Below, piece after piece: positions 1-64,000 of a stretch of 64,000 nt of DNA. The translations under genes and the position numbers were made by a program. The stretch covers positions 1,549,736-1,613,735 of the forward strand of contig CM018607.1 in assembly GCA_009192285.1 (NCBI GenBank). The letters run 5' to 3'. The notes under the pieces are model-generated. The model worked only from the letters and a program-made list of their open reading frames with translations, did not search any database and had not been told where the DNA came from. How positions within the stretch are numbered: position 1 is the first letter of the stretch; every line of letters begins with the position of its first letter. Source of the stretch: Morchella semilibera (taxonomy: Eukaryota; Ascomycota; Pezizomycetes; Pezizales; Morchellaceae).

Positions 1-486
1 GCATTACATTGGGCAGCACAGGGTGGGCATCCTGCGGTAGCGAATCTACTTCTCGAAAGAGGCCAGAATATAGGTCTTTTGTCATGCGTTGACAAACACC
101 GCCAAACAGCACTACACATAGCGGCGTATCATGGAAATATAGAATTAATCGGTTTGTTACTCGAACATGGAGCCGATATTCCTGTGTTGGACGATGAGGG
201 ACGTACGGCACTCCATTGCGCGGTATGTGGCGGTCATGAGGGAGCAGTAGGCGCACTACTCGAGAGAATCGTAAACTTCGATGTTTTAACACTAAAAGAT
301 AAAAGCGGGCACACGGCGTTAAAACTTGCAGCATATCGGAATAGAGGGCGGATAGTAAATTTATTACTTCAGAAAAGTGTCGATATCTCGTTATTAGAAG
401 GGCATGGGTATCTTTCAGGGCTCCACATCCTTGCGGCAATTTGCTATTCGGAAGCAGGGCAGAGATCTGGGGGTAATTTAAAGTAA
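1..486 (+). CDS. Ankyrin-repeat protein, C-terminal part (5' end outside window)
   Basis: The frame is open from base 1, so the gene starts upstream of the window; 161 codons are visible before the TAA at 484-486. It reads as four to five ankyrin repeats of about 33 residues, with the usual TALHxAA turn and LLLE helix in each (ALHWAAQGGH, TALHIAAYHGN, TALHCAVCGGH, TALKLAAYRNR). The final repeat is degenerate and runs into a short unrelated tail. Ankyrin repeats bind proteins; the partner cannot be told. The next gene downstream joins a Clr5 domain to ankyrins, so this may be the tail of a similar gene, but its N-terminus is not visible. Confidence 0.75.
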   Translation, partial: ALHWAAQGGHPAVANLLLERGQNIGLLSCVDKHRQTALHIAAYHGNIELIGLLLEHGADIPVLDDEGRTALHCAVCGGHEGAVGALLERIVNFDVLTLKDKSGHTALKLAAYRNRGRIVNLLLQKSVDISLLEGHGYLSGLHILAAICYSEAGQRSGGNLK

Positions 487-2481
487 ACATCTATATATTG
501 CGGTATCACACCATGACCCAACATGTAAGTTTTCCCTGGAATTTGGTAAAGCAATTTGTCTTGAGAGGTTGTCGACGTTTTATGTCGGTACCGAAATAGT
601 GTACATACATGAAGTTCTGCACAAGGTCGCCTATGTACATTTATTCTGTCGTGTGGGTTTCAAGTTCGGGGTTGATAGATGGCAAACTACATGTACCACC
701 CGCGCCGTTTGAAAAGGGATATGTACAATTTAGGTTTGGGTGTTTATATATGTAAGTATATATATACTTGGATATGTACTTAATGTGGCTTGCAAACTCA
801 TACTCAATATTGTATACCTGTATATAGGCCTAGGAAATATGAATGAGTTCAGTAAAGTACCGGCATCCCGCATGTACCTAAAGTCAAATTGGCCTTATAT
901 ATCCCGCTAAATTTAATTAAACCACAAGCTATACTAACTCCGTCGAAAGATGATCATGAACCGAAGACCGTTCATAGGATGTAATCATGTATTCAGCACT
1001 TATGACTATTGGACTTGTAGGGCGCACGTGGTGGTCGAGCCTGCTATTTCCTATTTAATAGACTTATATATATAATTTAATTACATTACTAAGACCCGAC
1101 CCTACCCAACCCATTGCAGTCAGCCAGACACAAATCAGGGGTTGGAATGAGTTAATACTTAGTTATTTAGGTGCGGTCCTAACTGAATGGACAACCAGAA
1201 CTTACAATTGACGTCACAATTGGTCTAACTGAGCTTAGGTAAGTATTAAGTTAAGTCGAAGGGCTATCATAAGTACTCGAGTGTAAGGGTAAGTGGTCAG
1301 AACTGCCTCTGACCGGGTAGAACCGCCGAGAGAACCTTCTGGCTGATCTGGAGTTTACAATTGACCCACCTTGTATTTATATCAACTGTACATGCGTGTC
1401 CTATTGGAGCTACATGTAGACGCACTCCTAGGGGTATAGTTATCCTGGGGGTACGATTAACTCCTCATAAATCTGAAAACCAATTCCTAGGAATTTCGTT
1501 TAATCCATTACTGAATTTGGGTGACATTAGCCATACCCCCCGTTGCGGCTGGTCAAGTGTGATCAGGGGTTTGATTTGATGTAAACTAGAGATGGGGGTC
1601 CTGATGATTCACTTGTTCACTGTGCTCGAACTGAACGATCCGAACTGATGAACTGTGAACCTGATTGATATTGATGATGGTGATGAACAAAAGAAAATGA
1701 GCCAATAAGAAGCTAGCTAAGAACACGTAATCGTGGCACTAAGCGCTAAGCGTCGTGCTTACTTGTCATGCCAAGACCTCGCTTAGCCTTTAATATGCAA
1801 AGTATCCCACCCCCACGATTGAACACCTGGGAGCGACTTTGAAGAAAACAAAAGGGAGCGAGGAATATTCTTACACCACCCAATGGTGAAAGGCCCCATT
1901 AACTCAGAATGGCCGAAATTAAGGGCCTTATCAATCGAGAGGATGGTGCGTGATTAAGTAGGGTTGTAACAAGTCGCAGCCGCGTGACAGGCCACCTACC
2001 CTATACCCCAAAGTTGAGCAGAGCTGTTCTGAGTTGTATAGTCCTAGTTCACCTCTATTTTTATTAGAGCGGGTGGTATCCTTCCTAACGCTGTGAATTA
2101 TTATAACTCGTTCTACTCCAGTGCTTTGGAGCAGGTGTTTAACGTCCTATCAGGGCCAGGACCACCGCAAAAATTTCTATTAGGAAGGAACAACCCTCTG
2201 CAAGTCATGGTTCGTTTGCAACCTATTCTTATTCATGAAACCTCCGTCCGTACCACAAGAACTGTCTTGGTGGATGCTTACCTACTGCACGAAACTTCCG
2301 CCCCAGCCAATGAATCTAAGATCCCTGTCTCAAATGAGCCTCAAACAAATCCTATATAATAAGTCACTTTGCACAAATTCTTCTCTTCCCCCTATCCCGA
2401 CCCTAACTATATTCCCCTACTCTTTGCATACGTTTGTATCAACGCCGCTACTAGGTTATAGTGAACCGATTCGGACACCAA
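487..2481. other. Spacer without a supported gene
   Basis: AT-rich spacer of 2 kb. It contains alternating TA runs near 740-770 and a loose inverted arrangement around 1140-1255 (TTAATACTTA on the left, TAAGTATTAA on the right, with CAATTGACGTCACAATTG between). Short open frames at 1361-1579 and 2093-2522 have no recognisable protein features; the second one runs into the true start of the Clr5 gene in another frame. Confidence 0.5.
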
Positions 2482-4807
2482 ATGTCTGCTACAGCCACTC
2501 GTTCAGCGCCTCGGGTATATAAGCCACATGAATGGGAGGAAAAACGCACTGCCTTTGAAGAACTGTACTCCCAAGATAAAACCCTCGCACAAGTGATGCA
2601 ACTTATGGGTCAAAATCACAACTTTTATGCGACGTAAGTTGGATGATTACCGACCCCATCTTTAGCATATAAGAATGCAACTGATAGCTAATTGTCTGAC
2701 ATCGGAGCGGTATTATATATAGTGAAGCGCAATACAAGAAAAAGATCAAGGTCTGGGGTCTGGAGAAGAATATCGATAAGGAAACCGCTTTGGGAATTCT
2801 GCGGAAAGGGAACAAACGAAAATATGTGGAGGGAAAAGACACTAAATTTACATATAAAGGCAATGAATTAAACGAAAATAGGATTGCCCTTTTACGCAAA
2901 AGACACAAAGGGCTAGTCCATGAGGACTTAGGCTCAGACCCACGTCAATGGAAAATGGTACAAGCTGGTAGGTTTCCCTGCAATATTAGGATATGTATGT
3001 AGATAGACACCTAATATGCATACGTTTTATAGATACACCTCCTTATGTTTCCTACTCTACACCTCCTTGTATTTCTCACTCTCCACCTGCCCCAGCGGAT
3101 GAACCTCCGGAAGTCGAGTATGCCATAACCGACCACCCACCACACGACACACAGGTCACCGATAATGAAGGGATTCCGGGTGGGGAATGTATCATGGATA
3201 ATATCTCTCTTATCACTAATAATGGGATGCACACAGCTGGTTTAGGCCAGGACATCAGCACTCGGCCATCTTGGGACGGCTTGGAGTTTGAAAAGGTACT
3301 CGATAACGAGACGCAACACAACGACCCAACTGAAGCAACCCCCCCTAACCAGCAAGTACAAAGTCAGAGGCCTTTCGGTCGTTCTTCCCCCATACAACCA
3401 GCCGAACCGCAAGAACCAGTTGAGATCCAGATCAGCTCAAAGGGAGGCGATAGTATTTATCTTGATTCCATTTTAGAGCTAGAGGGAAACGGGTGAGTTA
3501 CGGATAAATCGATCCATGTTAGTATTATGAAGAAAACGTCGCCTTCTAAACCGAGATCTTTTAGTACCACTAGGCCTTCATTCCCCCAACACCCTAAGAG
3601 TTCCATGATGGATATATCATGGAACAGCGGGGGGGAAATGTCGCTATATCAAGCACTACTCAGGGGATGTGAGAAGATGGTTGCTTTACTTCTGGCGACA
3701 GAGCTTGGTCTTGAAAATATAATCCGGCTACTGCTTGAGAGCGGCATGGATCTGTCAGTAAAAAGACAAATTGATGGGAAGACGGCCCTACACCTGGCAG
3801 CGGAGCGTGGCTATGAAAAGATATCCCAGCTGCTACTCGAAAGCGGCATCGATGTGTCAGCAAAAACACTACCTGATGGGAAGACGGCCCTACATCTGGC
3901 GGTAGAGCGTGGTCATCAAAAGATAGTCCAGCTGCTACTCGAAAACGGCATCGATATATCAGCAAAAGATTCTTGCGGGAGAACGGCTCTACATATAGTG
4001 GTAGAGCGTGACCATGAGAATGCAGTCCAGCTACTGCTCAAGAGCGGTATAAACACATCAGCAAAGGATTTTTACGGGAAAACGGCTCTACATCTAGCGG
4101 TGGAGCGTGGCCACGAGAAGGTGGTCCAGCTACTACTCAAGAGCGGTATAAACACATCAGCAAAAGATTTTCACGGGAAAACGGCTCTACATCTGGCCAC
4201 GAGGCATGGCCATGAGGGGGTAGTCCAGCTGCTGCTCAAGGGCGGTACCGATATATCAGCAAAAGATTCTTACGGGGTAACGGCCCTACATCTAGCGGTG
4301 GAGCGTGGCCATGAGAAGGTAGTCGAGCTACTACTCAAGGGCGGTATCGATATATCAGAAAAAGACCCTTTCGGGGAAACGGCCTTACATCTGGCTGCGG
4401 GGCGTGGCTATGAGAAGGTAGTCCAGCTACTGCTCAAGGGCGGTATAAACACATCAGCAAAAGATTTTCACGGGAAAACGGCTCTACATCTGGCCGCGAG
4501 GCATGGCCATGAGGGGGTAGCCCAGCTGCTGCTCAAGGGCGGTATCGATATATCAGCAAAAGATTCTTACGGGGTAACGGCCCTACATCTAGCGGTGGAG
4601 CGTGGCCATGAGAAGGTAGTCGAGCTACTACTCAAGGGCGGTATCGATATATCAGAAAAAGACCCTTTCGGGGAAACGGCCTTACATCTGGCTGCGGGGC
4701 GTGGCTATGAGAAGGTAGTCCAGCTACTACTCAAGGGCGGTATCGATATATCAACAAAAGACTCTTACGGGGAAAACGGCCTTACATATGGCGGCGGAGC
4801 GTGGTAA
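2482..4807 (+). CDS. Clr5-domain ankyrin-repeat protein, four exons, frameshifted 3' end
   Basis: Exons: 2482-2633, 2723-2967, 3033-3492, then 3565-4807 (3523-4807 if the last intron is only 30 nt; both choices keep frame). About 699 residues. Residues 15-66 form a Clr5 domain (Pfam family named after S. pombe Clr5): HEWEEKRTAFEELY, then TEAQYKKKIKVWGLEKN, split by an intron at the same place as in the other two Clr5 genes here. A low-complexity Pro/Glu linker follows, then about 12 ankyrin repeats, several nearly identical at DNA level. The repeats continue past the stop in other frames: GGGGAAACGG in sister repeats is GGGGAAAACGG near 4770, which shifts the frame and creates the stop at 4805-4807. 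Function unknown; a nuclear or signalling scaffold is only inference. Intron 3 ending TTTTAG at 3564 is preferred for its length and its CTAAAC branch-like site. Confidence 0.8.
3700..4780 (+). repeat. Tandem 99-bp ankyrin-coding repeats with a 297-bp higher-order duplication
   Basis: Each ankyrin repeat is 99 bp. A block of three (297 bp) starting at 4143 is repeated almost base for base from 4440 (same order: INTSAKDFHGKTALHL, then ISAKDSYGVTALHL, then ISEKDPFGETALHL). The few differences, such as GCCACG against GCCGCG, point to a recent duplication by unequal exchange. Confidence 0.85.
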
Positions 4808-5267
4808 TAGGGGGGTAGTCCAGCTACTGCTCAAGGGCGGTACCGATATACCAGACTTTTCTTGGAAAACGGCCCTGCGTATGGCGGCGGAGGTGGTCAT
4901 GAGAATGTAGCCCAGCTACTGTTCAAGGCGGTACCGATATATCAGCAAAAGATTCTTACGGGGAAACAGCCCTACATCTAGCGGCGGGGCGTGGCCGTGA
5001 AAAGGTAGCCCAACTACTACCCGAGCAGGGTAGCCCAACTACTACCCGAGCAGGGTAGCCCAACTACTACCCGAGCAGGGTATCGATGTGTCAGCAAGAT
5101 CAGTATCCGGGCGAACCGCGCTACAACTAGTAGAAAATCAACCTTATTCCTCTCCTCATTGCAATTGGCCTGTGATCCGACTCCTACGCGAGGCCGAACA
5201 TCGCACCAACATGATCCCATACCGCCACAGCTATATTGGCAGTTCACCACCCGTAATGGCATCTTAG
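4808..5267 (+). pseudogene. Out-of-frame former C-terminus of the Clr5-ankyrin gene
   Basis: Bases after the stop at 4807 still encode ankyrin repeats, but in shifting frames. Besides the extra A near 4770, one C is missing near 4893 (GCGGAGGTGG against GCGGAGCGTGG in sister repeats) and one G near 4927 (CAAGGCGG against CAAGGGCGG). At about 5006-5080 a 25-bp unit (GGTAGCCCAACTACT plus ten bases) occurs three times in tandem; 25 is not a multiple of 3, so this also changes phase. From about 5090 one clean frame runs to a TAG at 5265-5267 (SARSVSGRTALQLVEN, later RLLREAEHRTNM), probably the ancestral C-terminus. The gene may still work in its shortened form. Confidence 0.65.
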
Positions 5268-5741
5268 CGGGCACTATAAACACCAATAGATCATAAGCAG
5301 CAAGGACTAGAAATAGCCAGAGGTATATCGCCGCGATATTCATATTCAGTCGTTTCACCAGATAGATTAGTAAGAACGACCCGCTGTGATATCGACATTT
5401 CCAAGGCCTAGGCCAGAAGGCCATTATTTCTTTTGTAAGACAAAGGGACATATTACATGTACATGTATCTCTAGGCTATTTCATCGTCTCTAAGAGCTGT
5501 TGTCCGAATTTTCCTTTGTACCAGAGATGCACCGATAATTTAATTTCATTTGTTGTATTGGGTCTGGGCCGTTATCATTGACATTAATCCCACTCTGCAT
5601 CCAAGCCTTGGCAACCGTAATACATCCACGTCCACATCCACATACTCTATTTAGGAATAAAATACTCTGGCATTAAGTGAGTAATTGGATCCTCATCTGC
5701 CAACACCCCATGCACAGTATGGAGCGGCGGGGTGAAATCAC

Positions 5742-5840
5742 TACGGAATTTAGCGACGGATACCGAATTAAACCGGTACTGGAACATTACTGTACCAATA
5801 CCGTATTCTTACCCCATTACTAGCGTATTGACGGAATTAC
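5742..5840. mobile_element. MITE-like repeat (TACGGTATT family), diverged copy
   Basis: Similar to the copy at 29450-29566. Both contain TTAAACC, then a CAATACCGTATTCTTAC block, then ACTAGCGTA, in the same order and with similar spacing, and both begin TACGG(T/A)ATT. The outer inverted repeat is weak here and clearer in the other copy. Confidence 0.5.
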
Positions 5841-6588
5841 CTTGGTTACCCTACCCCCACCTTTTGGTACCGCAGTTCACTCACTTCTCACTTACCCCTA
5901 CACCCGAAGTACATCATGCACCCCATATGCACACACCCGCCCAGCCAGATCCCGCCGCCACCTCAGTCCCGATCCTAATGCATACCTCCAGCCAATATGT
6001 ACGCAGCCCCACAATTGATCTGGCAATTTGTGACCCATCACCCACACACACATATGCAACCCAAGCGGCTCGATCCCAAAACCGGTAATTCGATCATTAC
6101 CCCCCACTGGTCACCATGTTCATGGGCGATCACTCGGTCGACTTGCCAAGACAGTCGTGCGGGTCGATCTACTCAGGATACTAGCCCCCCACACCACCAA
6201 ATTTTTATGCGGCGCTACTAACCTCTTACCAGATGATAGACTCTAGTACAACCTGAACTCCTATTATGGGGGGGAGGGGGTTTGGTGTGGGCATGATTCC
6301 CTGATCACTGATCATACCGAGTGGGGGTGATCTTAAAGTAACCCCCCTTTAAGAAAACTGTAGCTATCAGCAGGCGCCCAGGTGGAGGGGGGTGGTGGAT
6401 ATCTACAACTCTACAAGCTCTCGCTCGGCTCGTGTTGGGCTAGATACATATATTTATTACTGCTTTGCCCCACTAAATTGCGCTAACCCCGTTACCAAGT
6501 GCCCAGACACAGCACCGCAAATACCACTCCCCACTCTCCCTCCCCCTCCCCCGCGCTGCAGAACCAGTGCACTCATAGTGATAAGAAT

Positions 6589-6605
6589 AACCCTAACCCT
6601 AACCC
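6589..6605. repeat. Interstitial telomere-like motif, nearly three AACCCT units
   Basis: A run of AACCCTAACCCTAACCC. Two-unit versions lie at about 13054-13065, 21996-22007, 25193-25207, 40771-40780 and 42391-42401. They may be fungal promoter telobox motifs or chance; 13054 lies about 560 bp upstream of the L26 gene. Confidence 0.6.
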
Positions 6606-7016
6606 AGATACCACTCATAACGAAGGGAAAGATTCGTAATATAACGTAACTACATATTAGATAGATCATGTAGATAAGTAGATACCGCACTATGACAGAC
6701 AGATAGACATGACATGTACCGAGGTGGTCATTACACAATACACTTCTCATTCACTCACACCCCCAACAGCCACAACCAGCACCACAGAGACCATCGAAAA
6801 GAAAAGGAAAAAAAAAACCCACAAACACACGATACAAATTTATTTCTACCTAAAACACACACAGAAGAGAGAAACCGGGGAAAGCAAAGCAAAGCAAGAA
6901 AAAAACCCACTACTCATGCACCGTAAACCTCATGACGACCTCCGCCTCCTCCTCCGCCACCGCCGCCGGGGCCTCGTACCCTACCGCCTCACCACCCAAA
7001 CCCACAACCCTCCTGA

Positions 7017-8884
7017 CTATAGCCCCAGCTCCACCTCCGCGCCAAGCAGGCCCTCCATCTCCTCACCTTCCATTCCCGCGCCCAGTCTGCGCGCCCGAAC
7101 CAGCTCGCGGTTGCCGCCCCCTGCGGCGGCGGCGGCAGTCGGCGGTGGCAGGAACACGTATCCGTCGGGCGCGGGGCGGGCGATGGGTGTGACCTGGCGG
7201 CCGTGGTGGTCGGAGAGGTAGTCGATGTCGCTGTGTACTGCCGCGTCGCGGTCTGAGTGCGATGTTAGTGTCGGAATCACAGTCTCTCACTCGGCTCGGA
7301 GTGACGTAGAAATGATCGAAAGCGGAAACGGGAGTGGAAGAAGGAAGAAGGAGGAAGGAAGGAAGGGGAAGGGGGGGGAAGGGGAAGGGGAAGACAGATC
7401 AACTATCCATCACACTCACCATACAGCCCCACCGCCGGCCCAACCCCCAACTCCTCCTTCACACCGTCCAAATGGCTCTGCTGGACATGCCCGGCCCACG
7501 CCTCCTGCGTGCTAAAATCGCACCTCCACCCTTCGCCCGCGCCGGCACTGGCAGGCTTCTTGCACCCCTCCCACAGACACGGATATCCGCCAAACGCCGC
7601 GAGCCGGCAGTGCCCGCGCAGCACGTGCCTCTGCAGCGTCTCGTAGTTGTGCAGCCGCGCATCGCAGTGCATCCAGCGGCAGCGGAAAACCTTGAACCCC
7701 GATGGCGGCGGCGCGTCGTCTTCGTCTTCCTGCCCTGCTGCTGTTGCTGCGACGGGGGGCTTAGGACGGCGCGCCATGCGCGCGGGTTTCTTGGCCGCCG
7801 GTTGGGGGGTGTCGGAGTCTGGATCGGCGGATTTGCGTTTTGGGATTCGGGGGTTCGGGGTAGTTGTAGTGCTGGTGTTGGTATTTGCGTGGGGGGAGTG
7901 GATGACGACGGAGAATCTGTGGGGGGTGCGAGTAGGGGTGGTGGTAGTGAGATCGGGGGTCATGACGGTGCGGAGGGTGCTAGTGACTCTTGCCGGGAGT
8001 GCTGCTCTACTGCTGCTGCTGCCCGCAGGTGCCTGAGTCCTCGTTGTCTCTGGTGTATCGTCGGTAGAGGTAGCGGTGGTGGTAGTAGTAGTGGTATTAG
8101 TATTAGTCGGCCCACCTCCTGCACCATTACCGCCGGCGGCAGCACCAACAAACGCACTCAGCGCAGCTCCCAACACACCTTGATTCTTCTTCCCCCTCCT
8201 AGCGACGGGTCCCTGCGGGGCCACCGCCATCTTCGCCAGCACCTGCGTCCTCGGTACCGGCACAGCTCTCATAGCCGCGACACCACCCTCCCCCTCATCG
8301 TCCGCCATCTCTGCACCCTCATCCAGTCCCTCTGGGCCGTCTGGATCCAGCAGGTCCCACCTCAGCGTACTCAGGTCGACCTCGCTGCCAGCCAGCAGGC
8401 GCAGCCCATCCAGGTGTGCGTTGAGCGCCCGGATCTTTGGGTGTCGGCCCGTGACGATCATGATGTCGCGGGCGATGGTCGTAGGGTCGTAGGAGCCCTT
8501 CACGAGGGCGTTCTCGCGGCGTAGCGGTAGTACCAGCGGTTCGTTGGTGGTGGTGGGGCGTGGGCGAGGTGACGTCTGCTTTTGGGCGGAGGAAGGTGGG
8601 AGGAGCGGGATGGGGATGGGGATGAGGACGGGGCGGTGCTCGGTGGGCGCCGGGATGGGGGCAGGAGAGCTCCATTCGAGGTCTTGCTCACGGAGAGCGG
8701 CAAAGGCGGGCATGTCGTTGTCGTTGTTGTCGTTGTTGTTGTCGTTGTTGTTGTGTTGCGGTGGCTCCGGTGTCGTAGCGGTAGAAGTCAAGTCAATCGT
8801 AGCGCCAACCGGGATCGGCACGGGTACATGCGCCGCAGGAGGCGATTTCGGCACCTTCAACTTCACAATGAGGCTCTTTTCCAT

Positions 8885-8916
<32 letters not shown>

Positions 8917-11900
8917 TCATCTCCACATCCACATCCACATCCACATTTACCTCTTTTTCATCGTCGTCGCCGTCCAGATCAATAACCATTCTCGGCGGCG
9001 TCGGGGGTCTATACACCTGCGATGGAGCCACAAACTGACGGGGTGCCGGTGCTGCTGCTGTTTCTGCTGCTGTACGGGCGGTCTTGACGCTCAGGGGTGT
9101 GGGACGGCGTCGGGGGACGTCGGGTTCGGGGGGGGGCGAGGAATGCTGTGGTAGGAAGGGCAACATCGGGGCCATGGGGGCCATGGGGGCCATGATGGTA
9201 TCCGTATTTGTGCTTGAAGTATTCGGGAACGGATGTGAATGTGTATGTGAGGGAAAAGAGACCACACTCTTTGGCGTCGGCAGAGACCCAGAACCAACAA
9301 CCGTCGCCGCCATATTATCATTTCCACTTCCATTTTCACTTCCGCCTCTACCGCCTCTACCGCGCCTGCCGCCTCTACCGCCCCTACCTCTGCCCGACAC
9401 CGGCGTCCTCGGCTCCCCCCTCTTCGGCCTCCCCTCCCCCTCTTCACCTCCTGCACTTCCTCCTCCTGCACCTCCTGCACCTCCTGCACCTCCTGCACCT
9501 CCTGCACCTCCTGTACCTCCTGTACCTCCTGCACCTCCGCATTCCTCGCCTCCTCCGCCTCCCTCATAATCTGCACCTGATCATCCTCAACCTCTCCCAG
9601 AACCCTCGCGCCATCCGCAACCTCCACCACATCATCATCATCATCATCCTTCTCGACCTCGGCCAGGAGATATCTCGAAAAGTTTCCGCGGTGGATGCGG
9701 TACCCCATGGCCTCTATACGGTCGCACAGCACCACGAAGCTGGAGGTGTTGACGAGCAGGTCCAGGATCGTGGACTCGGCAGGGCAGTGGCCGGACTGCG
9801 CTATCAGGAATCTACTGATCGCTTTTACGGTCTTGAGTTCTACGGCGCCGGGGGTGCGGGGGTGCTGCGCGGGTGGTGGTGGCGGCGGTGCTGCTGCTAC
9901 GGGGGTGGGGTGGGGGAGTGGGGCTGCCGCTGAGACTGGGACTGGGACTGGGGCCGGGGCCGGGATGGTGGCATTGGTGGTGGGCGCGGGCATGGACACA
10001 GGCGGAGTAGGAGCGGCGACTTGTGCCTGCTGTGGAGTCTTGTACATATCTATGTTATCACTTTTCTTCCGCTCCTCCGCACCACTAACAATACCACTAC
10101 TGTTACTACTATCACTCTCCCCTCTCGCCATAATCGTCCCTCCTCCTCCTCCACCAACTCCTCCACCTACTCCTCCTCCTCCTCCCCCGCCGCCTCCATT
10201 CGTGATTGCGCCGGCGCTGTTGTTTCCCCCAACGCCGCCACTCTTGCGCACATTTTCCCAGACCTGCTGAAACGTGACGGGGTCCGTGGACTGGTAGTAC
10301 CTCATACGCTCCACCATAATCTTCATCTGCGCCTCCATCAAGTCCTTATTCAGCGGCGGCGGTGGCGCACGCGCTTCCTGCGTTGCTGCTGCTGGGCGCT
10401 GTTGTTGCTGCTGCTGTTGTTGCTGTTGTTGTTGCATCTCCGCCTGAACTCGGCTCGCCTCCCTTTCCTCCTCCAGCCGCCTCGAATACTCCATCGCCTC
10501 TTGCGCCCTTGCCGCTTCCTCCTGCCCCGCCTTCAACCTAGCCGCCGCCTCCTCCTCCTGTGCCCTCGCCTGCGCTTCCTGCTGGGCCCTCTGTTGCGCC
10601 TCCGCCTGAGCCCTCCTCTGCGCCTCTGCATATGCCCTCTGCTCCGCCTGCGCCCTTGCCTGCGCTTGCTGCTGCCGTGCGTGAACGTCCGCCTCAATGC
10701 GCCGTGCCTGGGCGGCGATGAGCTCGCGCTGTTGGCGCTCCCGGTCCGGGTCGGCGGCGCTTAATTGCAGCGCCTGTTTGTAGAGCGCGGGCATTGTGGG
10801 GTCGCGGGGGGTGGTGGTGGTGGTTGTGGGTGGTGGCTTTTTAGCGCGCGACTTAGGGGTGGGTTTTGGTTGGGGGTTGATGGGGGGTTGGTGGCGGGGT
10901 CGGAGAGGTGGGGTTGGTGGTGGTATTGCTGCTGTTGTTGTTGTTGTTGTTGCGGGGGAGCCTGGACCTGGGCTTGGGCTTGTCGTGGGGATTGGGTTTG
11001 GAGTTGTGGGGATTGGAGCTGAGGCGAGTGCAATTGCGACGGTGTCACGTGCGTGTGCTGGACCTGTGGCGACAGCACGGGCGTCTGCTGGTGGTACGGC
11101 GCTGCGACCGAGGACGGGGTCGGCGTGCGCTGTATCACCGGTTGCTGCTGCTGTTGTTGTTGTTGTTGTTGCGGCTGCGGCTGCGCGAAGGCATTGCTAT
11201 ACTGCGACATTGTCACGGGGGTAGTCTGGTACTGTTGTCCCTTCACCGCCTGGAATTGGGGTGCCCGGGACTGTTGCTTATTCACGGACTGGAATTGCGA
11301 GGGATGCTGCTGCTGTTGCTGCTGCTGGGCGGGCGCGGTGGCCTGTGGCTGTGGCTGGGGTTGTGGCTGACGCGAACGGTGCTGCTGTTGGGGTTGCGGT
11401 TGCGGGTCCACGGATGTGTAAGCGCCTTCATAGGCTGCTGGGACGGTAGGGGTGGCGACAGCGGCGTTCTGGTACGCGGGCGTGGGTGTGTACAGCGACG
11501 TTGCCTGCTGCGCGCGGATCGAGTCGGCCGTCTGATACAACGGCGTGTAATTTTGGGAACCCGTTGTAGTAGTGGTGGTAGTAATAGGGGGGGTTCGGGG
11601 GGGTATAATTGTTGTTGTTGTAGCGGCAGCCGTAGAATAGGTGATATAGTCCTGTGCGGCGACGGCGGCGACGGCAGCGGGGACACGCTGCATCTCGGCG
11701 ATGGTTGTGGGCGACTGTGACTGCGTGTAGTGGTTGTTGTGGTGGTTGTGGGCCCCGTAGCTGCTGTTGTTACTATTGCCGTTGCCGTTGCCGTAGCCAC
11801 CAAAACTAGCGCCCGCAGTCACGGTGCGGGAGCTCCCGTGGGTCGCGGTGGTGGTGGACGACTGAGACTGGTACTGCGCGTGGGCGCCAGTGTATTGATC

Positions 11901-12398
11901 GTAGCCTCCTGGTCCTCCCCCGCCTCCGCTTCCGACGGGATTAAAGGTACTCACCGAGCGGCCCGGTGCAGGGCTCGCAGTGGACGTTCGCGAGGCAATG
12001 GACGCAGGTGCTACGTTGGCTGTACGCGAACTCGGCCGCGATACGGACCCTCCCAGCGACGCCATGCCCTGGGCGTGCTGCAGCCCCGGCGAGTACTGTC
12101 CGTGGTGCTGCTGTTGTTGCTGCTGCTGCCCATAGTCGGGCCATCTCTCTGTTGCTGTTGTCGTCGTCGCATATTCGGCCCTTGAACTTGCACCGCTACC
12201 GTCCCCTCCACCACCACCTCCTCCGCGGCTTACACCATAGCTGGACTGCTGCGAGAAGCTCTGGAGATTGTGGGGGTGGCCGTGAAGCGAGGTGTGTTGT
12301 TGCTGCTGCTGGTGGTGGTGGTGATGCTGCTGCTGCTGCTGTTGAGGACGCTGGTGCTGCTGGTGCTGGTACGTGTAACCGGTGTTATTGGAAGCCAT
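7017..12398 (-). CDS. Large Q-rich protein with C-terminal C2H2 zinc fingers; coding spread over three frames
   Basis: Start chosen at ATG 12398-12396 (MASNNTGYTYQHQQHQ); upstream in-frame sequence is a GGGAGA simple repeat and probably 5' UTR. Frame A (to about 10860) is Q/H/S-rich. Frame B (about 10860-9450) has PALYKQALQLSAADP, an Ala/Gln/Arg coiled-coil-like stretch, RYYQSTDPVTFQQVWENV and ILDLLVNTSSFVVLC. Frame C (about 9450-7420) has an RGG-rich stretch, SYDPTTIARDIMIVTGRHP and paired fingers around FRCRWMHCDARLHNYETLQRH and CLWEGCKK...WAGHVQQSH. A normal intron (donor GTGAGT at 7419, acceptor CTCAG at 7253, branch CTAAC) joins the last exon 7017-7252 (DYLSDHHGRQVTPIARP). The A-to-B and B-to-C changes lie in CAA and GAGGTGCAG repeats, with no convincing splice sites. 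A nuclear transcription or chromatin role is inferred; I cannot name the family. Confidence 0.7.
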
Positions 12399-13618
12399 TC
12401 GAAACAGCGAGGAAGGACCACCTGGATGGTAAGAAATAGACGCGTTAGTTATACGCGTATGGCAATTGTAGGGACAATCTTGAAGGGGGGCAAACCTAGG
12501 TGGTGGTGTTGGTGGGATGGGGAGCTTTTCTTGATTGATATGTAGCCAAGAGATGGTGAGAGAGAGAAGGGGCGAGAACGAGAGGGAGGGAGAGGGGGAG
12601 AGGGAGAGGGAGAGGGAGAGGGAGAGGGAGAGGGAGAGAGAGGATGTGGATGATTGGGTGAGCAGGCTGGTAAGTAGTTGATTGTGGGAAAAAAAGAAAC
12701 ACGGTCTCACGAGAGAAGTCAGATTAAGGTATTATGATGATGTGCTTAGACAGTGGAGTGAGTGCACACTCGTTTGTCTGGGAAGAGCCTCAGTTGACAG
12801 TGCATACACACACACACACATCCACACAACCCATTCAACAAATAATACACACGCACACACTCACACGAATCACATAACAGAGGCTGCCTGCCTGGGGTGT
12901 TGTTGTAGCTTAACTTTTGGGTGTGGGTGAGATCCATCACAAATGAGTCAACCCTGGCCCTTAGTCTACCCGAGATATGTTGTACCATGTATCTGATCGA
13001 GTGTTGAGGATCTCAAAGATAATCAGTTGTTCTGTTACCCTGCCTTACTCTGTGGGTTAGGGTTATATGCACAAATAGTTGCGGTTTCATAACGGTTGTC
13101 ACAACTCAGTCCTCGCCTGTGTTGGAAAGAATATCTACACACCAGTACCCTCCACTCCCATTGATGTCTTTAGAGCCGGCGGTGATTCTTCCCCCGCCCC
13201 TCGCCCCTAGATAGAATGCGCGGCATATTCGTAGACTATCATAATAATAGTTCCAACCGCAATTCAAAGCAAAAACATGCTCAATTTTTATCGCTCGAGT
13301 GCCCACAAATATCAAGGCCACACCGCGAAATCAAACCTTGCCGAAAAACTCCCCAGTCCGTGCCACCTCAAATTCCTCCATCCGGTCATTGAGGTGAGGT
13401 TGGCCAAGTTTAGTTACCCTGTCTTCAATTAGGGTCTAACCCCATGACTGTCCCTTCCCATCCTGGTCATCCCACACCACTTTACCAACCCACACTACGA
13501 GCCAGGCCTAGCGAAAAACACCTCCGCCCCCTTCCCCCCCAGCCGAAAATTGACGACGGCAACATTTCTACGACCATCCAACCCCCCTCAACCCCAAACG
13601 ACCAAAAAATCGACAGAA
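12399..13618. other. Divergent promoter region between the Q-rich gene and L26
   Basis: The 5' leader of the Q-rich gene contains a long (GGGAGA)n tract at about 12574-12642. Next come CA-rich repeats at 12805-12860, a telomere-like GGGTTAGGGTTA at 13054-13065, and C-rich sequence before the L26 start. A minus-strand CCATCCAG acceptor-like site near 12424 suggests that the Q-rich gene may have a 5' UTR intron. No gene is supported here. Confidence 0.55.
12574..12642. repeat. GGGAGA microsatellite
   Basis: Tandem GGGAGA units with minor variants, in the probable 5' UTR of the minus-strand Q-rich gene. Translated on the minus strand it gives a meaningless Leu-Ser-Pro run, which is why the upstream in-frame ATG at 12710 was not used as the start. 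Confidence 0.85.
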
Positions 13619-14332
13619 ATGGCAAAGCAAAACTCCGGTTCGTATTTCACTTCCTTCCCCGGGAATTGCAAGCAAGGGGCTCTTTTTCGTTTGCTAGGAC
13701 GGCAGTTTGGACATGGAAAAGAGAAAAAGAGATGGGGGTGGGATAGAGGATATCTGGTGACAGGAGGAGAGGGAGAAGAAGGGGGAGAGGGAGGGGAATA
13801 TTGGGATCGAATTGTTGATGAAAAATATTGAACCTCTGACTGACAAGACCACGTAATCAAATAGCCCTCGCGTCCTCTCGCAGAAAGTCGAGAAAGGCAC
13901 ACTTCAGCGCTCCCTCCTCGGTGCGCCGTGTCATCATGTCGGCCCCCCTCTCTAAAGAGCTCCGCGCCCAGCACAACGTACCTCCCCCCTCCCCCCCTGG
14001 GTAGCTCCCTCAACTCTACAGCGGTCAGAGAACTCTAACCGTCCCCCGTACAGGTCCGCTCCATCCCCATCCGCAAGGACGATGAGGTCGTGGTCACCCG
14101 TGGGTTCCACAAGGGCAGTGAGGGAAAGGTCGTCTCCGTCTACCGTCTCAAATACGTCATCCACATTGAGCGCCTCAACCGCGAGAAAGTAAACGGCCAG
14201 TCCGTACCAGTCGGCATCCACCCCTCCAAGGTGAAGATCACCAAGCTCAAGATCGACAAGGACCGCGACGCCATCCTAGAGAGGAAGGGAGGAAAGGGAA
14301 AGGAGGATGACAAGGGAAAGAACAAGGAATAA
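13619..14332 (+). CDS. RPL26: 60S ribosomal protein L26 (uL24)
   Basis: Three exons: 13619-13637, 13865-13977, 14054-14332; 136 residues, close to the family length. The spliced start [20 protein letters not shown] matches the family (yeast begins MAKQS), followed by [20 protein letters not shown] and the KOW segment [33 protein letters not shown], then a lysine-rich tail. The protein binds 25S/5.8S rRNA near the exit tunnel of the large subunit. Exon 1 is only 19 nt and its donor reads GTTCGT, which is not consensus; the acceptor AATAG at 13864 with CTGAC upstream restores exactly the conserved N-terminus. Intron 2 runs from GTACCT to TACAG. Confidence 0.95.
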
Positions 14333-15191
14333 TTCCTTTAAAAAAAATCCATCAAGCGCATTCCCATCTCTCCGAGTTGTAACCCTTTAATTTTTTTTTT
14401 TTAGTTTTTTTTTAACGGTTGTGTCCTCGATTGTGTGCTTTTTAAGGTGAAGATAGATTGCTCCAGAGCCATTGATGCGCAAGCGACAAGAAATGCACCG
14501 GTCTATGCACCCCCCATTCCATGCCCGCGCTCAAAAATATGGAGCCCGGGGTAAAAAGAGAAAGAAAGGAGAAAAACTCTAGACAAGGAAATAAAGAAGA
14601 TTCCATCCCCCCTGCTGGCCTTCCAGAAACCAAATTTAATTTCACCCATAACATTGCGACCAGAAAGAATCCCCAAAGCCCACCCACTCCGTATCCCGCC
14701 TCTTTATCTCCTCTCCAGCCGCAGCCCTCCCGGGTTACCATCACGGTTGGCGAGGTAAACGAATGGCGCATAGTGAACACCCCTGGCCGATTGAATCCGG
14801 CTTTCAGGACTTGCACGCAGACCGCACCCGAAGAGGCTGCTCTATTTGCAGCAGCTGGTGCTGGGATGCGGTTTGAGTGCGAGGTACATGCTAGAAAAAC
14901 TTCAATAAATGGTTTATGGTTTTGATAATGCATTCTTCAAATGTGATTAGTCGCGTGCCTTTAGCCTTTATGCCTAATGACGTCGTCGTCTTAGTCATTA
15001 CCGGAAGCCTTTATTCATGAGGTATCACTCGTTAGCCCCCATCCTTGAGTGCCTCGTTTTACAATTACACTTCCAAGCACAGCCCCATACCCCCCCCCCC
15101 CCCGGGGGACACCTGTCTGCCTCCTAGTCCGCTTTGTCTCCCTAGTATTACAAACCCCCACTGGGAGAGAGGCGTACTGGCAGGTGCAGAC

Positions 15192-15317
15192 TACTCGTTT
15201 TTCGCTGACGTTTTTGAACCGGGCCATTATTGCATACACCCAAGATCATGAGCTTGGCGTATTTTTGTATGGCATGCAATATCAGTCGCGTCCACAAACG
15301 TCAGCGAAATACGAGTA
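15192..15317. mobile_element. MITE-like fold-back element (TACTCGT family, copy 1)
   Basis: 126 bp with terminal inverted repeats: TACTCGTTTTTCGCTGACG on the left, CGTCAGCGAAATACGAGTA on the right. The inside contains the TATTGCAT and GGCATGCAAT half-palindrome shared with copies at 21382-21510 and 22060-22172. The outermost TA on both sides fits a TA target site, as in Tc1/mariner-type elements. Confidence 0.75.
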
Positions 15318-15353
15318 ATCCACGGTCTGCAGACCCAAACCCGCCTGATATGT

Positions 15354-15475
15354 ATTCCGACGGGATCGCTGGATACGATTACTGATGTAAACAAAAAGAA
15401 AAAAAATTCCAACGGGATCGCTGGATATGATTACTGATGTAAACAAAAAAAAAACATATTCCGACGGGATCTAGC
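15354..15475. repeat. 52-bp tandem repeat, about 2.3 units
   Basis: Units start with ATTCC at 15354, 15406 and 15458, each followed by (G/A)ACGGGATC. Each complete unit holds GATTACTGATGTAAACAAA and an A-rich end; the third unit is truncated. Confidence 0.85.
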
Positions 15476-15679
15476 GCGGGGGGCATTGTTAAAAATGCGT
15501 GCGAGTTGCGAGAAAAACTGGAAACGGTAGACTCAGAGTTAAGCCTTGTTTTCAGGACTCATCTGCTCCCCGAAAGTTCCGCGGGGCTGGGCAAGCCAAA
15601 AAATGCTCCAGGATCGTTCTTGAGAAGAAATACATGTATGGACATGTTTCTGAAGGGTTGTTTGTGTAAGTGCATATTG

Positions 15680-15808
15680 TACTCGCTATCCACCATAAGA
15701 ACCTGAAAACGCAGGCGCCAACATTTGTATGGCCAAGACGATTCTCCATACAAATTACCCCTGTCTTTGTCACTTGCATTTTCAGGTTCTTATGGTGGAT
15801 AGCGAGTA
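15680..15808. mobile_element. MITE-like fold-back element with about 34-bp inverted repeats
   Basis: 129 bp. Left arm TACTCGCTATCCACCATAAG and onward; the right arm is its reverse complement, with a perfect match over 30 bp and one mismatch just inside. A second inner palindrome (ATTTGTATGG / CCATACAAAT) means that almost the whole element folds into one hairpin. TA at both ends suggests a TA target site. Only one copy is in the window. Confidence 0.85.
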
Positions 15809-17881
15809 TGTCCGCTCCCCGCCCCCCATTTTTAATACACATCGGTGTTTCGGTTCGTGGATCGTCGGTTGTTTTTCTTTTTCGCCCGGGACAACGCATG
15901 ACCCCTTGCAATTGGTCAATCGGTGCTTTTTTCTCTCTTTCTTTTTTTTGGGGAGGGGGGATAGCGATAAAGAATTTACATGGAAAGACCTAACCCTGAA
16001 TTTTACACATATTATGATCTGTCAAATTTCTCAGAATTACGCTGAGAGAAGAATGAGTCCCGTCATGTTATTGGCTCTTTCATGTGTGTTCAACCTTCGA
16101 GTCAGTGCGGATAAAAGACTCTAATAATGGCAAGTTTCTAATCACCTCACCTCAGCAGGATGGCAAGCCCCGTAGTTCCTGCGTACGACCCCTGCGTACT
16201 AGGATAGGCGCACTCCCACCCAGCTAGGGACGGTCCTAGTGGTGGGCATGAGGCGGGATCATATCAAGAGGCGAGACCTGGACAGGTCTTGTCTTCCCCT
16301 TCCCTTTAATTTTATCGTCTCGAAACCCTCGGGCAAGAGACTTTATAGTCATATGACTTTTACCAGATCATAGTCTTGTGAAACCCTAGCCCTAGGAACC
16401 TATAATTACTAAACTTTATGGTCGAGAAAGGTCGAGATAAAGTCTTAAAAAACTTGGATAACCCTCTAGGTTTGATAGGTACACATATCTATACCCCAGA
16501 GGTGCGTTGGTCGTGTGCCTCCACGAGTTCGTTCCTCCATAGTCCAAACGTGTAGCGCCTGGACATAAATCACCGGCATACAGGCCTTGGCAAAATCCAC
16601 CCAAATCTACATGGCTCCCCCAATGCTTGATGGATGGAGCTGTATCTTAGAATATATGGTTGTTGATGGTGTATCCTTCAGTTCTAATAGTTTCATGGCT
16701 TTGCAAAAGAATTGAGAGTTGGGTAAACAGTCGATTTTGAAAGATTTTGGTTCCGTAACGGTGGGTTATGTATGTCCAAGAGTTATATTGCTACATGTAC
16801 ATGTAAGTATATATATACGGTCACGTACATCGTAAAGTACATGTAGTTATCTATATATAACCGCACATAAGCAATATACATATGTAGTACAAAATTGGGA
16901 GGTGAGCGCTACCAAAGCTCGAAGAATTGGCTATCCCCATACAGGGGCCTGCATAATAGAAACAGTTTGTGGGGTTTGCCTATATATGTATATATAGGAA
17001 CTTTTGACTGCTACTAAAGGCCCCTTCCCAACATCCTGGTGATCTGCAATAGAAACCGGTTATCAAGGCAAGGCTTATATGCTATTAACTGTACAGTGGT
17101 AGGTAATTATATCAAGTGATGGAACACAGTGGTGCCTGTTTTGGTAAAACGCCACCAACATTTGGTGCCTGTATCTCAGGGCGCCCCATTACTTATTACC
17201 TGTCGCTGTACAGTATTAAAATTCGGTATTGTCTTGTGGGGGTGGGTCGCTTTAGTTGATTACGCTGCATCTTGCGGCATGTTTAATGGGAAATTATCCG
17301 CTTTCTCGCGCGCTCGGTGGGCGAGCTATATAATAGACTTTGTTTTCTCGATATAACCCACTCATCACTTCGCCTTCTCAATCACGTTTTTTGTATCAAT
17401 ATTGGGATGTGGCACGAGAAGCAGCAGAAAACTGTTTGATCGACATATAATGTTGCAGTTTAGATGACAGGCCTAGCTAGGTGGGAAGAGAGAGAGCAAG
17501 AGAAAAAGAAAGAAAGAAAGAAAAGGAGAGAGAGAGAGAGAGAGAGTTATCCCCAAACCTACTGGTAGAGTAGGGCGCCCGATTCCAACAAATTATAACT
17601 ATATATAAGATATACACCTAGCTAATTATGTAGTAGTGCAACCACTCGGAGATAGTTGGGCTCTGCTATTAGCAAAGACACAGTCTCCAGCCCCGCATAT
17701 AAGCCGCCCCCCCACATACCGGGAGGCCAAAGGCTAAGGGCCATGCGACTTTGTGTCTTTGGCGGGTCGCTGGAGCGGGTATCTCCGAGGACGGATACCA
17801 CATCTCCCTCATAGACAGGTGTGATACCAAAGCATCTATAGCTGCTCGCTGATGCAGATTTGTGAGATTTTTCCTTCTCGA

Positions 17882-19392
17882 CTACCACATGAATCTGGGT
17901 AGTACTTGCTGATATTGAGGGAGCGGCAAAACGTCGTGCGGTCCACCGTTTGATGGCGCCCAGTATGTGGTACATTCTAAGGTTGGATTGATACGGGTAT
18001 TAAGGGTTGGATCAGGGGGGTTATCGTGCAGAACAGATATACCGTCAGTGTTTTTCTGTTGCGCTCTTATCCAATTACCGATCTCATCCCTCTTAGCCCT
18101 CTCCTTGTATATTAGACTAGCTATGTCTCCGTGGTTGCAGCTTAATGCTACCTCCAGTGCCGTCTCCCCATTCAAATCTCGTAGCGAAAGATCAATATCT
18201 TTGATCTCAAGAATCAAACAGGCTATCTCCTTATGGCCATAGCGTGCGGCCAGATGCAGAGCCGTCTCCCCATAGTAGTTCTGTGAGAGATCGATGCCCC
18301 ACTCAAGCAGTAGGCAAGCCACCCTCCTATGGCCGCCTAAAACTGCCCAGTGAAGTGCCGTTTCTCCATCTGAACCCTTAGATGAAATATTCATTCTAGA
18401 ATCCATTTGGCGTATCATTTGAACCATCTCTATAAAACCAAAATACGCGCTCATATGTAGGTATGGCTCCCTAGCTAACCACTCCTCCCTTGAAAGACGC
18501 ATGCCAACTTGAGGCGCAAACCCGGCCACCGCCTTATGGTGCTCAGATGCATCATAGAATACTATATTGGTAGGTAATAGTTCCGGTTTTTCCATTTCTT
18601 CAACTCTAGAAGTCTTCGGTGGGGGGGCATTGGAGGGCTCTTGATTCATTGCTGGTTTATTGGCCATGAGGCTATCATATTTGGGTACGCCAATATTGAT
18701 GCGGCTCTGTTCTCGAATGCTGCTACCGCCAGTAGGCCATAATAGCGCACTTGCAGTAGTTGAAGCATCGGACTCGGAGAGGTATATTTCATATGGGTCC
18801 TGTACGGGGCCGGTTTCAGACATTAATTCTGTACCCAAATGGTCAGGGTCAGGAAGATTGATGCCACTTATGGCCGCGTTGTCGTATTCAAATTCCCAAG
18901 GTTGTCCTGGAACTTGTGTAGGCTGGTCATGAGTATCTATAAAGAATAGACTTCAGTTAGTATACGCTTTCTAAGTGTCAAGCTTGTTATTTATTCCAGA
19001 TCTATGCATTTACATACTTGTTTGGGTGTTTTCCTGGCAAAGCGCAGTTTCTTTACGGCCCGTACTCAAATGACGTTCTTCCTCTCCGATTGACATTGTC
19101 CGATCTCTTAAATTCCGATTTTTTCTGAGTTTCCACGCTCTAAACCTGTTCTTGTATTGTGCCTCACTTTATTTTGATCGTTAGAAATTAGTTGATCATT
19201 TAGATTTCAAAAAAAGGGGCCATATCAATGAATAGATATTTCAACTTACGTTGCATAAAATTTGTATTTTTCTGCCATACTTTCTACCACCTCGCCTAGA
19301 GTACCTCCCTCATCGATGTAGAGATGGGTAATTACACCCCGCCTTTTTTCCCATTCCTTTGGATCCGTTACGTAGACGTTGGCTGGTGGCAT
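17882..19392 (-). CDS. Clr5-domain ankyrin-repeat protein, three exons
   Basis: Exons on the minus strand: 19392-19250, 19166-19018, 18936-17882; 448 residues. The start is ATG 19392-19390 (MPPANVYVTDPKEWEKR). The Clr5 domain runs from PKEWEKRRGVITHLYIDE through YKFYAT to TEAQYKNRFRAWKLRKN and is interrupted by an intron (donor GTAAGT after the Thr codon) at the same position as in the gene at 2482. A Ser/Pro-rich linker follows, then a motif SREEWLAREPYLHMSAYFG, then three clear ankyrin repeats (ETALHWAVLGGH, ETALHLAARYGH, ETALEVALSCNH). A charged tail ends at FMW. Function unknown. The open frame just downstream (17622-17975) is in another frame and is not joined here. Confidence 0.82.
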
Positions 19393-20757
19393 TTCGAATT
19401 CGAATAGGCTTCAACTGATCTGTCGCTTGTATCTGAGAAACCCAACGATGATGAGCCTAGAGAGATATAACGCTTGAATGACAGGGTTCTACTGGGTGGT
19501 ACTTGTAGATCTATTATTGTTGAAAAGTTTCGTCAGTTATTTAGTTGATTGCCCTTCCCAAGACTAGCTTTATATTCAATCAGCTGCCACTTCAGCGCAG
19601 TTCAGAGTCCAGGATCGTCAGGTCACTAGATACTCTTAGACAAATTTTGAGCCTCATCAACCTGCGCTGTAAGATTACAAAAACGACCTGTCACTATTTT
19701 ACGTGAGTGGAGGTCCCAACTACAGGTTTCCCGAAGCCTACGAAAAAATTCCGCCGGGTCGGGGTAATGTCCGTTACTAGAGTATCGGGGACACTCGGCC
19801 TATTCACAACATGGACCATATTGTAGGCACTTAGGAGTTAGGATGTGGGTGACTAGCCGTGTCGATGCGCCGCGATTGATTGGCCCGCGTTCCCGCGGAG
19901 TGTCGGGGACCTGTAATACTTTTCGCGGAGTATCAGTTAAGCTTGAAAACCAGCTAGTGAGTCAAAGTTACGTGTAGCCAATTGTTACTTCCAGGCTCGA
20001 GCTTGAAACGAGGCCGGCTATTGATACATCTTAAACATGTATGTACTACCGCAAAAAACTCGAGTCGTTTTTCGAGGCCTCCTTTGGCAACAATTACAAA
20101 CCAGTGCAAGAGTGGGCAGTAGAGGCAGCTGCAGATGATGGTGAGATGGTCAAATTGATCCCTGAACATACAAGTGATCTTTGGGGCGCACTTCTATTAA
20201 GGATTTATAGGCCCTTTAATTGCCATCGAAGTTAAACTACCAAAAGTTTTGTACATACAATATGTATCTGGTGGGGCGGAGCATCGTTTTAGGCCGAGCT
20301 TATGTAGGTATCCGCATCTCGAAAACAGGGCGCAGGCACAGTATGTAGGTTTATTTATGCATAACACTATTACATAAGCAAACAGGCTTGGACACCCTCA
20401 AATAAGCTGGGTTCACATATATAGGAAGTTTCCTCGGTATTCAATTCCATCAACAAGGCCTTCAGGGTACATAAGATAAACTCTGTTTTATTCATAGACA
20501 GCTTTTTATCCCTATAAAGTGACTTTTAGGTAGAAAGATATACATTAGACCTATCTGAATCCTTATGAATATTGTAAAAATGGAGAGTTATTCAATTGAC
20601 CCCAAATCGGATATATATAGGTAGAGTTTATGATCTATATTTCATTATCTGGTATTCTTATATCGATTAAGTAGATCGTTTATTGGCTATAATCAATTGT
20701 CATGCTAATACAATCACGTGGAAATAGATCAAGAATGCATCAAAATGGAGGTTTTCT

Positions 20758-20865
20758 ATTTTTTTTTTTTTTTTTTTTTTTACTTATATGGTCAGTGAGG
20801 GTTTGGTATTCTGTTGAGAAAATGTTCACTGACCATATAAGTAAAAAAAAAAAAAAAAAAAAAAA
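20758..20865. repeat. Long perfect hairpin with T and A tracts
   Basis: A run of about 22 T, then ACTTATATGGTCAGTGA, a 25-nt loop, then TCACTGACCATATAAGT and about 22 A. The roughly 39-bp arms appear perfectly complementary. It may be a MITE with T-rich ends or two inverted A-tailed insertions. Confidence 0.85.
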
Positions 20866-20897
20866 TAATTGGTTGGGGGCTCCGGAAACTTCGGCTG

Positions 20898-21290
20898 TAC
20901 AGCCCCGTTCGAAAAGTCCTGGCACCCCCGGGTCAGAAGTACGAGGGTGTTTTTTCTTCTATTTTCTAATTCCCCCATTAATAACAGAGAGCTACAATAT
21001 CTTCATTACGGCCATACCTATCAATTTTTGGGTACAGCCGTTCACAGGGTTTTGGTGAACACGGAGTTTTGGTGAACAGGGGGTTGGAGCCAATAAAAAC
21101 CGTTACTATTAGACAAATTCGCCAGTTTAGGCGTTGCCACTGAGAGATTCGCCGAAAACCCCGTATTCATCAAAGCCCTGTGAACGGCTGTATGTGCAGG
21201 AGAAATGATTGTTGGTGGGTTAGAATTCATAATATAGTAGCTATAGGATGGAACAGGGACCAACGGTAGATTGTCGTCAGCCAAAGCGAC
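20898..21290. mobile_element. TACAGCC-family element, interrupted by a second MITE
   Basis: The left end TACAGCCCCGTTCGAAAAG matches the end of the element at 29114-29342. The interior (AGCTACAATATC, GCCATACCTATCAATTTTT, then after the insertion TGTGCAGGAGAAATGATTG) matches the reverse complement of that element's interior. The segment 21033-21192 is a separate element inserted at a TA. The right terminal repeat is not recognisable, so the right boundary is approximate. Confidence 0.65.
21033..21192. mobile_element. MITE nested in the 20898 element, TA target site
   Basis: 160 bp. The left arm starts TACAGCCGTTCACAGGG and the right arm ends CCCTGTGAACGGCTGTA; the arms match over about 42 bp with a few mismatches. 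The related element at 29114 shows the uninterrupted sequence (its reverse complement reads TTTTTGAGTATGCGC), so the insertion duplicated TA. This is typical of Tc1/mariner-type transposition. Confidence 0.8.
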
Positions 21291-21381
21291 CCTTTCAGTA
21301 TCTCCGTACGCGTGCACCCACAAGCCAAGGTTTCCTGCATGTATTGCCCATTGCCCACCAATGTTATGTACTCGTTCATGG

Positions 21382-21510
21382 GTACTCGTACTTTCCTGAC
21401 GTTTGTAAAGGGGACCACTATTGCATACCATACTAAATTTTGGGCTTGGCGCGTATTTGTATGGCATGCAATAGCGGTCATTTTCACAAACGTCAGGAAC
21501 ATACGAGTAC
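21382..21510. mobile_element. MITE-like fold-back element (TACTCGT family, copy 2)
   Basis: 129 bp. Ends GTACTCGTACTTTCCTGACG and CGTCAGGAACATACGAGTAC; the interior has CACTATTGCATACCATAC and GTATGGCATGCAATAG. Clear relative of 15192-15317 and 22060-22172. Confidence 0.8.
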
Positions 21511-21590
21511 TGGGTGTTGACTGAAAGATAATACTCTACTCTAGGTATTGCAACGTGTCAAGTGCAACACCTTAAGCGCTCCCAGATAAG

Positions 21591-21632
21591 TACTCGCCCG
21601 AAAAAAAAGGTTTGCGCATCTTTTGGCGAGTA
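21591..21632. repeat. Short hairpin with TACTCGCC / GGCGAGTA ends
   Basis: 42 bp, starting TACTCGCCCGAAAA and ending TTTTGGCGAGTA. It has the same outer six bases as the neighbouring MITE-like elements and may be an internally deleted remnant. Confidence 0.5.
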
Positions 21633-22059
21633 TGTATCCCTGCGAACTGCAAAAGCAACGGGCTCAGTGACTATGCCACACCTCGAATAGGAACTCCTGG
21701 ATTCTCTCACACACCACACCACCTACGCGAATATACGTATATACCCCGACGTCCCCCGAACGAAAACCGGCTATGCATGCACGATCAAGATTGCCTAGAC
21801 GCAACCAGAGAATTAGGGGAATTAGAGACCGTGTTTAGAACAGGGCAAAAATACTCGAGCTGTTGGAAACTGGTGTTTATAACTGCATGATACTCCCGAT
21901 GACGTTAGCCGGGTGTCTCTTCAACAGTCCACTAGAAAGTTCTTGTCCGTAAATGTGCCAGGTGAAGGGCTTGCCCTCCATGTTATTGCTTAAACAACCC
22001 TAACCCTGCCATAGTATCTTACTCCCTCGACATGAGTTTATAACCGGTTTATAACCCTG

Positions 22060-22172
22060 TTTCTTACGGAAAAATGACCACTATTGCATGCCATACAAAT
22101 ACGCGCCAAGTCCAAAATTTAGTATGGTATACAATAGTGGTTCATTTTCCAAACGTCAGGAAAGTACTAGTA
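22060..22172. mobile_element. MITE-like element (TACTCGT family, copy 3, eroded left end)
   Basis: The interior is nearly the same as copy 2 but in the opposite orientation (CCACTATTGCATGCCATAC, then GTATGGTATACAATAGTGG). The right end, CAAACGTCAGGAAAGTACTAGTA, is cut here for length to its key part CGTCAGGAAAGTACTAGTA. The left arm has lost most of its match. Confidence 0.65.
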
Positions 22173-22740
22173 TATTTCACGGGACCCGTAGGCACCCCTA
22201 GGGGAGTTAAAAAAAAAGAAGAAAAAGGTGTTAGGGGAGCTAAAAAAGAAAAAAGAGAAAAAGAAGGGAAAAAAAAGAAAAACGTGGTGGGGGATACGGC
22301 GTTTCCTCCATCAAGGGTGGGGGAACACCTACGTTTTGATTCATGTTTCACCACCCCACTCTTTTTCCCTCTATATATCTTTAAGTATAATGCATGATTG
22401 AGTGCAGAGGTATGGTGACGATGGTATTAGTGATGTACATGTACAGGTGTAAGGAAAGGATGAGGCCGTTTTTGTACCTTAACCAACTCCAGCACTCCTT
22501 CAATTGATCAACCTTCAAGCCAATCATGAAATGCATATGGCTCACCCAAATGACTTAGGAGCGAGAGATAGACCTAACGCCCATTCATACCCACTGACTG
22601 GCTTGATGCAAATTTTCGGCCGACCCTAAGCTCCAAATTCCCAGGCCTCCAACCAAAAAAACCCTGAGGGGTGCTCTCCATGTGAGTGAGACTAGTCTAT
22701 ATGATCACAGTCTATCACTCGAGTTTCCTCCCTTCCCGAG

Positions 22741-22980
22741 CTTTTTTTTTTTGTTTAATTCATTAATTGTATGCAGCCTTCCAGCAATGACTGTTCATCC
22801 CAAAACACCTCTCCATCTACGGCCAACCCCATAAAAGAAAAATACACTGTCTCTTCCCCAACACTGACCAACCGAGCCTCATCACTCATGATTAGGTAAG
22901 CAAACATCAATTTCCCTACCCAATCCTAAGCTCCACCCAAACTTCTTCTCCATCTTCAAATCCATACATTATGTGTTCTA
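22741..22980. repeat. Dispersed repeat, copy 1 of 2
   Basis: Aligns with 29868-30140: poly-T, then GTTTAATTCATTA, GTATGCA, CAGC(A/T)ATGAC, AATAAAAGAAAA-like sequence, CTGTCTCTTCC, CAACA, CGAGCCTCATCA and AGGTAA, in the same order. Diverged, with no coding sequence and no terminal repeats that I can define. The family is unknown. Confidence 0.55.
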
Positions 22981-24302
22981 TCCCCCTCTGATCTCCGAAT
23001 ATTTTATGGCATCTGTCCCCTTCCCGAGTTAGCTGATTGATCAATTCAACAAGTACACGCCTCCCGTCTAAAAACAGGGAGCAAAACAATATAGATTAAA
23101 GAAACTTGCAATTGAAAGTACGTCTATCTTTCAGCTTCTCGGTGTCTCCCACCCTAGGTTGTTATCCTCGTATTCTGCGCCTTTTGGTTCATTTCTGGCT
23201 CTCTCCCCCTCTCCCTCTCTGTAACGAAGGTGTCCTGCGTACGTGGGTGTTTGTATATGCCTGCCCCTCTTCCCAGAACCAACCACGGCTAGGTATATAT
23301 TCACGGATCCTGGGGGGCAGGACACCAGGACACTTGTTATTGCCAGTCAAGTCGAACCCTACCATGACCCCTCGGCGTTGATGAGCCGGTAAAACTAGAG
23401 TTATACATAGTAGGGCCAAGTATCTAATTAGGTCAGAAGCCAAACCGGGCCGATCATGTAATATCACTCGGCTGGCATTACTTTGAGTACCGCCTTTGAT
23501 AAGTCTGGACACGATATTCCATGGCCACCTATATCTACCATATATACTGGTTCTCCAGCGGCTGCTTGTGCTCTTAGGCCGCCTCTCTATATCGTATAGC
23601 TGCCGGTAACCTGGTCTCGAAAGAAGTCTGGTTAGTAAATATTAGAACCTACCGCTCGCAGCGTACGTACAGTATGCTCAAGACAAAGCCGTGTTGCGTA
23701 AATATATCCGCTTTCTTCTTTCCAACCAAATAATACTCCATCATCTAGTTTGTGCACGTAAGTGTCTTTGTAAGATTACAGCGCGTCCGCGCGCCGCCTG
23801 TAAACCTCTATTAGTTTACCAAGTCCATTCTGAGAGCCCCGCCGTAGCTCTAATGGACAACGATTATCTACCATATCAGTAGACACGCAGAGTCCGCCAG
23901 AATTACCGCAGCCACGGTCTAGAGTAGAGTTGACGGTGTCTAGGAACCTTCCCCAACAGGAAAGACAGTCTAATTCCAAATCGGACCGGTCATATTCCAA
24001 ATCGGACCGTTAGATCTGCAGCTTCCAAAGAGTCTAAGATACGGTTCTGATACGCGAGTGGGGATCGTAGAGTATATATGCGCGGTGGTCTATCACCGTG
24101 CAATACCCGGGGTGGGAGTGACGATAGAATGTGGTTCCAAGGGCGGCCACGTGGGGGTATCAACGGCTGGTTGCAATGGCTGCAAGCGAGTGATGCAGTG
24201 CAGATGAGAGTATCCCAGATCCGTCGATGCTAACCCCCTATAATAGGGGATTTAAGTTTATATGGGATCTATTATATTAGAGTCTTTTTGCCAGTGACCG
24301 CA

Positions 24303-24542
24303 AGAGTCGTTAACACTAAATTGAAATACATACCCAAGACGTTTTGTACATGTAGGATGCGTATCATATATCATTTTTTTGGTGCCGTGCTTAAGAATAC
24401 ACGGCCAAATAATTAGAATACCAATCCTTAGAATTATCCCGCGCGAGTATTCCTCATACCATGCAGGCCAAGGCCACGTCCAATGCATGCACCAATTGCA
24501 ATTACAAAGTCTTGGGTATTTCAATTTAGTGTTAACGACTCT
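24303..24542. mobile_element. MITE with about 34-bp terminal inverted repeats
   Basis: 240 bp. Left end AGAGTCGTTAACACTAAATT, continuing GAAATACATACCCAAGAC; the right end is its reverse complement with a three-base gap (GTCTTGGGTATTTC, then AATTTAGTGTTAACGACTCT). The inside has no coding capacity. No target duplication is evident. Confidence 0.8.
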
Positions 24543-24657
24543 GTAGTCGTTGGCTAGAAGACTCTATTGGTAAGAGAGATAATAAGGTCTGTTAGTAAAG
24601 CCACACCAAATCTACTTTTTTCTGGAGGGTCAGAATTTTACCACCGGACGATGGGGT

Positions 24658-24766
24658 ACCGTAGTTGCGCTGCAGCAGGGGTATGAGCCAACCAGATGCA
24701 GTATTTAGACAGATTTAGTAGAGAAGACCCTGCTGCAGCGCAACGAATTTTCTCAAATACTACGGT
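24658..24766. mobile_element. Interrupted hairpin, MITE-like
   Basis: Outer arms ACCGTAGT (24658) and ACTACGGT (24759-24766). Inner perfect arms GTTGCGCTGCAGCAGGG (24664-24680) and CCCTGCTGCAGCGCAAC (24728-24744). The spacing differs on the two sides, so an insertion or deletion has occurred in one arm. Confidence 0.6.
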
Positions 24767-25026
24767 AAGCGAGGATCACCGTATCGCTACATCGCTGGTA
24801 TCCGGGCCCGCAAAGCTTACCCCGCCAAGGAAGCCTGGCCCCGTTGCCTTCGCCCACGTCTCCCGACCCGGCCCGGGCCCTAAGCCCCAAGCCACATCGT
24901 CCTCCTCCCTATGGTGCCCTTCACTACCCCTCTTTCTTCAACCACCCGCCTTACCACCCAGACCTATCCCTTTAATACCGTCACAGCGATCGTCCCCGGC
25001 GCCGTGCCGTGTCCTGTCCACCACGG

Positions 25027-25096
25027 CCTTCCTTTCCCGTACCTTCCTTTCCCGTACCTTCCTGCCCCGTACCTTCCTGCCCCGTACCGTACCTTC
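25027..25096. repeat. 15-bp minisatellite, about 4.5 units
   Basis: Two units of CCTTCCTTTCCCGTA followed by two of CCTTCCTGCCCCGTA and a partial unit. It sits in an open frame on the plus strand that has no other support. Confidence 0.85.
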
Positions 25097-26261
25097 CCCC
25101 TCTATCCTCCCCACCTATGGTGGGCGAGCCTAACCCACCCATCTTCATAGTTAATCATAAATTATCACTCGTTCATAGACGCTCACTCGTATTTAGGGTT
25201 AGGGTTTGTAACAATCTAAGGGGTTGACGCATCCGGCGATCCAACAAGCCATCTCTCTCGTCTCCTGGGGTAAAGAGGGCTGTTTGTGGCATAGTTAATT
25301 CCCTCACTCGTCACTAGAGTGGGACGGGGCAAACACCATGGAAGCCAAGGGCCCAGCGAGCTGGGACATAGCGCTCTAGAGAGGGTCTACCGGTCTTTAA
25401 AGCCGGCACTTATACTGATGTGGAGAGAGACCACAGCACGGTGGGAGATCTGGGGCTGGGTGGGGAGCGATGTACTTTATATGTGCGTAGCAAGCTCCCG
25501 TTAAGAGCGCATGCAAGCAAGTAGTCAAGCATCCCCAAGCTAAAGCATAAGTACAAGTGTCAGGCCGCAATGCTGTACCGACCCTAGGGCCTCTGCTCTA
25601 CTCGGCAGTCTGGATAGGTCTGCGTAATATAGCAGGTCCGGAAGAACGCTACAAGTCTTATATTCTCAGTAGATTCTAAACCGGACCAGATCGGTCTAAA
25701 ATCAGACTGGTAAGCCAAGATGTTGAAGTACTATATCGAGCGGCGGGTAGAACATAGGGGAACTGTGCCTGAGACAAATTGTGTGATAAACATCTGAACA
25801 CCAGCAGTTGTGGTAACAGTCGCTGGTTCGCGTGTCATCACATTATGTGCAAACCGAACCCCTACTAGTGCGTCCGAGTATGCCTGGTTGATGATTTCAG
25901 CCGGTATATCTAGACAGCAACAATTCTACCTAGTGAGGGGATCGAGGATTGAAACCATTACATACAAATACATTGCAAGAAACCGAAGAGAAGGAGAAAA
26001 GGAAAACACCCCTTTGTGTGATCATTTTATATATAAGAAGCTTCACAGTAGTTCACTTCACAAGGAATCACTCGGCAAATTATTACAACTCACCCTCAAC
26101 CACACAAGCCAAAAAATGAGAAATAAAAAAAAGGTGAAGGCTCTACTTGATAAATTTTTTATGATTCACAATAGCATCCAGCGCACAAGACGTAGGTTAG
26201 TACGAACATGAAAAAAGGAAAACAACGTCTGCCACCTCTGGTTACTTATTTATTTTGCGCC

Positions 26262-27171
26262 CTAGTTAATCTCCTCAATCTTAGAAGCAGCAGGGGTCTC
26301 ATCGGCCTTGGAATCATCCTTAGCAGGCGCTGAGTCCTCAAGCTCCGGCATGTCGTCCTAAGAAAACTGTCAGCAGATGCTCTTTCTTCACATCGAATCA
26401 AGGGCCAAAGGAGTAGCTTACATCTTCATCTTCCTCACCACCGCCCATCATTGAGGCCATATCCATGCCGCCCATACCGCCCATACCACCCATGCCGCCC
26501 ATGCCGCCAAGACTTGAGAAGTCCATACCGCCGAATCCACCGTCACCGCCGGGAGGGCCACCCATTCCACCCATTGGGTCTTCGGGGGCATCCTCCTGCT
26601 CATCCTCATCAACCCACTACACAAGTACTACGTTAGAGTTGCATTGCCTAGCATGAATGAGGGAGGGGGTGAGTTAATGGAACGGGGGCGGGGGATGGGG
26701 TTGACCCCTCCTAAACAGTTAAACGCACCTTGTCGAAGTCAGTCTTGAGAAAGTGCTGCTTTTTGGGCTCCTTCAGCAGTCTCGGCCAGAATTCCTGTTT
26801 AGCCTCCTTCTTCCTAAGTATAAATTCGACGCCGCGAGCCGAGTTGGAGTGCTTCGAGAGAGTGGGATCGATTTCGGCGTAAAGATCGAGCTCAACAGCA
26901 AAGCTACGAGCCTTGGAGGCCCCGCTGAAGGTAATCTTGGTGGGCTGGATATCGAGCTTGATAGTGTCCGGAGAGCAGTCGTAGGCGTTTATTGACAGAT
27001 AGATGATATTCTTCTCTGGCTCATCCGCGCTGGAGCGTTGGGCCCAGAGGACTATTTTTTTTTGGTGGGGGCGTTAGTGGGGGATTCGCCGGAGGAGATG
27101 AGATGAACGACGGGATGATCTGTGGGGGGATCTTGGTACTAACCTTCGGGGGTTGAGGTAGCAGCAGCCAT
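26262..27171 (-). CDS. SBA1: Hsp90 co-chaperone p23 / Sba1 (Wos2)
   Basis: Four exons on the minus strand: 27171-27144, 27051-26729, 26616-26422, 26357-26262; 213 residues. The N-terminal CS domain begins VLWAQRSSADEPEKNIIYLS and carries IKLDIQPTKITFSG and the conserved FWPRLLKEPKKQHFLKTDFDKW stretch, given here in two parts: FWPRLLKEPKK and HFLKTDFDKW. The C-terminal half is acidic with MGGMGG repeats, as in fungal p23 proteins, and ends in an acidic tail. The protein binds ATP-bound Hsp90 in the cytosol and stabilises client complexes. All four introns-exon junctions keep frame and give canonical GT-AG sites. The first exon encodes only MAAATSTPE. The neighbouring Vps24 gene is divergent. 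Confidence 0.95.
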
Positions 27172-27862
27172 AACTTATGGTATGAAGAGAGGGGTATCGC
27201 TATTCTGTAGTAGTGGGGTGTCGATTCAATAGTTCTCTGCTTCTGTGTAGAAAAAGAGATGAATTTTGGTCGATGTTATTGATCGATGGAAGAAGGTGTG
27301 AAGAAGAGGAAAGAGAAAGCCTTAAAGTTGAAAGAAGGGAAAGGCAGGCCGTAATGAATGATCGCCTACAACCCCACCAACGAGCGAACCCCAGCGAAAC
27401 AAATGGAACACCCCGCGCAACGTCATCGCCCGCCACGCTAATAATTTTTCAATACCCCAGATTTACAGATAATTAGAATATTGAAATGAGATAGGAGGTA
27501 AATTGAGGTTTTTTATACATTATGAATTTTGTTGCTGAGGCGCGGGGTGGGAATCAAGCTTCGTCACGTTGTATCGTTGTATCGCGACTGGACGGGGGAG
27601 ACGTCAACCGACTTCTTTGCAAAACCTCTGGCAGTGTCTGATTTGGGGGTGCTGTGCCTCCCCGGTGAGCTACTGTTATCAGAACTGCAAATTTGAATAA
27701 TTCAAGTGCTCTCTACTAATATAACTACCTTACCCACTACTATTACTATCTTATTGGCTTACTGTTCTTACTACCTTGCTACTACATACCTGCTACCTCT
27801 CCTCCCTCCCCCACCCCCACACCAATAACCGTATCTCTTTCACTACCTAAAACCCTTCCTCC
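27172..27862. other. Divergent promoter between SBA1 and VPS24
   Basis: About 690 bp. Opposing open frames at 27200-27476 are low-quality. Pyrimidine-rich sequence (CTACTAC repeats, 27710-27800) lies just upstream of the Vps24 start. No other features recognised. Confidence 0.5.
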
Positions 27863-28557
27863 ATGGAGTCTATTAAAGCTATGATCTGGGGCCCTGATCC
27901 CGCCGTCCAAGTGAATACTCCCTAAGCTGCACTCTCCCCCAGACACTAACAATCCCCCAGCTCCGTAAATGCAACCAGCTCATCCGAAAGAATACACGCG
28001 AGCTCGACCGCCACATCCACCAACTGCGCGTCCTCGAAGTCAAAACCAAAGCCCTAATCCTCAGCACCTCCAAATCGCGCTCCGCAAATAGCGCTGGCCA
28101 AACACGCATCATCGCACGCGAGCTCGTCCGCATCCGGCGACAATCCTCCCGTCTCATTACAAGCAAGGCACAGCTCCAGAGTGTCGGAATGCAGGTAAAC
28201 GAGGCATTCTCGGTCCGAAAGATCGAGGGCTCTATCCGCACGAGTACGGGTGTTATGCGCGATGTTAATACTCTCGTCCGCCTACCTGAGCTCACTGGCA
28301 CAATGCGAGAGCTTAGTATGGAGCTGGTGAAGGCCGGGATTATCGAGGAGATGGTGGCGGATTCGCTGCCGGATGATATGGAGATGGAGGACGATGAGGT
28401 GGAGGAGGAGGTCGAGAAGGCGCTGAGGGAGGTCATGGGCGGTGCGGTTGTGGCGGCACCCGCAGTACCAACAACGCCCGAGAAGGGAGTAGAGGAAGAG
28501 GAGGATCAAGATACATTGGACGACATGCGGGAGAGGCTGGAGATGCTGAAGAGCTAG
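27863..28557 (+). CDS. VPS24: ESCRT-III subunit Vps24 (CHMP3)
   Basis: Two exons: 27863-27910 and 27961-28557; 214 residues. Begins MESIKAMIWGPDPAVQ, close to the yeast MDYIKKAIWGPDP start, then LRKCNQLIRKNTRELDRHI. The core TSKAQLQSVGMQVNEAF and the stretch VNTLVRLPELTGTMRELSME are typical Vps24 sequence. An acidic linker and a C-terminal MIM-like helix (DDMRERLEMLKS) follow; this last part recruits Vps4. The protein caps and organises Snf7 filaments during endosomal budding. The 50-nt intron (GTGAAT to CCCCAG) has a CTAAC branch site. Confidence 0.95.
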
Positions 28558-29113
28558 ATATGTACATGTAGTTGTAGTGCGCAGTGGTGGTGGTGTTGCT
28601 ATCTTTGTTTGTGCAGTACTGTGATTTGGGCCGCGCGGGCCACCAGGAGTCCTCCTTTTTATTTTATTTTCTATTTACTGCCGCTACTATTTGGATGCTT
28701 GTATACATGTGCTTTTCACCTCATCATTAGAGTTCGCGTAATGAATGTCTTCCTTTCACATATAAATCTAACGCCAGCAGGGGGGGCTCTTGTTCTACCC
28801 GGCATCTTGAACTAAAGTTCTAGCAAAAACGCTGAACCTAAGATTCTTCCTCACAAAAGTTTCACCTACAGGTTAACTGACTAAACTACCGGACTTAGTG
28901 AGGACTATAGACTGTGTGGCTACCGCATAATAAACCAGGAACAATATCTAAGCCCCCCCAAGGATAAACACGGGTTATACTACATGATGTATATACGTAC
29001 TTAACTACATCACATACCAAGAGAGTAGATATGTATCTATATTCGGTAACTTATCTCAGATCTGCCTCAGTACATACTTATACGATGCATACGAGACTGT
29101 GTGTATATGTACG

Positions 29114-29342
29114 TACAGCCGCGTTCGAAAAGTCCTGGCACCCTATTAGATTGAGTCTGTTCACGAATGGTAGCCCACAAATAACCATTGCTCTTGCGCA
29201 TACTCAAAAAATTAATAGGTATGGCTACAAAAGATATATCGCAGCTTTCTTTGACTATCGCCTCGATTAGAGGAGAATTGGGAAGCAGAAAGGACCTTCA
29301 TAGTTGGCCTAGGGGTGCCGAGTCTTTTTGAACGCGGATGTA
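29114..29342. mobile_element. MITE of the TACAGCC family, TA ends
   Basis: 229 bp. Left TACAGCCGCGTTCGAAAAG, continuing TCCTGGCACCC; the right end, GGGGTGCCGAGTC then TTTTTGAACGCGGATGTA, is the imperfect reverse complement over about 31 bp. The inside has no coding capacity. Its inner sequence matches the interrupted element at 20898. Confidence 0.78.
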
Positions 29343-29449
29343 CCTACATGAGATATTGCTATATAGCTATATTGTATCATACGGTATAGTGGCCAACATT
29401 TCAGTTTAACTACAGTCTCGGAAATGGGGCAAAAATGTAACCGTGGGGC

Positions 29450-29566
29450 TACGGTATTCAGTCAAGGATACCGGTTTAAACCAGCACTGTAAGTAGGGTA
29501 CCCTATCGATACCGCATCAATACCGTATTCTTACAGAATCACTAGCGTAATGACTGGAATACAGTA
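29450..29566. mobile_element. MITE-like element (TACGGTATT family)
   Basis: 117 bp. Left TACGGTATTCAGTCA; right TGACTGGAATACAGTA. Shares its inner block (CAATACCGTATTCTTAC then ACTAGCGTA) with 5742-5840. Confidence 0.6.
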
Positions 29567-29867
29567 GTCAGTTTCTGCCCATTTCCGGTACTGTAGAAGC
29601 TCTATATTGCTCCGGCTCCAACTAGATCCCTTTTTGGTGCTGTAATCTCTAGGTTGTTCACTACCACTATCTGTGTATGTAGCTCTTATAACCAAAATAT
29701 AAGAGCTGCTGTGTTCGTGAATTTATTCAAAAATCTTTTGATTCTAGTTTATTTACCTCTCAATAATAGTACCTTTATTGGGTGTACTATAACAACGGCC
29801 GGGAAACCCTAACCTTTCCGAGTGACATTATATGATTTAGATGGGGAGTTGTGAGCAGAGAGTTTTT

Positions 29868-30140
29868 GTTTTTTTGTTGTTTAATTCATTACCCGTATGC
29901 AACCCTACAGCTATGACGAGACGCACCATTTTATTCCTAGAACGCCCTCCTTCTACCGCTAACTTAATAAAAGAAAAGAAAAGAAAATACGCTCTGTCTC
30001 TTCCTCAACAGTACTAGCCTGGCACACTCACTATCTCGAGCCTCATCATTCACCAGGTAAAGCCCCCTTAACAATTTTTTATCCTAAATTTTATCTAAAT
30101 TTCTTTAATTTTCCGTCCTTGTATCCCCATAATTTCTCTT
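29868..30140. repeat. Dispersed repeat, copy 2 of 2
   Basis: Diverged relative of 22741-22980 with the same order of conserved blocks (TTTAATTCATTA, GTATGCAA, CTGTCTCTTCCTCAACA, CGAGCCTCATCATTCA). Family unknown. Confidence 0.55.
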
Positions 30141-30418
30141 TAATTGTGAGCAAAGAACCATCTTTCAATCAAACAGAGGGCCCTATTATGATGAATAGTC
30201 TAACAGATCTAGATATCCTATTAGCGATGAATATTGCTTTATAATTTATGGCTGCTACTTTACCCTGAACGAAGTAAAAGGGGTATGGGGTAAGAGGTTA
30301 TCACGTTGTCTAAGTAACTATCCTATAAGACTAATATAATAGCCTTAGCCTCATGTAAAATACCCCCCGATCCGATCAAACAATCATGGTATCAACAAAT
30401 ATATCTCAGTGGGTCAAG

Positions 30419-30688
30419 CTTAGTCTCGGTCCCCCATACGGCGATGTTAGTGGTGGTGGTGGTGGTTGTATAATTTAGGTTCATCACAGTAGGGTCTGGA
30501 GCAATAACTTTTCGGGTTTCTAAATAACCCCGCCGGACTGGCATAGCAACAGGGGATTTTGGACTTTTGGCATAGCAACCGGGGGAAAAAAAGGACTGGT
30601 ACAAACCTTTTGGGCAAGCACACCAGACCCTTCCGGTATTGAACCATACAAACCAAAAAAATACCGCTGGGGTCTGGGAACGAGACTA
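30419..30688. mobile_element. hAT-like MITE (TTAGTCTC family), copy A, with 8-bp target duplication
   Basis: About 270 bp. Left end TTAGTCTCGGTCCCCC, right end CTGGGAACGAGACTA. Flanks are GGTCAAGC on the left (30412-30419) and GGTCAAGT on the right (30689-30696), a 7-of-8 match. The inside has GGCATAGCAAC-type repeats that match the copy at 42972 in the opposite orientation. No coding capacity. Confidence 0.85.
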
Positions 30689-31444
30689 GGTCAAGTTGCC
30701 TTTTTGGAACATGGAGGGCCGAACATCGTGCACTGGGGGCCAGTGTCCCTGACCTGAGTACATAACAATTCATTTAGGATATACGGCCGCCCCACTGGTG
30801 GAATATGGCCCAGAGGTTCGGGGTGGCGTGTCTAACCAGTCCAGGCCCAGGGCGGGGCATATTATATAATTTGTATAAACCAGCCTATGTCGGACATAAA
30901 AGCTGCGAACAAGGCAGGCTAGCTTACTCTAGCCATATTGTCTAATGTATAGCCGCATTAAAATGCATAAAAGAGTTATGGGATGACTACGAGTGTATAG
31001 TACATGCTTTGGAGGGTGATATTAGTATACTGCTTGGGTTGGTAAACGCATGCGTTACGCTATTTAGAATCCAGGCCATGAACCTATGGTGATCAGGATG
31101 TACTTTAAGTATGCCAATCCCAGTCCCGAAATCAAACCACGCCCCTAAACCGTACCGAAGTATTCCTAGTATGGACTTAATCTTAACACCATATCTGCGC
31201 GCAGCACCCCCAAAGGAAATGCAAAGATCCAACCTACCCAAAAGAAGACAAAAAGACATCACTCCAGTACAAAGGAACGCAAGGAAAGAAAATATAAAAT
31301 GAAAAGATAACATAAAAGCAAGCGCTCCCCCGTGATGCGTTTCTAAGAGCACCGATGAATATGTATTCGCTTTTCTTCTCTCTCTGTCCATATGTCCCTC
31401 CACATTTTTTTCCCTTTACTTTTTTATTTGAGATTGTTGTATGT

Positions 31445-32779
31445 TTAGCTCCCATATACCTTGATTGGTGCGTCATCTGCTTCTAGCGCCTCCGTCTCTT
31501 TCCTAAGTGCAGCAAGATCGAAGTCGCCATGGTCTTCTCCTTCTTCTTCCTCCTCCTCTTCGCTGTCGGTCTCGTTTTGCCAGTCGCCCTTTTCGAAGAG
31601 TGCCCTTCCTGTTGCCTCCTTTGCACGTCGGGCCTCCTCTTCGGCTTCCTTCTTGGAAGTGCGCTCTAGCTTCCACTTTTTGAAACTCTCCTCGGTAACA
31701 GGCGTTAATGTACCCGTAAGGGCAAGGCTAATAATTATTAATAGGAGTGCTTTAGATGGGAGATAGGTGGGTGGGTTACCGTCGGCCTTCCAGGAAGTCT
31801 TCAAGGGTCAGCGTTGCTAGTGGCGATTTATCCATGAGGGCCTTCTCCGCTGCACGTTGCTCCTTCGTCTTCAAAACGAAACCAGGTGGTAGAGAATGCT
31901 TGTATTTGCAGTCGTTACCCCCGTTTGGGCCTGTGTCAAGCTCCTGTTAGTTGTGGGATAGGTTCCCAAGGTGGAGCAGCAAGAGAGTGTACATACACTG
32001 CCAGAACCATCCATACTTTCCATTCTCGACAGCCTCGATAAAGAATTTGCAAACCTTGTCGGTTGTTGTTTTGGGGTTTCCGTGCTTGCTCAAAACAACA
32101 CTCCGTAGCTTCTCTTCGTCCCAGTTATCCATACCGTCCTCTTTCTTTCCTTCGCCGTCCTCTCCCTCTTCTTGACCATCCTCATACAAGTTTTTCTTCA
32201 GCGTCTTTCGCTCCACACTTAGGTCGTGAGAGAATTTACACTTCTTGCCTTTATCAGGAATTAGTATCGCCTAATTCCCGCAACAAGGAAGCAGTCACAT
32301 ACCCTTCTCACAATGACCATTCTTGAAGTAGACGCAAACCACACTCTTGGGATCAACACCGGGTGGTACTTTCTGTACCTGTACAGGTTTGAAAAGATCC
32401 GCCACCTCCTTCTTCGCATCCTCGGCTGCCTTCTTCTCCGCCTCACGCCGAGCTTTCTCGGCGGCCTTTCGTTTCTCCTCAGGTGTACCTGAGGCGCTGG
32501 CCTGTGAGTGTAGTTGTGCGATCGCCTTTTGCGCTTTCCCGCCTTTTTTCTGTGAATGTTGTTAGACTGACTGAATGGACTGATTCGCATTCCCGAGGGT
32601 GTGTGTTGGTAAGGTGAGAGGGGGTGGACGAACATTTTTGAGCCCGAAAGTCTAGAATACGTAGGTAGAATTAGTTAGTTGTATTATAATGAGGAGTGTG
32701 TGGGAGAGTCTACCTTGTCTTGTACGGTCTTCTGGACAGAGGGCTTCGTTCCCTTGGTATCCTTCCCTTTTGGTGGCAT
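31445..32779 (-). CDS. TMA46: Tma46-like CCCH zinc-finger protein (DFRP1/ZC3H15 family)
   Basis: Six exons on the minus strand: 32779-32714, 32651-32634, 32549-32303, 32248-31997, 31930-31780, 31727-31445; 338 residues (yeast Tma46 is 345). Starts [22 protein letters not shown] and TFGLKN. Two CCCH fingers: [19 protein letters not shown] (C-x7-C-x5-C-x3-H) and [19 protein letters not shown] followed by [11 protein letters not shown] (C-x17-C-x6-C-x3-H). The DFRP segment [18 protein letters not shown] and an acidic tail follow. Family members bind the GTPase Rbg1/DRG1 and associate with ribosomes. Exon 2 is only 18 nt with a GTTCGT donor. Intron 4 must join T at 31997 to GC at 31930 to restore the zinc-binding Cys; the nearer AG would give a stop. 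Confidence 0.93.
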
Positions 32780-33280
32780 GGTGGATTGTGGTGGGGGTGT
32801 CTAGCCAGGTCAGTTAGACTTTTTTTCGCAACTCCGAACAGCGAAACCGAATTTTGAGATCGCCACGGTAAATTAGAGGCTTACAAAGGATTTTTACTTT
32901 GGTAAGCGAAAAAATTGAACACAGTTGAGTTGTAACGAGTGAGGTTGTTGCACGCTACGAAACATTAGAATATTTTTCTCTCCTGCTGAGGAGGTCGTAA
33001 AGGTGAACTCTTGGCATAAGTAAAGCGGCGGTTAGTGTAGTTTGTCGTTGTCTACGTGTATTACTGAGTATGGGACGTATTACCGGTAGGTTGCCGCTTT
33101 AGTTATTACGTAGCTTTATGCAAGGCTCTTGCAGCTCGAAGAGAACACGTCCTCCACAGCTCCCTCTAGAACTTACTGTTTGAGATAACCGCCATTTTTT
33201 TTTTCGCGATCCAAAACACCAATACTACTTCCGATATCTCTCCTAGAAAAGATCCTTTTTGAAGATACCCTACCGCAGAT
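32780..33280. other. Divergent promoter between TMA46 and OST4
   Basis: 500 bp of AT-rich sequence with no open frame of note. Both genes read away from it. T-rich run near 33193-33202. Confidence 0.5.
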
Positions 33281-33451
33281 ATGATCACCGACTCGGAACT
33301 CAACTCAATTGCTATATTCCTGGGGACGCTGATGATGAGCCTTATTGTGCTCTACCATTTTTTGGCTGTCAACGCTCGAGAGCTTTCTCCTTCACCTGCG
33401 AACGGTCTCACAAATGGTCACGGAAAGGCCGCGATCGTGGGAAGTAATTAG
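33281..33451 (+). CDS. OST4: Oligosaccharyltransferase subunit Ost4
   Basis: A 56-residue intronless gene. The first 31 residues (MITDSELNSIAIFLGTLMMS then LIVLYHFLAVN) match yeast Ost4 (MISDEQLNSLAITFGIVMMT then LIVIYH) almost position by position: a short lumenal start and one membrane helix at about residues 9-28. The tail (ARELSPSPANGLTNGHGKAA) is longer than in the 36-residue yeast protein. Ost4 is a small membrane subunit of the endoplasmic-reticulum N-glycosylation complex and bridges Stt3 and Ost3/6. A longer open frame in another phase (33259-33447) covers the same bases and is a shadow. Confidence 0.92.
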   Translation: MITDSELNSIAIFLGTLMMSLIVLYHFLAVNARELSPSPANGLTNGHGKAAIVGSN

Positions 33452-34662
33452 GGGCGTGCTTGTCGGCGAGAGTGTGTGTAATACTGGCAGCAACGGAGTT
33501 CGACTGGCGCGCACAAAGCTAACTTGCACACTCGTTAAATAGATGTACACATATGATACCATACGATGCGGTTTAAAGGGGACATTCAACTAAGCGAGGG
33601 ACAGACAGTCGTCAGTGGAATTGGGGGTCAAACACTATGCAGCAGGCTTGAAACCATGGTGGAAAGGTGTTTGGAAATGGGCGGAGCAGCCCAGGGTTTG
33701 TGTGGGCTTGTAATCTGTACGATATCTACCAAGTGTTTAAAGGATTAAAAAGCACAGGCTCACTGGTTTACCAGCTTGGTTTTTTTCGAGCGCCATTTTC
33801 TGTGAATAAACAAATATGCTCATATTCCGCCGCTTTCTTGCTAGGAACACTTGCTAGAATGTCGCAGCAGTACCTACATGACCTAGCGGCTCTCGGTTGA
33901 AATCGCTGCCAAGGAATGTGGTCGGATAATCCAGAACCTCTACCTACATACTACGTACTGTACTCTACCTACTTAGGTCCTTTGAACGCGACGCTTGCTA
34001 CTTTTGAAAAGCTACGTCAAAGGGATAGTATTCGAAAAAAAAAAAAATTTCTCATCTCAAAACCTAGTATGTAAATACCTACATACTGGATGATACTTTT
34101 TATATCTATTGTAGCTGCATGAACCAACATGGACCGCATATTCCTAGAATGTGTGCAAACAGCCGGACAAAGCAGGATTGGACAAAGAACGCAAAAAAGG
34201 GAGACATTCTTGCTGAGGATTGGGGCGGTGTAGGCGTCTAATGTGTGTGCCACTGGATCGATCAAAGTTTGATCGTTGTTATGCCACCCTCCAAGCCCTC
34301 CAAGCCCATTCAGTCCTGCCAGCTCTCAGTTGCGGCTGAATACATCAGTTGACTGTTCATGGCAAAAGCATGCTTACATAACACGTGTTCTGTGTCTCCT
34401 TTTCCAAGTCCTCGCGCCCGTGTCCATTCTATCTAACTCTGCATCCTCATCACTCCCATCAAACCTCCTCATATAAAAGTCTCTTACCCTCGTCCACTCT
34501 CCACGTCTTATCTTACTCTCTTCCGCTCCTCATCTATAAATCTCGCGCTACTGAACATCAACCCCGCCTGATAAAGTATTCGCTTCCGCATCTCTCGCGA
34601 CTAAACAGCAAGCATCAGGCTATTTGATTTTCATCCTCATCACTCCCTCTCATCGCTCTATT
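33452..34662. other. Spacer between OST4 and YRA1
   Basis: About 1.2 kb. Short open frames at 33566-33900 and 34017-34265 lack features. The last 350 bp before YRA1 are pyrimidine-rich (CCTCATCACTCCC-type) and look like a promoter plus 5' UTR. Confidence 0.5.
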
Positions 34663-36336
34663 ATGTCTTCAAAACTCGATCAGTCTCTTGATGAGATTCT
34701 CGCTGAGCGCCCTCGTGCCGGCGCCGCTGGCCGTCGTGGTGCCAGAGGTGGCAATGCTCCCGCTGGCGGTATCCGCAAACGCCCTCAGCGGGCTGCTGCA
34801 CAAAAGGCGTCAGCAACTATAACACAGAATGCTACCAAGACTGTCCCCACTGGTCCATCTGGAAAGGTTGCTGGATCTAAAATTATTGTTTCTAACTTGG
34901 TAAGCTCGTTTCCACGCGTTGATGATATTTTATACTTTTTTTGAACGCGCCACTTACAATCATGACAGCCCTACGATGTGGATGAGGCTATGATCAAGGT
35001 ACGTTGATTGTACAACGAAGTCATACACACGGCATGAGTCTGGGAAACGAAGGCACAAACGCTACGGAGCGGGGAAACAGCGAGCGAGCTTCTCTATCCT
35101 TTTTGGGAGCGAGGAATGAGAGCACCTCATGATGACCCTTTTGCCACCCTGTTTCTATGAGACTCAACGGCACGATTCCAAATGCACAACGGCGAACGAT
35201 GATGATTCCCCATGCACAATGACTCCAGTACAGATTTTCCCTAAAATCATGTGGTTCTGTCTATTGCAAACATCTTGGTGCCTTTGCATTATGCACAGCT
35301 TCAGGGCAAACACTGGGCAGGCAAATATCTCGCAAGTCGATGAGGCCATATTGCAGAGCTCCTCCAGAAGCCTTTCTGGTTCACCCTCCACAAGCGAAAC
35401 GAACAAAGATTGAAAACAACCATATTTCGATCGGAACTCGAATCGGGAGGTTGGATCAATGTGGAAGGTAAATTCTGGGGAGCTTCTGAATCCCTGAAGC
35501 TGTTGGGGAACTGCCTGAACTTGGTGCAGACGTCATGATGCAATGTTCTGGTTTTGCTGTTGCCTATGAACATTCTGCATCATCGTTCGTCAGTGCATTT
35601 TGGAATCACTTGCGACACCCGCCGAGTATTCATTTGAATACTCACTCAAACTCGCTCCCGTTTCCGTAGCTTTGTGTCTTGTTAGCATTCGAAGACAGGC
35701 GTCAGTTTTTTGGAACCGAATATTCTAACATCAGCTGTCTACTTTAAGGAATATTTCACCAAGGTTGTTGGCCCTATCAAGCGCTGCGTCATCACCTACG
35801 GACCCAACGGCCAATCTCGTGGAATTGCAACTGTTGAATTTTCCCGAGCTTCCGACGCTGCCACCGCAGTCCAGAAGTACAACGGTGTCGAGGTTGACAA
35901 AAGACCAATGAAGGTTGAACTTGTTGTCGATCCTACCGCGCCTGCCAGTTTCGCAGATCGTGTCGGGTATGTTTATTTCCCCCCGAAATTTCTAGGAACC
36001 TCTCTAACTCTTCATAGTGCACCTAAGCAGGTTTCCGCTGCTCGTAATTCTACTGCTAACAAGCCAAAGCCTGTTACTAAAAACATGGGCACATCAGCAG
36101 CAGCAGCAGCACGTGGCGCTAAGGGCAGACGTGGTGGTCGTGATGCTCGTGGAGGACGCTCCGGCAACCCTAGCCGAAAGAAGCCAACCGCTGAGGAACT
36201 GGATGCTGATATGGCAGACTACTTCGTCGGTGGAACTTCTGGAGCTAGCTCTGCAGGTGCGGCTGCTCCAGCTGCGGTTAGTACTAGTAATGGTGATGTT
36301 GGGATGGATGATGATGTTTTGGTTGGTTCACCCTGA
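34663..36336 (+). CDS. YRA1: mRNA export adaptor Yra1 / ALYREF
   Basis: Four exons: 34663-34899, 34969-34998, 35749-35966, 36018-36336; 267 residues. The N-terminal motif KLDQSLDEILAERP and C-terminal motif EELDADMADYF are the conserved boxes at both ends of Yra1/ALY proteins, which contact the helicase Sub2 and export receptor. Between them lie RGG-type basic stretches and one RRM: GSKIIVSNLPYDVDEAMIK, EYFTKVVGPIKRCVITYGPN, SRGIATVEFSRASDAATAVQ and YNGVEVDKRPMKVELV. The protein loads onto nascent mRNA and passes it to Mex67. Intron 2 is about 750 nt, far longer than the 51-70 nt introns on either side; yeast YRA1 also has one unusually long regulatory intron. Branch site TTCTAAC precedes the acceptor. 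Confidence 0.95.
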
Positions 36337-39041
36337 TTATCGCCCTTGATTTACCCACTTTCTTCCCTGGTGTTACAAGCTGGCAATCAACCAGAAGCGC
36401 ACAACACATTTCGCTTCTGCCAGAGCACTGCTAGATCAGGCCTAGGCTGAAGCGAAATATGTCTCTTCACTTTGACCAGTCGCCGAACCTTTCGCTGCGT
36501 CTTTCCCGCTCTCAGTTGTCTTCAGCGTCTCCGGCAAATCTCTGGGGGATAGTAAGCTGATTCTGGATTCTTATATTACAGTAAACCGTCACAACATTCT
36601 TTACGCTGTATGTGATAACACATTACGAAACATCCTACGATCAGAAAAAATGTTAAGCTTTTAATCCTAGAATCGGGCATTTCGCAGTTGGCGAGAAAAA
36701 GGGTAAATTTATGATATTTTCCTGGGAGATATGCCATCCTAAGTATTGCTGGTTCAGGGGGTCTATTTTTTGTTTCTCGGGCGGAATTGCGTTCCACAAT
36801 CTAAGTTTTTTCGTTTGTTCATCTCTACCAATCACTTGTCTACGCCAGTCCTGATATTTATCATGCCTGCAATTTTCCAATGATCTTCTTTCCCTTCGTT
36901 ATTGAGCTTGGGTTTTTTTTCCTATTATTTTCATTTTAACAACCGTGCTTCATTTTTGTTTTTTTCGGGCCTGGTTTGGGAATTATTATATAAAGTTTAT
37001 CAAGGCGTGTTCTGGTCAATGATTACTCGTGATTTCCACAAAAATAGAAGGGGAAGGAAAAAATTCGAGAAATTGAGTGAAATTACATCAAACCACTCTT
37101 ACACATGTGATTTGGGGCGATTCTCACTTATTCCTTTTGTTGATCAACTTTATGGGGGCCGGCCGCATAGCGCACTGTACTACGGCTGCAGGGCAAGCCT
37201 GCAGACACCCACTGCTGCTGCAACCACGACCACTGCCTACAGGCTACCCTACCCCTACACCCAAGGACTTAATTCTCAGCACAGGTGAAACATTGCTTCA
37301 TGGCTGATAGGCAAGACCTAGAGTTAGACACCAGATTGAGGTTTAATCACCGACAGAAAAAAAGATAGTATTGGGACCGTTAGGGTAAGTCACTCTTGAC
37401 ACCGACGTTTGTGGGGATGACGGGTGGGAGTCTCTATGCTCTACCAGAATCTTGGGATATCTAACCGGCCCATATCTAACCTACATGCCCTTTGCCTTTA
37501 CTACCCCCAGAACGTATGTACGGATAGATACTCTCTACAAGGGCTTTGAGAATTGAGACTTGCGCGGGCCTGTTCGGGGGCGCATCTTGTTAATTGCACT
37601 AGGTTAATTCAGTCACAGGATGCACTACATATCATACGAGGATCAACGTCTCCCACATCGTAGACAATTACAATTTTGCTATCATCGCGCGATCGAGCGA
37701 GACAAGGTATTAAAACACTTGCACAATACAGAGGTGCGTTTCGCACTCGAAATATACACGTCTGACAGCTATTACAAGGATTCTAGTAGTCTCTAGCCCA
37801 TATAGATATTGTCAATAAGCATCCATTTACTCCATTGACATTGCATGTTGGCTGGTTGTAGCAAACCGTCCGTCAGGGTGGGTATGGGACAAGATGCAGT
37901 ACTTAAGTATGTATGTGGCTGTGTAGTAAGTATATATATTAATTCTGCTACCATATACCCTAGTGGTTTACTCGCAAAAGTTCAATCCCCAGCCCTGTTT
38001 CTGTACTAGGACCATCTGGCCGCTAATAGCCGTGTTGATAATACCGGAGTCTGGTCTGTGTCTAGTGCGTACGTTGTACAGAATGTGACAACCGGTAGTT
38101 TGTAAGAGGTGGTTGGTTACACGCACTTTTCATTCGGTAAGTGTTTCGGGTCCTGACATATCCTGAGAGGAGATCGTGGTAACTTTCATGCGAAAGGAAT
38201 TGATGGCATGAGCCTAAACCCCCACGAGGGTTAACTAAGCTAAATACGCTCATATATAGTCTTCCCCAAAACGAATTAATACTGTTATACCGGCCAAAGA
38301 TAATAAAATTAAATGCAATGGTACATGGTGCTGATATTAGTATAAGGGCGCTGGAAGGCATGCAGTCATCAATTATCACTCGGTCATTAGCTTTGACCCT
38401 CTATTAAATTTTATTCGGCGAAAGCTTAAGTATCTGATGAGTGTAAATAAAATTCCGGTTGGATAAGATGGGCATCTCTTCATTTTCGCTAAGCAATGTC
38501 TCATCCTAACCCTCTTGCGTAAAACAGGTTTTTCTCAAAAGTTCCTCCGTTGCACAAAACTTTTGTTGGCCAATCACCTTACAAGAAAAAGTTGCGGTAT
38601 CCTGATTTAGCGGTTGTGGCGTCCAAGCATACACCAGGCTGGAGAATTTTTTACGGGTTCTGCATGACCCAAGTGCTATTTGTTGAGGGGAGAAGGCGAC
38701 CAAATAAAATATGGCTTTTTAAGGGCAATGAGACATTTTGCTGAAGCGGAGTGAGAATTTCTAGTCAACACCACCCCTTTATTTACCCACATGTCGAGAT
38801 ATAGGTGAGGGGCACACCGATGGGCGCACGGGGTTGACAATTTCAGCTGCCTGAGGTGGGCAGCCCTACCAAAATAGCTTATATAGATGAACTATCGCTC
38901 ATCATGTTAGCTACCCGTCGGCTTTGTGGATCAAACTCTATCTTTGACGCACTCATACACATTCAAACTCGCCCGCGCTCGCCCAAACTCGCCCACACTC
39001 AGATACATACCCAACAGTACAAGCAAGATAGGTAGCACGAG
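36337..39041. other. Spacer; possible 3' hairpin of YRA1 and one MITE copy
   Basis: A hairpin (ATTTCGCTTC / GAAGCGAAAT, about 36408-36458) lies just after the YRA1 stop and may belong to its 3' end. A diverged fold-back element lies at 37177-37268. Open frames at 36576-36880 and 38506-38744 have no recognisable features. Confidence 0.5.
37177..37268. mobile_element. Fold-back element (GTACTACGGG family), diverged copy
   Basis: Starts GTACTACGGCTGCAGGGC. Its loop CACTGCTGCTGCAACCACGA is the reverse complement of the loop of the 41212 element with few changes, so it lies in the opposite orientation. Its arms have decayed: right end CTACCCCTACACCC. Confidence 0.65.
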
Positions 39042-40452
39042 ATGCATTCATACTTGACATTCTCTGCACTGGACACGGAACCGGGACAAGGATTGAAGCC
39101 TTGCATACGACCGACATCTCCTGACTGGGAGAATCACCGTGAGATAATTAGGAAGCATTATCTCAAGGGCCGCCCCAATGGCAGGCTAACTCTTGCTAGA
39201 ATACAGTATCTCATGGTTAATGAACATAGATTTTCCGCAAGGTAAGAATTCTTTCAATATACTTATATGTCTACTAGTATACATTACGCCGAAGATAGTG
39301 GCCCGTACCGCTCGTTGCCCCTTACTACATGTAGCACTTTTTTGCCCCCCCCCCCCAATACCCAAATGCCTTATTTATGGAGCCAGCAATCTTACAATCA
39401 TAATGCAGTATAAATCAGTATAAAACTCGCATGCGCAAATGGGGGTTTCGGAGAAATATCACTAAGGACATGGCGCGAAAAATGGCGCATATCCAGGATA
39501 AGCGCTTGAATGTCGATAAAAAACAAACAGTATTTTCTTTGTGCGGTGTGCCCATCTCAGAGGATAGATTGAAGCGTGCGCGCGAAACACATAACTTTGG
39601 TATTGACTCAAACATTAGTGATTTAGATCAAGAAGGTAGGTCAAGGGAGTTTTTGAGCATTCAACCAATATCTTAGTCTAACCAGAGGTATAATCATAGA
39701 TATCCCGTCATATTTAGGGTTCAATACTCCCGAACCGCAAAATGAAGTCATTTGTGAAGATCGGGAGGAGGACATATATACAACAAGAGCCATGGGTAAC
39801 AGATCTAGAATGGGGGGAGCTGAAAGAGAGGCCGATTTCTATTATGATGATAGCTTGCAAGATTCGACTCCCATTTCTGAAGATTGGGTGGATGTAACGG
39901 ATCAGGAGCTTAAGCTAAGCCAGTAAGTACAAATCCTGTAGCTAGCCACCCCATCCTAATGTCAATATCTCACCGTGCCTCTAGATCCGTCGACTCTGAG
40001 GCTGACAGTATGAATACGATCGTCTACGTGGAGGCTCCAGAGTTACCAAATTGCCACTTGGGAGACCCGGAGAAATTATCTAGTTCACAGCTTATCGATA
40101 TATACGGCTCGGCTTTTCTCGGGATGGTTACTAGCGCACATCACTCCTGGCTACTAAAAGCTGAGGGACATAAAATTACCAGAAGTGCGGAATTATGGGG
40201 CTGCATATGGATGAGCTCAGGTTGGATTGGTAAAGGCTATATGGGGAAAATATTTAAAGACGAGTGAGTGATAGACTTTGGACGTCCTGGGTTCTTTTCT
40301 GACACTGGATTTTTAGTGCGACTATGTCTGAACCATGGTCCGATCCCGGACCAGACTATAGCAATAAGGAAGAATTCGAACAACTTGAAGAATACCGGCT
40401 GGAGTATCTTCTAGGCGAGGCTATGCGGGGAAGCATCATGGATACGAGCTGA
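39042..40452 (+). CDS. Clr5-domain protein without ankyrin repeats, five exons
   Basis: Exons 39042-39241, 39409-39635, 39718-39922, 39985-40263, 40317-40452; 348 residues, and every junction restores one frame with GT-AG sites. The Clr5 domain reads SPDWENHREIIRKHYLKGRP, YLMVNEHRFSAS and INQYKTRMRKWGFRRNITKD, with the intron at the same position as in the two Clr5-ankyrin genes here. The rest is acidic and low in recognisable features, with WVDVTDQELKLSQSVDSEAD and LSSSQLIDIYGSAFLGMV. No ankyrin repeat is visible. Function unknown; the Clr5 domain is named after a fission-yeast silencing factor. Confidence 0.8.
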
Positions 40453-41211
40453 TGTATAGTGGTTCTGTCACACTTATATACATGTATGCCTTAAGCTTAG
40501 GAGATAGGGCTCTGCAGAACCAGACCAGTGGCTTTGGTTTGAGATTGGGAGGAACTTAGCTGGCCTGTGCATTTTGTTCAGAAGGTCTGACTACATGTAT
40601 CCACAAGTACTCCTTTTCTTATAAAAATCTGAAGGTGTGAAAATGGTCTCAATACATAAGCCTCCCCGATTCTGCCAACGACGAGATACAAGTACATGTA
40701 TGAGGTGATTCGATAGTATACATTGGTTGGGTTATTTTGGCCGAAGTCTTTCCTATAGATGTAACAAAGAAACCCTAACCCACAACCTCATAAATGACAC
40801 CACAACAAGATTATTGACTTAAATTCCCCTCTATCCCATCATCCATCAGTAGGATGCTGGCCCCCGGAAAAGTAAATTTGGTATGGCTTTACATACAGAT
40901 CTCGTTATCTCTCTTATCAAATAATAGACCTTCTATACAAATCTTGTTCCTCTACTATAGGGGGGCCAGAATTGATCAACCATGGGATAGATCATCTATG
41001 CGGTGGTGTACAAAGGTGTGTACGAGAAGCTGCCTACGCGGTATATTGTACATGTACCTTAGTTTTAACGACAAGGTGTGGGATGATGTTGATGAATTAA
41101 CAGCAACAGGCGGAGTGCCCTCGTTTACAAAGATATTCTAGAGTTATATACTCCGATTATTATAAGGTACGTTCCCGACCAGGCCTTGGGGACATTAATA
41201 GAGGGTCGGGA

Positions 41212-41301
41212 GTACTACGGGTGTAGGGGTAAGTCTGTAGACAGCGGTCGTGGTTGCAACAGCAGTAGGTGTCTACAGACTTACCCCTACACCCGTAGTA
41301 C
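41212..41301. mobile_element. Fold-back element with perfect 32-bp inverted repeats
   Basis: 90 bp. Left arm starts GTACTACGGGTGTAGGGG; the right arm ends CCCCTACACCCGTAGTAC. The arms are perfectly complementary over 32 bp around a 26-nt loop. The perfect match suggests recent movement. A decayed copy lies at 37177-37268. Confidence 0.85.
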
Positions 41302-41385
41302 ATATTGCACAAGTTTTGATGCGTTGCCAAGGAGATCTTTCCACAAGTGGGGGGCTCATAACCTACAGCGACACAAACAGAAGCA

Positions 41386-41541
41386 TCGTGGCGTGGCCTA
41401 GTGGTAATACACTGGGCTTCGTCATATGACCACATACAGGTTCAAATCCTGGTGGGAGCAGTGATGAGAATGCCCAACATGGTAGCGACGCTCTTGAGGG
41501 ATGATACTCACTCACATAAGTCTTTTGTTGCCGGTTTTTTT
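41386..41541 (+). repeat. tRNA-related SINE-like sequence
   Basis: A box TGGCCTAGTGG (41394-41404) and B box GGTTCAAATCC (41439-41449), spaced 45 nt as in a tRNA gene. The flanking bases do not form an acceptor stem and the T stem is imperfect, so it is not an intact tRNA gene. A tRNA-unrelated body follows and ends before a T7 run (41535-41541) that could stop RNA polymerase III. Only one copy is in the window. Confidence 0.6.
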
Positions 41542-41787
41542 ATCATTTGACCGCGAGTTGTGTAAATTTTAGGGAACAGTGGTAGACAAATCCTCTCTCT
41601 ACGGTACGTACATGTAGTTATGGGGGCCTTCGGCCGCCCCTCCTCCCAATTCCCGTTCCCGCCAGTTTGACATTTCATATGGCGGCCTTCGGCGGCTTCG
41701 ATGTTGTCGTGCTTAGTCAATACCCCCCGTCACCCTCAACTAATAAGGTTGCGGGGCGCAAAAGGATGTAATCTAGTAGATAGTAGA

Positions 41788-42107
41788 TTAATTCGAATAA
41801 ACGGTCGGTCACACAAGACATTGAAATTCCTGTATTTGGTTATTTGTCTTAAAAATACGCCCATTAACCCCCTCATACTACCACATTAATTCGCCTCAGT
41901 GGATCGTTACACAGTAAGTTGGGACTTCCTTTTTTGTAGTTTTGTCTTGAAAGCGCCCATTAATTCCCTCTTATACCCGCTGTAAAAGGCAACTTCAACG
42001 TCTTGTGTGACAGTCCGCTAAAGGGCGAATTAATACGGTAGCTTGAAAAGGCAACTTCGACGTCTTGTGTGACCCGCTGGCCGTTCATTCATTCGAGCTA
42101 ATGCGGT
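41788..42107. mobile_element. Nested inverted-repeat cluster
   Basis: The left end ATTAATTCGAATAAACGG then GGTCACACAAGAC pairs with the right end GTCTTGTGTGACC then CCGTTCATTCATTCGAG. An extra copy of GGCAACTTCAACGTCTTGTG sits inside (about 41990) next to GGGCGAATTAAT, which pairs with ATTAATTCGCC upstream. It looks like one element inserted in or duplicated within another; exact ends are uncertain. Confidence 0.55.
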
Positions 42108-42811
42108 ATTCTATATTGCAGTTATGATCTTTTGTACAGTATATAGTATATGTAAGTATGAGGTTTTAGATGCCTTTCTACTCCATGAAATATTTATCTA
42201 ATAGTATCGGTCCTACGTATGATGCCCGCACCTAGCGAGACAGATAACCGCCAGCGTGTCATGGTGCAATGGGCGCCACAACTACAATGGCCGGATAGCC
42301 ACCGCACATGTATCCTACAAAGGTAAGTTCCTACTACAGCGCAGCATATATATCACAACCCGACACTAAGAATCATGAGCCATCACTCGAGGGTTAGGGT
42401 TGGTTGTAAGTATTTGTTTATTTATTTATTTATACTTCGCTATGGCAACCATCTTCTCCCTCTTTCCGGAGTGTAATTTTCCTCCCCATACTCCTCCCGC
42501 GCGCCAACAAATCGAATCAAAAACAAACAAAGGAAACAAAGCACCGACCAACCCGTCTATAGCTACTCCCTTTCCCAACGCACTCATTTTCTTGAGGCTT
42601 ATCATTTTTCGGGAAATCACTCCTTCTCTAGTCCTCCCCTGGTTATATGACGTATTCACCAGCTGTATAAGAAGATAAAAGACTAAGCGCCCTGGCCGAC
42701 AGCTACTGGGCTGCATAGAATGTCTATAAGTGATTGTAACCTAACAGTCGATTAATTAGTCATTAAGCCAAGAAAAAGGAGATAATACCAGGTAGGACGG
42801 CCCAGTACCGC

Positions 42812-42962
42812 TACTCCGTTTCCCTGCTCAGCGAGCTTCCCTGCTCAGCCAGCCCCCACATATAGATATTGCTTGGCTGCAGAGTTGACAACCAGTTTTT
42901 GCGTGCAGGAGGCTCTCAAGGCTCGGTTAGCAGGGTGCTCGCTGGGCAAGGGAACGGAGTAA
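42812..42962. mobile_element. MITE with about 45-bp imperfect inverted repeats
   Basis: 151 bp. Left TACTCCGTTTCCCTGCTCAG; right GAACGGAGTAA preceded by CTCGCTGGGCAAGG. A short tandem (CCCTGCTCAGC) lies in the left arm. It ends just left of the hAT-like element at 42972. Confidence 0.7.
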
Positions 42963-42971
42963 TACTCTAGG

Positions 42972-43360
42972 TTAGTCTCGTTCCCAGACCCCAGCGGTAT
43001 TTTTTTGTTGTATAGTTCAATACCGGAAGGGTCTGGTGTGCTTGCCCAAAAAGTTTGTACCAGTCGTTTTGCCCGGTTGCTATGCCAAAAGTCCGGTTGC
43101 TATGCCAAAGAGCCGGTTTCTATGCCAAAGAGCCCCCCAAAACTCCGGATTCTACACCAAAGTCCGGTTGCCCTCCCAAATCTCCGGTTACTATGCCAAA
43201 AACTCCGGATTCTCTACAAAAAAAGTCCGGCGGGTAATTTAGAAACCCGGTTTCTTTCCGAAAAGTTATTGCTCCAGACCCTACTGTGATGAACTTAAGT
43301 TATACACACCACCACAACCACCACTAACATCACTGTATGGGCTAGCTGGGAACGAGACTA
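42972..43360. mobile_element. hAT-like MITE (TTAGTCTC family), copy B, perfect 8-bp target duplication
   Basis: About 389 bp. Left TTAGTCTCGTTCCCAG, right CTGGGAACGAGACTA, an exact inverted repeat apart from the outermost base. It is flanked on both sides by ACTCTAGG (42964-42971 and 43361-43368). The inside is largely a degenerate array of about 20-bp units built on GGTTGCTATGCCAAAAG, longer than in copy A. No coding capacity. Confidence 0.9.
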
Positions 43361-44267
43361 ACTCTAGGTGTGTTATATACATACCCTTCCTCTACTTTAG
43401 GTAGCTTTGGGGGAAGAACGCGCACGCGGTATCGATAACTCGAGCTAGCTAGGACCACCACCAATGTGATCTAGACCTAGTTCGGAGCTCTCGCTGGCCA
43501 TACATACATGTAGTAATCTAAGAACAGGGGCATGTGAGTCTATTTGCAATATCAAGAGCCTTCTAGCTATGAATTCAGAAGAACTCACCCCCTACTACCG
43601 ACTTAACACCTGTATACATCAGCATCGGCCTATGTTTATATCCCCTCTCCAAAAAGGCCTCCTAATATCTTCTGCCACCCCCTTCAATATATATAGCAGT
43701 GTCTCAGTCCTTGGGCCCCTGTTCATGGATACTTATATAGGGGCCTACAAATACAAATTACATTGGTATTTGCACTCTTTCGTAGCTAGGAACGTGCCCA
43801 ATATCCCGATTGTCCCCAAACCCAATACTTAGTGCGGAAGGAGGGGGCCGGGCACATACCCAAAACCAAAAACTCGATACTGGCCTCGATCTTTAGTAAG
43901 TCGATAGTATTCCCGATTGCTCGACACTTGTCATTTGGTCAGAGAGTTCCCATCCTCTCCCATATCCTCGCCTTCTAGCTCCAAAACCTAGACTCTAATC
44001 TTATGTCTATCTACCTACTCCCAGGCGCCTACCGGCGGGGAAAGGCCAACGGGAGATAGGTTTGCCTTATCCCACACCCCAGGAGGTACGCCGCAACGTG
44101 TGATGTTTACCCGGGGGGCATCATACCACACGAGATGTACAGCGGGTTATAAGCATTAGGTCAGGGGCAGGGTAAAGATATAGCAGCTGCAGAGACCGTA
44201 TGCTGGTATACTCATGCTCAAGAGCCGATAAAGTCTAAAAGGTTAGACTTAAAGTATCTCTTCTACT

Positions 44268-44360
44268 GGTGAAGCTGCCAACATTTAAGGAGGCCGCAGA
44301 GTACACCGTGCACCCGAAAATTCCCTCAGAAATACGCCACCTGTACTTCTCATCACCAGC
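44268..44360. repeat. Inverted repeat pair, member 1
   Basis: GTGAAGCTGCCAACATTTAA and onward (AGGCCGCAGAGTACACCGTG, then CAGAAATACGCC) is found again at about 49990-50080 on the other strand with few differences. Read on the plus strand it gives an open stretch (VKLPTFKEAAEYTVHPKIPS), which hints at a coding origin. Family unknown. Confidence 0.6.
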
Positions 44361-45158
44361 GAAAGAGTACCGCCATATATGTGGCTCGGCATTGCGTGCC
44401 AAGGCCGAGTGACACGTTATGGAGTACGGTGTTGATTGAGTAATGGTAGGCCCTGCAACCGATCAACGACTATTGTGCACAATTCTTTGGGAGCAAGTAC
44501 TGCTCTGAGATAATACCTGCGGCCAATAGTAGATCTAATTGGCCACTCCGATAAGTAAGTACGCGAATGCGTAATATAGGGAATGGATGATGTATTTTCC
44601 AGCACCGGTTCACGCTACTTGCGCCCCAATCTCTGTCTTAAAGTGGTCCAGGAACGTTAAGGGCGCACTGTATATGGTAGTACTGGATACCTGAAAAATA
44701 CTTCGTATTTTGTAACTGTGGACTTATGCATGGATAGGCTTAGGTATGACTCCTCTGTCATGGAGCGGCATTCATAAAGATAGTTATAAACGTCTTATGC
44801 ACCCGATAGTTTATCGCATCAGCCATTAGAACACAGAACGCCTTACAGCCTCGGAATAGCACACCGCCCGTGCTGCAATATCCCGCGAATGCTGACTCAC
44901 CATCACAGCACGCACACACACGCACACACTCGAGGACTATGACGTCGTGATAAGCTTCCCCCGATCCCCAGATCTTGTCCCACCACCCGGGAATCTAAAA
45001 CCCAACCCCTGCGTCTGTGCATCTCACCAACAAAAATCCTGTATATTAATCTACTTTTATACATATCATAAGTACATATATTCTGTGTTCATAGGCACTG
45101 CCATTTACAAAAATATCCCCCCCCCCCACATCTCCTCTCCAATTATCAACAACACTGC

Positions 45159-47426
45159 ATGCTTGCCCTTCTTACTTCTGCTACAAGGGCACAATTTCTG
45201 TCAATTGCCTCTATCTCTACCATTGCCATTAAAACACGCCTCTCTAGCTTACGAGGAGCTCATTGCCCCCCACTAGTGCCTGCAATGGCGAAACGGAAGC
45301 GCGCTGCAGTCATCAAGGCGGAGGCGAGTATGGCGACCCTTGCAGCCCGCGAGGGGGAGGCTAGATCTGCGACTCCCGAGGACCAAGAACCAGGCCGTGG
45401 AGAAGACGAGTTCGCAGCGACATCGGATGGGGGGGAGTCTGAAGGGTTCGAGCCGGAGCCTCCTAAGGGTAGAAAGAAAAGAACTTCTGCTGCTGCTTCA
45501 AAGTCCCAGAAAAAGAAGCCCGCCGCGCCAAAAAAGAAGCCCACAATCGATCGCAAAACCTTCATTAAGACAGAGAATAAGGATGGTACCAAGATAACGC
45601 GTGACCCCCAGGTCAATAGCGACTACGTTCCCATCCCATGGAAAGGCCGAATAGGCTATGTATGTCTTGCCCCCCCCCCCCCCTTCCTCTCCCCTGACTC
45701 CCGCCAGCTAACAGCAGAGCGGGAGGGATAGGCATGTCTAAACACTTACCTACGGAGCGCCAACCCTCCCATTTTCTGCTCGCGCACCTGTCGCATCGAA
45801 ACTATCCTGAAACAAGGAAGCGTAGAGGCAGGTAAGACTTATGTCGAGTCTCTCGGCCTTGCCAACGCTTGGGACCTCGTCAAGATGATACACTGGAATG
45901 AGCGGTACGGGATCAAGTTTCTGCGCATCTCGAGCGAGATGTTCCCGTTTGCGAGTCATTTGACGTATGGATATTCACTTGATTTTGCGGCGGAGCCGCT
46001 GCGCGAGGCAGGAAAGGCTGCAATGTTGTACGGGCATAGGTTGACAACGCATCCGGGGCAGGTGAGTTTAACCCCCTTTGTAGGAGGAGGATGGTGGTGC
46101 TGACAGTGATGGGGGTAGTACACGCAGATTGCGAGTCCGAAGGACAATGTTGTCGAAGCTTCAGTGCGAGATCTAGAGTACCATGCTCAGCTACTGGGCC
46201 TTCTTGGGCTCGAGGGACAGTCAGATAGGGATGCGGTCATGATCCTACATATGGGCGGCGTCTTTGGCGATAAGAAAACGACCATCGACCGGTTCCGTAA
46301 GAACTACACCACGCTGCTCTCGGACAACATCAAAGCACGCCTTGTCCTCGAAAACGATGACGTCGTAAGACACTCCCTCCTTACTTCCCCCTTCATCCAC
46401 CTCACACAAATACTAACCACCTCACTCACTTAGAACTACACCGTTCACGATCTCCTTCCCATCTGCCAGGAGCTCTCCATCCCCCTCGTCCTCGACTGGC
46501 ATCACCACAACATCCGCCACGACCCCACCCTCCGCGAAGGAAGTCTTGACATCCTCCCCACTCTCCCCGCCATCGCTGAAACATGGTCCCGCAAGAACAT
46601 CACGCAGAAACAGCACTACTCGGAGCCGCGCGATGACGCCGTCACAGACCGCGACATGCGCAAGCACTCGAAACGTGTGCGCAGGTTGCCGCCATGCGAT
46701 GACACAATGGACCTTATGATCGAAGCCAAGGACAAGGAGCAGGCAGTGTTTGAGCTTTACAAGACGTACGGGATTGGCCCCGAGGGCCTCTTCGCGGAGG
46801 TGAGGCCCCATGAGAGGGATGATGAGAACCCCCCGGAGAAGCCGAGGAAGGAGGCGGCGGCGGGGGGGGCTAAGGTTGAGGATGCGGAGGTCGCGATGGG
46901 CGGTAAGGAGAGGAGGGTGTATTGGCCCGAGGGCTGTGAGCATTGGTTGAGCCCGGCGAAGAAGGTTAGAGCCAAAAAGGAGCCTGACACCGAAGAGCAG
47001 GTGGATGTACCGCTCGCCCCTAAAAAGCGGGCAGCAAGGAAAACGAAGGTTGAGAAAGCCGAGGGCGAAGAGCCGGAAGAAACGAAACCCGTAGCCCGGA
47101 AGAACAAGAAAACGGACGTCGAGGCAGAAGCCGAAAAACCACCCCCGTCACGGCAAAAACGGCAGAAAACGGCAGCTGCAGGGGCTCAAAAACCAGAAGC
47201 GGCTACAACTGCAACCACAACAGGGACCATAAAGAAACGTTCAGCAGCAAAAAAGGTGCCAGTGCCCACACCGTCCGACTCTATCCCTGGTTCGCCGCCG
47301 CTTGTGAGTGACGATGAGAACGAGGAAGTGGCGAGTGTGCCACAGCAGGAGGTGTTTCTGGAGATCGATAAGGAGGTTGCGGTACAGAGGAGGAGTGGGA
47401 GGGTTAGGAAGCCATTGGTGCGGTAG
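45159..47426 (+). CDS. UVE1: UV-damage endonuclease UVDE / Uve1 (mus-18)
   Basis: Four exons: 45159-45659, 45732-46061, 46119-46364, 46434-47426; 689 residues from the first ATG, 647 from Met43. After a basic, low-complexity N-terminus the UVDE TIM-barrel begins at IPWKGRIGYACLNTYLR and carries RISSEMFPFASH, HRLTTHPGQYTQIASP, VRDLEYHAQLLGLL, VMILHMGGVFGDK, LVLENDDV, PLVLDWHHHN and HYSEP, which include the metal-binding His, Glu and Asp residues of the family. The C-terminal 200 residues are Lys/Glu-rich. The enzyme nicks DNA 5' of UV photoproducts and other lesions. The stretch before Met43 is rich in Ser/Thr/Ala/Arg/Leu without acids, as expected of a mitochondrial targeting sequence. Intron 1 contains a C run of about 14. 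Confidence 0.95.
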
Positions 47427-50400
47427 GCTCACGTTTTTATTAGTTGCACATAGGGGTTGTTATTCATACAGATATACTATACATAGCTTCCTATCGTGTT
47501 GTGAGTGTGTTTGTTTATGATGTACTTCATGGGCTGGAATATACCGAGTGACGGCTCATGACTAAATATCTTTCTTGTTTATTTATCTGTTTAATACATC
47601 AAGACCAAACGCCTTCACTTGTCTGTTTGTTGCTTTATTAATTTGGTGAATTCTTGTATATAAGCTATGAGAATATCTGAACCGAAGCACCGAATATCTC
47701 TCGGCTTGAATGGAGAACATTGAATTTCCGATTGTCATATATGGGGGATTATTGGTGACGTGCTGCTGTAGATGCTAAGGGTACTCGTATGTCCAAAATC
47801 CTTATAACTCACTGACGATGCAGTATCTCATACACAGTTAAAGCTGCCATCTTTGTCAAGTCTCTTGTTTCAATTCTGTGGCTTACACGCGACAAATTCC
47901 TGGTGTTATATGTCTTATGTTTGTAACACTTAAGTAATAACTTATGGGTTTGGCGGTCATTGCAACGCCACTATGAAGGCACCTTTTCCTCCCACCCGCC
48001 TCGGCTTGCAAGCTGCTCTGTTAACTTCTGGACTCTGGCAAGTCGGTTGGGCTTTGGTCTCGTAGGCCCGGGGGAGGTTGGCTTATAGTTAGTTATAACG
48101 TCAGTGGTTAGTCGAGTGTTAAGTGACCATATATAGGCGTTGTGGGGATCCCTCGGTTGTTTACCCTGAAAGAACAAATTAGCCAAATGCGAAAACAGTG
48201 TACTAGTGGCTGGGTATGGTTCTTTCAAGGCAGAATTGCCCTGCGTGGCGAAAGTCTATAATAACTTACTTCTTTCCCCCCTTTTTTTTATAACTATCAG
48301 AACTTATTTTTGAGGTTAAAGAAATAGTCTGACTGGCCAGCTGGTGTACAAAATTATCCTTTTTTCTCGAGTGGTGAGATATGCCGACTCCCAAGTACGC
48401 TGCCCCCCAGCATTATTAATTAGGTTACCCCGGTCAGTGCACAATATCCGCCTGCCAGGCCAGACACACCACAGCAGCGGCCAAGTACAAAAGTAAACTA
48501 TATGTACATATATCATTATCCAAAATATGGATATCTAAATTACCCCTTGATCCCGGACAACCATTTTAAATACTATGGACTATTGGATACCCCTTACCCT
48601 ACCAATATTCTACTACGTGCTAGAGCTTTATCACGCTAGATTCCACCTAAACATACTTGTGATCGGTACACCCGTTCTAAAGCGCTACCTTGGTGGGGGA
48701 CTTTGGTGTGGTTTATACTACTACATATGTATTCTGGCCTAATTAGTGATCTGGCGTGATATGCTTTTGCGAGTGATATCCCGTGAGTAAATCATCCAAC
48801 AGCTGGCAATGCTGTGCATACCCCACCTCACAGCACCTCCATGCGGCGCATAACGACCACAACAACGGTGGTTCGTCTCTATAGGACGGCTGTTGTGCTG
48901 TTGGGTGTCGACTCCTCCGTCCCGCTGGCCCCCAGCAGATGTCAAATGTTGGGTATTCAAAATTCCGAGGTTTTGTCCAAGCCCAGGTCTACAACCTTTC
49001 CGCAAGCTGTGAGCGCAATCAATATTAGAAAGACAATATCTCACGAGCTGTTTTATCAGTCATATTTGTGCTTTCACCTGCACACGTACCATCACTGGTT
49101 TGAGCTGTCTCCCTACGAGCTGGATGGATTAATGCGGGCTTGCTTCTCTCCCTGTCTTGTTTTATTCATATATCGAGGATAAGATTGGATGCAAAATTTG
49201 GCCATGGTATGGTGCGTTGGGGCTACGATGATCATTTGCAATAGTACATTATACGAGAAGAGTGGAATGTGTTTAGACCCTTAGAGGTCCCCATCCCGCT
49301 ACACATGTCCGGTTAGTAAAGTATAACTTATAGCTGGTTTCCCCTTTAGGAGTATAAGAACAATCAAGTTTTATCAGGAAGTCTCGGAAATGAAGATAGA
49401 GTTCGTTGTATTACTAGCTATCAACAAAGAGAGGTGTAAAGTCTATATCCATATATAAAGAAAGAAAGTAGTAGCGCTAGTGGTAAGATTTACATAGGAA
49501 AAGGATTTCATCAGTAATACACAGTAATTGTCAGGTAAATAGTTCCTCTGCATAATAGTAGTTAGTTACACCAGGCTAACTAGGTGAGGTGATAAACCGA
49601 GGAACCAAGAGGAGATACGGTGATATAAATTGTGCCAATTACCAGGCCAATAATAAGATCCAGAAAAAGAAGGGCAGTAAGTATCAACGGATGCCGATTG
49701 AAAGCCCTTAACTAAACTTAGAATATAGATGAGGATGAAGACGATCACCGGTGAGAGATGTGCGGATGGTGAATATTGAACTCGTTGGTAGGAGAACAAG
49801 TTCCATTCTCTTACCGGATGGGAGTCTATACCACAGTATATTAAAAATGTCCGGTTTCAAGCGACAGCGACCACTGGACGACGTGCCCAGTAGCATTACT
49901 AGCTGATCCTTCCATGACTATCTCTTTCGACGCTGGAGATTAAATGCTGCCAACTCTTGAGGGGCCACCTCCGCCACCGTGACAACCATGAACCAGTTCT
50001 CAGAAGTATAGGCGGCGTATTTCTGAGGTGCACGGTGCACTCTGCGGCCTCCTTAAATGTTGGCAGCTTCACTAGCAAAAGAGATAGGCCTACAATTCTG
50101 GGAGAACGAAGTCTCTTTTAGAATTGGCTCCCAATATTGCCTTTGGTTGATCTGGCTAGAAATTCAATAGTGCTGACAATAGGCTAATAACCTTTTGCAT
50201 GTCCTGCCTCCGGATCAATTTGGAGCCTAGGTGGGTTTTGCCAAAGCCTTCAGGTTACACGTATGTATATATGTATGAAGTATCAATCAACCAATCAACA
50301 AATCAATATCAATCTGATAATAACGTCCCGATCGCGATGAAGCAATTATAATTTCTGATATTATGTTAGTGATCTACGCCATCATCAATTCAAAGGTTTG

Positions 50401-53400
50401 TAGGCGTACGTTTGCAAGTGCTGTCTTTGAACATATCCCCTAACCTTTAGATTAGAGACAGTTTTCAGGCACCAATGTTTATCTCGTTAACTACTTACTT
50501 AGTTTAGATTTTAAGAAGTTGAAACAATTTCATGTCCTCCGGATGGACCTGGTAGGATCGCTCAAGGGTACGTATACGTGCGGGGGTTTTGACACTTTGT
50601 GGTATATAAGTAGAAACCCTTTTTTCCCTTGGTAAGGAACTATTGAAAAAAAATCTCCCTTCCTATCAGTGTAACGGATTATCAGGCTTCTATTCCACGC
50701 TTAAGAAAGAAGATGCATAATTTGCGGTTTCTGTAATTCCCCAGGTCTCCACCGCCGTATTCCCCCCCCCCCCCCTTTTTCAGAGGCTGAAACCTTTAAT
50801 ATAAACAAAGGTTAAATCACTACATATAATGGATTAAACAAAAAAAACAAAAAACAAAAGGTTGAATCACCATGACTCACTCGGTTATGAGCTGATTCAA
50901 ATTTTTGACAGTGAGACTTTCCAACATGGCTATCCCAAATAAGATGCACACATATTACCTCGCCCCATTCTTTGTTCGGTGTTTGAATAAAGGAGTTGAT
51001 GTTTCGGTAGTTATAATCTTCTTGGCCTTCACACGTACACCGAACACTCCTAAGATCTAGACTTTTCGGTGCCATTTTACTAATCTGCCTCGGTATATTC
51101 CTTCAGATGGCACTTCAGAATCGATTTATTGTGGTCTTACTCTCGAGATAATCAATTAGTATCTGATACGCCACGCTTACATTCCCCAGCAAATAGTTTC
51201 ATGCAGACGTCAGCACCCAATTACAAGAACTCACCAACCACCTAATCAACCTCCTGGGATCGCGAACAACTCCCTTAATTTCCATTCTCACCCTGCGTCG
51301 CTTTTCAGTATGTGGCCCAGCGCATCGAGCTCCATCCATCCTCGATAACATGACGCCAACATGTTAAGCTTAAAATAAACATAGATTCGCGTACACCTAG
51401 AACCCTACAACCACCTGTTAACTTTGTCTCTAGGACAATCAATATGATTGGTTGCCGCAACACCACCGGCCGGAAACCCAACGCCGGCTACAAAACCGCA
51501 CCCCACCCTGGTTTCGAGTAGACAAACCTCAGCTCTGTTTTACTCGCTGTAGATACATTCAGTACCTAGCAGCGGTGAGTAGAGATTGCCTAGCATAAAA
51601 ATTCATAATTGGCTAATTAAAAATATAGCTAGTTATGATTGTTACAACTTGCTCTAGCTACATAGCTTTTCGATCGAGTGCTCAATGACCAAGAGTAGAC
51701 ACATACATAACGCGGGGGAAGCATGTTTACCCAAACCGCGGCTACAGCTACTCAACAACCCCTGATTGTTTTGCACCACCCCCCTTTGCTAGAAGCACTT
51801 CCCCAGAGATCCACGATCTTGCCCCGCGTTGTCCAAGAAACTTATTTTCTCACCCGCCCGTATAATTTTCTCCTGCTGCTGCTCTACAGGTCACAGATTT
51901 TTTTTCTTTTTTATGGTAAAAAGAGCCTCTGGCGGGCGGGCGGTAATCCCGACTACCCCCCCGTGAGTAACGTTTGCGATATTTCCCCGGCATGGCAACG
52001 GAGAGGGAGAGAGAAATGATAGTACAAGTCTACTATGCGTACTCGTACAAATGGTGTATATGTACATGTAGCTAGTAGCTGCAAGGAACAACTTAGTTCT
52101 GTCTCGGGTACCCGTGAGGTATGTGCGCTCTTGCTGACCGGACGATGGGAGAGAGTAAGGGCAAGAAGGGTGCGGGAAAATATAACTTGATGCAGCGGAG
52201 CAATTGCTATTACCATTAGGTATCGGATATTAAGCTCTTGCAGGTCACTAGCCAACCTTAGATACAGGTCGCACAGCAGTAGCAGTGAACAGGGAGAGGA
52301 GATGTATGTAGGCCCGCACATATCGGATCAAGGCCAGGCCACACTGCAGGAGAATGATCGTGAGTTCTGGAAAACTTGTTTGCTTGTTTCCCCTTTACTT
52401 TCTTTCCCCGCAGAAAGCTAATGTGGTAGTGTGGGAATGCGGTTTAGGGCACATGAGAGGAGGTGTGTAGGTAAGGTGCTTGTGCTACAATTAATACAGA
52501 CCTGCGATAATTAATAGCGACGATAACCGCATAGCACATGGGAATTGAAAAAAGAAGAAAAAAAGGAACCAAGTGCATGATAATCATAAGCATTAAATAA
52601 GCACTTGTTCGATCCTCCGGTCATCATGCAGTTACGCACCGCATCATCGTTTTTCTTTTTTCCTTCTCACTGATCTCCGCCATGTACTGTGAAGTACCTA
52701 GGCCTTGGTGGGTTTCTCTATCATGTGTAAATAAGCTCAGCAAGGGTTCCTGGTGTTTTGTTACGAGATGAGTACAGGATAGTACATGAACGTGCGTGCT
52801 CATTCTGCCTCGAAGGCCTCTCCTCTCCTTCACTGCAAGGTCTTCTTGTGCAACTGGCAATAGTGTGTACTAACTAGGATAGTGAAATCCGTAATTGAAG
52901 GTGGAGCTCGATGCCGACAGGTAGGCGGTTGCTCTGTCGGGCTTCGGAGAATTAGTTGAGCTTGGTGGGCCGAATGCTAAACCGGGGCTCCATCGGACTT
53001 CTTGTGGATCTATGCACTAGGGATGTAGGTTGACGACTGCTTGTATGTAGCTACATGCACCTACTTAGGTGTGTACCTGTAGGTACATGCAGCGTCCTAC
53101 AGCAAAGTCCTACAGCAATATGTCAGTGATGATATTTAACAGCTTGCTCCTGGTGGTGCAGAATACGTATACTTTACATATTTGAGTACTTGGGCCTTCG
53201 GTGTATAGATACCTAGTAATTCCGATATTGAAAAATCCGATGAGTGGATCCAGGGTATTCCGTATGTAAGTACATGTATGTATGTCAAACAGAAACTGGA
53301 TCCATAGATTACATATAATACATGTATGTACCCCGGGGTACAATATGATTATGAGTCGCTTACTAACATCCCCCCCCAGCTCTCCGCTCCTATATATACT

Positions 53401-54274
53401 CAAACGTACTATCATGTAGGTTTATAATTATGGGCTCAGGTTATAACGGTAATTAAGCCCGCTTAATAGCTATTTTAAGGAACTATTAATATAATTTACT
53501 CCTAGAAACGCCTCCTTAAAATTATGACCTTTAAAAATGGCTTGTCGTGACCAGGTTCCTAACCCTCCCTTCTATACCACTACATAATAAACTCGCATGT
53601 CCCGGTAACCGCCAAAGCCTTCCAAATGCTGAGCGCTGGTCTTTGATTCCCCAAGACTCGTATACAGCGTAGCCCACTACTTTGTCCAATATCTCGGCGC
53701 CTACGCAGCCTCGAAGGGAGACATTCAGACTCCAGTAGAATTATTGCAGACGTCAGAGATAAAACAGTGGGTACGTTTCTTGGTCTATACTACAAAGATT
53801 CTCCTAAGGGCCAATAAGAGACTGTATGTCGGGTCACGGAAAACCCGCCTTCACATTAATTCTACAGAAAACTGTACTGGATTAAGGAATCCATCCTGTT
53901 CTCTGAGCTCGACACCAGAAGGCACTGAATCCAGACCTGAGATATCTGTTATCTATCACAAAAACTGTACATCCGGCGCACGGTCGAGTTTCATCAATTG
54001 TCTAACAAACTCGTACTAGTAACCGGATTCGCCGCCGCATATTGCATAGAGATCCAGATCTGGGCCTTTCTCATATATTTAGATTAAAGGTGCGAGTGAT
54101 AATATCTACTCTAGGGACCGCACATCAAGGCTACATTGAGCTAGGCAGACATCACGAAATTCGAAACAGCCAGCCAGGCACAGGTACAAAAAAAAAAAAA
54201 GCCTCGCGAAATAACGCCCTAAAAAGCATAAAATGATATCATCAAACAGTTTTTTTCTATCTACCCCGTCTTCA
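47427..54274. other. Long gene-poor spacer
   Basis: About 6.8 kb without a supported gene. Open frames such as 48814-49182, 50812-51075, 51723-52019 and 53744-54019 show no recognisable family. Visible contents are the second member of the inverted repeat pair (49990-50080), a C run at 50762-50775, and many TACATGTA-type palindromes, most densely at 53030-53330. Confidence 0.5.
49990..50080. repeat. Inverted repeat pair, member 2
   Basis: The reverse complement starts GTGAAGCTGCCAACATTTAA and matches 44268-44360, with a gap of about ten bases where that copy has CCGAAAATTCC. The two copies lie about 5.6 kb apart in opposite orientation. Confidence 0.6.
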
Positions 54275-54859
54275 TCAAATCCATGAGATCCAATCCAAAG
54301 CCTCCTCCTGCCCTCCACTGCTAGCCTGTTGTTTCTTCTTTGCCTTCAATATCTCCGAGAGACTATTCCCTTTCCGTGACTTTGCCCGTTTACGACTGCT
54401 CGCGTTTGCCAACGATTGGGCCTGAGACTTCGATGATTGGGCCACGGAAAGCTCAGCTTTCGCCTCGGCTTTGGCAACAGCGACAGGAGCAGCAGAAATT
54501 GTGGCTGCAGCCTTAAGCTTTGATTTCCTGGCGCTCCTCTTCTTCCTTGCTGGGGGGATAGCAGACGCGCGACTCCTGCCACACATATGGCATTCAAACA
54601 CTATCGTCTTCGCCTTGCATTTCCCTTTCCTCTTGTTCATTGTGCTCACATGGGAATTGAGACCCCAAACCGCCACCGTCCCGCAGGCATTGCATATCCC
54701 TCTCTCTACGCTGTCGGGAAGGTTGATCCCTTTCTCAGATGAGATGCTCAGCAGCCGGGTTGCGAGATGTGCCGATACCGCTGGGGAGGTAGTGGCAAGG
54801 AGGTGTGATGCGGCCCAGAGGTGGCGTAGCTGTAGGGCGGTGTTGGGGTTCGAGGTCAT
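54275..54859 (-). CDS. RNase P/MRP subunit, Rpr2/Rpp21/Snm1 domain
   Basis: Single exon, 194 residues, start chosen at MTSNPNTALQLRHLWAASHL (ATG 54859-54857) because family members begin just before this helical region; the frame is open further upstream. The N-terminal helices (LRHLWAASHLLATTSP, then ATRLLSISSEKGINLPDSVE) are followed by the zinc site with two CxxC pairs, CNACGTV and CHMCGRS, as in Rpr2/Rpp21/Snm1 proteins. The rest is Lys/Ala/Ser-rich and ends EEALDWISWI. The family binds the RNA of RNase P (tRNA 5' processing) or RNase MRP (rRNA processing). I cannot decide between the Rpr2 and Snm1 branches. Confidence 0.88.
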   Translation of the reverse strand: MTSNPNTALQLRHLWAASHLLATTSPAVSAHLATRLLSISSEKGINLPDSVERGICNACGTVAVWGLNSHVSTMNKRKGKCKAKTIVFECHMCGRSRASAIPPARKKRSARKSKLKAAATISAAPVAVAKAEAKAELSVAQSSKSQAQSLANASSRKRAKSRKGNSLSEILKAKKKQQASSGGQEEALDWISWI

Positions 54860-55129
54860 GGCGGGCGGAGATGCGGCGATTGGGTCGTGACCTAGGTCAG
54901 GGAGGTGGTAATGATAGGTAGTGCGGGAGTGGTGAGGGGGGGACAAAATTGGTTGCCAGTGCTGAACTAGAGTAGGGTAGGGGGTGGTGTGCTCTACTCT
55001 ACGATCTCGGGGCTTAAAGCAAGGATCCAAGTCTTGCTTGGACAGATTCAAAACTTTAGTTTCCTTATTTACTTCGAGAATCGCCCGACAGAATAAACAG
55101 TAGGTATAGTAGAGTGGGTAAAGAAGAGA

Positions 55130-55575
55130 TTGAAATCTCTACTTCCGGCTTGTCGTCGAGGAAAAGAAAGGAAAAAAACGATTGCACTTGGCCTGTCTCA
55201 AATGTCGATATTTCCCGGTCCCGGCGCGCGCAACGATAAACAGCCGATAAGCCTACCCGGAGAATTTTTCTCACCTAATAAGCCGGAGAATGAACCCGTC
55301 CGTTGCAAGACTAATCAATCATTTACTTATATGACGGGGGTGGGAAAGTCGACCCTTGAAGAATGTCTGTGTGAAGGAGTGAAGACTAAAGGAGACCGAG
55401 GGAAGAGAGCATCGGGTGACTCCGATGCGAATTTCAATTCTTGTCAGTTTGGTAAGCAGAGCCTACAATTGCTTACCTTACGACATCCAATCTATTTTGT
55501 ATCTTACGTTTATTTTTTTACTTATTTCTTTTGTGGCCACCAGTCTGCGCAAAAGGTAAAGGGAAAAAGAAATAG
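55130..55575 (+). CDS. Possible small two-exon gene, unrecognised
   Basis: Exon 1 55130-55451, exon 2 55544-55575; 117 residues. The donor GTAAGC and acceptor CCACCAG give a spliced end NSCQFVCAKGKGKKK. The middle has the stretch FTYMTGVGKSTLEECLCEGVK (shortened here to its core MTGVGKSTLEECL), which resembles a P-loop only superficially, since the residues needed around it are absent. It lies divergent to the Rpr2-domain gene and between two real genes. I do not recognise a family, and it could be chance. Confidence 0.3.
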
Positions 55576-55703
55576 GACCCAAAAAGATGAGCATCCTCTT
55601 TTTAAGCAAAACCTCTAAAATGAACTCGCCAAGTTGCAGGATATGATACGAGCAACATCAAAGGTATTCGTCTCCCGAGCCTTCGTCTGGTCTTAGACCA
55701 AGC

Positions 55704-58489
55704 TCACATTAAGCATCCGTTCTTCTTACTTGAATGCAAGTCCGTGACCCCAATCCTGAATCTCTGCCCCACGTTCCCTTTAATGAAAGCCTCCACGCTC
55801 CATTCGTACCAGACCTTTCGCTCACTAGTCTCTCGCCAGACCGTCACGTCGACCTCAGAGTCGTCAGGAAGCTGCACTGGAGTCTACGAGTTGTTAGTGA
55901 TGAGTTCATCCCATCTAGTTATTCGGCTACATGCGGTGAGATACACCGGAAGTCCTCCACTCCCTGCTACCGCTCCCCTTGAACGCCCCCCCCCCCTCTC
56001 ATCCTAGAGTATGCAGGAAGCGAGCTCGAACAATAGATCCGAATGCATGCATGCATGTGTATCGACTCTATCGCTCGCTTCCCCTCATTTTGTGGAGAGT
56101 AATCCAAAAAAAAAAAAAAGGAAAAAGAAAAAGAAAAAAACAAGGGTCCCAGCCCGTGTAGTGCAGTGCGTGCACACCACACCACTGTAGCAGGGGGGAG
56201 GGTGGTAGTGGTGGTTCTATAAATATCTGCACCATCTGGGATTTGCAGGGGAGAACGAAAAAAGTAGATAGAGAGAGGAAAGGAAGGGTGGGAAAAAAAA
56301 AATCTCAATTCCTATTACGTACCTTTAACGGGAAGAATATCGGAAACCAACTAATCATATCCTTACTCTTCGCGTCGATCGTATCCGGCCTAGTGCTCAA
56401 CTCTACATCACCAAAAAGGACACTCTCAAAGTATCCTGCCAACCCATGCACTACTCCCCTCCGAGGAATTTTGAAGGTAGCCTTTGACTTCCTTATGTTA
56501 TGGTCGTTTCCACCATCGCCGAGTCCGATAAAGCCGCCGCCTAGTGCGGCCGCCTCGGACATGGTGTTAGCGGGCAACGGGTGATGGAAATCCCAGGCCC
56601 GATGAATGTATTCGTTCTCAGCGAGAGATTCAATGGCTTGCAGCATCACTACGTAAGGGGTTTCTGGGGCCTCCGGGTCAGCTCGCCGTGAGAGGATGTC
56701 GGCGTGGATTTTGGGAGCCATGATGGGTGTATAGTGTGCAGAGTATGATGCGGGGATGGAGATGCCGCCATTAGCTAAGTATTTAGAAAGCACAATCAGT
56801 AGGCTTGCCTACTCGGGATCTGATTCAAAAAATGACAAACATACGATTTAATACTCTCTGCACACCATCTAAACACTCTGGACTAAGCTCGTTATCACCG
56901 AAGCTGCCCAATAGCTCACTGATAATGATGTCCACTTTGAATGGCGGGTTCCAGCTGCGCATGTCACTCTTCACCACCGTAACCTGCCCACCCCAGGTAT
57001 CACGATTGTGCCGTAGAAGATGCACATAGGCGTTGGGATTTTTCTCGACCGCAATTAGCTTAATGGCGCGGCTAGCAGATTTTGAAGCTCGAAGGGCTCG
57101 GGAAACGAGCGGTCCTCGACCGGCTCCAGTTACGGCAACGATACTGCCAGTTGGATTAGCGTAACCAGGGAGACTATCTCAGCAGGTACTAAGGGTAGGA
57201 TAAGGCCACGGCAGAATTAAAGGGTAGAAAATAGAGAATGGGCTAGGAGACCTACATTGTTTCACTTGGATCCCTCACGTCCAAGGCTGCCTTGATTGCT
57301 TTCTCGTACTGATCATACTTAACAGGGTCTTTTTCGAATACTTCATATGTGATGCTTTCGAGGTTATCAGCCAGAGGCTGGAGTGGCGCCTGAAGATAGT
57401 CCTGGTATCCTGCTCCGAACCTTTCAACAGTCGATTGCTGGGGCTGGTTCTTCTGGAGGTGTCGTAGGTACACCAAGTAACTGAGAGGCTCGTATCTTGT
57501 GTTTAAGTTTGATCCAGACCTGGCAGCGACTACAGGTGTGGGGTTAATATATGTGTCGGATATGAGAATATACGGTACAGGGCGAAGCTTCATGTACCGG
57601 GTAAGCAGGCCTTGATGCAACTTTGAGAGGACGGGGTACCCTTTGGCGTTAGGGCAGAAAGTAGACGAAGGGATGAGAAGGGTACGGATAGGCTCGGCGA
57701 ACCAGCGGTTCACGATATGCTGGGAAGGAATAAAAGCAGGAATTTGGAGCGCTGGGTTTTAAAGTTAGTGGTTAGTAACCCATACTTAGAGGAGCAGGAT
57801 AAGTACCAAGAGACAATCGTGGATTGTATTTGCAGATTGTTCGAATCGTATTCCAAATATCCCACATTGAAAATTCATCATATATGTTTCCGCTATTCGT
57901 TGCAGATTCTTCGTCTTCTACCATAGGGAGAAGAATATGAATCTGTGTGTAGGATCCCTTTAATAATGTTGTATGTAAGACCTGCGCATATTGAGCAACA
58001 TTTGTCTTTCTTTTCGGTCCCTCGATGACTACAGTATTTATTCCGCAAAACCCGGCATATTCCAACTCGTGCGCCAGGACTTGTCGGGAAACATGGGCGA
58101 ACAGAGGGTCTTCGGAGTCCAGGTCAATCCATGTGGACGTAAACGCAATGACCTGGGGAATATGCTCGCCGGGGTGAATATTGACTTCCTCGGCGTCGAG
58201 TGAGGGGATGCAAAGATGGGCCTTATTTTCTGCACGAGCGCCGGAGGTGGCTTGCTCAATACGTGTGCGGAAGTTGGCATTGGTTATATAGGTGGTTATC
58301 ATATCATACTGATGTGTTTGGTTAGACTTGAACGCCAGCGCAAGTGGTGATTTCTTTTTTGGGGTTACTTACGCCATTGCTGATTTCTTCTTCGAGCGTG
58401 CCGATATTTATTCCAACGTTCGGGGTGGGGAGATGGTGGCCAACATACCATACGGGAATGTTGGGCTCGGCAGGCTGATGGGCATCCAT
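55704..58489 (-). CDS. PRMT5: Protein arginine methyltransferase 5 (Skb1/Hsl7)
   Basis: Six exons on the minus strand: 58489-58373, 58308-57807, 57751-57256, 57143-56845, 56774-56323, 55871-55704; 677 residues, all junctions in frame. The N-terminal TIM-barrel ([20 protein letters not shown] through [14 protein letters not shown]) is followed by the methyltransferase core: [18 protein letters not shown] (SAM-binding motif I), [21 protein letters not shown] and the double-E loop [20 protein letters not shown]. The beta-barrel carries [16 protein letters not shown] and WFPIFFPLK; the short last exon supplies [11 protein letters not shown] and ends [17 protein letters not shown]. It makes symmetric dimethylarginine on spliceosomal Sm proteins and histones. 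The last intron is about 450 nt, much longer than the others. Confidence 0.95.
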
Positions 58490-58862
58490 CGTGTGATTTC
58501 TTGTAAACAAGAAAATCAGTAATAGATAATGGCGAGGTACTCTGTGTAGGTATCCGTGGATGGAGAGGTAGCACCTTGAGCTGCAGCCGCGAGTGGTGAA
58601 GTGTTGTAGGATCGTTGCATGGAACCAATAAAATGTTCGCGATGCGCAACATGCACCTATGGCGGGGTGCGAGAGTGGCTTGTGCCGTCCCCGCATCTGT
58701 TATTTGGCCTGGGCAGGGGTGAAGTGGGTGTTAGCCACGAATGGGATCACAGTGAACCCTAGCCCTGTGCTTTACAGGTAGGTTCTTATGTTTTGGCTTA
58801 CATGAGACTTGAGGACCCTACCACTCGGCGGACATTTAATAATCAAGTGGAGTATGTACCTG

Positions 58863-58946
58863 TTAGTCTCGTCCCCAGACCCCATCGATATTTATTATTA
58901 TTTATTGTTCAATACCGCACCAAAATAGGGGATGGGCACAAGACTA
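58863..58946. mobile_element. hAT-like MITE (TTAGTCTC family), copy C, internally deleted, perfect 8-bp target duplication
   Basis: 84 bp. The left end TTAGTCTCGTCCCCAGACCC and the inner TTGTTCAATACCG match copy B; the right end reads GGGCACAAGACTA. It is flanked by TGTACCTG on both sides (58855-58862 and 58947-58954). Confidence 0.85.
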
Positions 58947-61544
58947 TGTACCTGTGTCTCAAAAATGAGAGCCATTACTATTGATGTTAGGTGAAATTAT
59001 ATCCTAAATACTTCAACGGAGCTCTTGAGTATGTAAGCAATAATGGTCCTCGGAGGTTTATGCACACGCACTTGGTACTAGTGCCTACATCAATACCACC
59101 AAGGTGCTTAAGGATCGCAAGTAGTTACCATATTTGGTTGTAATCTGCCAAGCCAGTGTGGGGCCCGCGTTTGTCCTGATAACATCGCGTCTTCCCCAAC
59201 TTCCTCCTTCTTCCTTTGCCCACCTCAACAACCACCAGATTGCCCTCAACCATCGGATCGCTCCAACCTTCGTCACTGGTACCTTTTGCCAAATCGTCTG
59301 GTACTATTTCAACGCTTCTCGCCAACTTTCCCCCCTCGTTTTGCTCATATACCGCTCGTTCCGCTGCTCTGTGTCCTTGTTCTTCGTGGTCTTGTTGGCT
59401 CTCGCTCCTTTTCTCGTCTCCTTGAGACAAAACATAAACTCCAGCAGTCCCAACTGTCCCCATAGCTCTCCAGTATCGGCGCAGGGAATTCGTTCCTTGA
59501 GAGAAGCTATGGCACTCGCAGATCCACCTACCACTTTCCGACCGTTGTTGTCAATGGAAAAAGAATAGGCCGGGTTATGCAATAGGGTGTTATTCTCGCC
59601 GTCGGTACTGGGACTGAACCCTAACTAGCCCCGTCACTTGTGTCACAGTAGCGTCGAACGGGGCTCTTCCAGGCGGTGTTACAGATAGTTTCACGTTTCG
59701 TCGAGTCCTGCTAGACCGGCTCTAGGCATTCCTTTGGATGGGAATGCGGTTTTGTGGAGAGAAATTTTACTGCAGGCCAATATAGGCAGTGGGGGCATTC
59801 CTCATCTGTCGGTTGCATAGTTATTTTCGCTTGGTGCTGGACGTCATTGGAACTCGGTGGTGCTTGGTAGTCCGTTGACGACGCCCGCCCTCAGGCCTGG
59901 TGCACCGCTAGGATTGTGCGCGAGGGCTTGCCGCCCCAGCAGCTAACCCACGCTTTACAAACGGACATGGGAACGGCTTCATACTCACCTGAAAGGCAAA
60001 TTGCCGGTAATGCATGTACGCAAATAGTAGCTTTACGCGATGTGCAGCGAACCTTTCAGGTTTACATACGGAAGCCCTCCCATCGTCATATCAGCGTGGG
60101 TTACAAGCTCCAGAGTGGGTCACTTGCATACCAAACCTCGTGCCACAATCCTTACAGCGTACGTTGGTGGTGACGGGCAACCGTCATCATCAGCCAGTAT
60201 CATCGAGCTTCAATGTAGTGGTCATTAGAAATGACCTCATCCGGCCCCTCCACCTGGACTGATCTTGCATCAGGCCCAGTTCTCATTTTGGGAAAAGACT
60301 AGCCAACTGTGCTTGTGTCGAACCTCCTTGGAAATGCTTCGAGAACGTCTATGTACGCACCTCGGGGGAGCTTCTTGGGGGTAAGACACACGGTGATGCC
60401 CCGTCTAAAAAGACAAACTCCACGGCTTTTGTTGTTTTTTGCCCGTGCTTGGTCTCCGGAAACGGGGACTAAAGAAATCAAATACATCATGACAGTGCTG
60501 CCACTACAAACGGAGAGAAGGGAAAGGAGCCAACAGCCATGACTAACAGGACTCTTGCCTTCCGGCCGGGGGTAAGGTCCCCTCTCCTTCGGGCCAGGGG
60601 GGTGCAGGCAGTATCCGAGAGGAAAATGGGCGTCCTGCGGGATTCAAACGTCGAGAGAGTTGGTGAGGATATGCGAGATTTTACCACGTAAGGCGATATT
60701 GGATTAAAATGGTTATACTAAACGGAGGAGAGCGGCCGATGTTACACATCGAAAACCAACAGCTCCTGTTTCCACACACTTCTCCTGTTTCCTCAGCCAT
60801 TTGTTCCTGGTTTTTGTGAGAGGCATGCGGCACTTGGACGCCAGGTTCGATGTGACAGTTCCGACTGGTCCGTTTTGCCTTTCGCATAAACTCGGGACGT
60901 GGCTGGTTTAGAGTTGAGTGAGGATGAAGGGCTGGGGGTAGAAGTGATGGCGTGTTGAGGTTGATGCTGGCTGGGGTTGGGCCGGGGTCGTTCCTACGGG
61001 GGCGACTCCAACTTTTTTTTTGATAAGTTATCCCCTCTGTATCATTACTGGAAATAGCTAATTTTTACTGCAGGGACGAAGTTTGTGGAGGGAAGAGGAA
61101 TGGAAGGGATGGGGGGGGGGGGGGTAATGGTCACTTTGTACTTGTACGTATGGAATTTATGGACTATGTGGGGGAATTGTGTTCAAAAATATGTTAGCTT
61201 AATATTGCAGTCTGACTCACATCACCGCAGATTATTTTAATGAAATTGTGAATATAATCTCATGCTATGCATGGTTTTTAGAGAACTTTGTTTCTTTCCT
61301 GTACTAGCCTGATCACACCGCTAGCTATAAACTGTCTACTAGATTAAGGTAGATCTCAAACCTTGCTCCCTTGCCTAAGAGTATCTTTACGTTCTGGCAC
61401 TGATGTTGAATGGTGGGTATTTGGGTAGGAAGGTGGGTGGCGGCATACTATTCAAAGTGCGTGACTCTTAAAGCTTTCGCCTCATATTTTAGATTTTGGG
61501 ACGAAATACGACCAGTCGAGCCTGATTGAATTTAGGGTATTATA

Positions 61545-61730
61545 TACTTTAACGCCGGATCGGATATTCCTATAAGCCTTAGTCAAGGGTTAGTCTAATA
61601 AAGACCTTATATATTCCTCAAATCACTCTTAAAAATGCTTGAATAAGGTCTTTATTAGACTAACTTTTCACTAAGCCCTTTTTAAGGCTGAAATCAGGCC
61701 CATAGGAATATCCGACCGGGCGTTAAAGTA
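61545..61730. mobile_element. MITE with long inverted repeats (TACTTTAACG family)
   Basis: 186 bp. Left TACTTTAACGCCGGATCGGA, continuing TATTCCTAT; right ATAGGAATATCC then GACCGGGCGTTAAAGTA. Further inside, GGTTAGTCTAATAAAGACC pairs with GGTCTTTATTAGACTAAC, so the element folds almost throughout. TA at both ends. Confidence 0.82.
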
Positions 61731-62255
61731 TCTTATCAAATTCATAAATTATTGTGGTGCTTAAATATTTAATCCTCTTGATCAATTGATTATTAGAAGA
61801 TCAGTAGGGTCTTATATTAATACCACCGCATCACATATCAAGGACGAAACTCTGTGCAGATCTGGGGTGATATATATTGAATCCCCACGTCCTCAAACCA
61901 CTGAGCGCATGTAATTGTCGGGTTGAAAACGAACTAGAGGCCGCAACGGTGAGCATATGGAACGAATTTCTCCTGCTTACATACATACCTAAAGGTTAAC
62001 TTAACTAGCTACTAGCTCGAAGGGTATATCTGGCCCGGTTTATCCATATAGGCTATCATTTGCAGATTGAATTAAATGCCTCCTGAGAAAACTGGCACAA
62101 TTCTTGTTTGGGGCGGTAGACATGATTCTCCAAGAGAACCACTGGAATAGAAACTACGGTTGCCCCTGCAGGCCGTACAAGCAAGGTCTAAGATATAGGG
62201 ATTTTGGGCCAATAATGAGCAGTCCCAACAACCTCTGGCTCGTGTTAATTTGAGC

Positions 62256-62370
62256 TACTCGCGGCAGGCAACAAGTACCCGAAAATGCAGCTGCACTGCA
62301 CCGGTGTATTTCCCTCTTTAATCCAATGAGAATTGCATCTCAAGACTTGCATATTCGGGTGCCGCGAGTA
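62256..62370. mobile_element. MITE-like element with TACTCGCGGCA ends
   Basis: 115 bp. Left TACTCGCGGCA, then after an extra nine bases CCCGAAAATGCA; right TGCATATTCGGG then TGCCGCGAGTA. TA ends. Confidence 0.7.
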
Positions 62371-63230
62371 GATGGTTGAATCGTTGCCGTAGTTTTCTGC
62401 TAGCTAGCTCGATCTGTTTAAACGGTCCGATTGACCAAAGTACCTCTCAGAGCTTATATCACTAGCGGGTTTCACCTATAACATTTTCTTCAGGGCGAAG
62501 AAGGTTGAGATCTCCGTCTGCTTGGTTGTGGGCTGTGCTTGCTATATACAGGCAGCAAAGCAACGGTAGCAGTATACAAGTTAGATGGAAATGTGGAGAA
62601 GGGTAACGTTAATGTATGGGAAGTAATTTCAAGTCCACTCCAGACAAGCCCAGTTTCAACTCAGGGGCCAATCTACCTAGATATGACAGAACTGCCGCAA
62701 CCAAGAAGAAAAGGCTCCTAAGTAATGTTTTATTATTTTATCTACCATGGTTCGATCAGACAAGCAAGCAAGGCAGGATATGGATTACTGAGGAAAAGAA
62801 TCTGGGCGTGACGGGAGGCGGCCATAGCGGCGTATGCATGCATGCTGTTACTCTGCCAACCACCCCTTGCTTCCCCTCCCCCACTAGGTCACAAAACTGA
62901 CGTCTGATTCCCGACAGTGTGGATCACAGTTTCCATAAACGCGGGCGTGCATGAGGCGGACCACCGCCATGCTGTGATTACCTAGGTACTTTGCCTCTGT
63001 ATCCACTTTAGGGGGAGGGAAATAAATTAACACCGTATGTTAGTTCCAGTTGTTATTATAGTTGGCTGATGTTATAGCTAGATATGTGGAAGGATAGCCC
63101 CCACTGCAAATGGGCTGGTTAGGTTTGGATGTAAGTATTACATATCCGGAATTATTTCGTTGATATTTTCAATTTGACCTATTCTTTCACACTCAGGGAG
63201 GTAATCTTAAATAAGGTACTTATTCGGTGA

Positions 63231-63254
63231 ATGAAACGAAACGAAACGAAACGA
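63231..63254. repeat. GAAAC microsatellite
   Basis: Four to five tandem GAAAC units (AAACGAAACGAAACG). Confidence 0.85.
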
Positions 63255-64000
63255 ACTCATGGTTAGGTAATTCGCCCCTGTGAAATTGCTGCTGATGATA
63301 GTGCTGATGGCAGATGTTTCTTCTTCTCAGGTAGCGGCGGTGGTGGTAATTGGAGATAAGTCTTTACTTGCTTTTTTTTTTATTGCGCAAATGATGATTT
63401 TCGGGCCGTAATTACACACCTTGAGGCTGGATAGCTGGAGGCTTGTTTGGTCCCCGAGCTATCAGACTGGATACCACCTATCATCCACGATGTGTATGAT
63501 GTCTCCCCCACCATAAGCCAAGAAATAGAGCGCATATTTTGGACCATTGGTTGATCTATGGATGATTGGGTGATACAGAGCAGAGCCCTCGACCTGATCC
63601 ATGTTAGATCTCCCGTTAATTCTCACACCTCTACGGTTTCGATTCATGGCCACAATGGGGTAAAGTTTCGAGAGAAAGAGATAATTATACATACCGTTCT
63701 AGCTAGTTAGCTAGGTTAGTTAGCGAGGCATTTCGAATTTCACGTGTAAGCAGGTCAGTCCCCGAAAACCTTGCCAACTCGCAACCGATATTAAACGCGC
63801 TCCAAATGAGGAGAGGGGGGACATCGTGAATCCGAATTAGGATCTGAAGTGTTGGCAAGTACTTATGTTAGAACAACGCGTTGTAATGGGGGGAGGTAGA
63901 CTGATCATTTCTTACATGCCAACATGACGGCGTAATTTTCTATCTGCGCTTTTTTTTTTTTTCTTTCACAAGGCACGCGGACGTTCTGCCCTCCTGTACC

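Follow-up and report, generated by a model that had tools for sequence, protein, structure and literature searches.

The window, a stretch of 64,000 nucleotides (C5:1549736-1613735 of the 56.8-Mb, 23-contig Morchella semilibera genome), carries three short elements with shared inverted ends, TAGTCTCG on the left and CGAGACTA on the right, the right end of copy 3 reading CAAGACTA (Table 1). A first-pass annotation had described them as hAT-like miniature inverted-repeat transposable elements (MITEs) with 8-bp target duplications. Its view of transposed, non-coding, MITE-like copies with target duplications is borne out, and inverted ends and flanking duplications are present in all three; its boundaries are one base off. 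The corrected lengths are 268, 388 and 83 bp in place of 270, 389 and 84 bp, and the duplication is 9 bp in every copy, once with a mismatch. The ninth base, a T in all three copies, had been put into the left end, which produced both the apparently asymmetric ends (TTAGTCTC versus GAGACTA) and the count of 8 bp. Elsewhere in the window (3527-5020) lies an ankyrin-repeat open reading frame whose DNA is a tandem array of about 12 copies of a 99-bp unit.

Table 1. Features of the three window copies (window positions) and genes of the 8.8-kb C11 element (positions in locus L097)
Feature	Position	Strand	Remark
Copy 1, 268 bp	30421..30688	-	A-type end (TAGTCTCGTTCCCAGACC) right; diverged C-type end (TAGTCTCGGTCCCCCATACGG) left
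Copy 1, left target-site duplication	30412..30420	.	GGTCAAGCT
Copy 1, right target-site duplication	30689..30697	.	GGTCAAGTT; one mismatch
Copy 2, 388 bp	42973..43360	+	A-type end left; C-type end right
Copy 2, left target-site duplication	42964..42972	.	ACTCTAGGT
Copy 2, right target-site duplication	43361..43369	.	ACTCTAGGT; same as left
Copy 2, inner tandem repeats, ~20 bp	43073..43222	+	CCGGTTGCTATGCCAAAGAG and variants
Copy 3, 83 bp	58864..58946	+	A-type end joined to B-type end
Copy 3, left target-site duplication	58855..58863	.	TGTACCTGT
Copy 3, right target-site duplication	58947..58955	.	TGTACCTGT; same as left
DUF6589 gene, three pieces	L097:672-2234, 2207-2560, 2612-3121	+	Profile match
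RecQ-type helicase	L097:5277-5684 + 3221-5236	-	Profile match
Third gene	L097:7813-8274 + 6300-7961	-	Open reading frame

The usual duplication is 9 bp

The first-pass annotation had proposed comparing duplication lengths across copies, and held that another fixed length in most copies would defeat the hAT assignment. We made this comparison on 55 distinct end pairs, 43-519 bp long, which were chosen blind to their flanks from the window and the loci read up to L099. Of these, 39 are flanked by 9-bp duplications that agree exactly (27) or at all but one base (12), and none of the 55 has an 8-bp duplication with at most one mismatch, so that 9 bp prevails and the hAT assignment falls. When partners were shuffled over 500 rounds, a procedure that may keep a true partner in place, the mean was 0.68 pairs at 9 bp and the maximum was 5. 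The other 16 pairs comprise two with two mismatches, one exact 10-bp duplication (L065, CCCACAAACC) and 13 without a clear duplication, at least one of which (L094) is a mispairing within a longer copy. The 39 duplications end in C (21), T (12), G (4) or A (2); since their last base varies, the T does not belong to the element. Among the 27 exact duplications, 17 start with a purine and 22 end with a pyrimidine (binomial p 0.0015 for the two combined).

Family size and the shortest copies

A genome search with the ends, also proposed in the first-pass annotation, returned hundreds of matches. With two mismatches allowed, the A end (TAGTCTCGTTCCCAGACC) matches 250 times and its reversed control 10 times, the B end (TAGTCTCGTGCCCATCCC) has 339 matches at the same threshold (3 for the control), and the B' end (TAGTCTCGTACCCATCCC) has 166 with up to one mismatch (none for the control); the B and B' sets overlap, and positions were taken from the roughly 100 matches listed per search. 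These counts lie far above the reversed controls, and the three window copies are therefore not chance pairings. Exact A-to-B copies of 94-124 bp gave 28 matches, among which one copy counts twice through its two right ends and one allelic pair lies on C9/C10. Exact B' copies of 48-73 bp number 18, including two allelic pairs. Larger members include a 928-bp copy (C1:4367361-4368288) flanked by CCTATGACT and CCTAGGACT. The family is thus short, non-coding and numerous with inverted ends, as MITEs are; its size is not homogeneous, the 48-73 bp class being more so.

The smallest copies bear on how much sequence an element needs. Among the 16 pairs measuring 43-73 bp, 9-bp duplications with no more than one mismatch flank 12, the exact 10-bp duplication flanks one, and three show neither; the duplications are exact from 55 bp upward and carry one mismatch at 50 bp, and the flanks of the 43-bp pair at C1:249953 show no duplication. 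Several B' copies at unrelated sites share identical or almost identical inner sequences, and elements of about 60 bp consequently seem to have been mobile as such. Together, the 50-bp copy with its one mismatch and the 55-63-bp copies with exact duplications suggest that each end may need no more than about 25-30 bp.

Three further B' copies of about 38-46 bp (L079, L080 and L068) look one-ended, with the second end missing or reduced to CTA, and seem, when read by eye, to be flanked by near-duplications. A different dispersed repeat, not of the TAGTCTC family, adjoins an A/B copy at C21:1819841-1819957 (L100:1-117) and recurs at 19 further places among the matches listed, including two allelic pairs. 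The contig pairs C9/C10, C12/C13 and C21/C22 share numerous elements at almost the same places and probably represent two haplotypes or nuclei within a single assembly. The flanks of the copy at C21:1820141, searched for an empty allele, had no match on C22.

Long elements with the same ends

We now turn to coding elements. Among the ends listed, four convergent pairs 8-16 kb apart were picked by eye and read at their ends. Two of them delimit long elements, an 8.8-kb element at C11:935519-944323 with an exact 9-bp duplication, GGTTGCACT, on both sides, and a 16.3-kb element at C5:563372-579629 with the same ends and an exact 9-bp duplication, GCTACACGC. Long and short copies alike have inverted TAGTCTCG-type ends on both sides. 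The pair at C21:2251501-2263164 has matching ends and no shared duplication, and was taken as a chance pairing. The fourth, an 8.0-kb element at C1:5026670-5034687, has C and A ends and an exact 9-bp duplication (CTGTGAATG), and was considered as the autonomous partner of copies 1 and 2; it was rejected as a short element with a nested LTR retrotransposon, whose two compared LTR stretches (L098, L099) match at 100% across 323 bp and are bordered on the outside by CAAAC at either end. It has no DUF6589 or helicase match. Reading 1.5 kb inward from unpaired ends revealed no evident transposase.

The 8.8-kb C11 element, read whole, has subterminal arrays on both sides whose 20-22-bp units differ in sequence from the repeats of copy 2. 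It encodes a DUF6589 protein (PF20231, E 3.9e-42), in a frame that needs two introns predicted from sequence, and a helicase that matches Helicase_C (E 7.4e-12) and DEAD (E 1.9e-9), both above the curated cut-off. The helicase also matches recQ_fam TIGR00614 (E 7.3e-33) with 114 bits, below the curated cut-off of 219.8, and its best relatives of solved structure are WRN and RecQ. A scan of seven open reading frame pieces recognised no further transposase domain. In the 16.3-kb C5 element, the DUF6589 pieces are without stops, the helicase and third gene are in pieces with 87-96% protein identity to those of C11, some with stops, and an alignment of 586 columns puts its right end at 92% identity to the C11 right end. 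The only homologue of the third gene (L097:6300-8274) found beyond the two long elements is 34% identical and lies on C21/C22 (C21:610809-612047); the gene is possibly cargo.

The window copies are linked to the C11 element by their ends. The A ends of copies 1 and 2 are 88 and 90% identical to it over 102 and 98 bp, and inner blocks of 29 and 31 bp on the side opposite the A end are each 97% identical and sit in longer matches of about 75%. Copy 3 matches it at 82% over 55 columns of its A end and at 94% over 33 bp of its B end. No coding element found bears the outer C ends of copies 1 and 2.

DUF6589 and a helicase recur together

DUF6589 was found at eight loci in the genome, in 13 pieces. 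At six of them (on C11, C5, C22, C3, C2 and C1), which include both long TAGTCTC elements, a relative of the helicase lies in convergent orientation within about 10 kb, at a distance of 0.4 to 8 kb, and helicase identity outside the two long elements is 28-39%. No helicase neighbour was found at the other two DUF6589 loci (C20:4675553 and C11:1924556), and two helicase matches lie away from DUF6589 (C1:254422 and C19:52510). Such a recurring convergent pair is what one would expect of a transposon core. A scan for DUF6589 relatives in viral contigs found none, and no mention of DUF6589 was found in the literature searched.

Deletion junctions of the short copies

When 23 short copies were mapped onto the ends of the C11 element, they gave 22 different junctions. 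Leaving out four that are not clean A/B copies (L095, L062, L076 and L032), the 19 clean A/B copies of about 110 bp show 18 different junctions, some of which may differ through alignment noise, since one reference was used for the mapping and sublineages differ. The short A/B copies do not form a single homogeneous MITE. On the A reference, all 19 junctions fall between positions 30 and 64; on the B reference, 18 of the 19 fall between 29 and 72. Among the 18 junction-mapped A/B copies that are also in the 55-pair set, 12 show 9-bp duplications with no more than one mismatch. The middles of L033 and L035 match neither C11 end well. Copy 3 of the window matches the first ~55 and last ~31 bp of a 519-bp copy (C15:256174-256692), and by this match looks like a fusion of that copy's two termini.

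Repeated deletion, for example by failed gap repair, is a possible cause of the diverse junctions. Tentatively, and with doubts that outweigh our confidence, we propose that internal deletion accompanies transposition: nearly every ~110-bp insertion would have a private A/B junction lying in the outermost 30-70 bp of either end, short copies would be made repeatedly and not amplified from one founder, elements would shrink to 50-60 bp while still mobile, and two ends of about 25-30 bp would be a minimal AcademH substrate.

Competing explanations for the family

Four explanations for the family can be weighed against the same data. The three window copies are very probably non-autonomous, internally deleted members of an AcademH family of DNA transposons, a placement that follows from the duplication length and the fit of the helicase. 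The hAT reading of the first-pass annotation, in which they would be hAT-derived MITEs with 8-bp duplications, agrees with their short, non-coding form and inverted ends, and 20 hAT dimerisation-domain matches do occur in the genome. The search for a hAT transposase with the same ends, suggested alongside that reading, showed no TAGTCTC end pair at the 10 of 20 hAT loci read, about 1.5 kb either side. These loci and the duplication length, together with a coding element that has the family's ends and carries DUF6589 and a helicase, led us to reject a hAT identity, which we consider extremely unlikely.

Two other explanations accept the 9-bp duplication. The copies could be MITEs of the Mutator-like (MULE) type, mobilised in trans by MULE transposases of the same genome, whose duplications are likewise 9 bp; at least four MULE-domain loci are present, and one of them (L054) has an unbroken frame of 650 aa from the first start codon with MULE, MuDR DNA-binding and SWIM domains. 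However, three of the four loci found are elements with other inverted ends of their own (CGGTAAA..., GGGAAAACGTTCAGG..., GGGAAAACGTTCAGGATACC) and their own exact 9-bp duplications: L053 (C19:4660900-4667900, TTCTTTCTT), L055 (C3:898650-905650, TATTCTTAT) and L056 (C3:937300-944300, ATAAAACAA). These duplications differ in composition from those of the TAGTCTC family, which have 53% GC. The ends of the fourth locus resemble those of the third; no 9-bp duplication was found there, and an 8-bp repeat, AAACGTTT, reads as part of its inverted end. None of the four has a TAGTCTC end pair, L053 having two look-alikes with five mismatches that face outward, and the coding element that does have these ends is no MULE. 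With ends of a different kind at all four MULE loci found, this explanation was rejected as highly unlikely. Alternatively, DUF6589 and the helicase could be captured passengers in a family moved by another transposase; in favour of this, the third gene of the 8.8-kb element looks like cargo. Against it stand the convergent pairing at six of the eight DUF6589 loci found, with the low helicase identity outside the two long elements that a transposon core would show, and the scan of the open reading frames, which recognised DUF6589 and no other transposase domain. We find it very unlikely.

A proposed mechanism for AcademH copies moved in trans

For the AcademH reading, we infer that the DUF6589 protein is the transposase. 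As a DDE-type enzyme, it would bind the ends of short elements in trans and cut out or copy them, perhaps with the helicase. The short elements, which would carry only the terminal signals, would then be joined to target DNA across a stagger of 9 bp, or rarely 10 bp, and repair would turn the stagger into a target duplication. With a coding 8.8-kb element, end matches in the hundreds and 50-60-bp copies that seem mobile, the family offers a compact system for studying minimal ends, and the same genome would suit testing whether the AcademH helicase is needed. More generally, a misreading of a duplication by one base can place a family in the wrong superfamily.

Comparison with known systems

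hAT elements duplicate 8 bp of target. Like the window copies, hAT MITEs are short and non-coding with inverted ends; they differ by that duplication, against 9 bp here. Mutator/MULE elements share the 9-bp duplication, which falls within the 4-10 bp given for IS256/MuDR in the excerpt of PMC10045372, and differ locally in that none of the four loci found has a MULE transposase between the same ends, and three differ in the composition of their duplications. AcademH comprises Academ DNA transposons that encode a helicase (Kojima 2020, as cited in excerpts of PMC10045372 and PMC6416283). According to the former excerpt, AcademH duplicates 9 or 10 bp and AcademX 3 or 4 bp, the two being tied to helicase and nuclease; the latter describes fungal Academ copies with domains such as the PF00270 helicase and recQ_fam. 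AcademX shares the superfamily by name; its 3- or 4-bp duplications, in contrast to the 9 bp of the TAGTCTC family, and its nuclease in place of a helicase set it apart. AcademH matches the family in its duplications (9 bp in 39 of 55 pairs, an exact 10 bp in one), in its terminal inverted repeats and in an element-encoded RecQ-type helicase, which the 8.8-kb element carries and of which the 16.3-kb element has pieces with stops. In contrast to AcademH, the only putative transposase seen in the TAGTCTC family is DUF6589, and its 50-73-bp derivatives and junction diversity go unmentioned in these excerpted AcademH descriptions. By its description, in an excerpt of PMC8290104, the fungus Marasmius oreades is similar, with widespread putative non-autonomous MULE and Academ insertions. 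Deleted, non-autonomous AcademH copies are an ordinary kind of thing; the interest of the TAGTCTC family lies in its minimal size and the diversity of its junctions.
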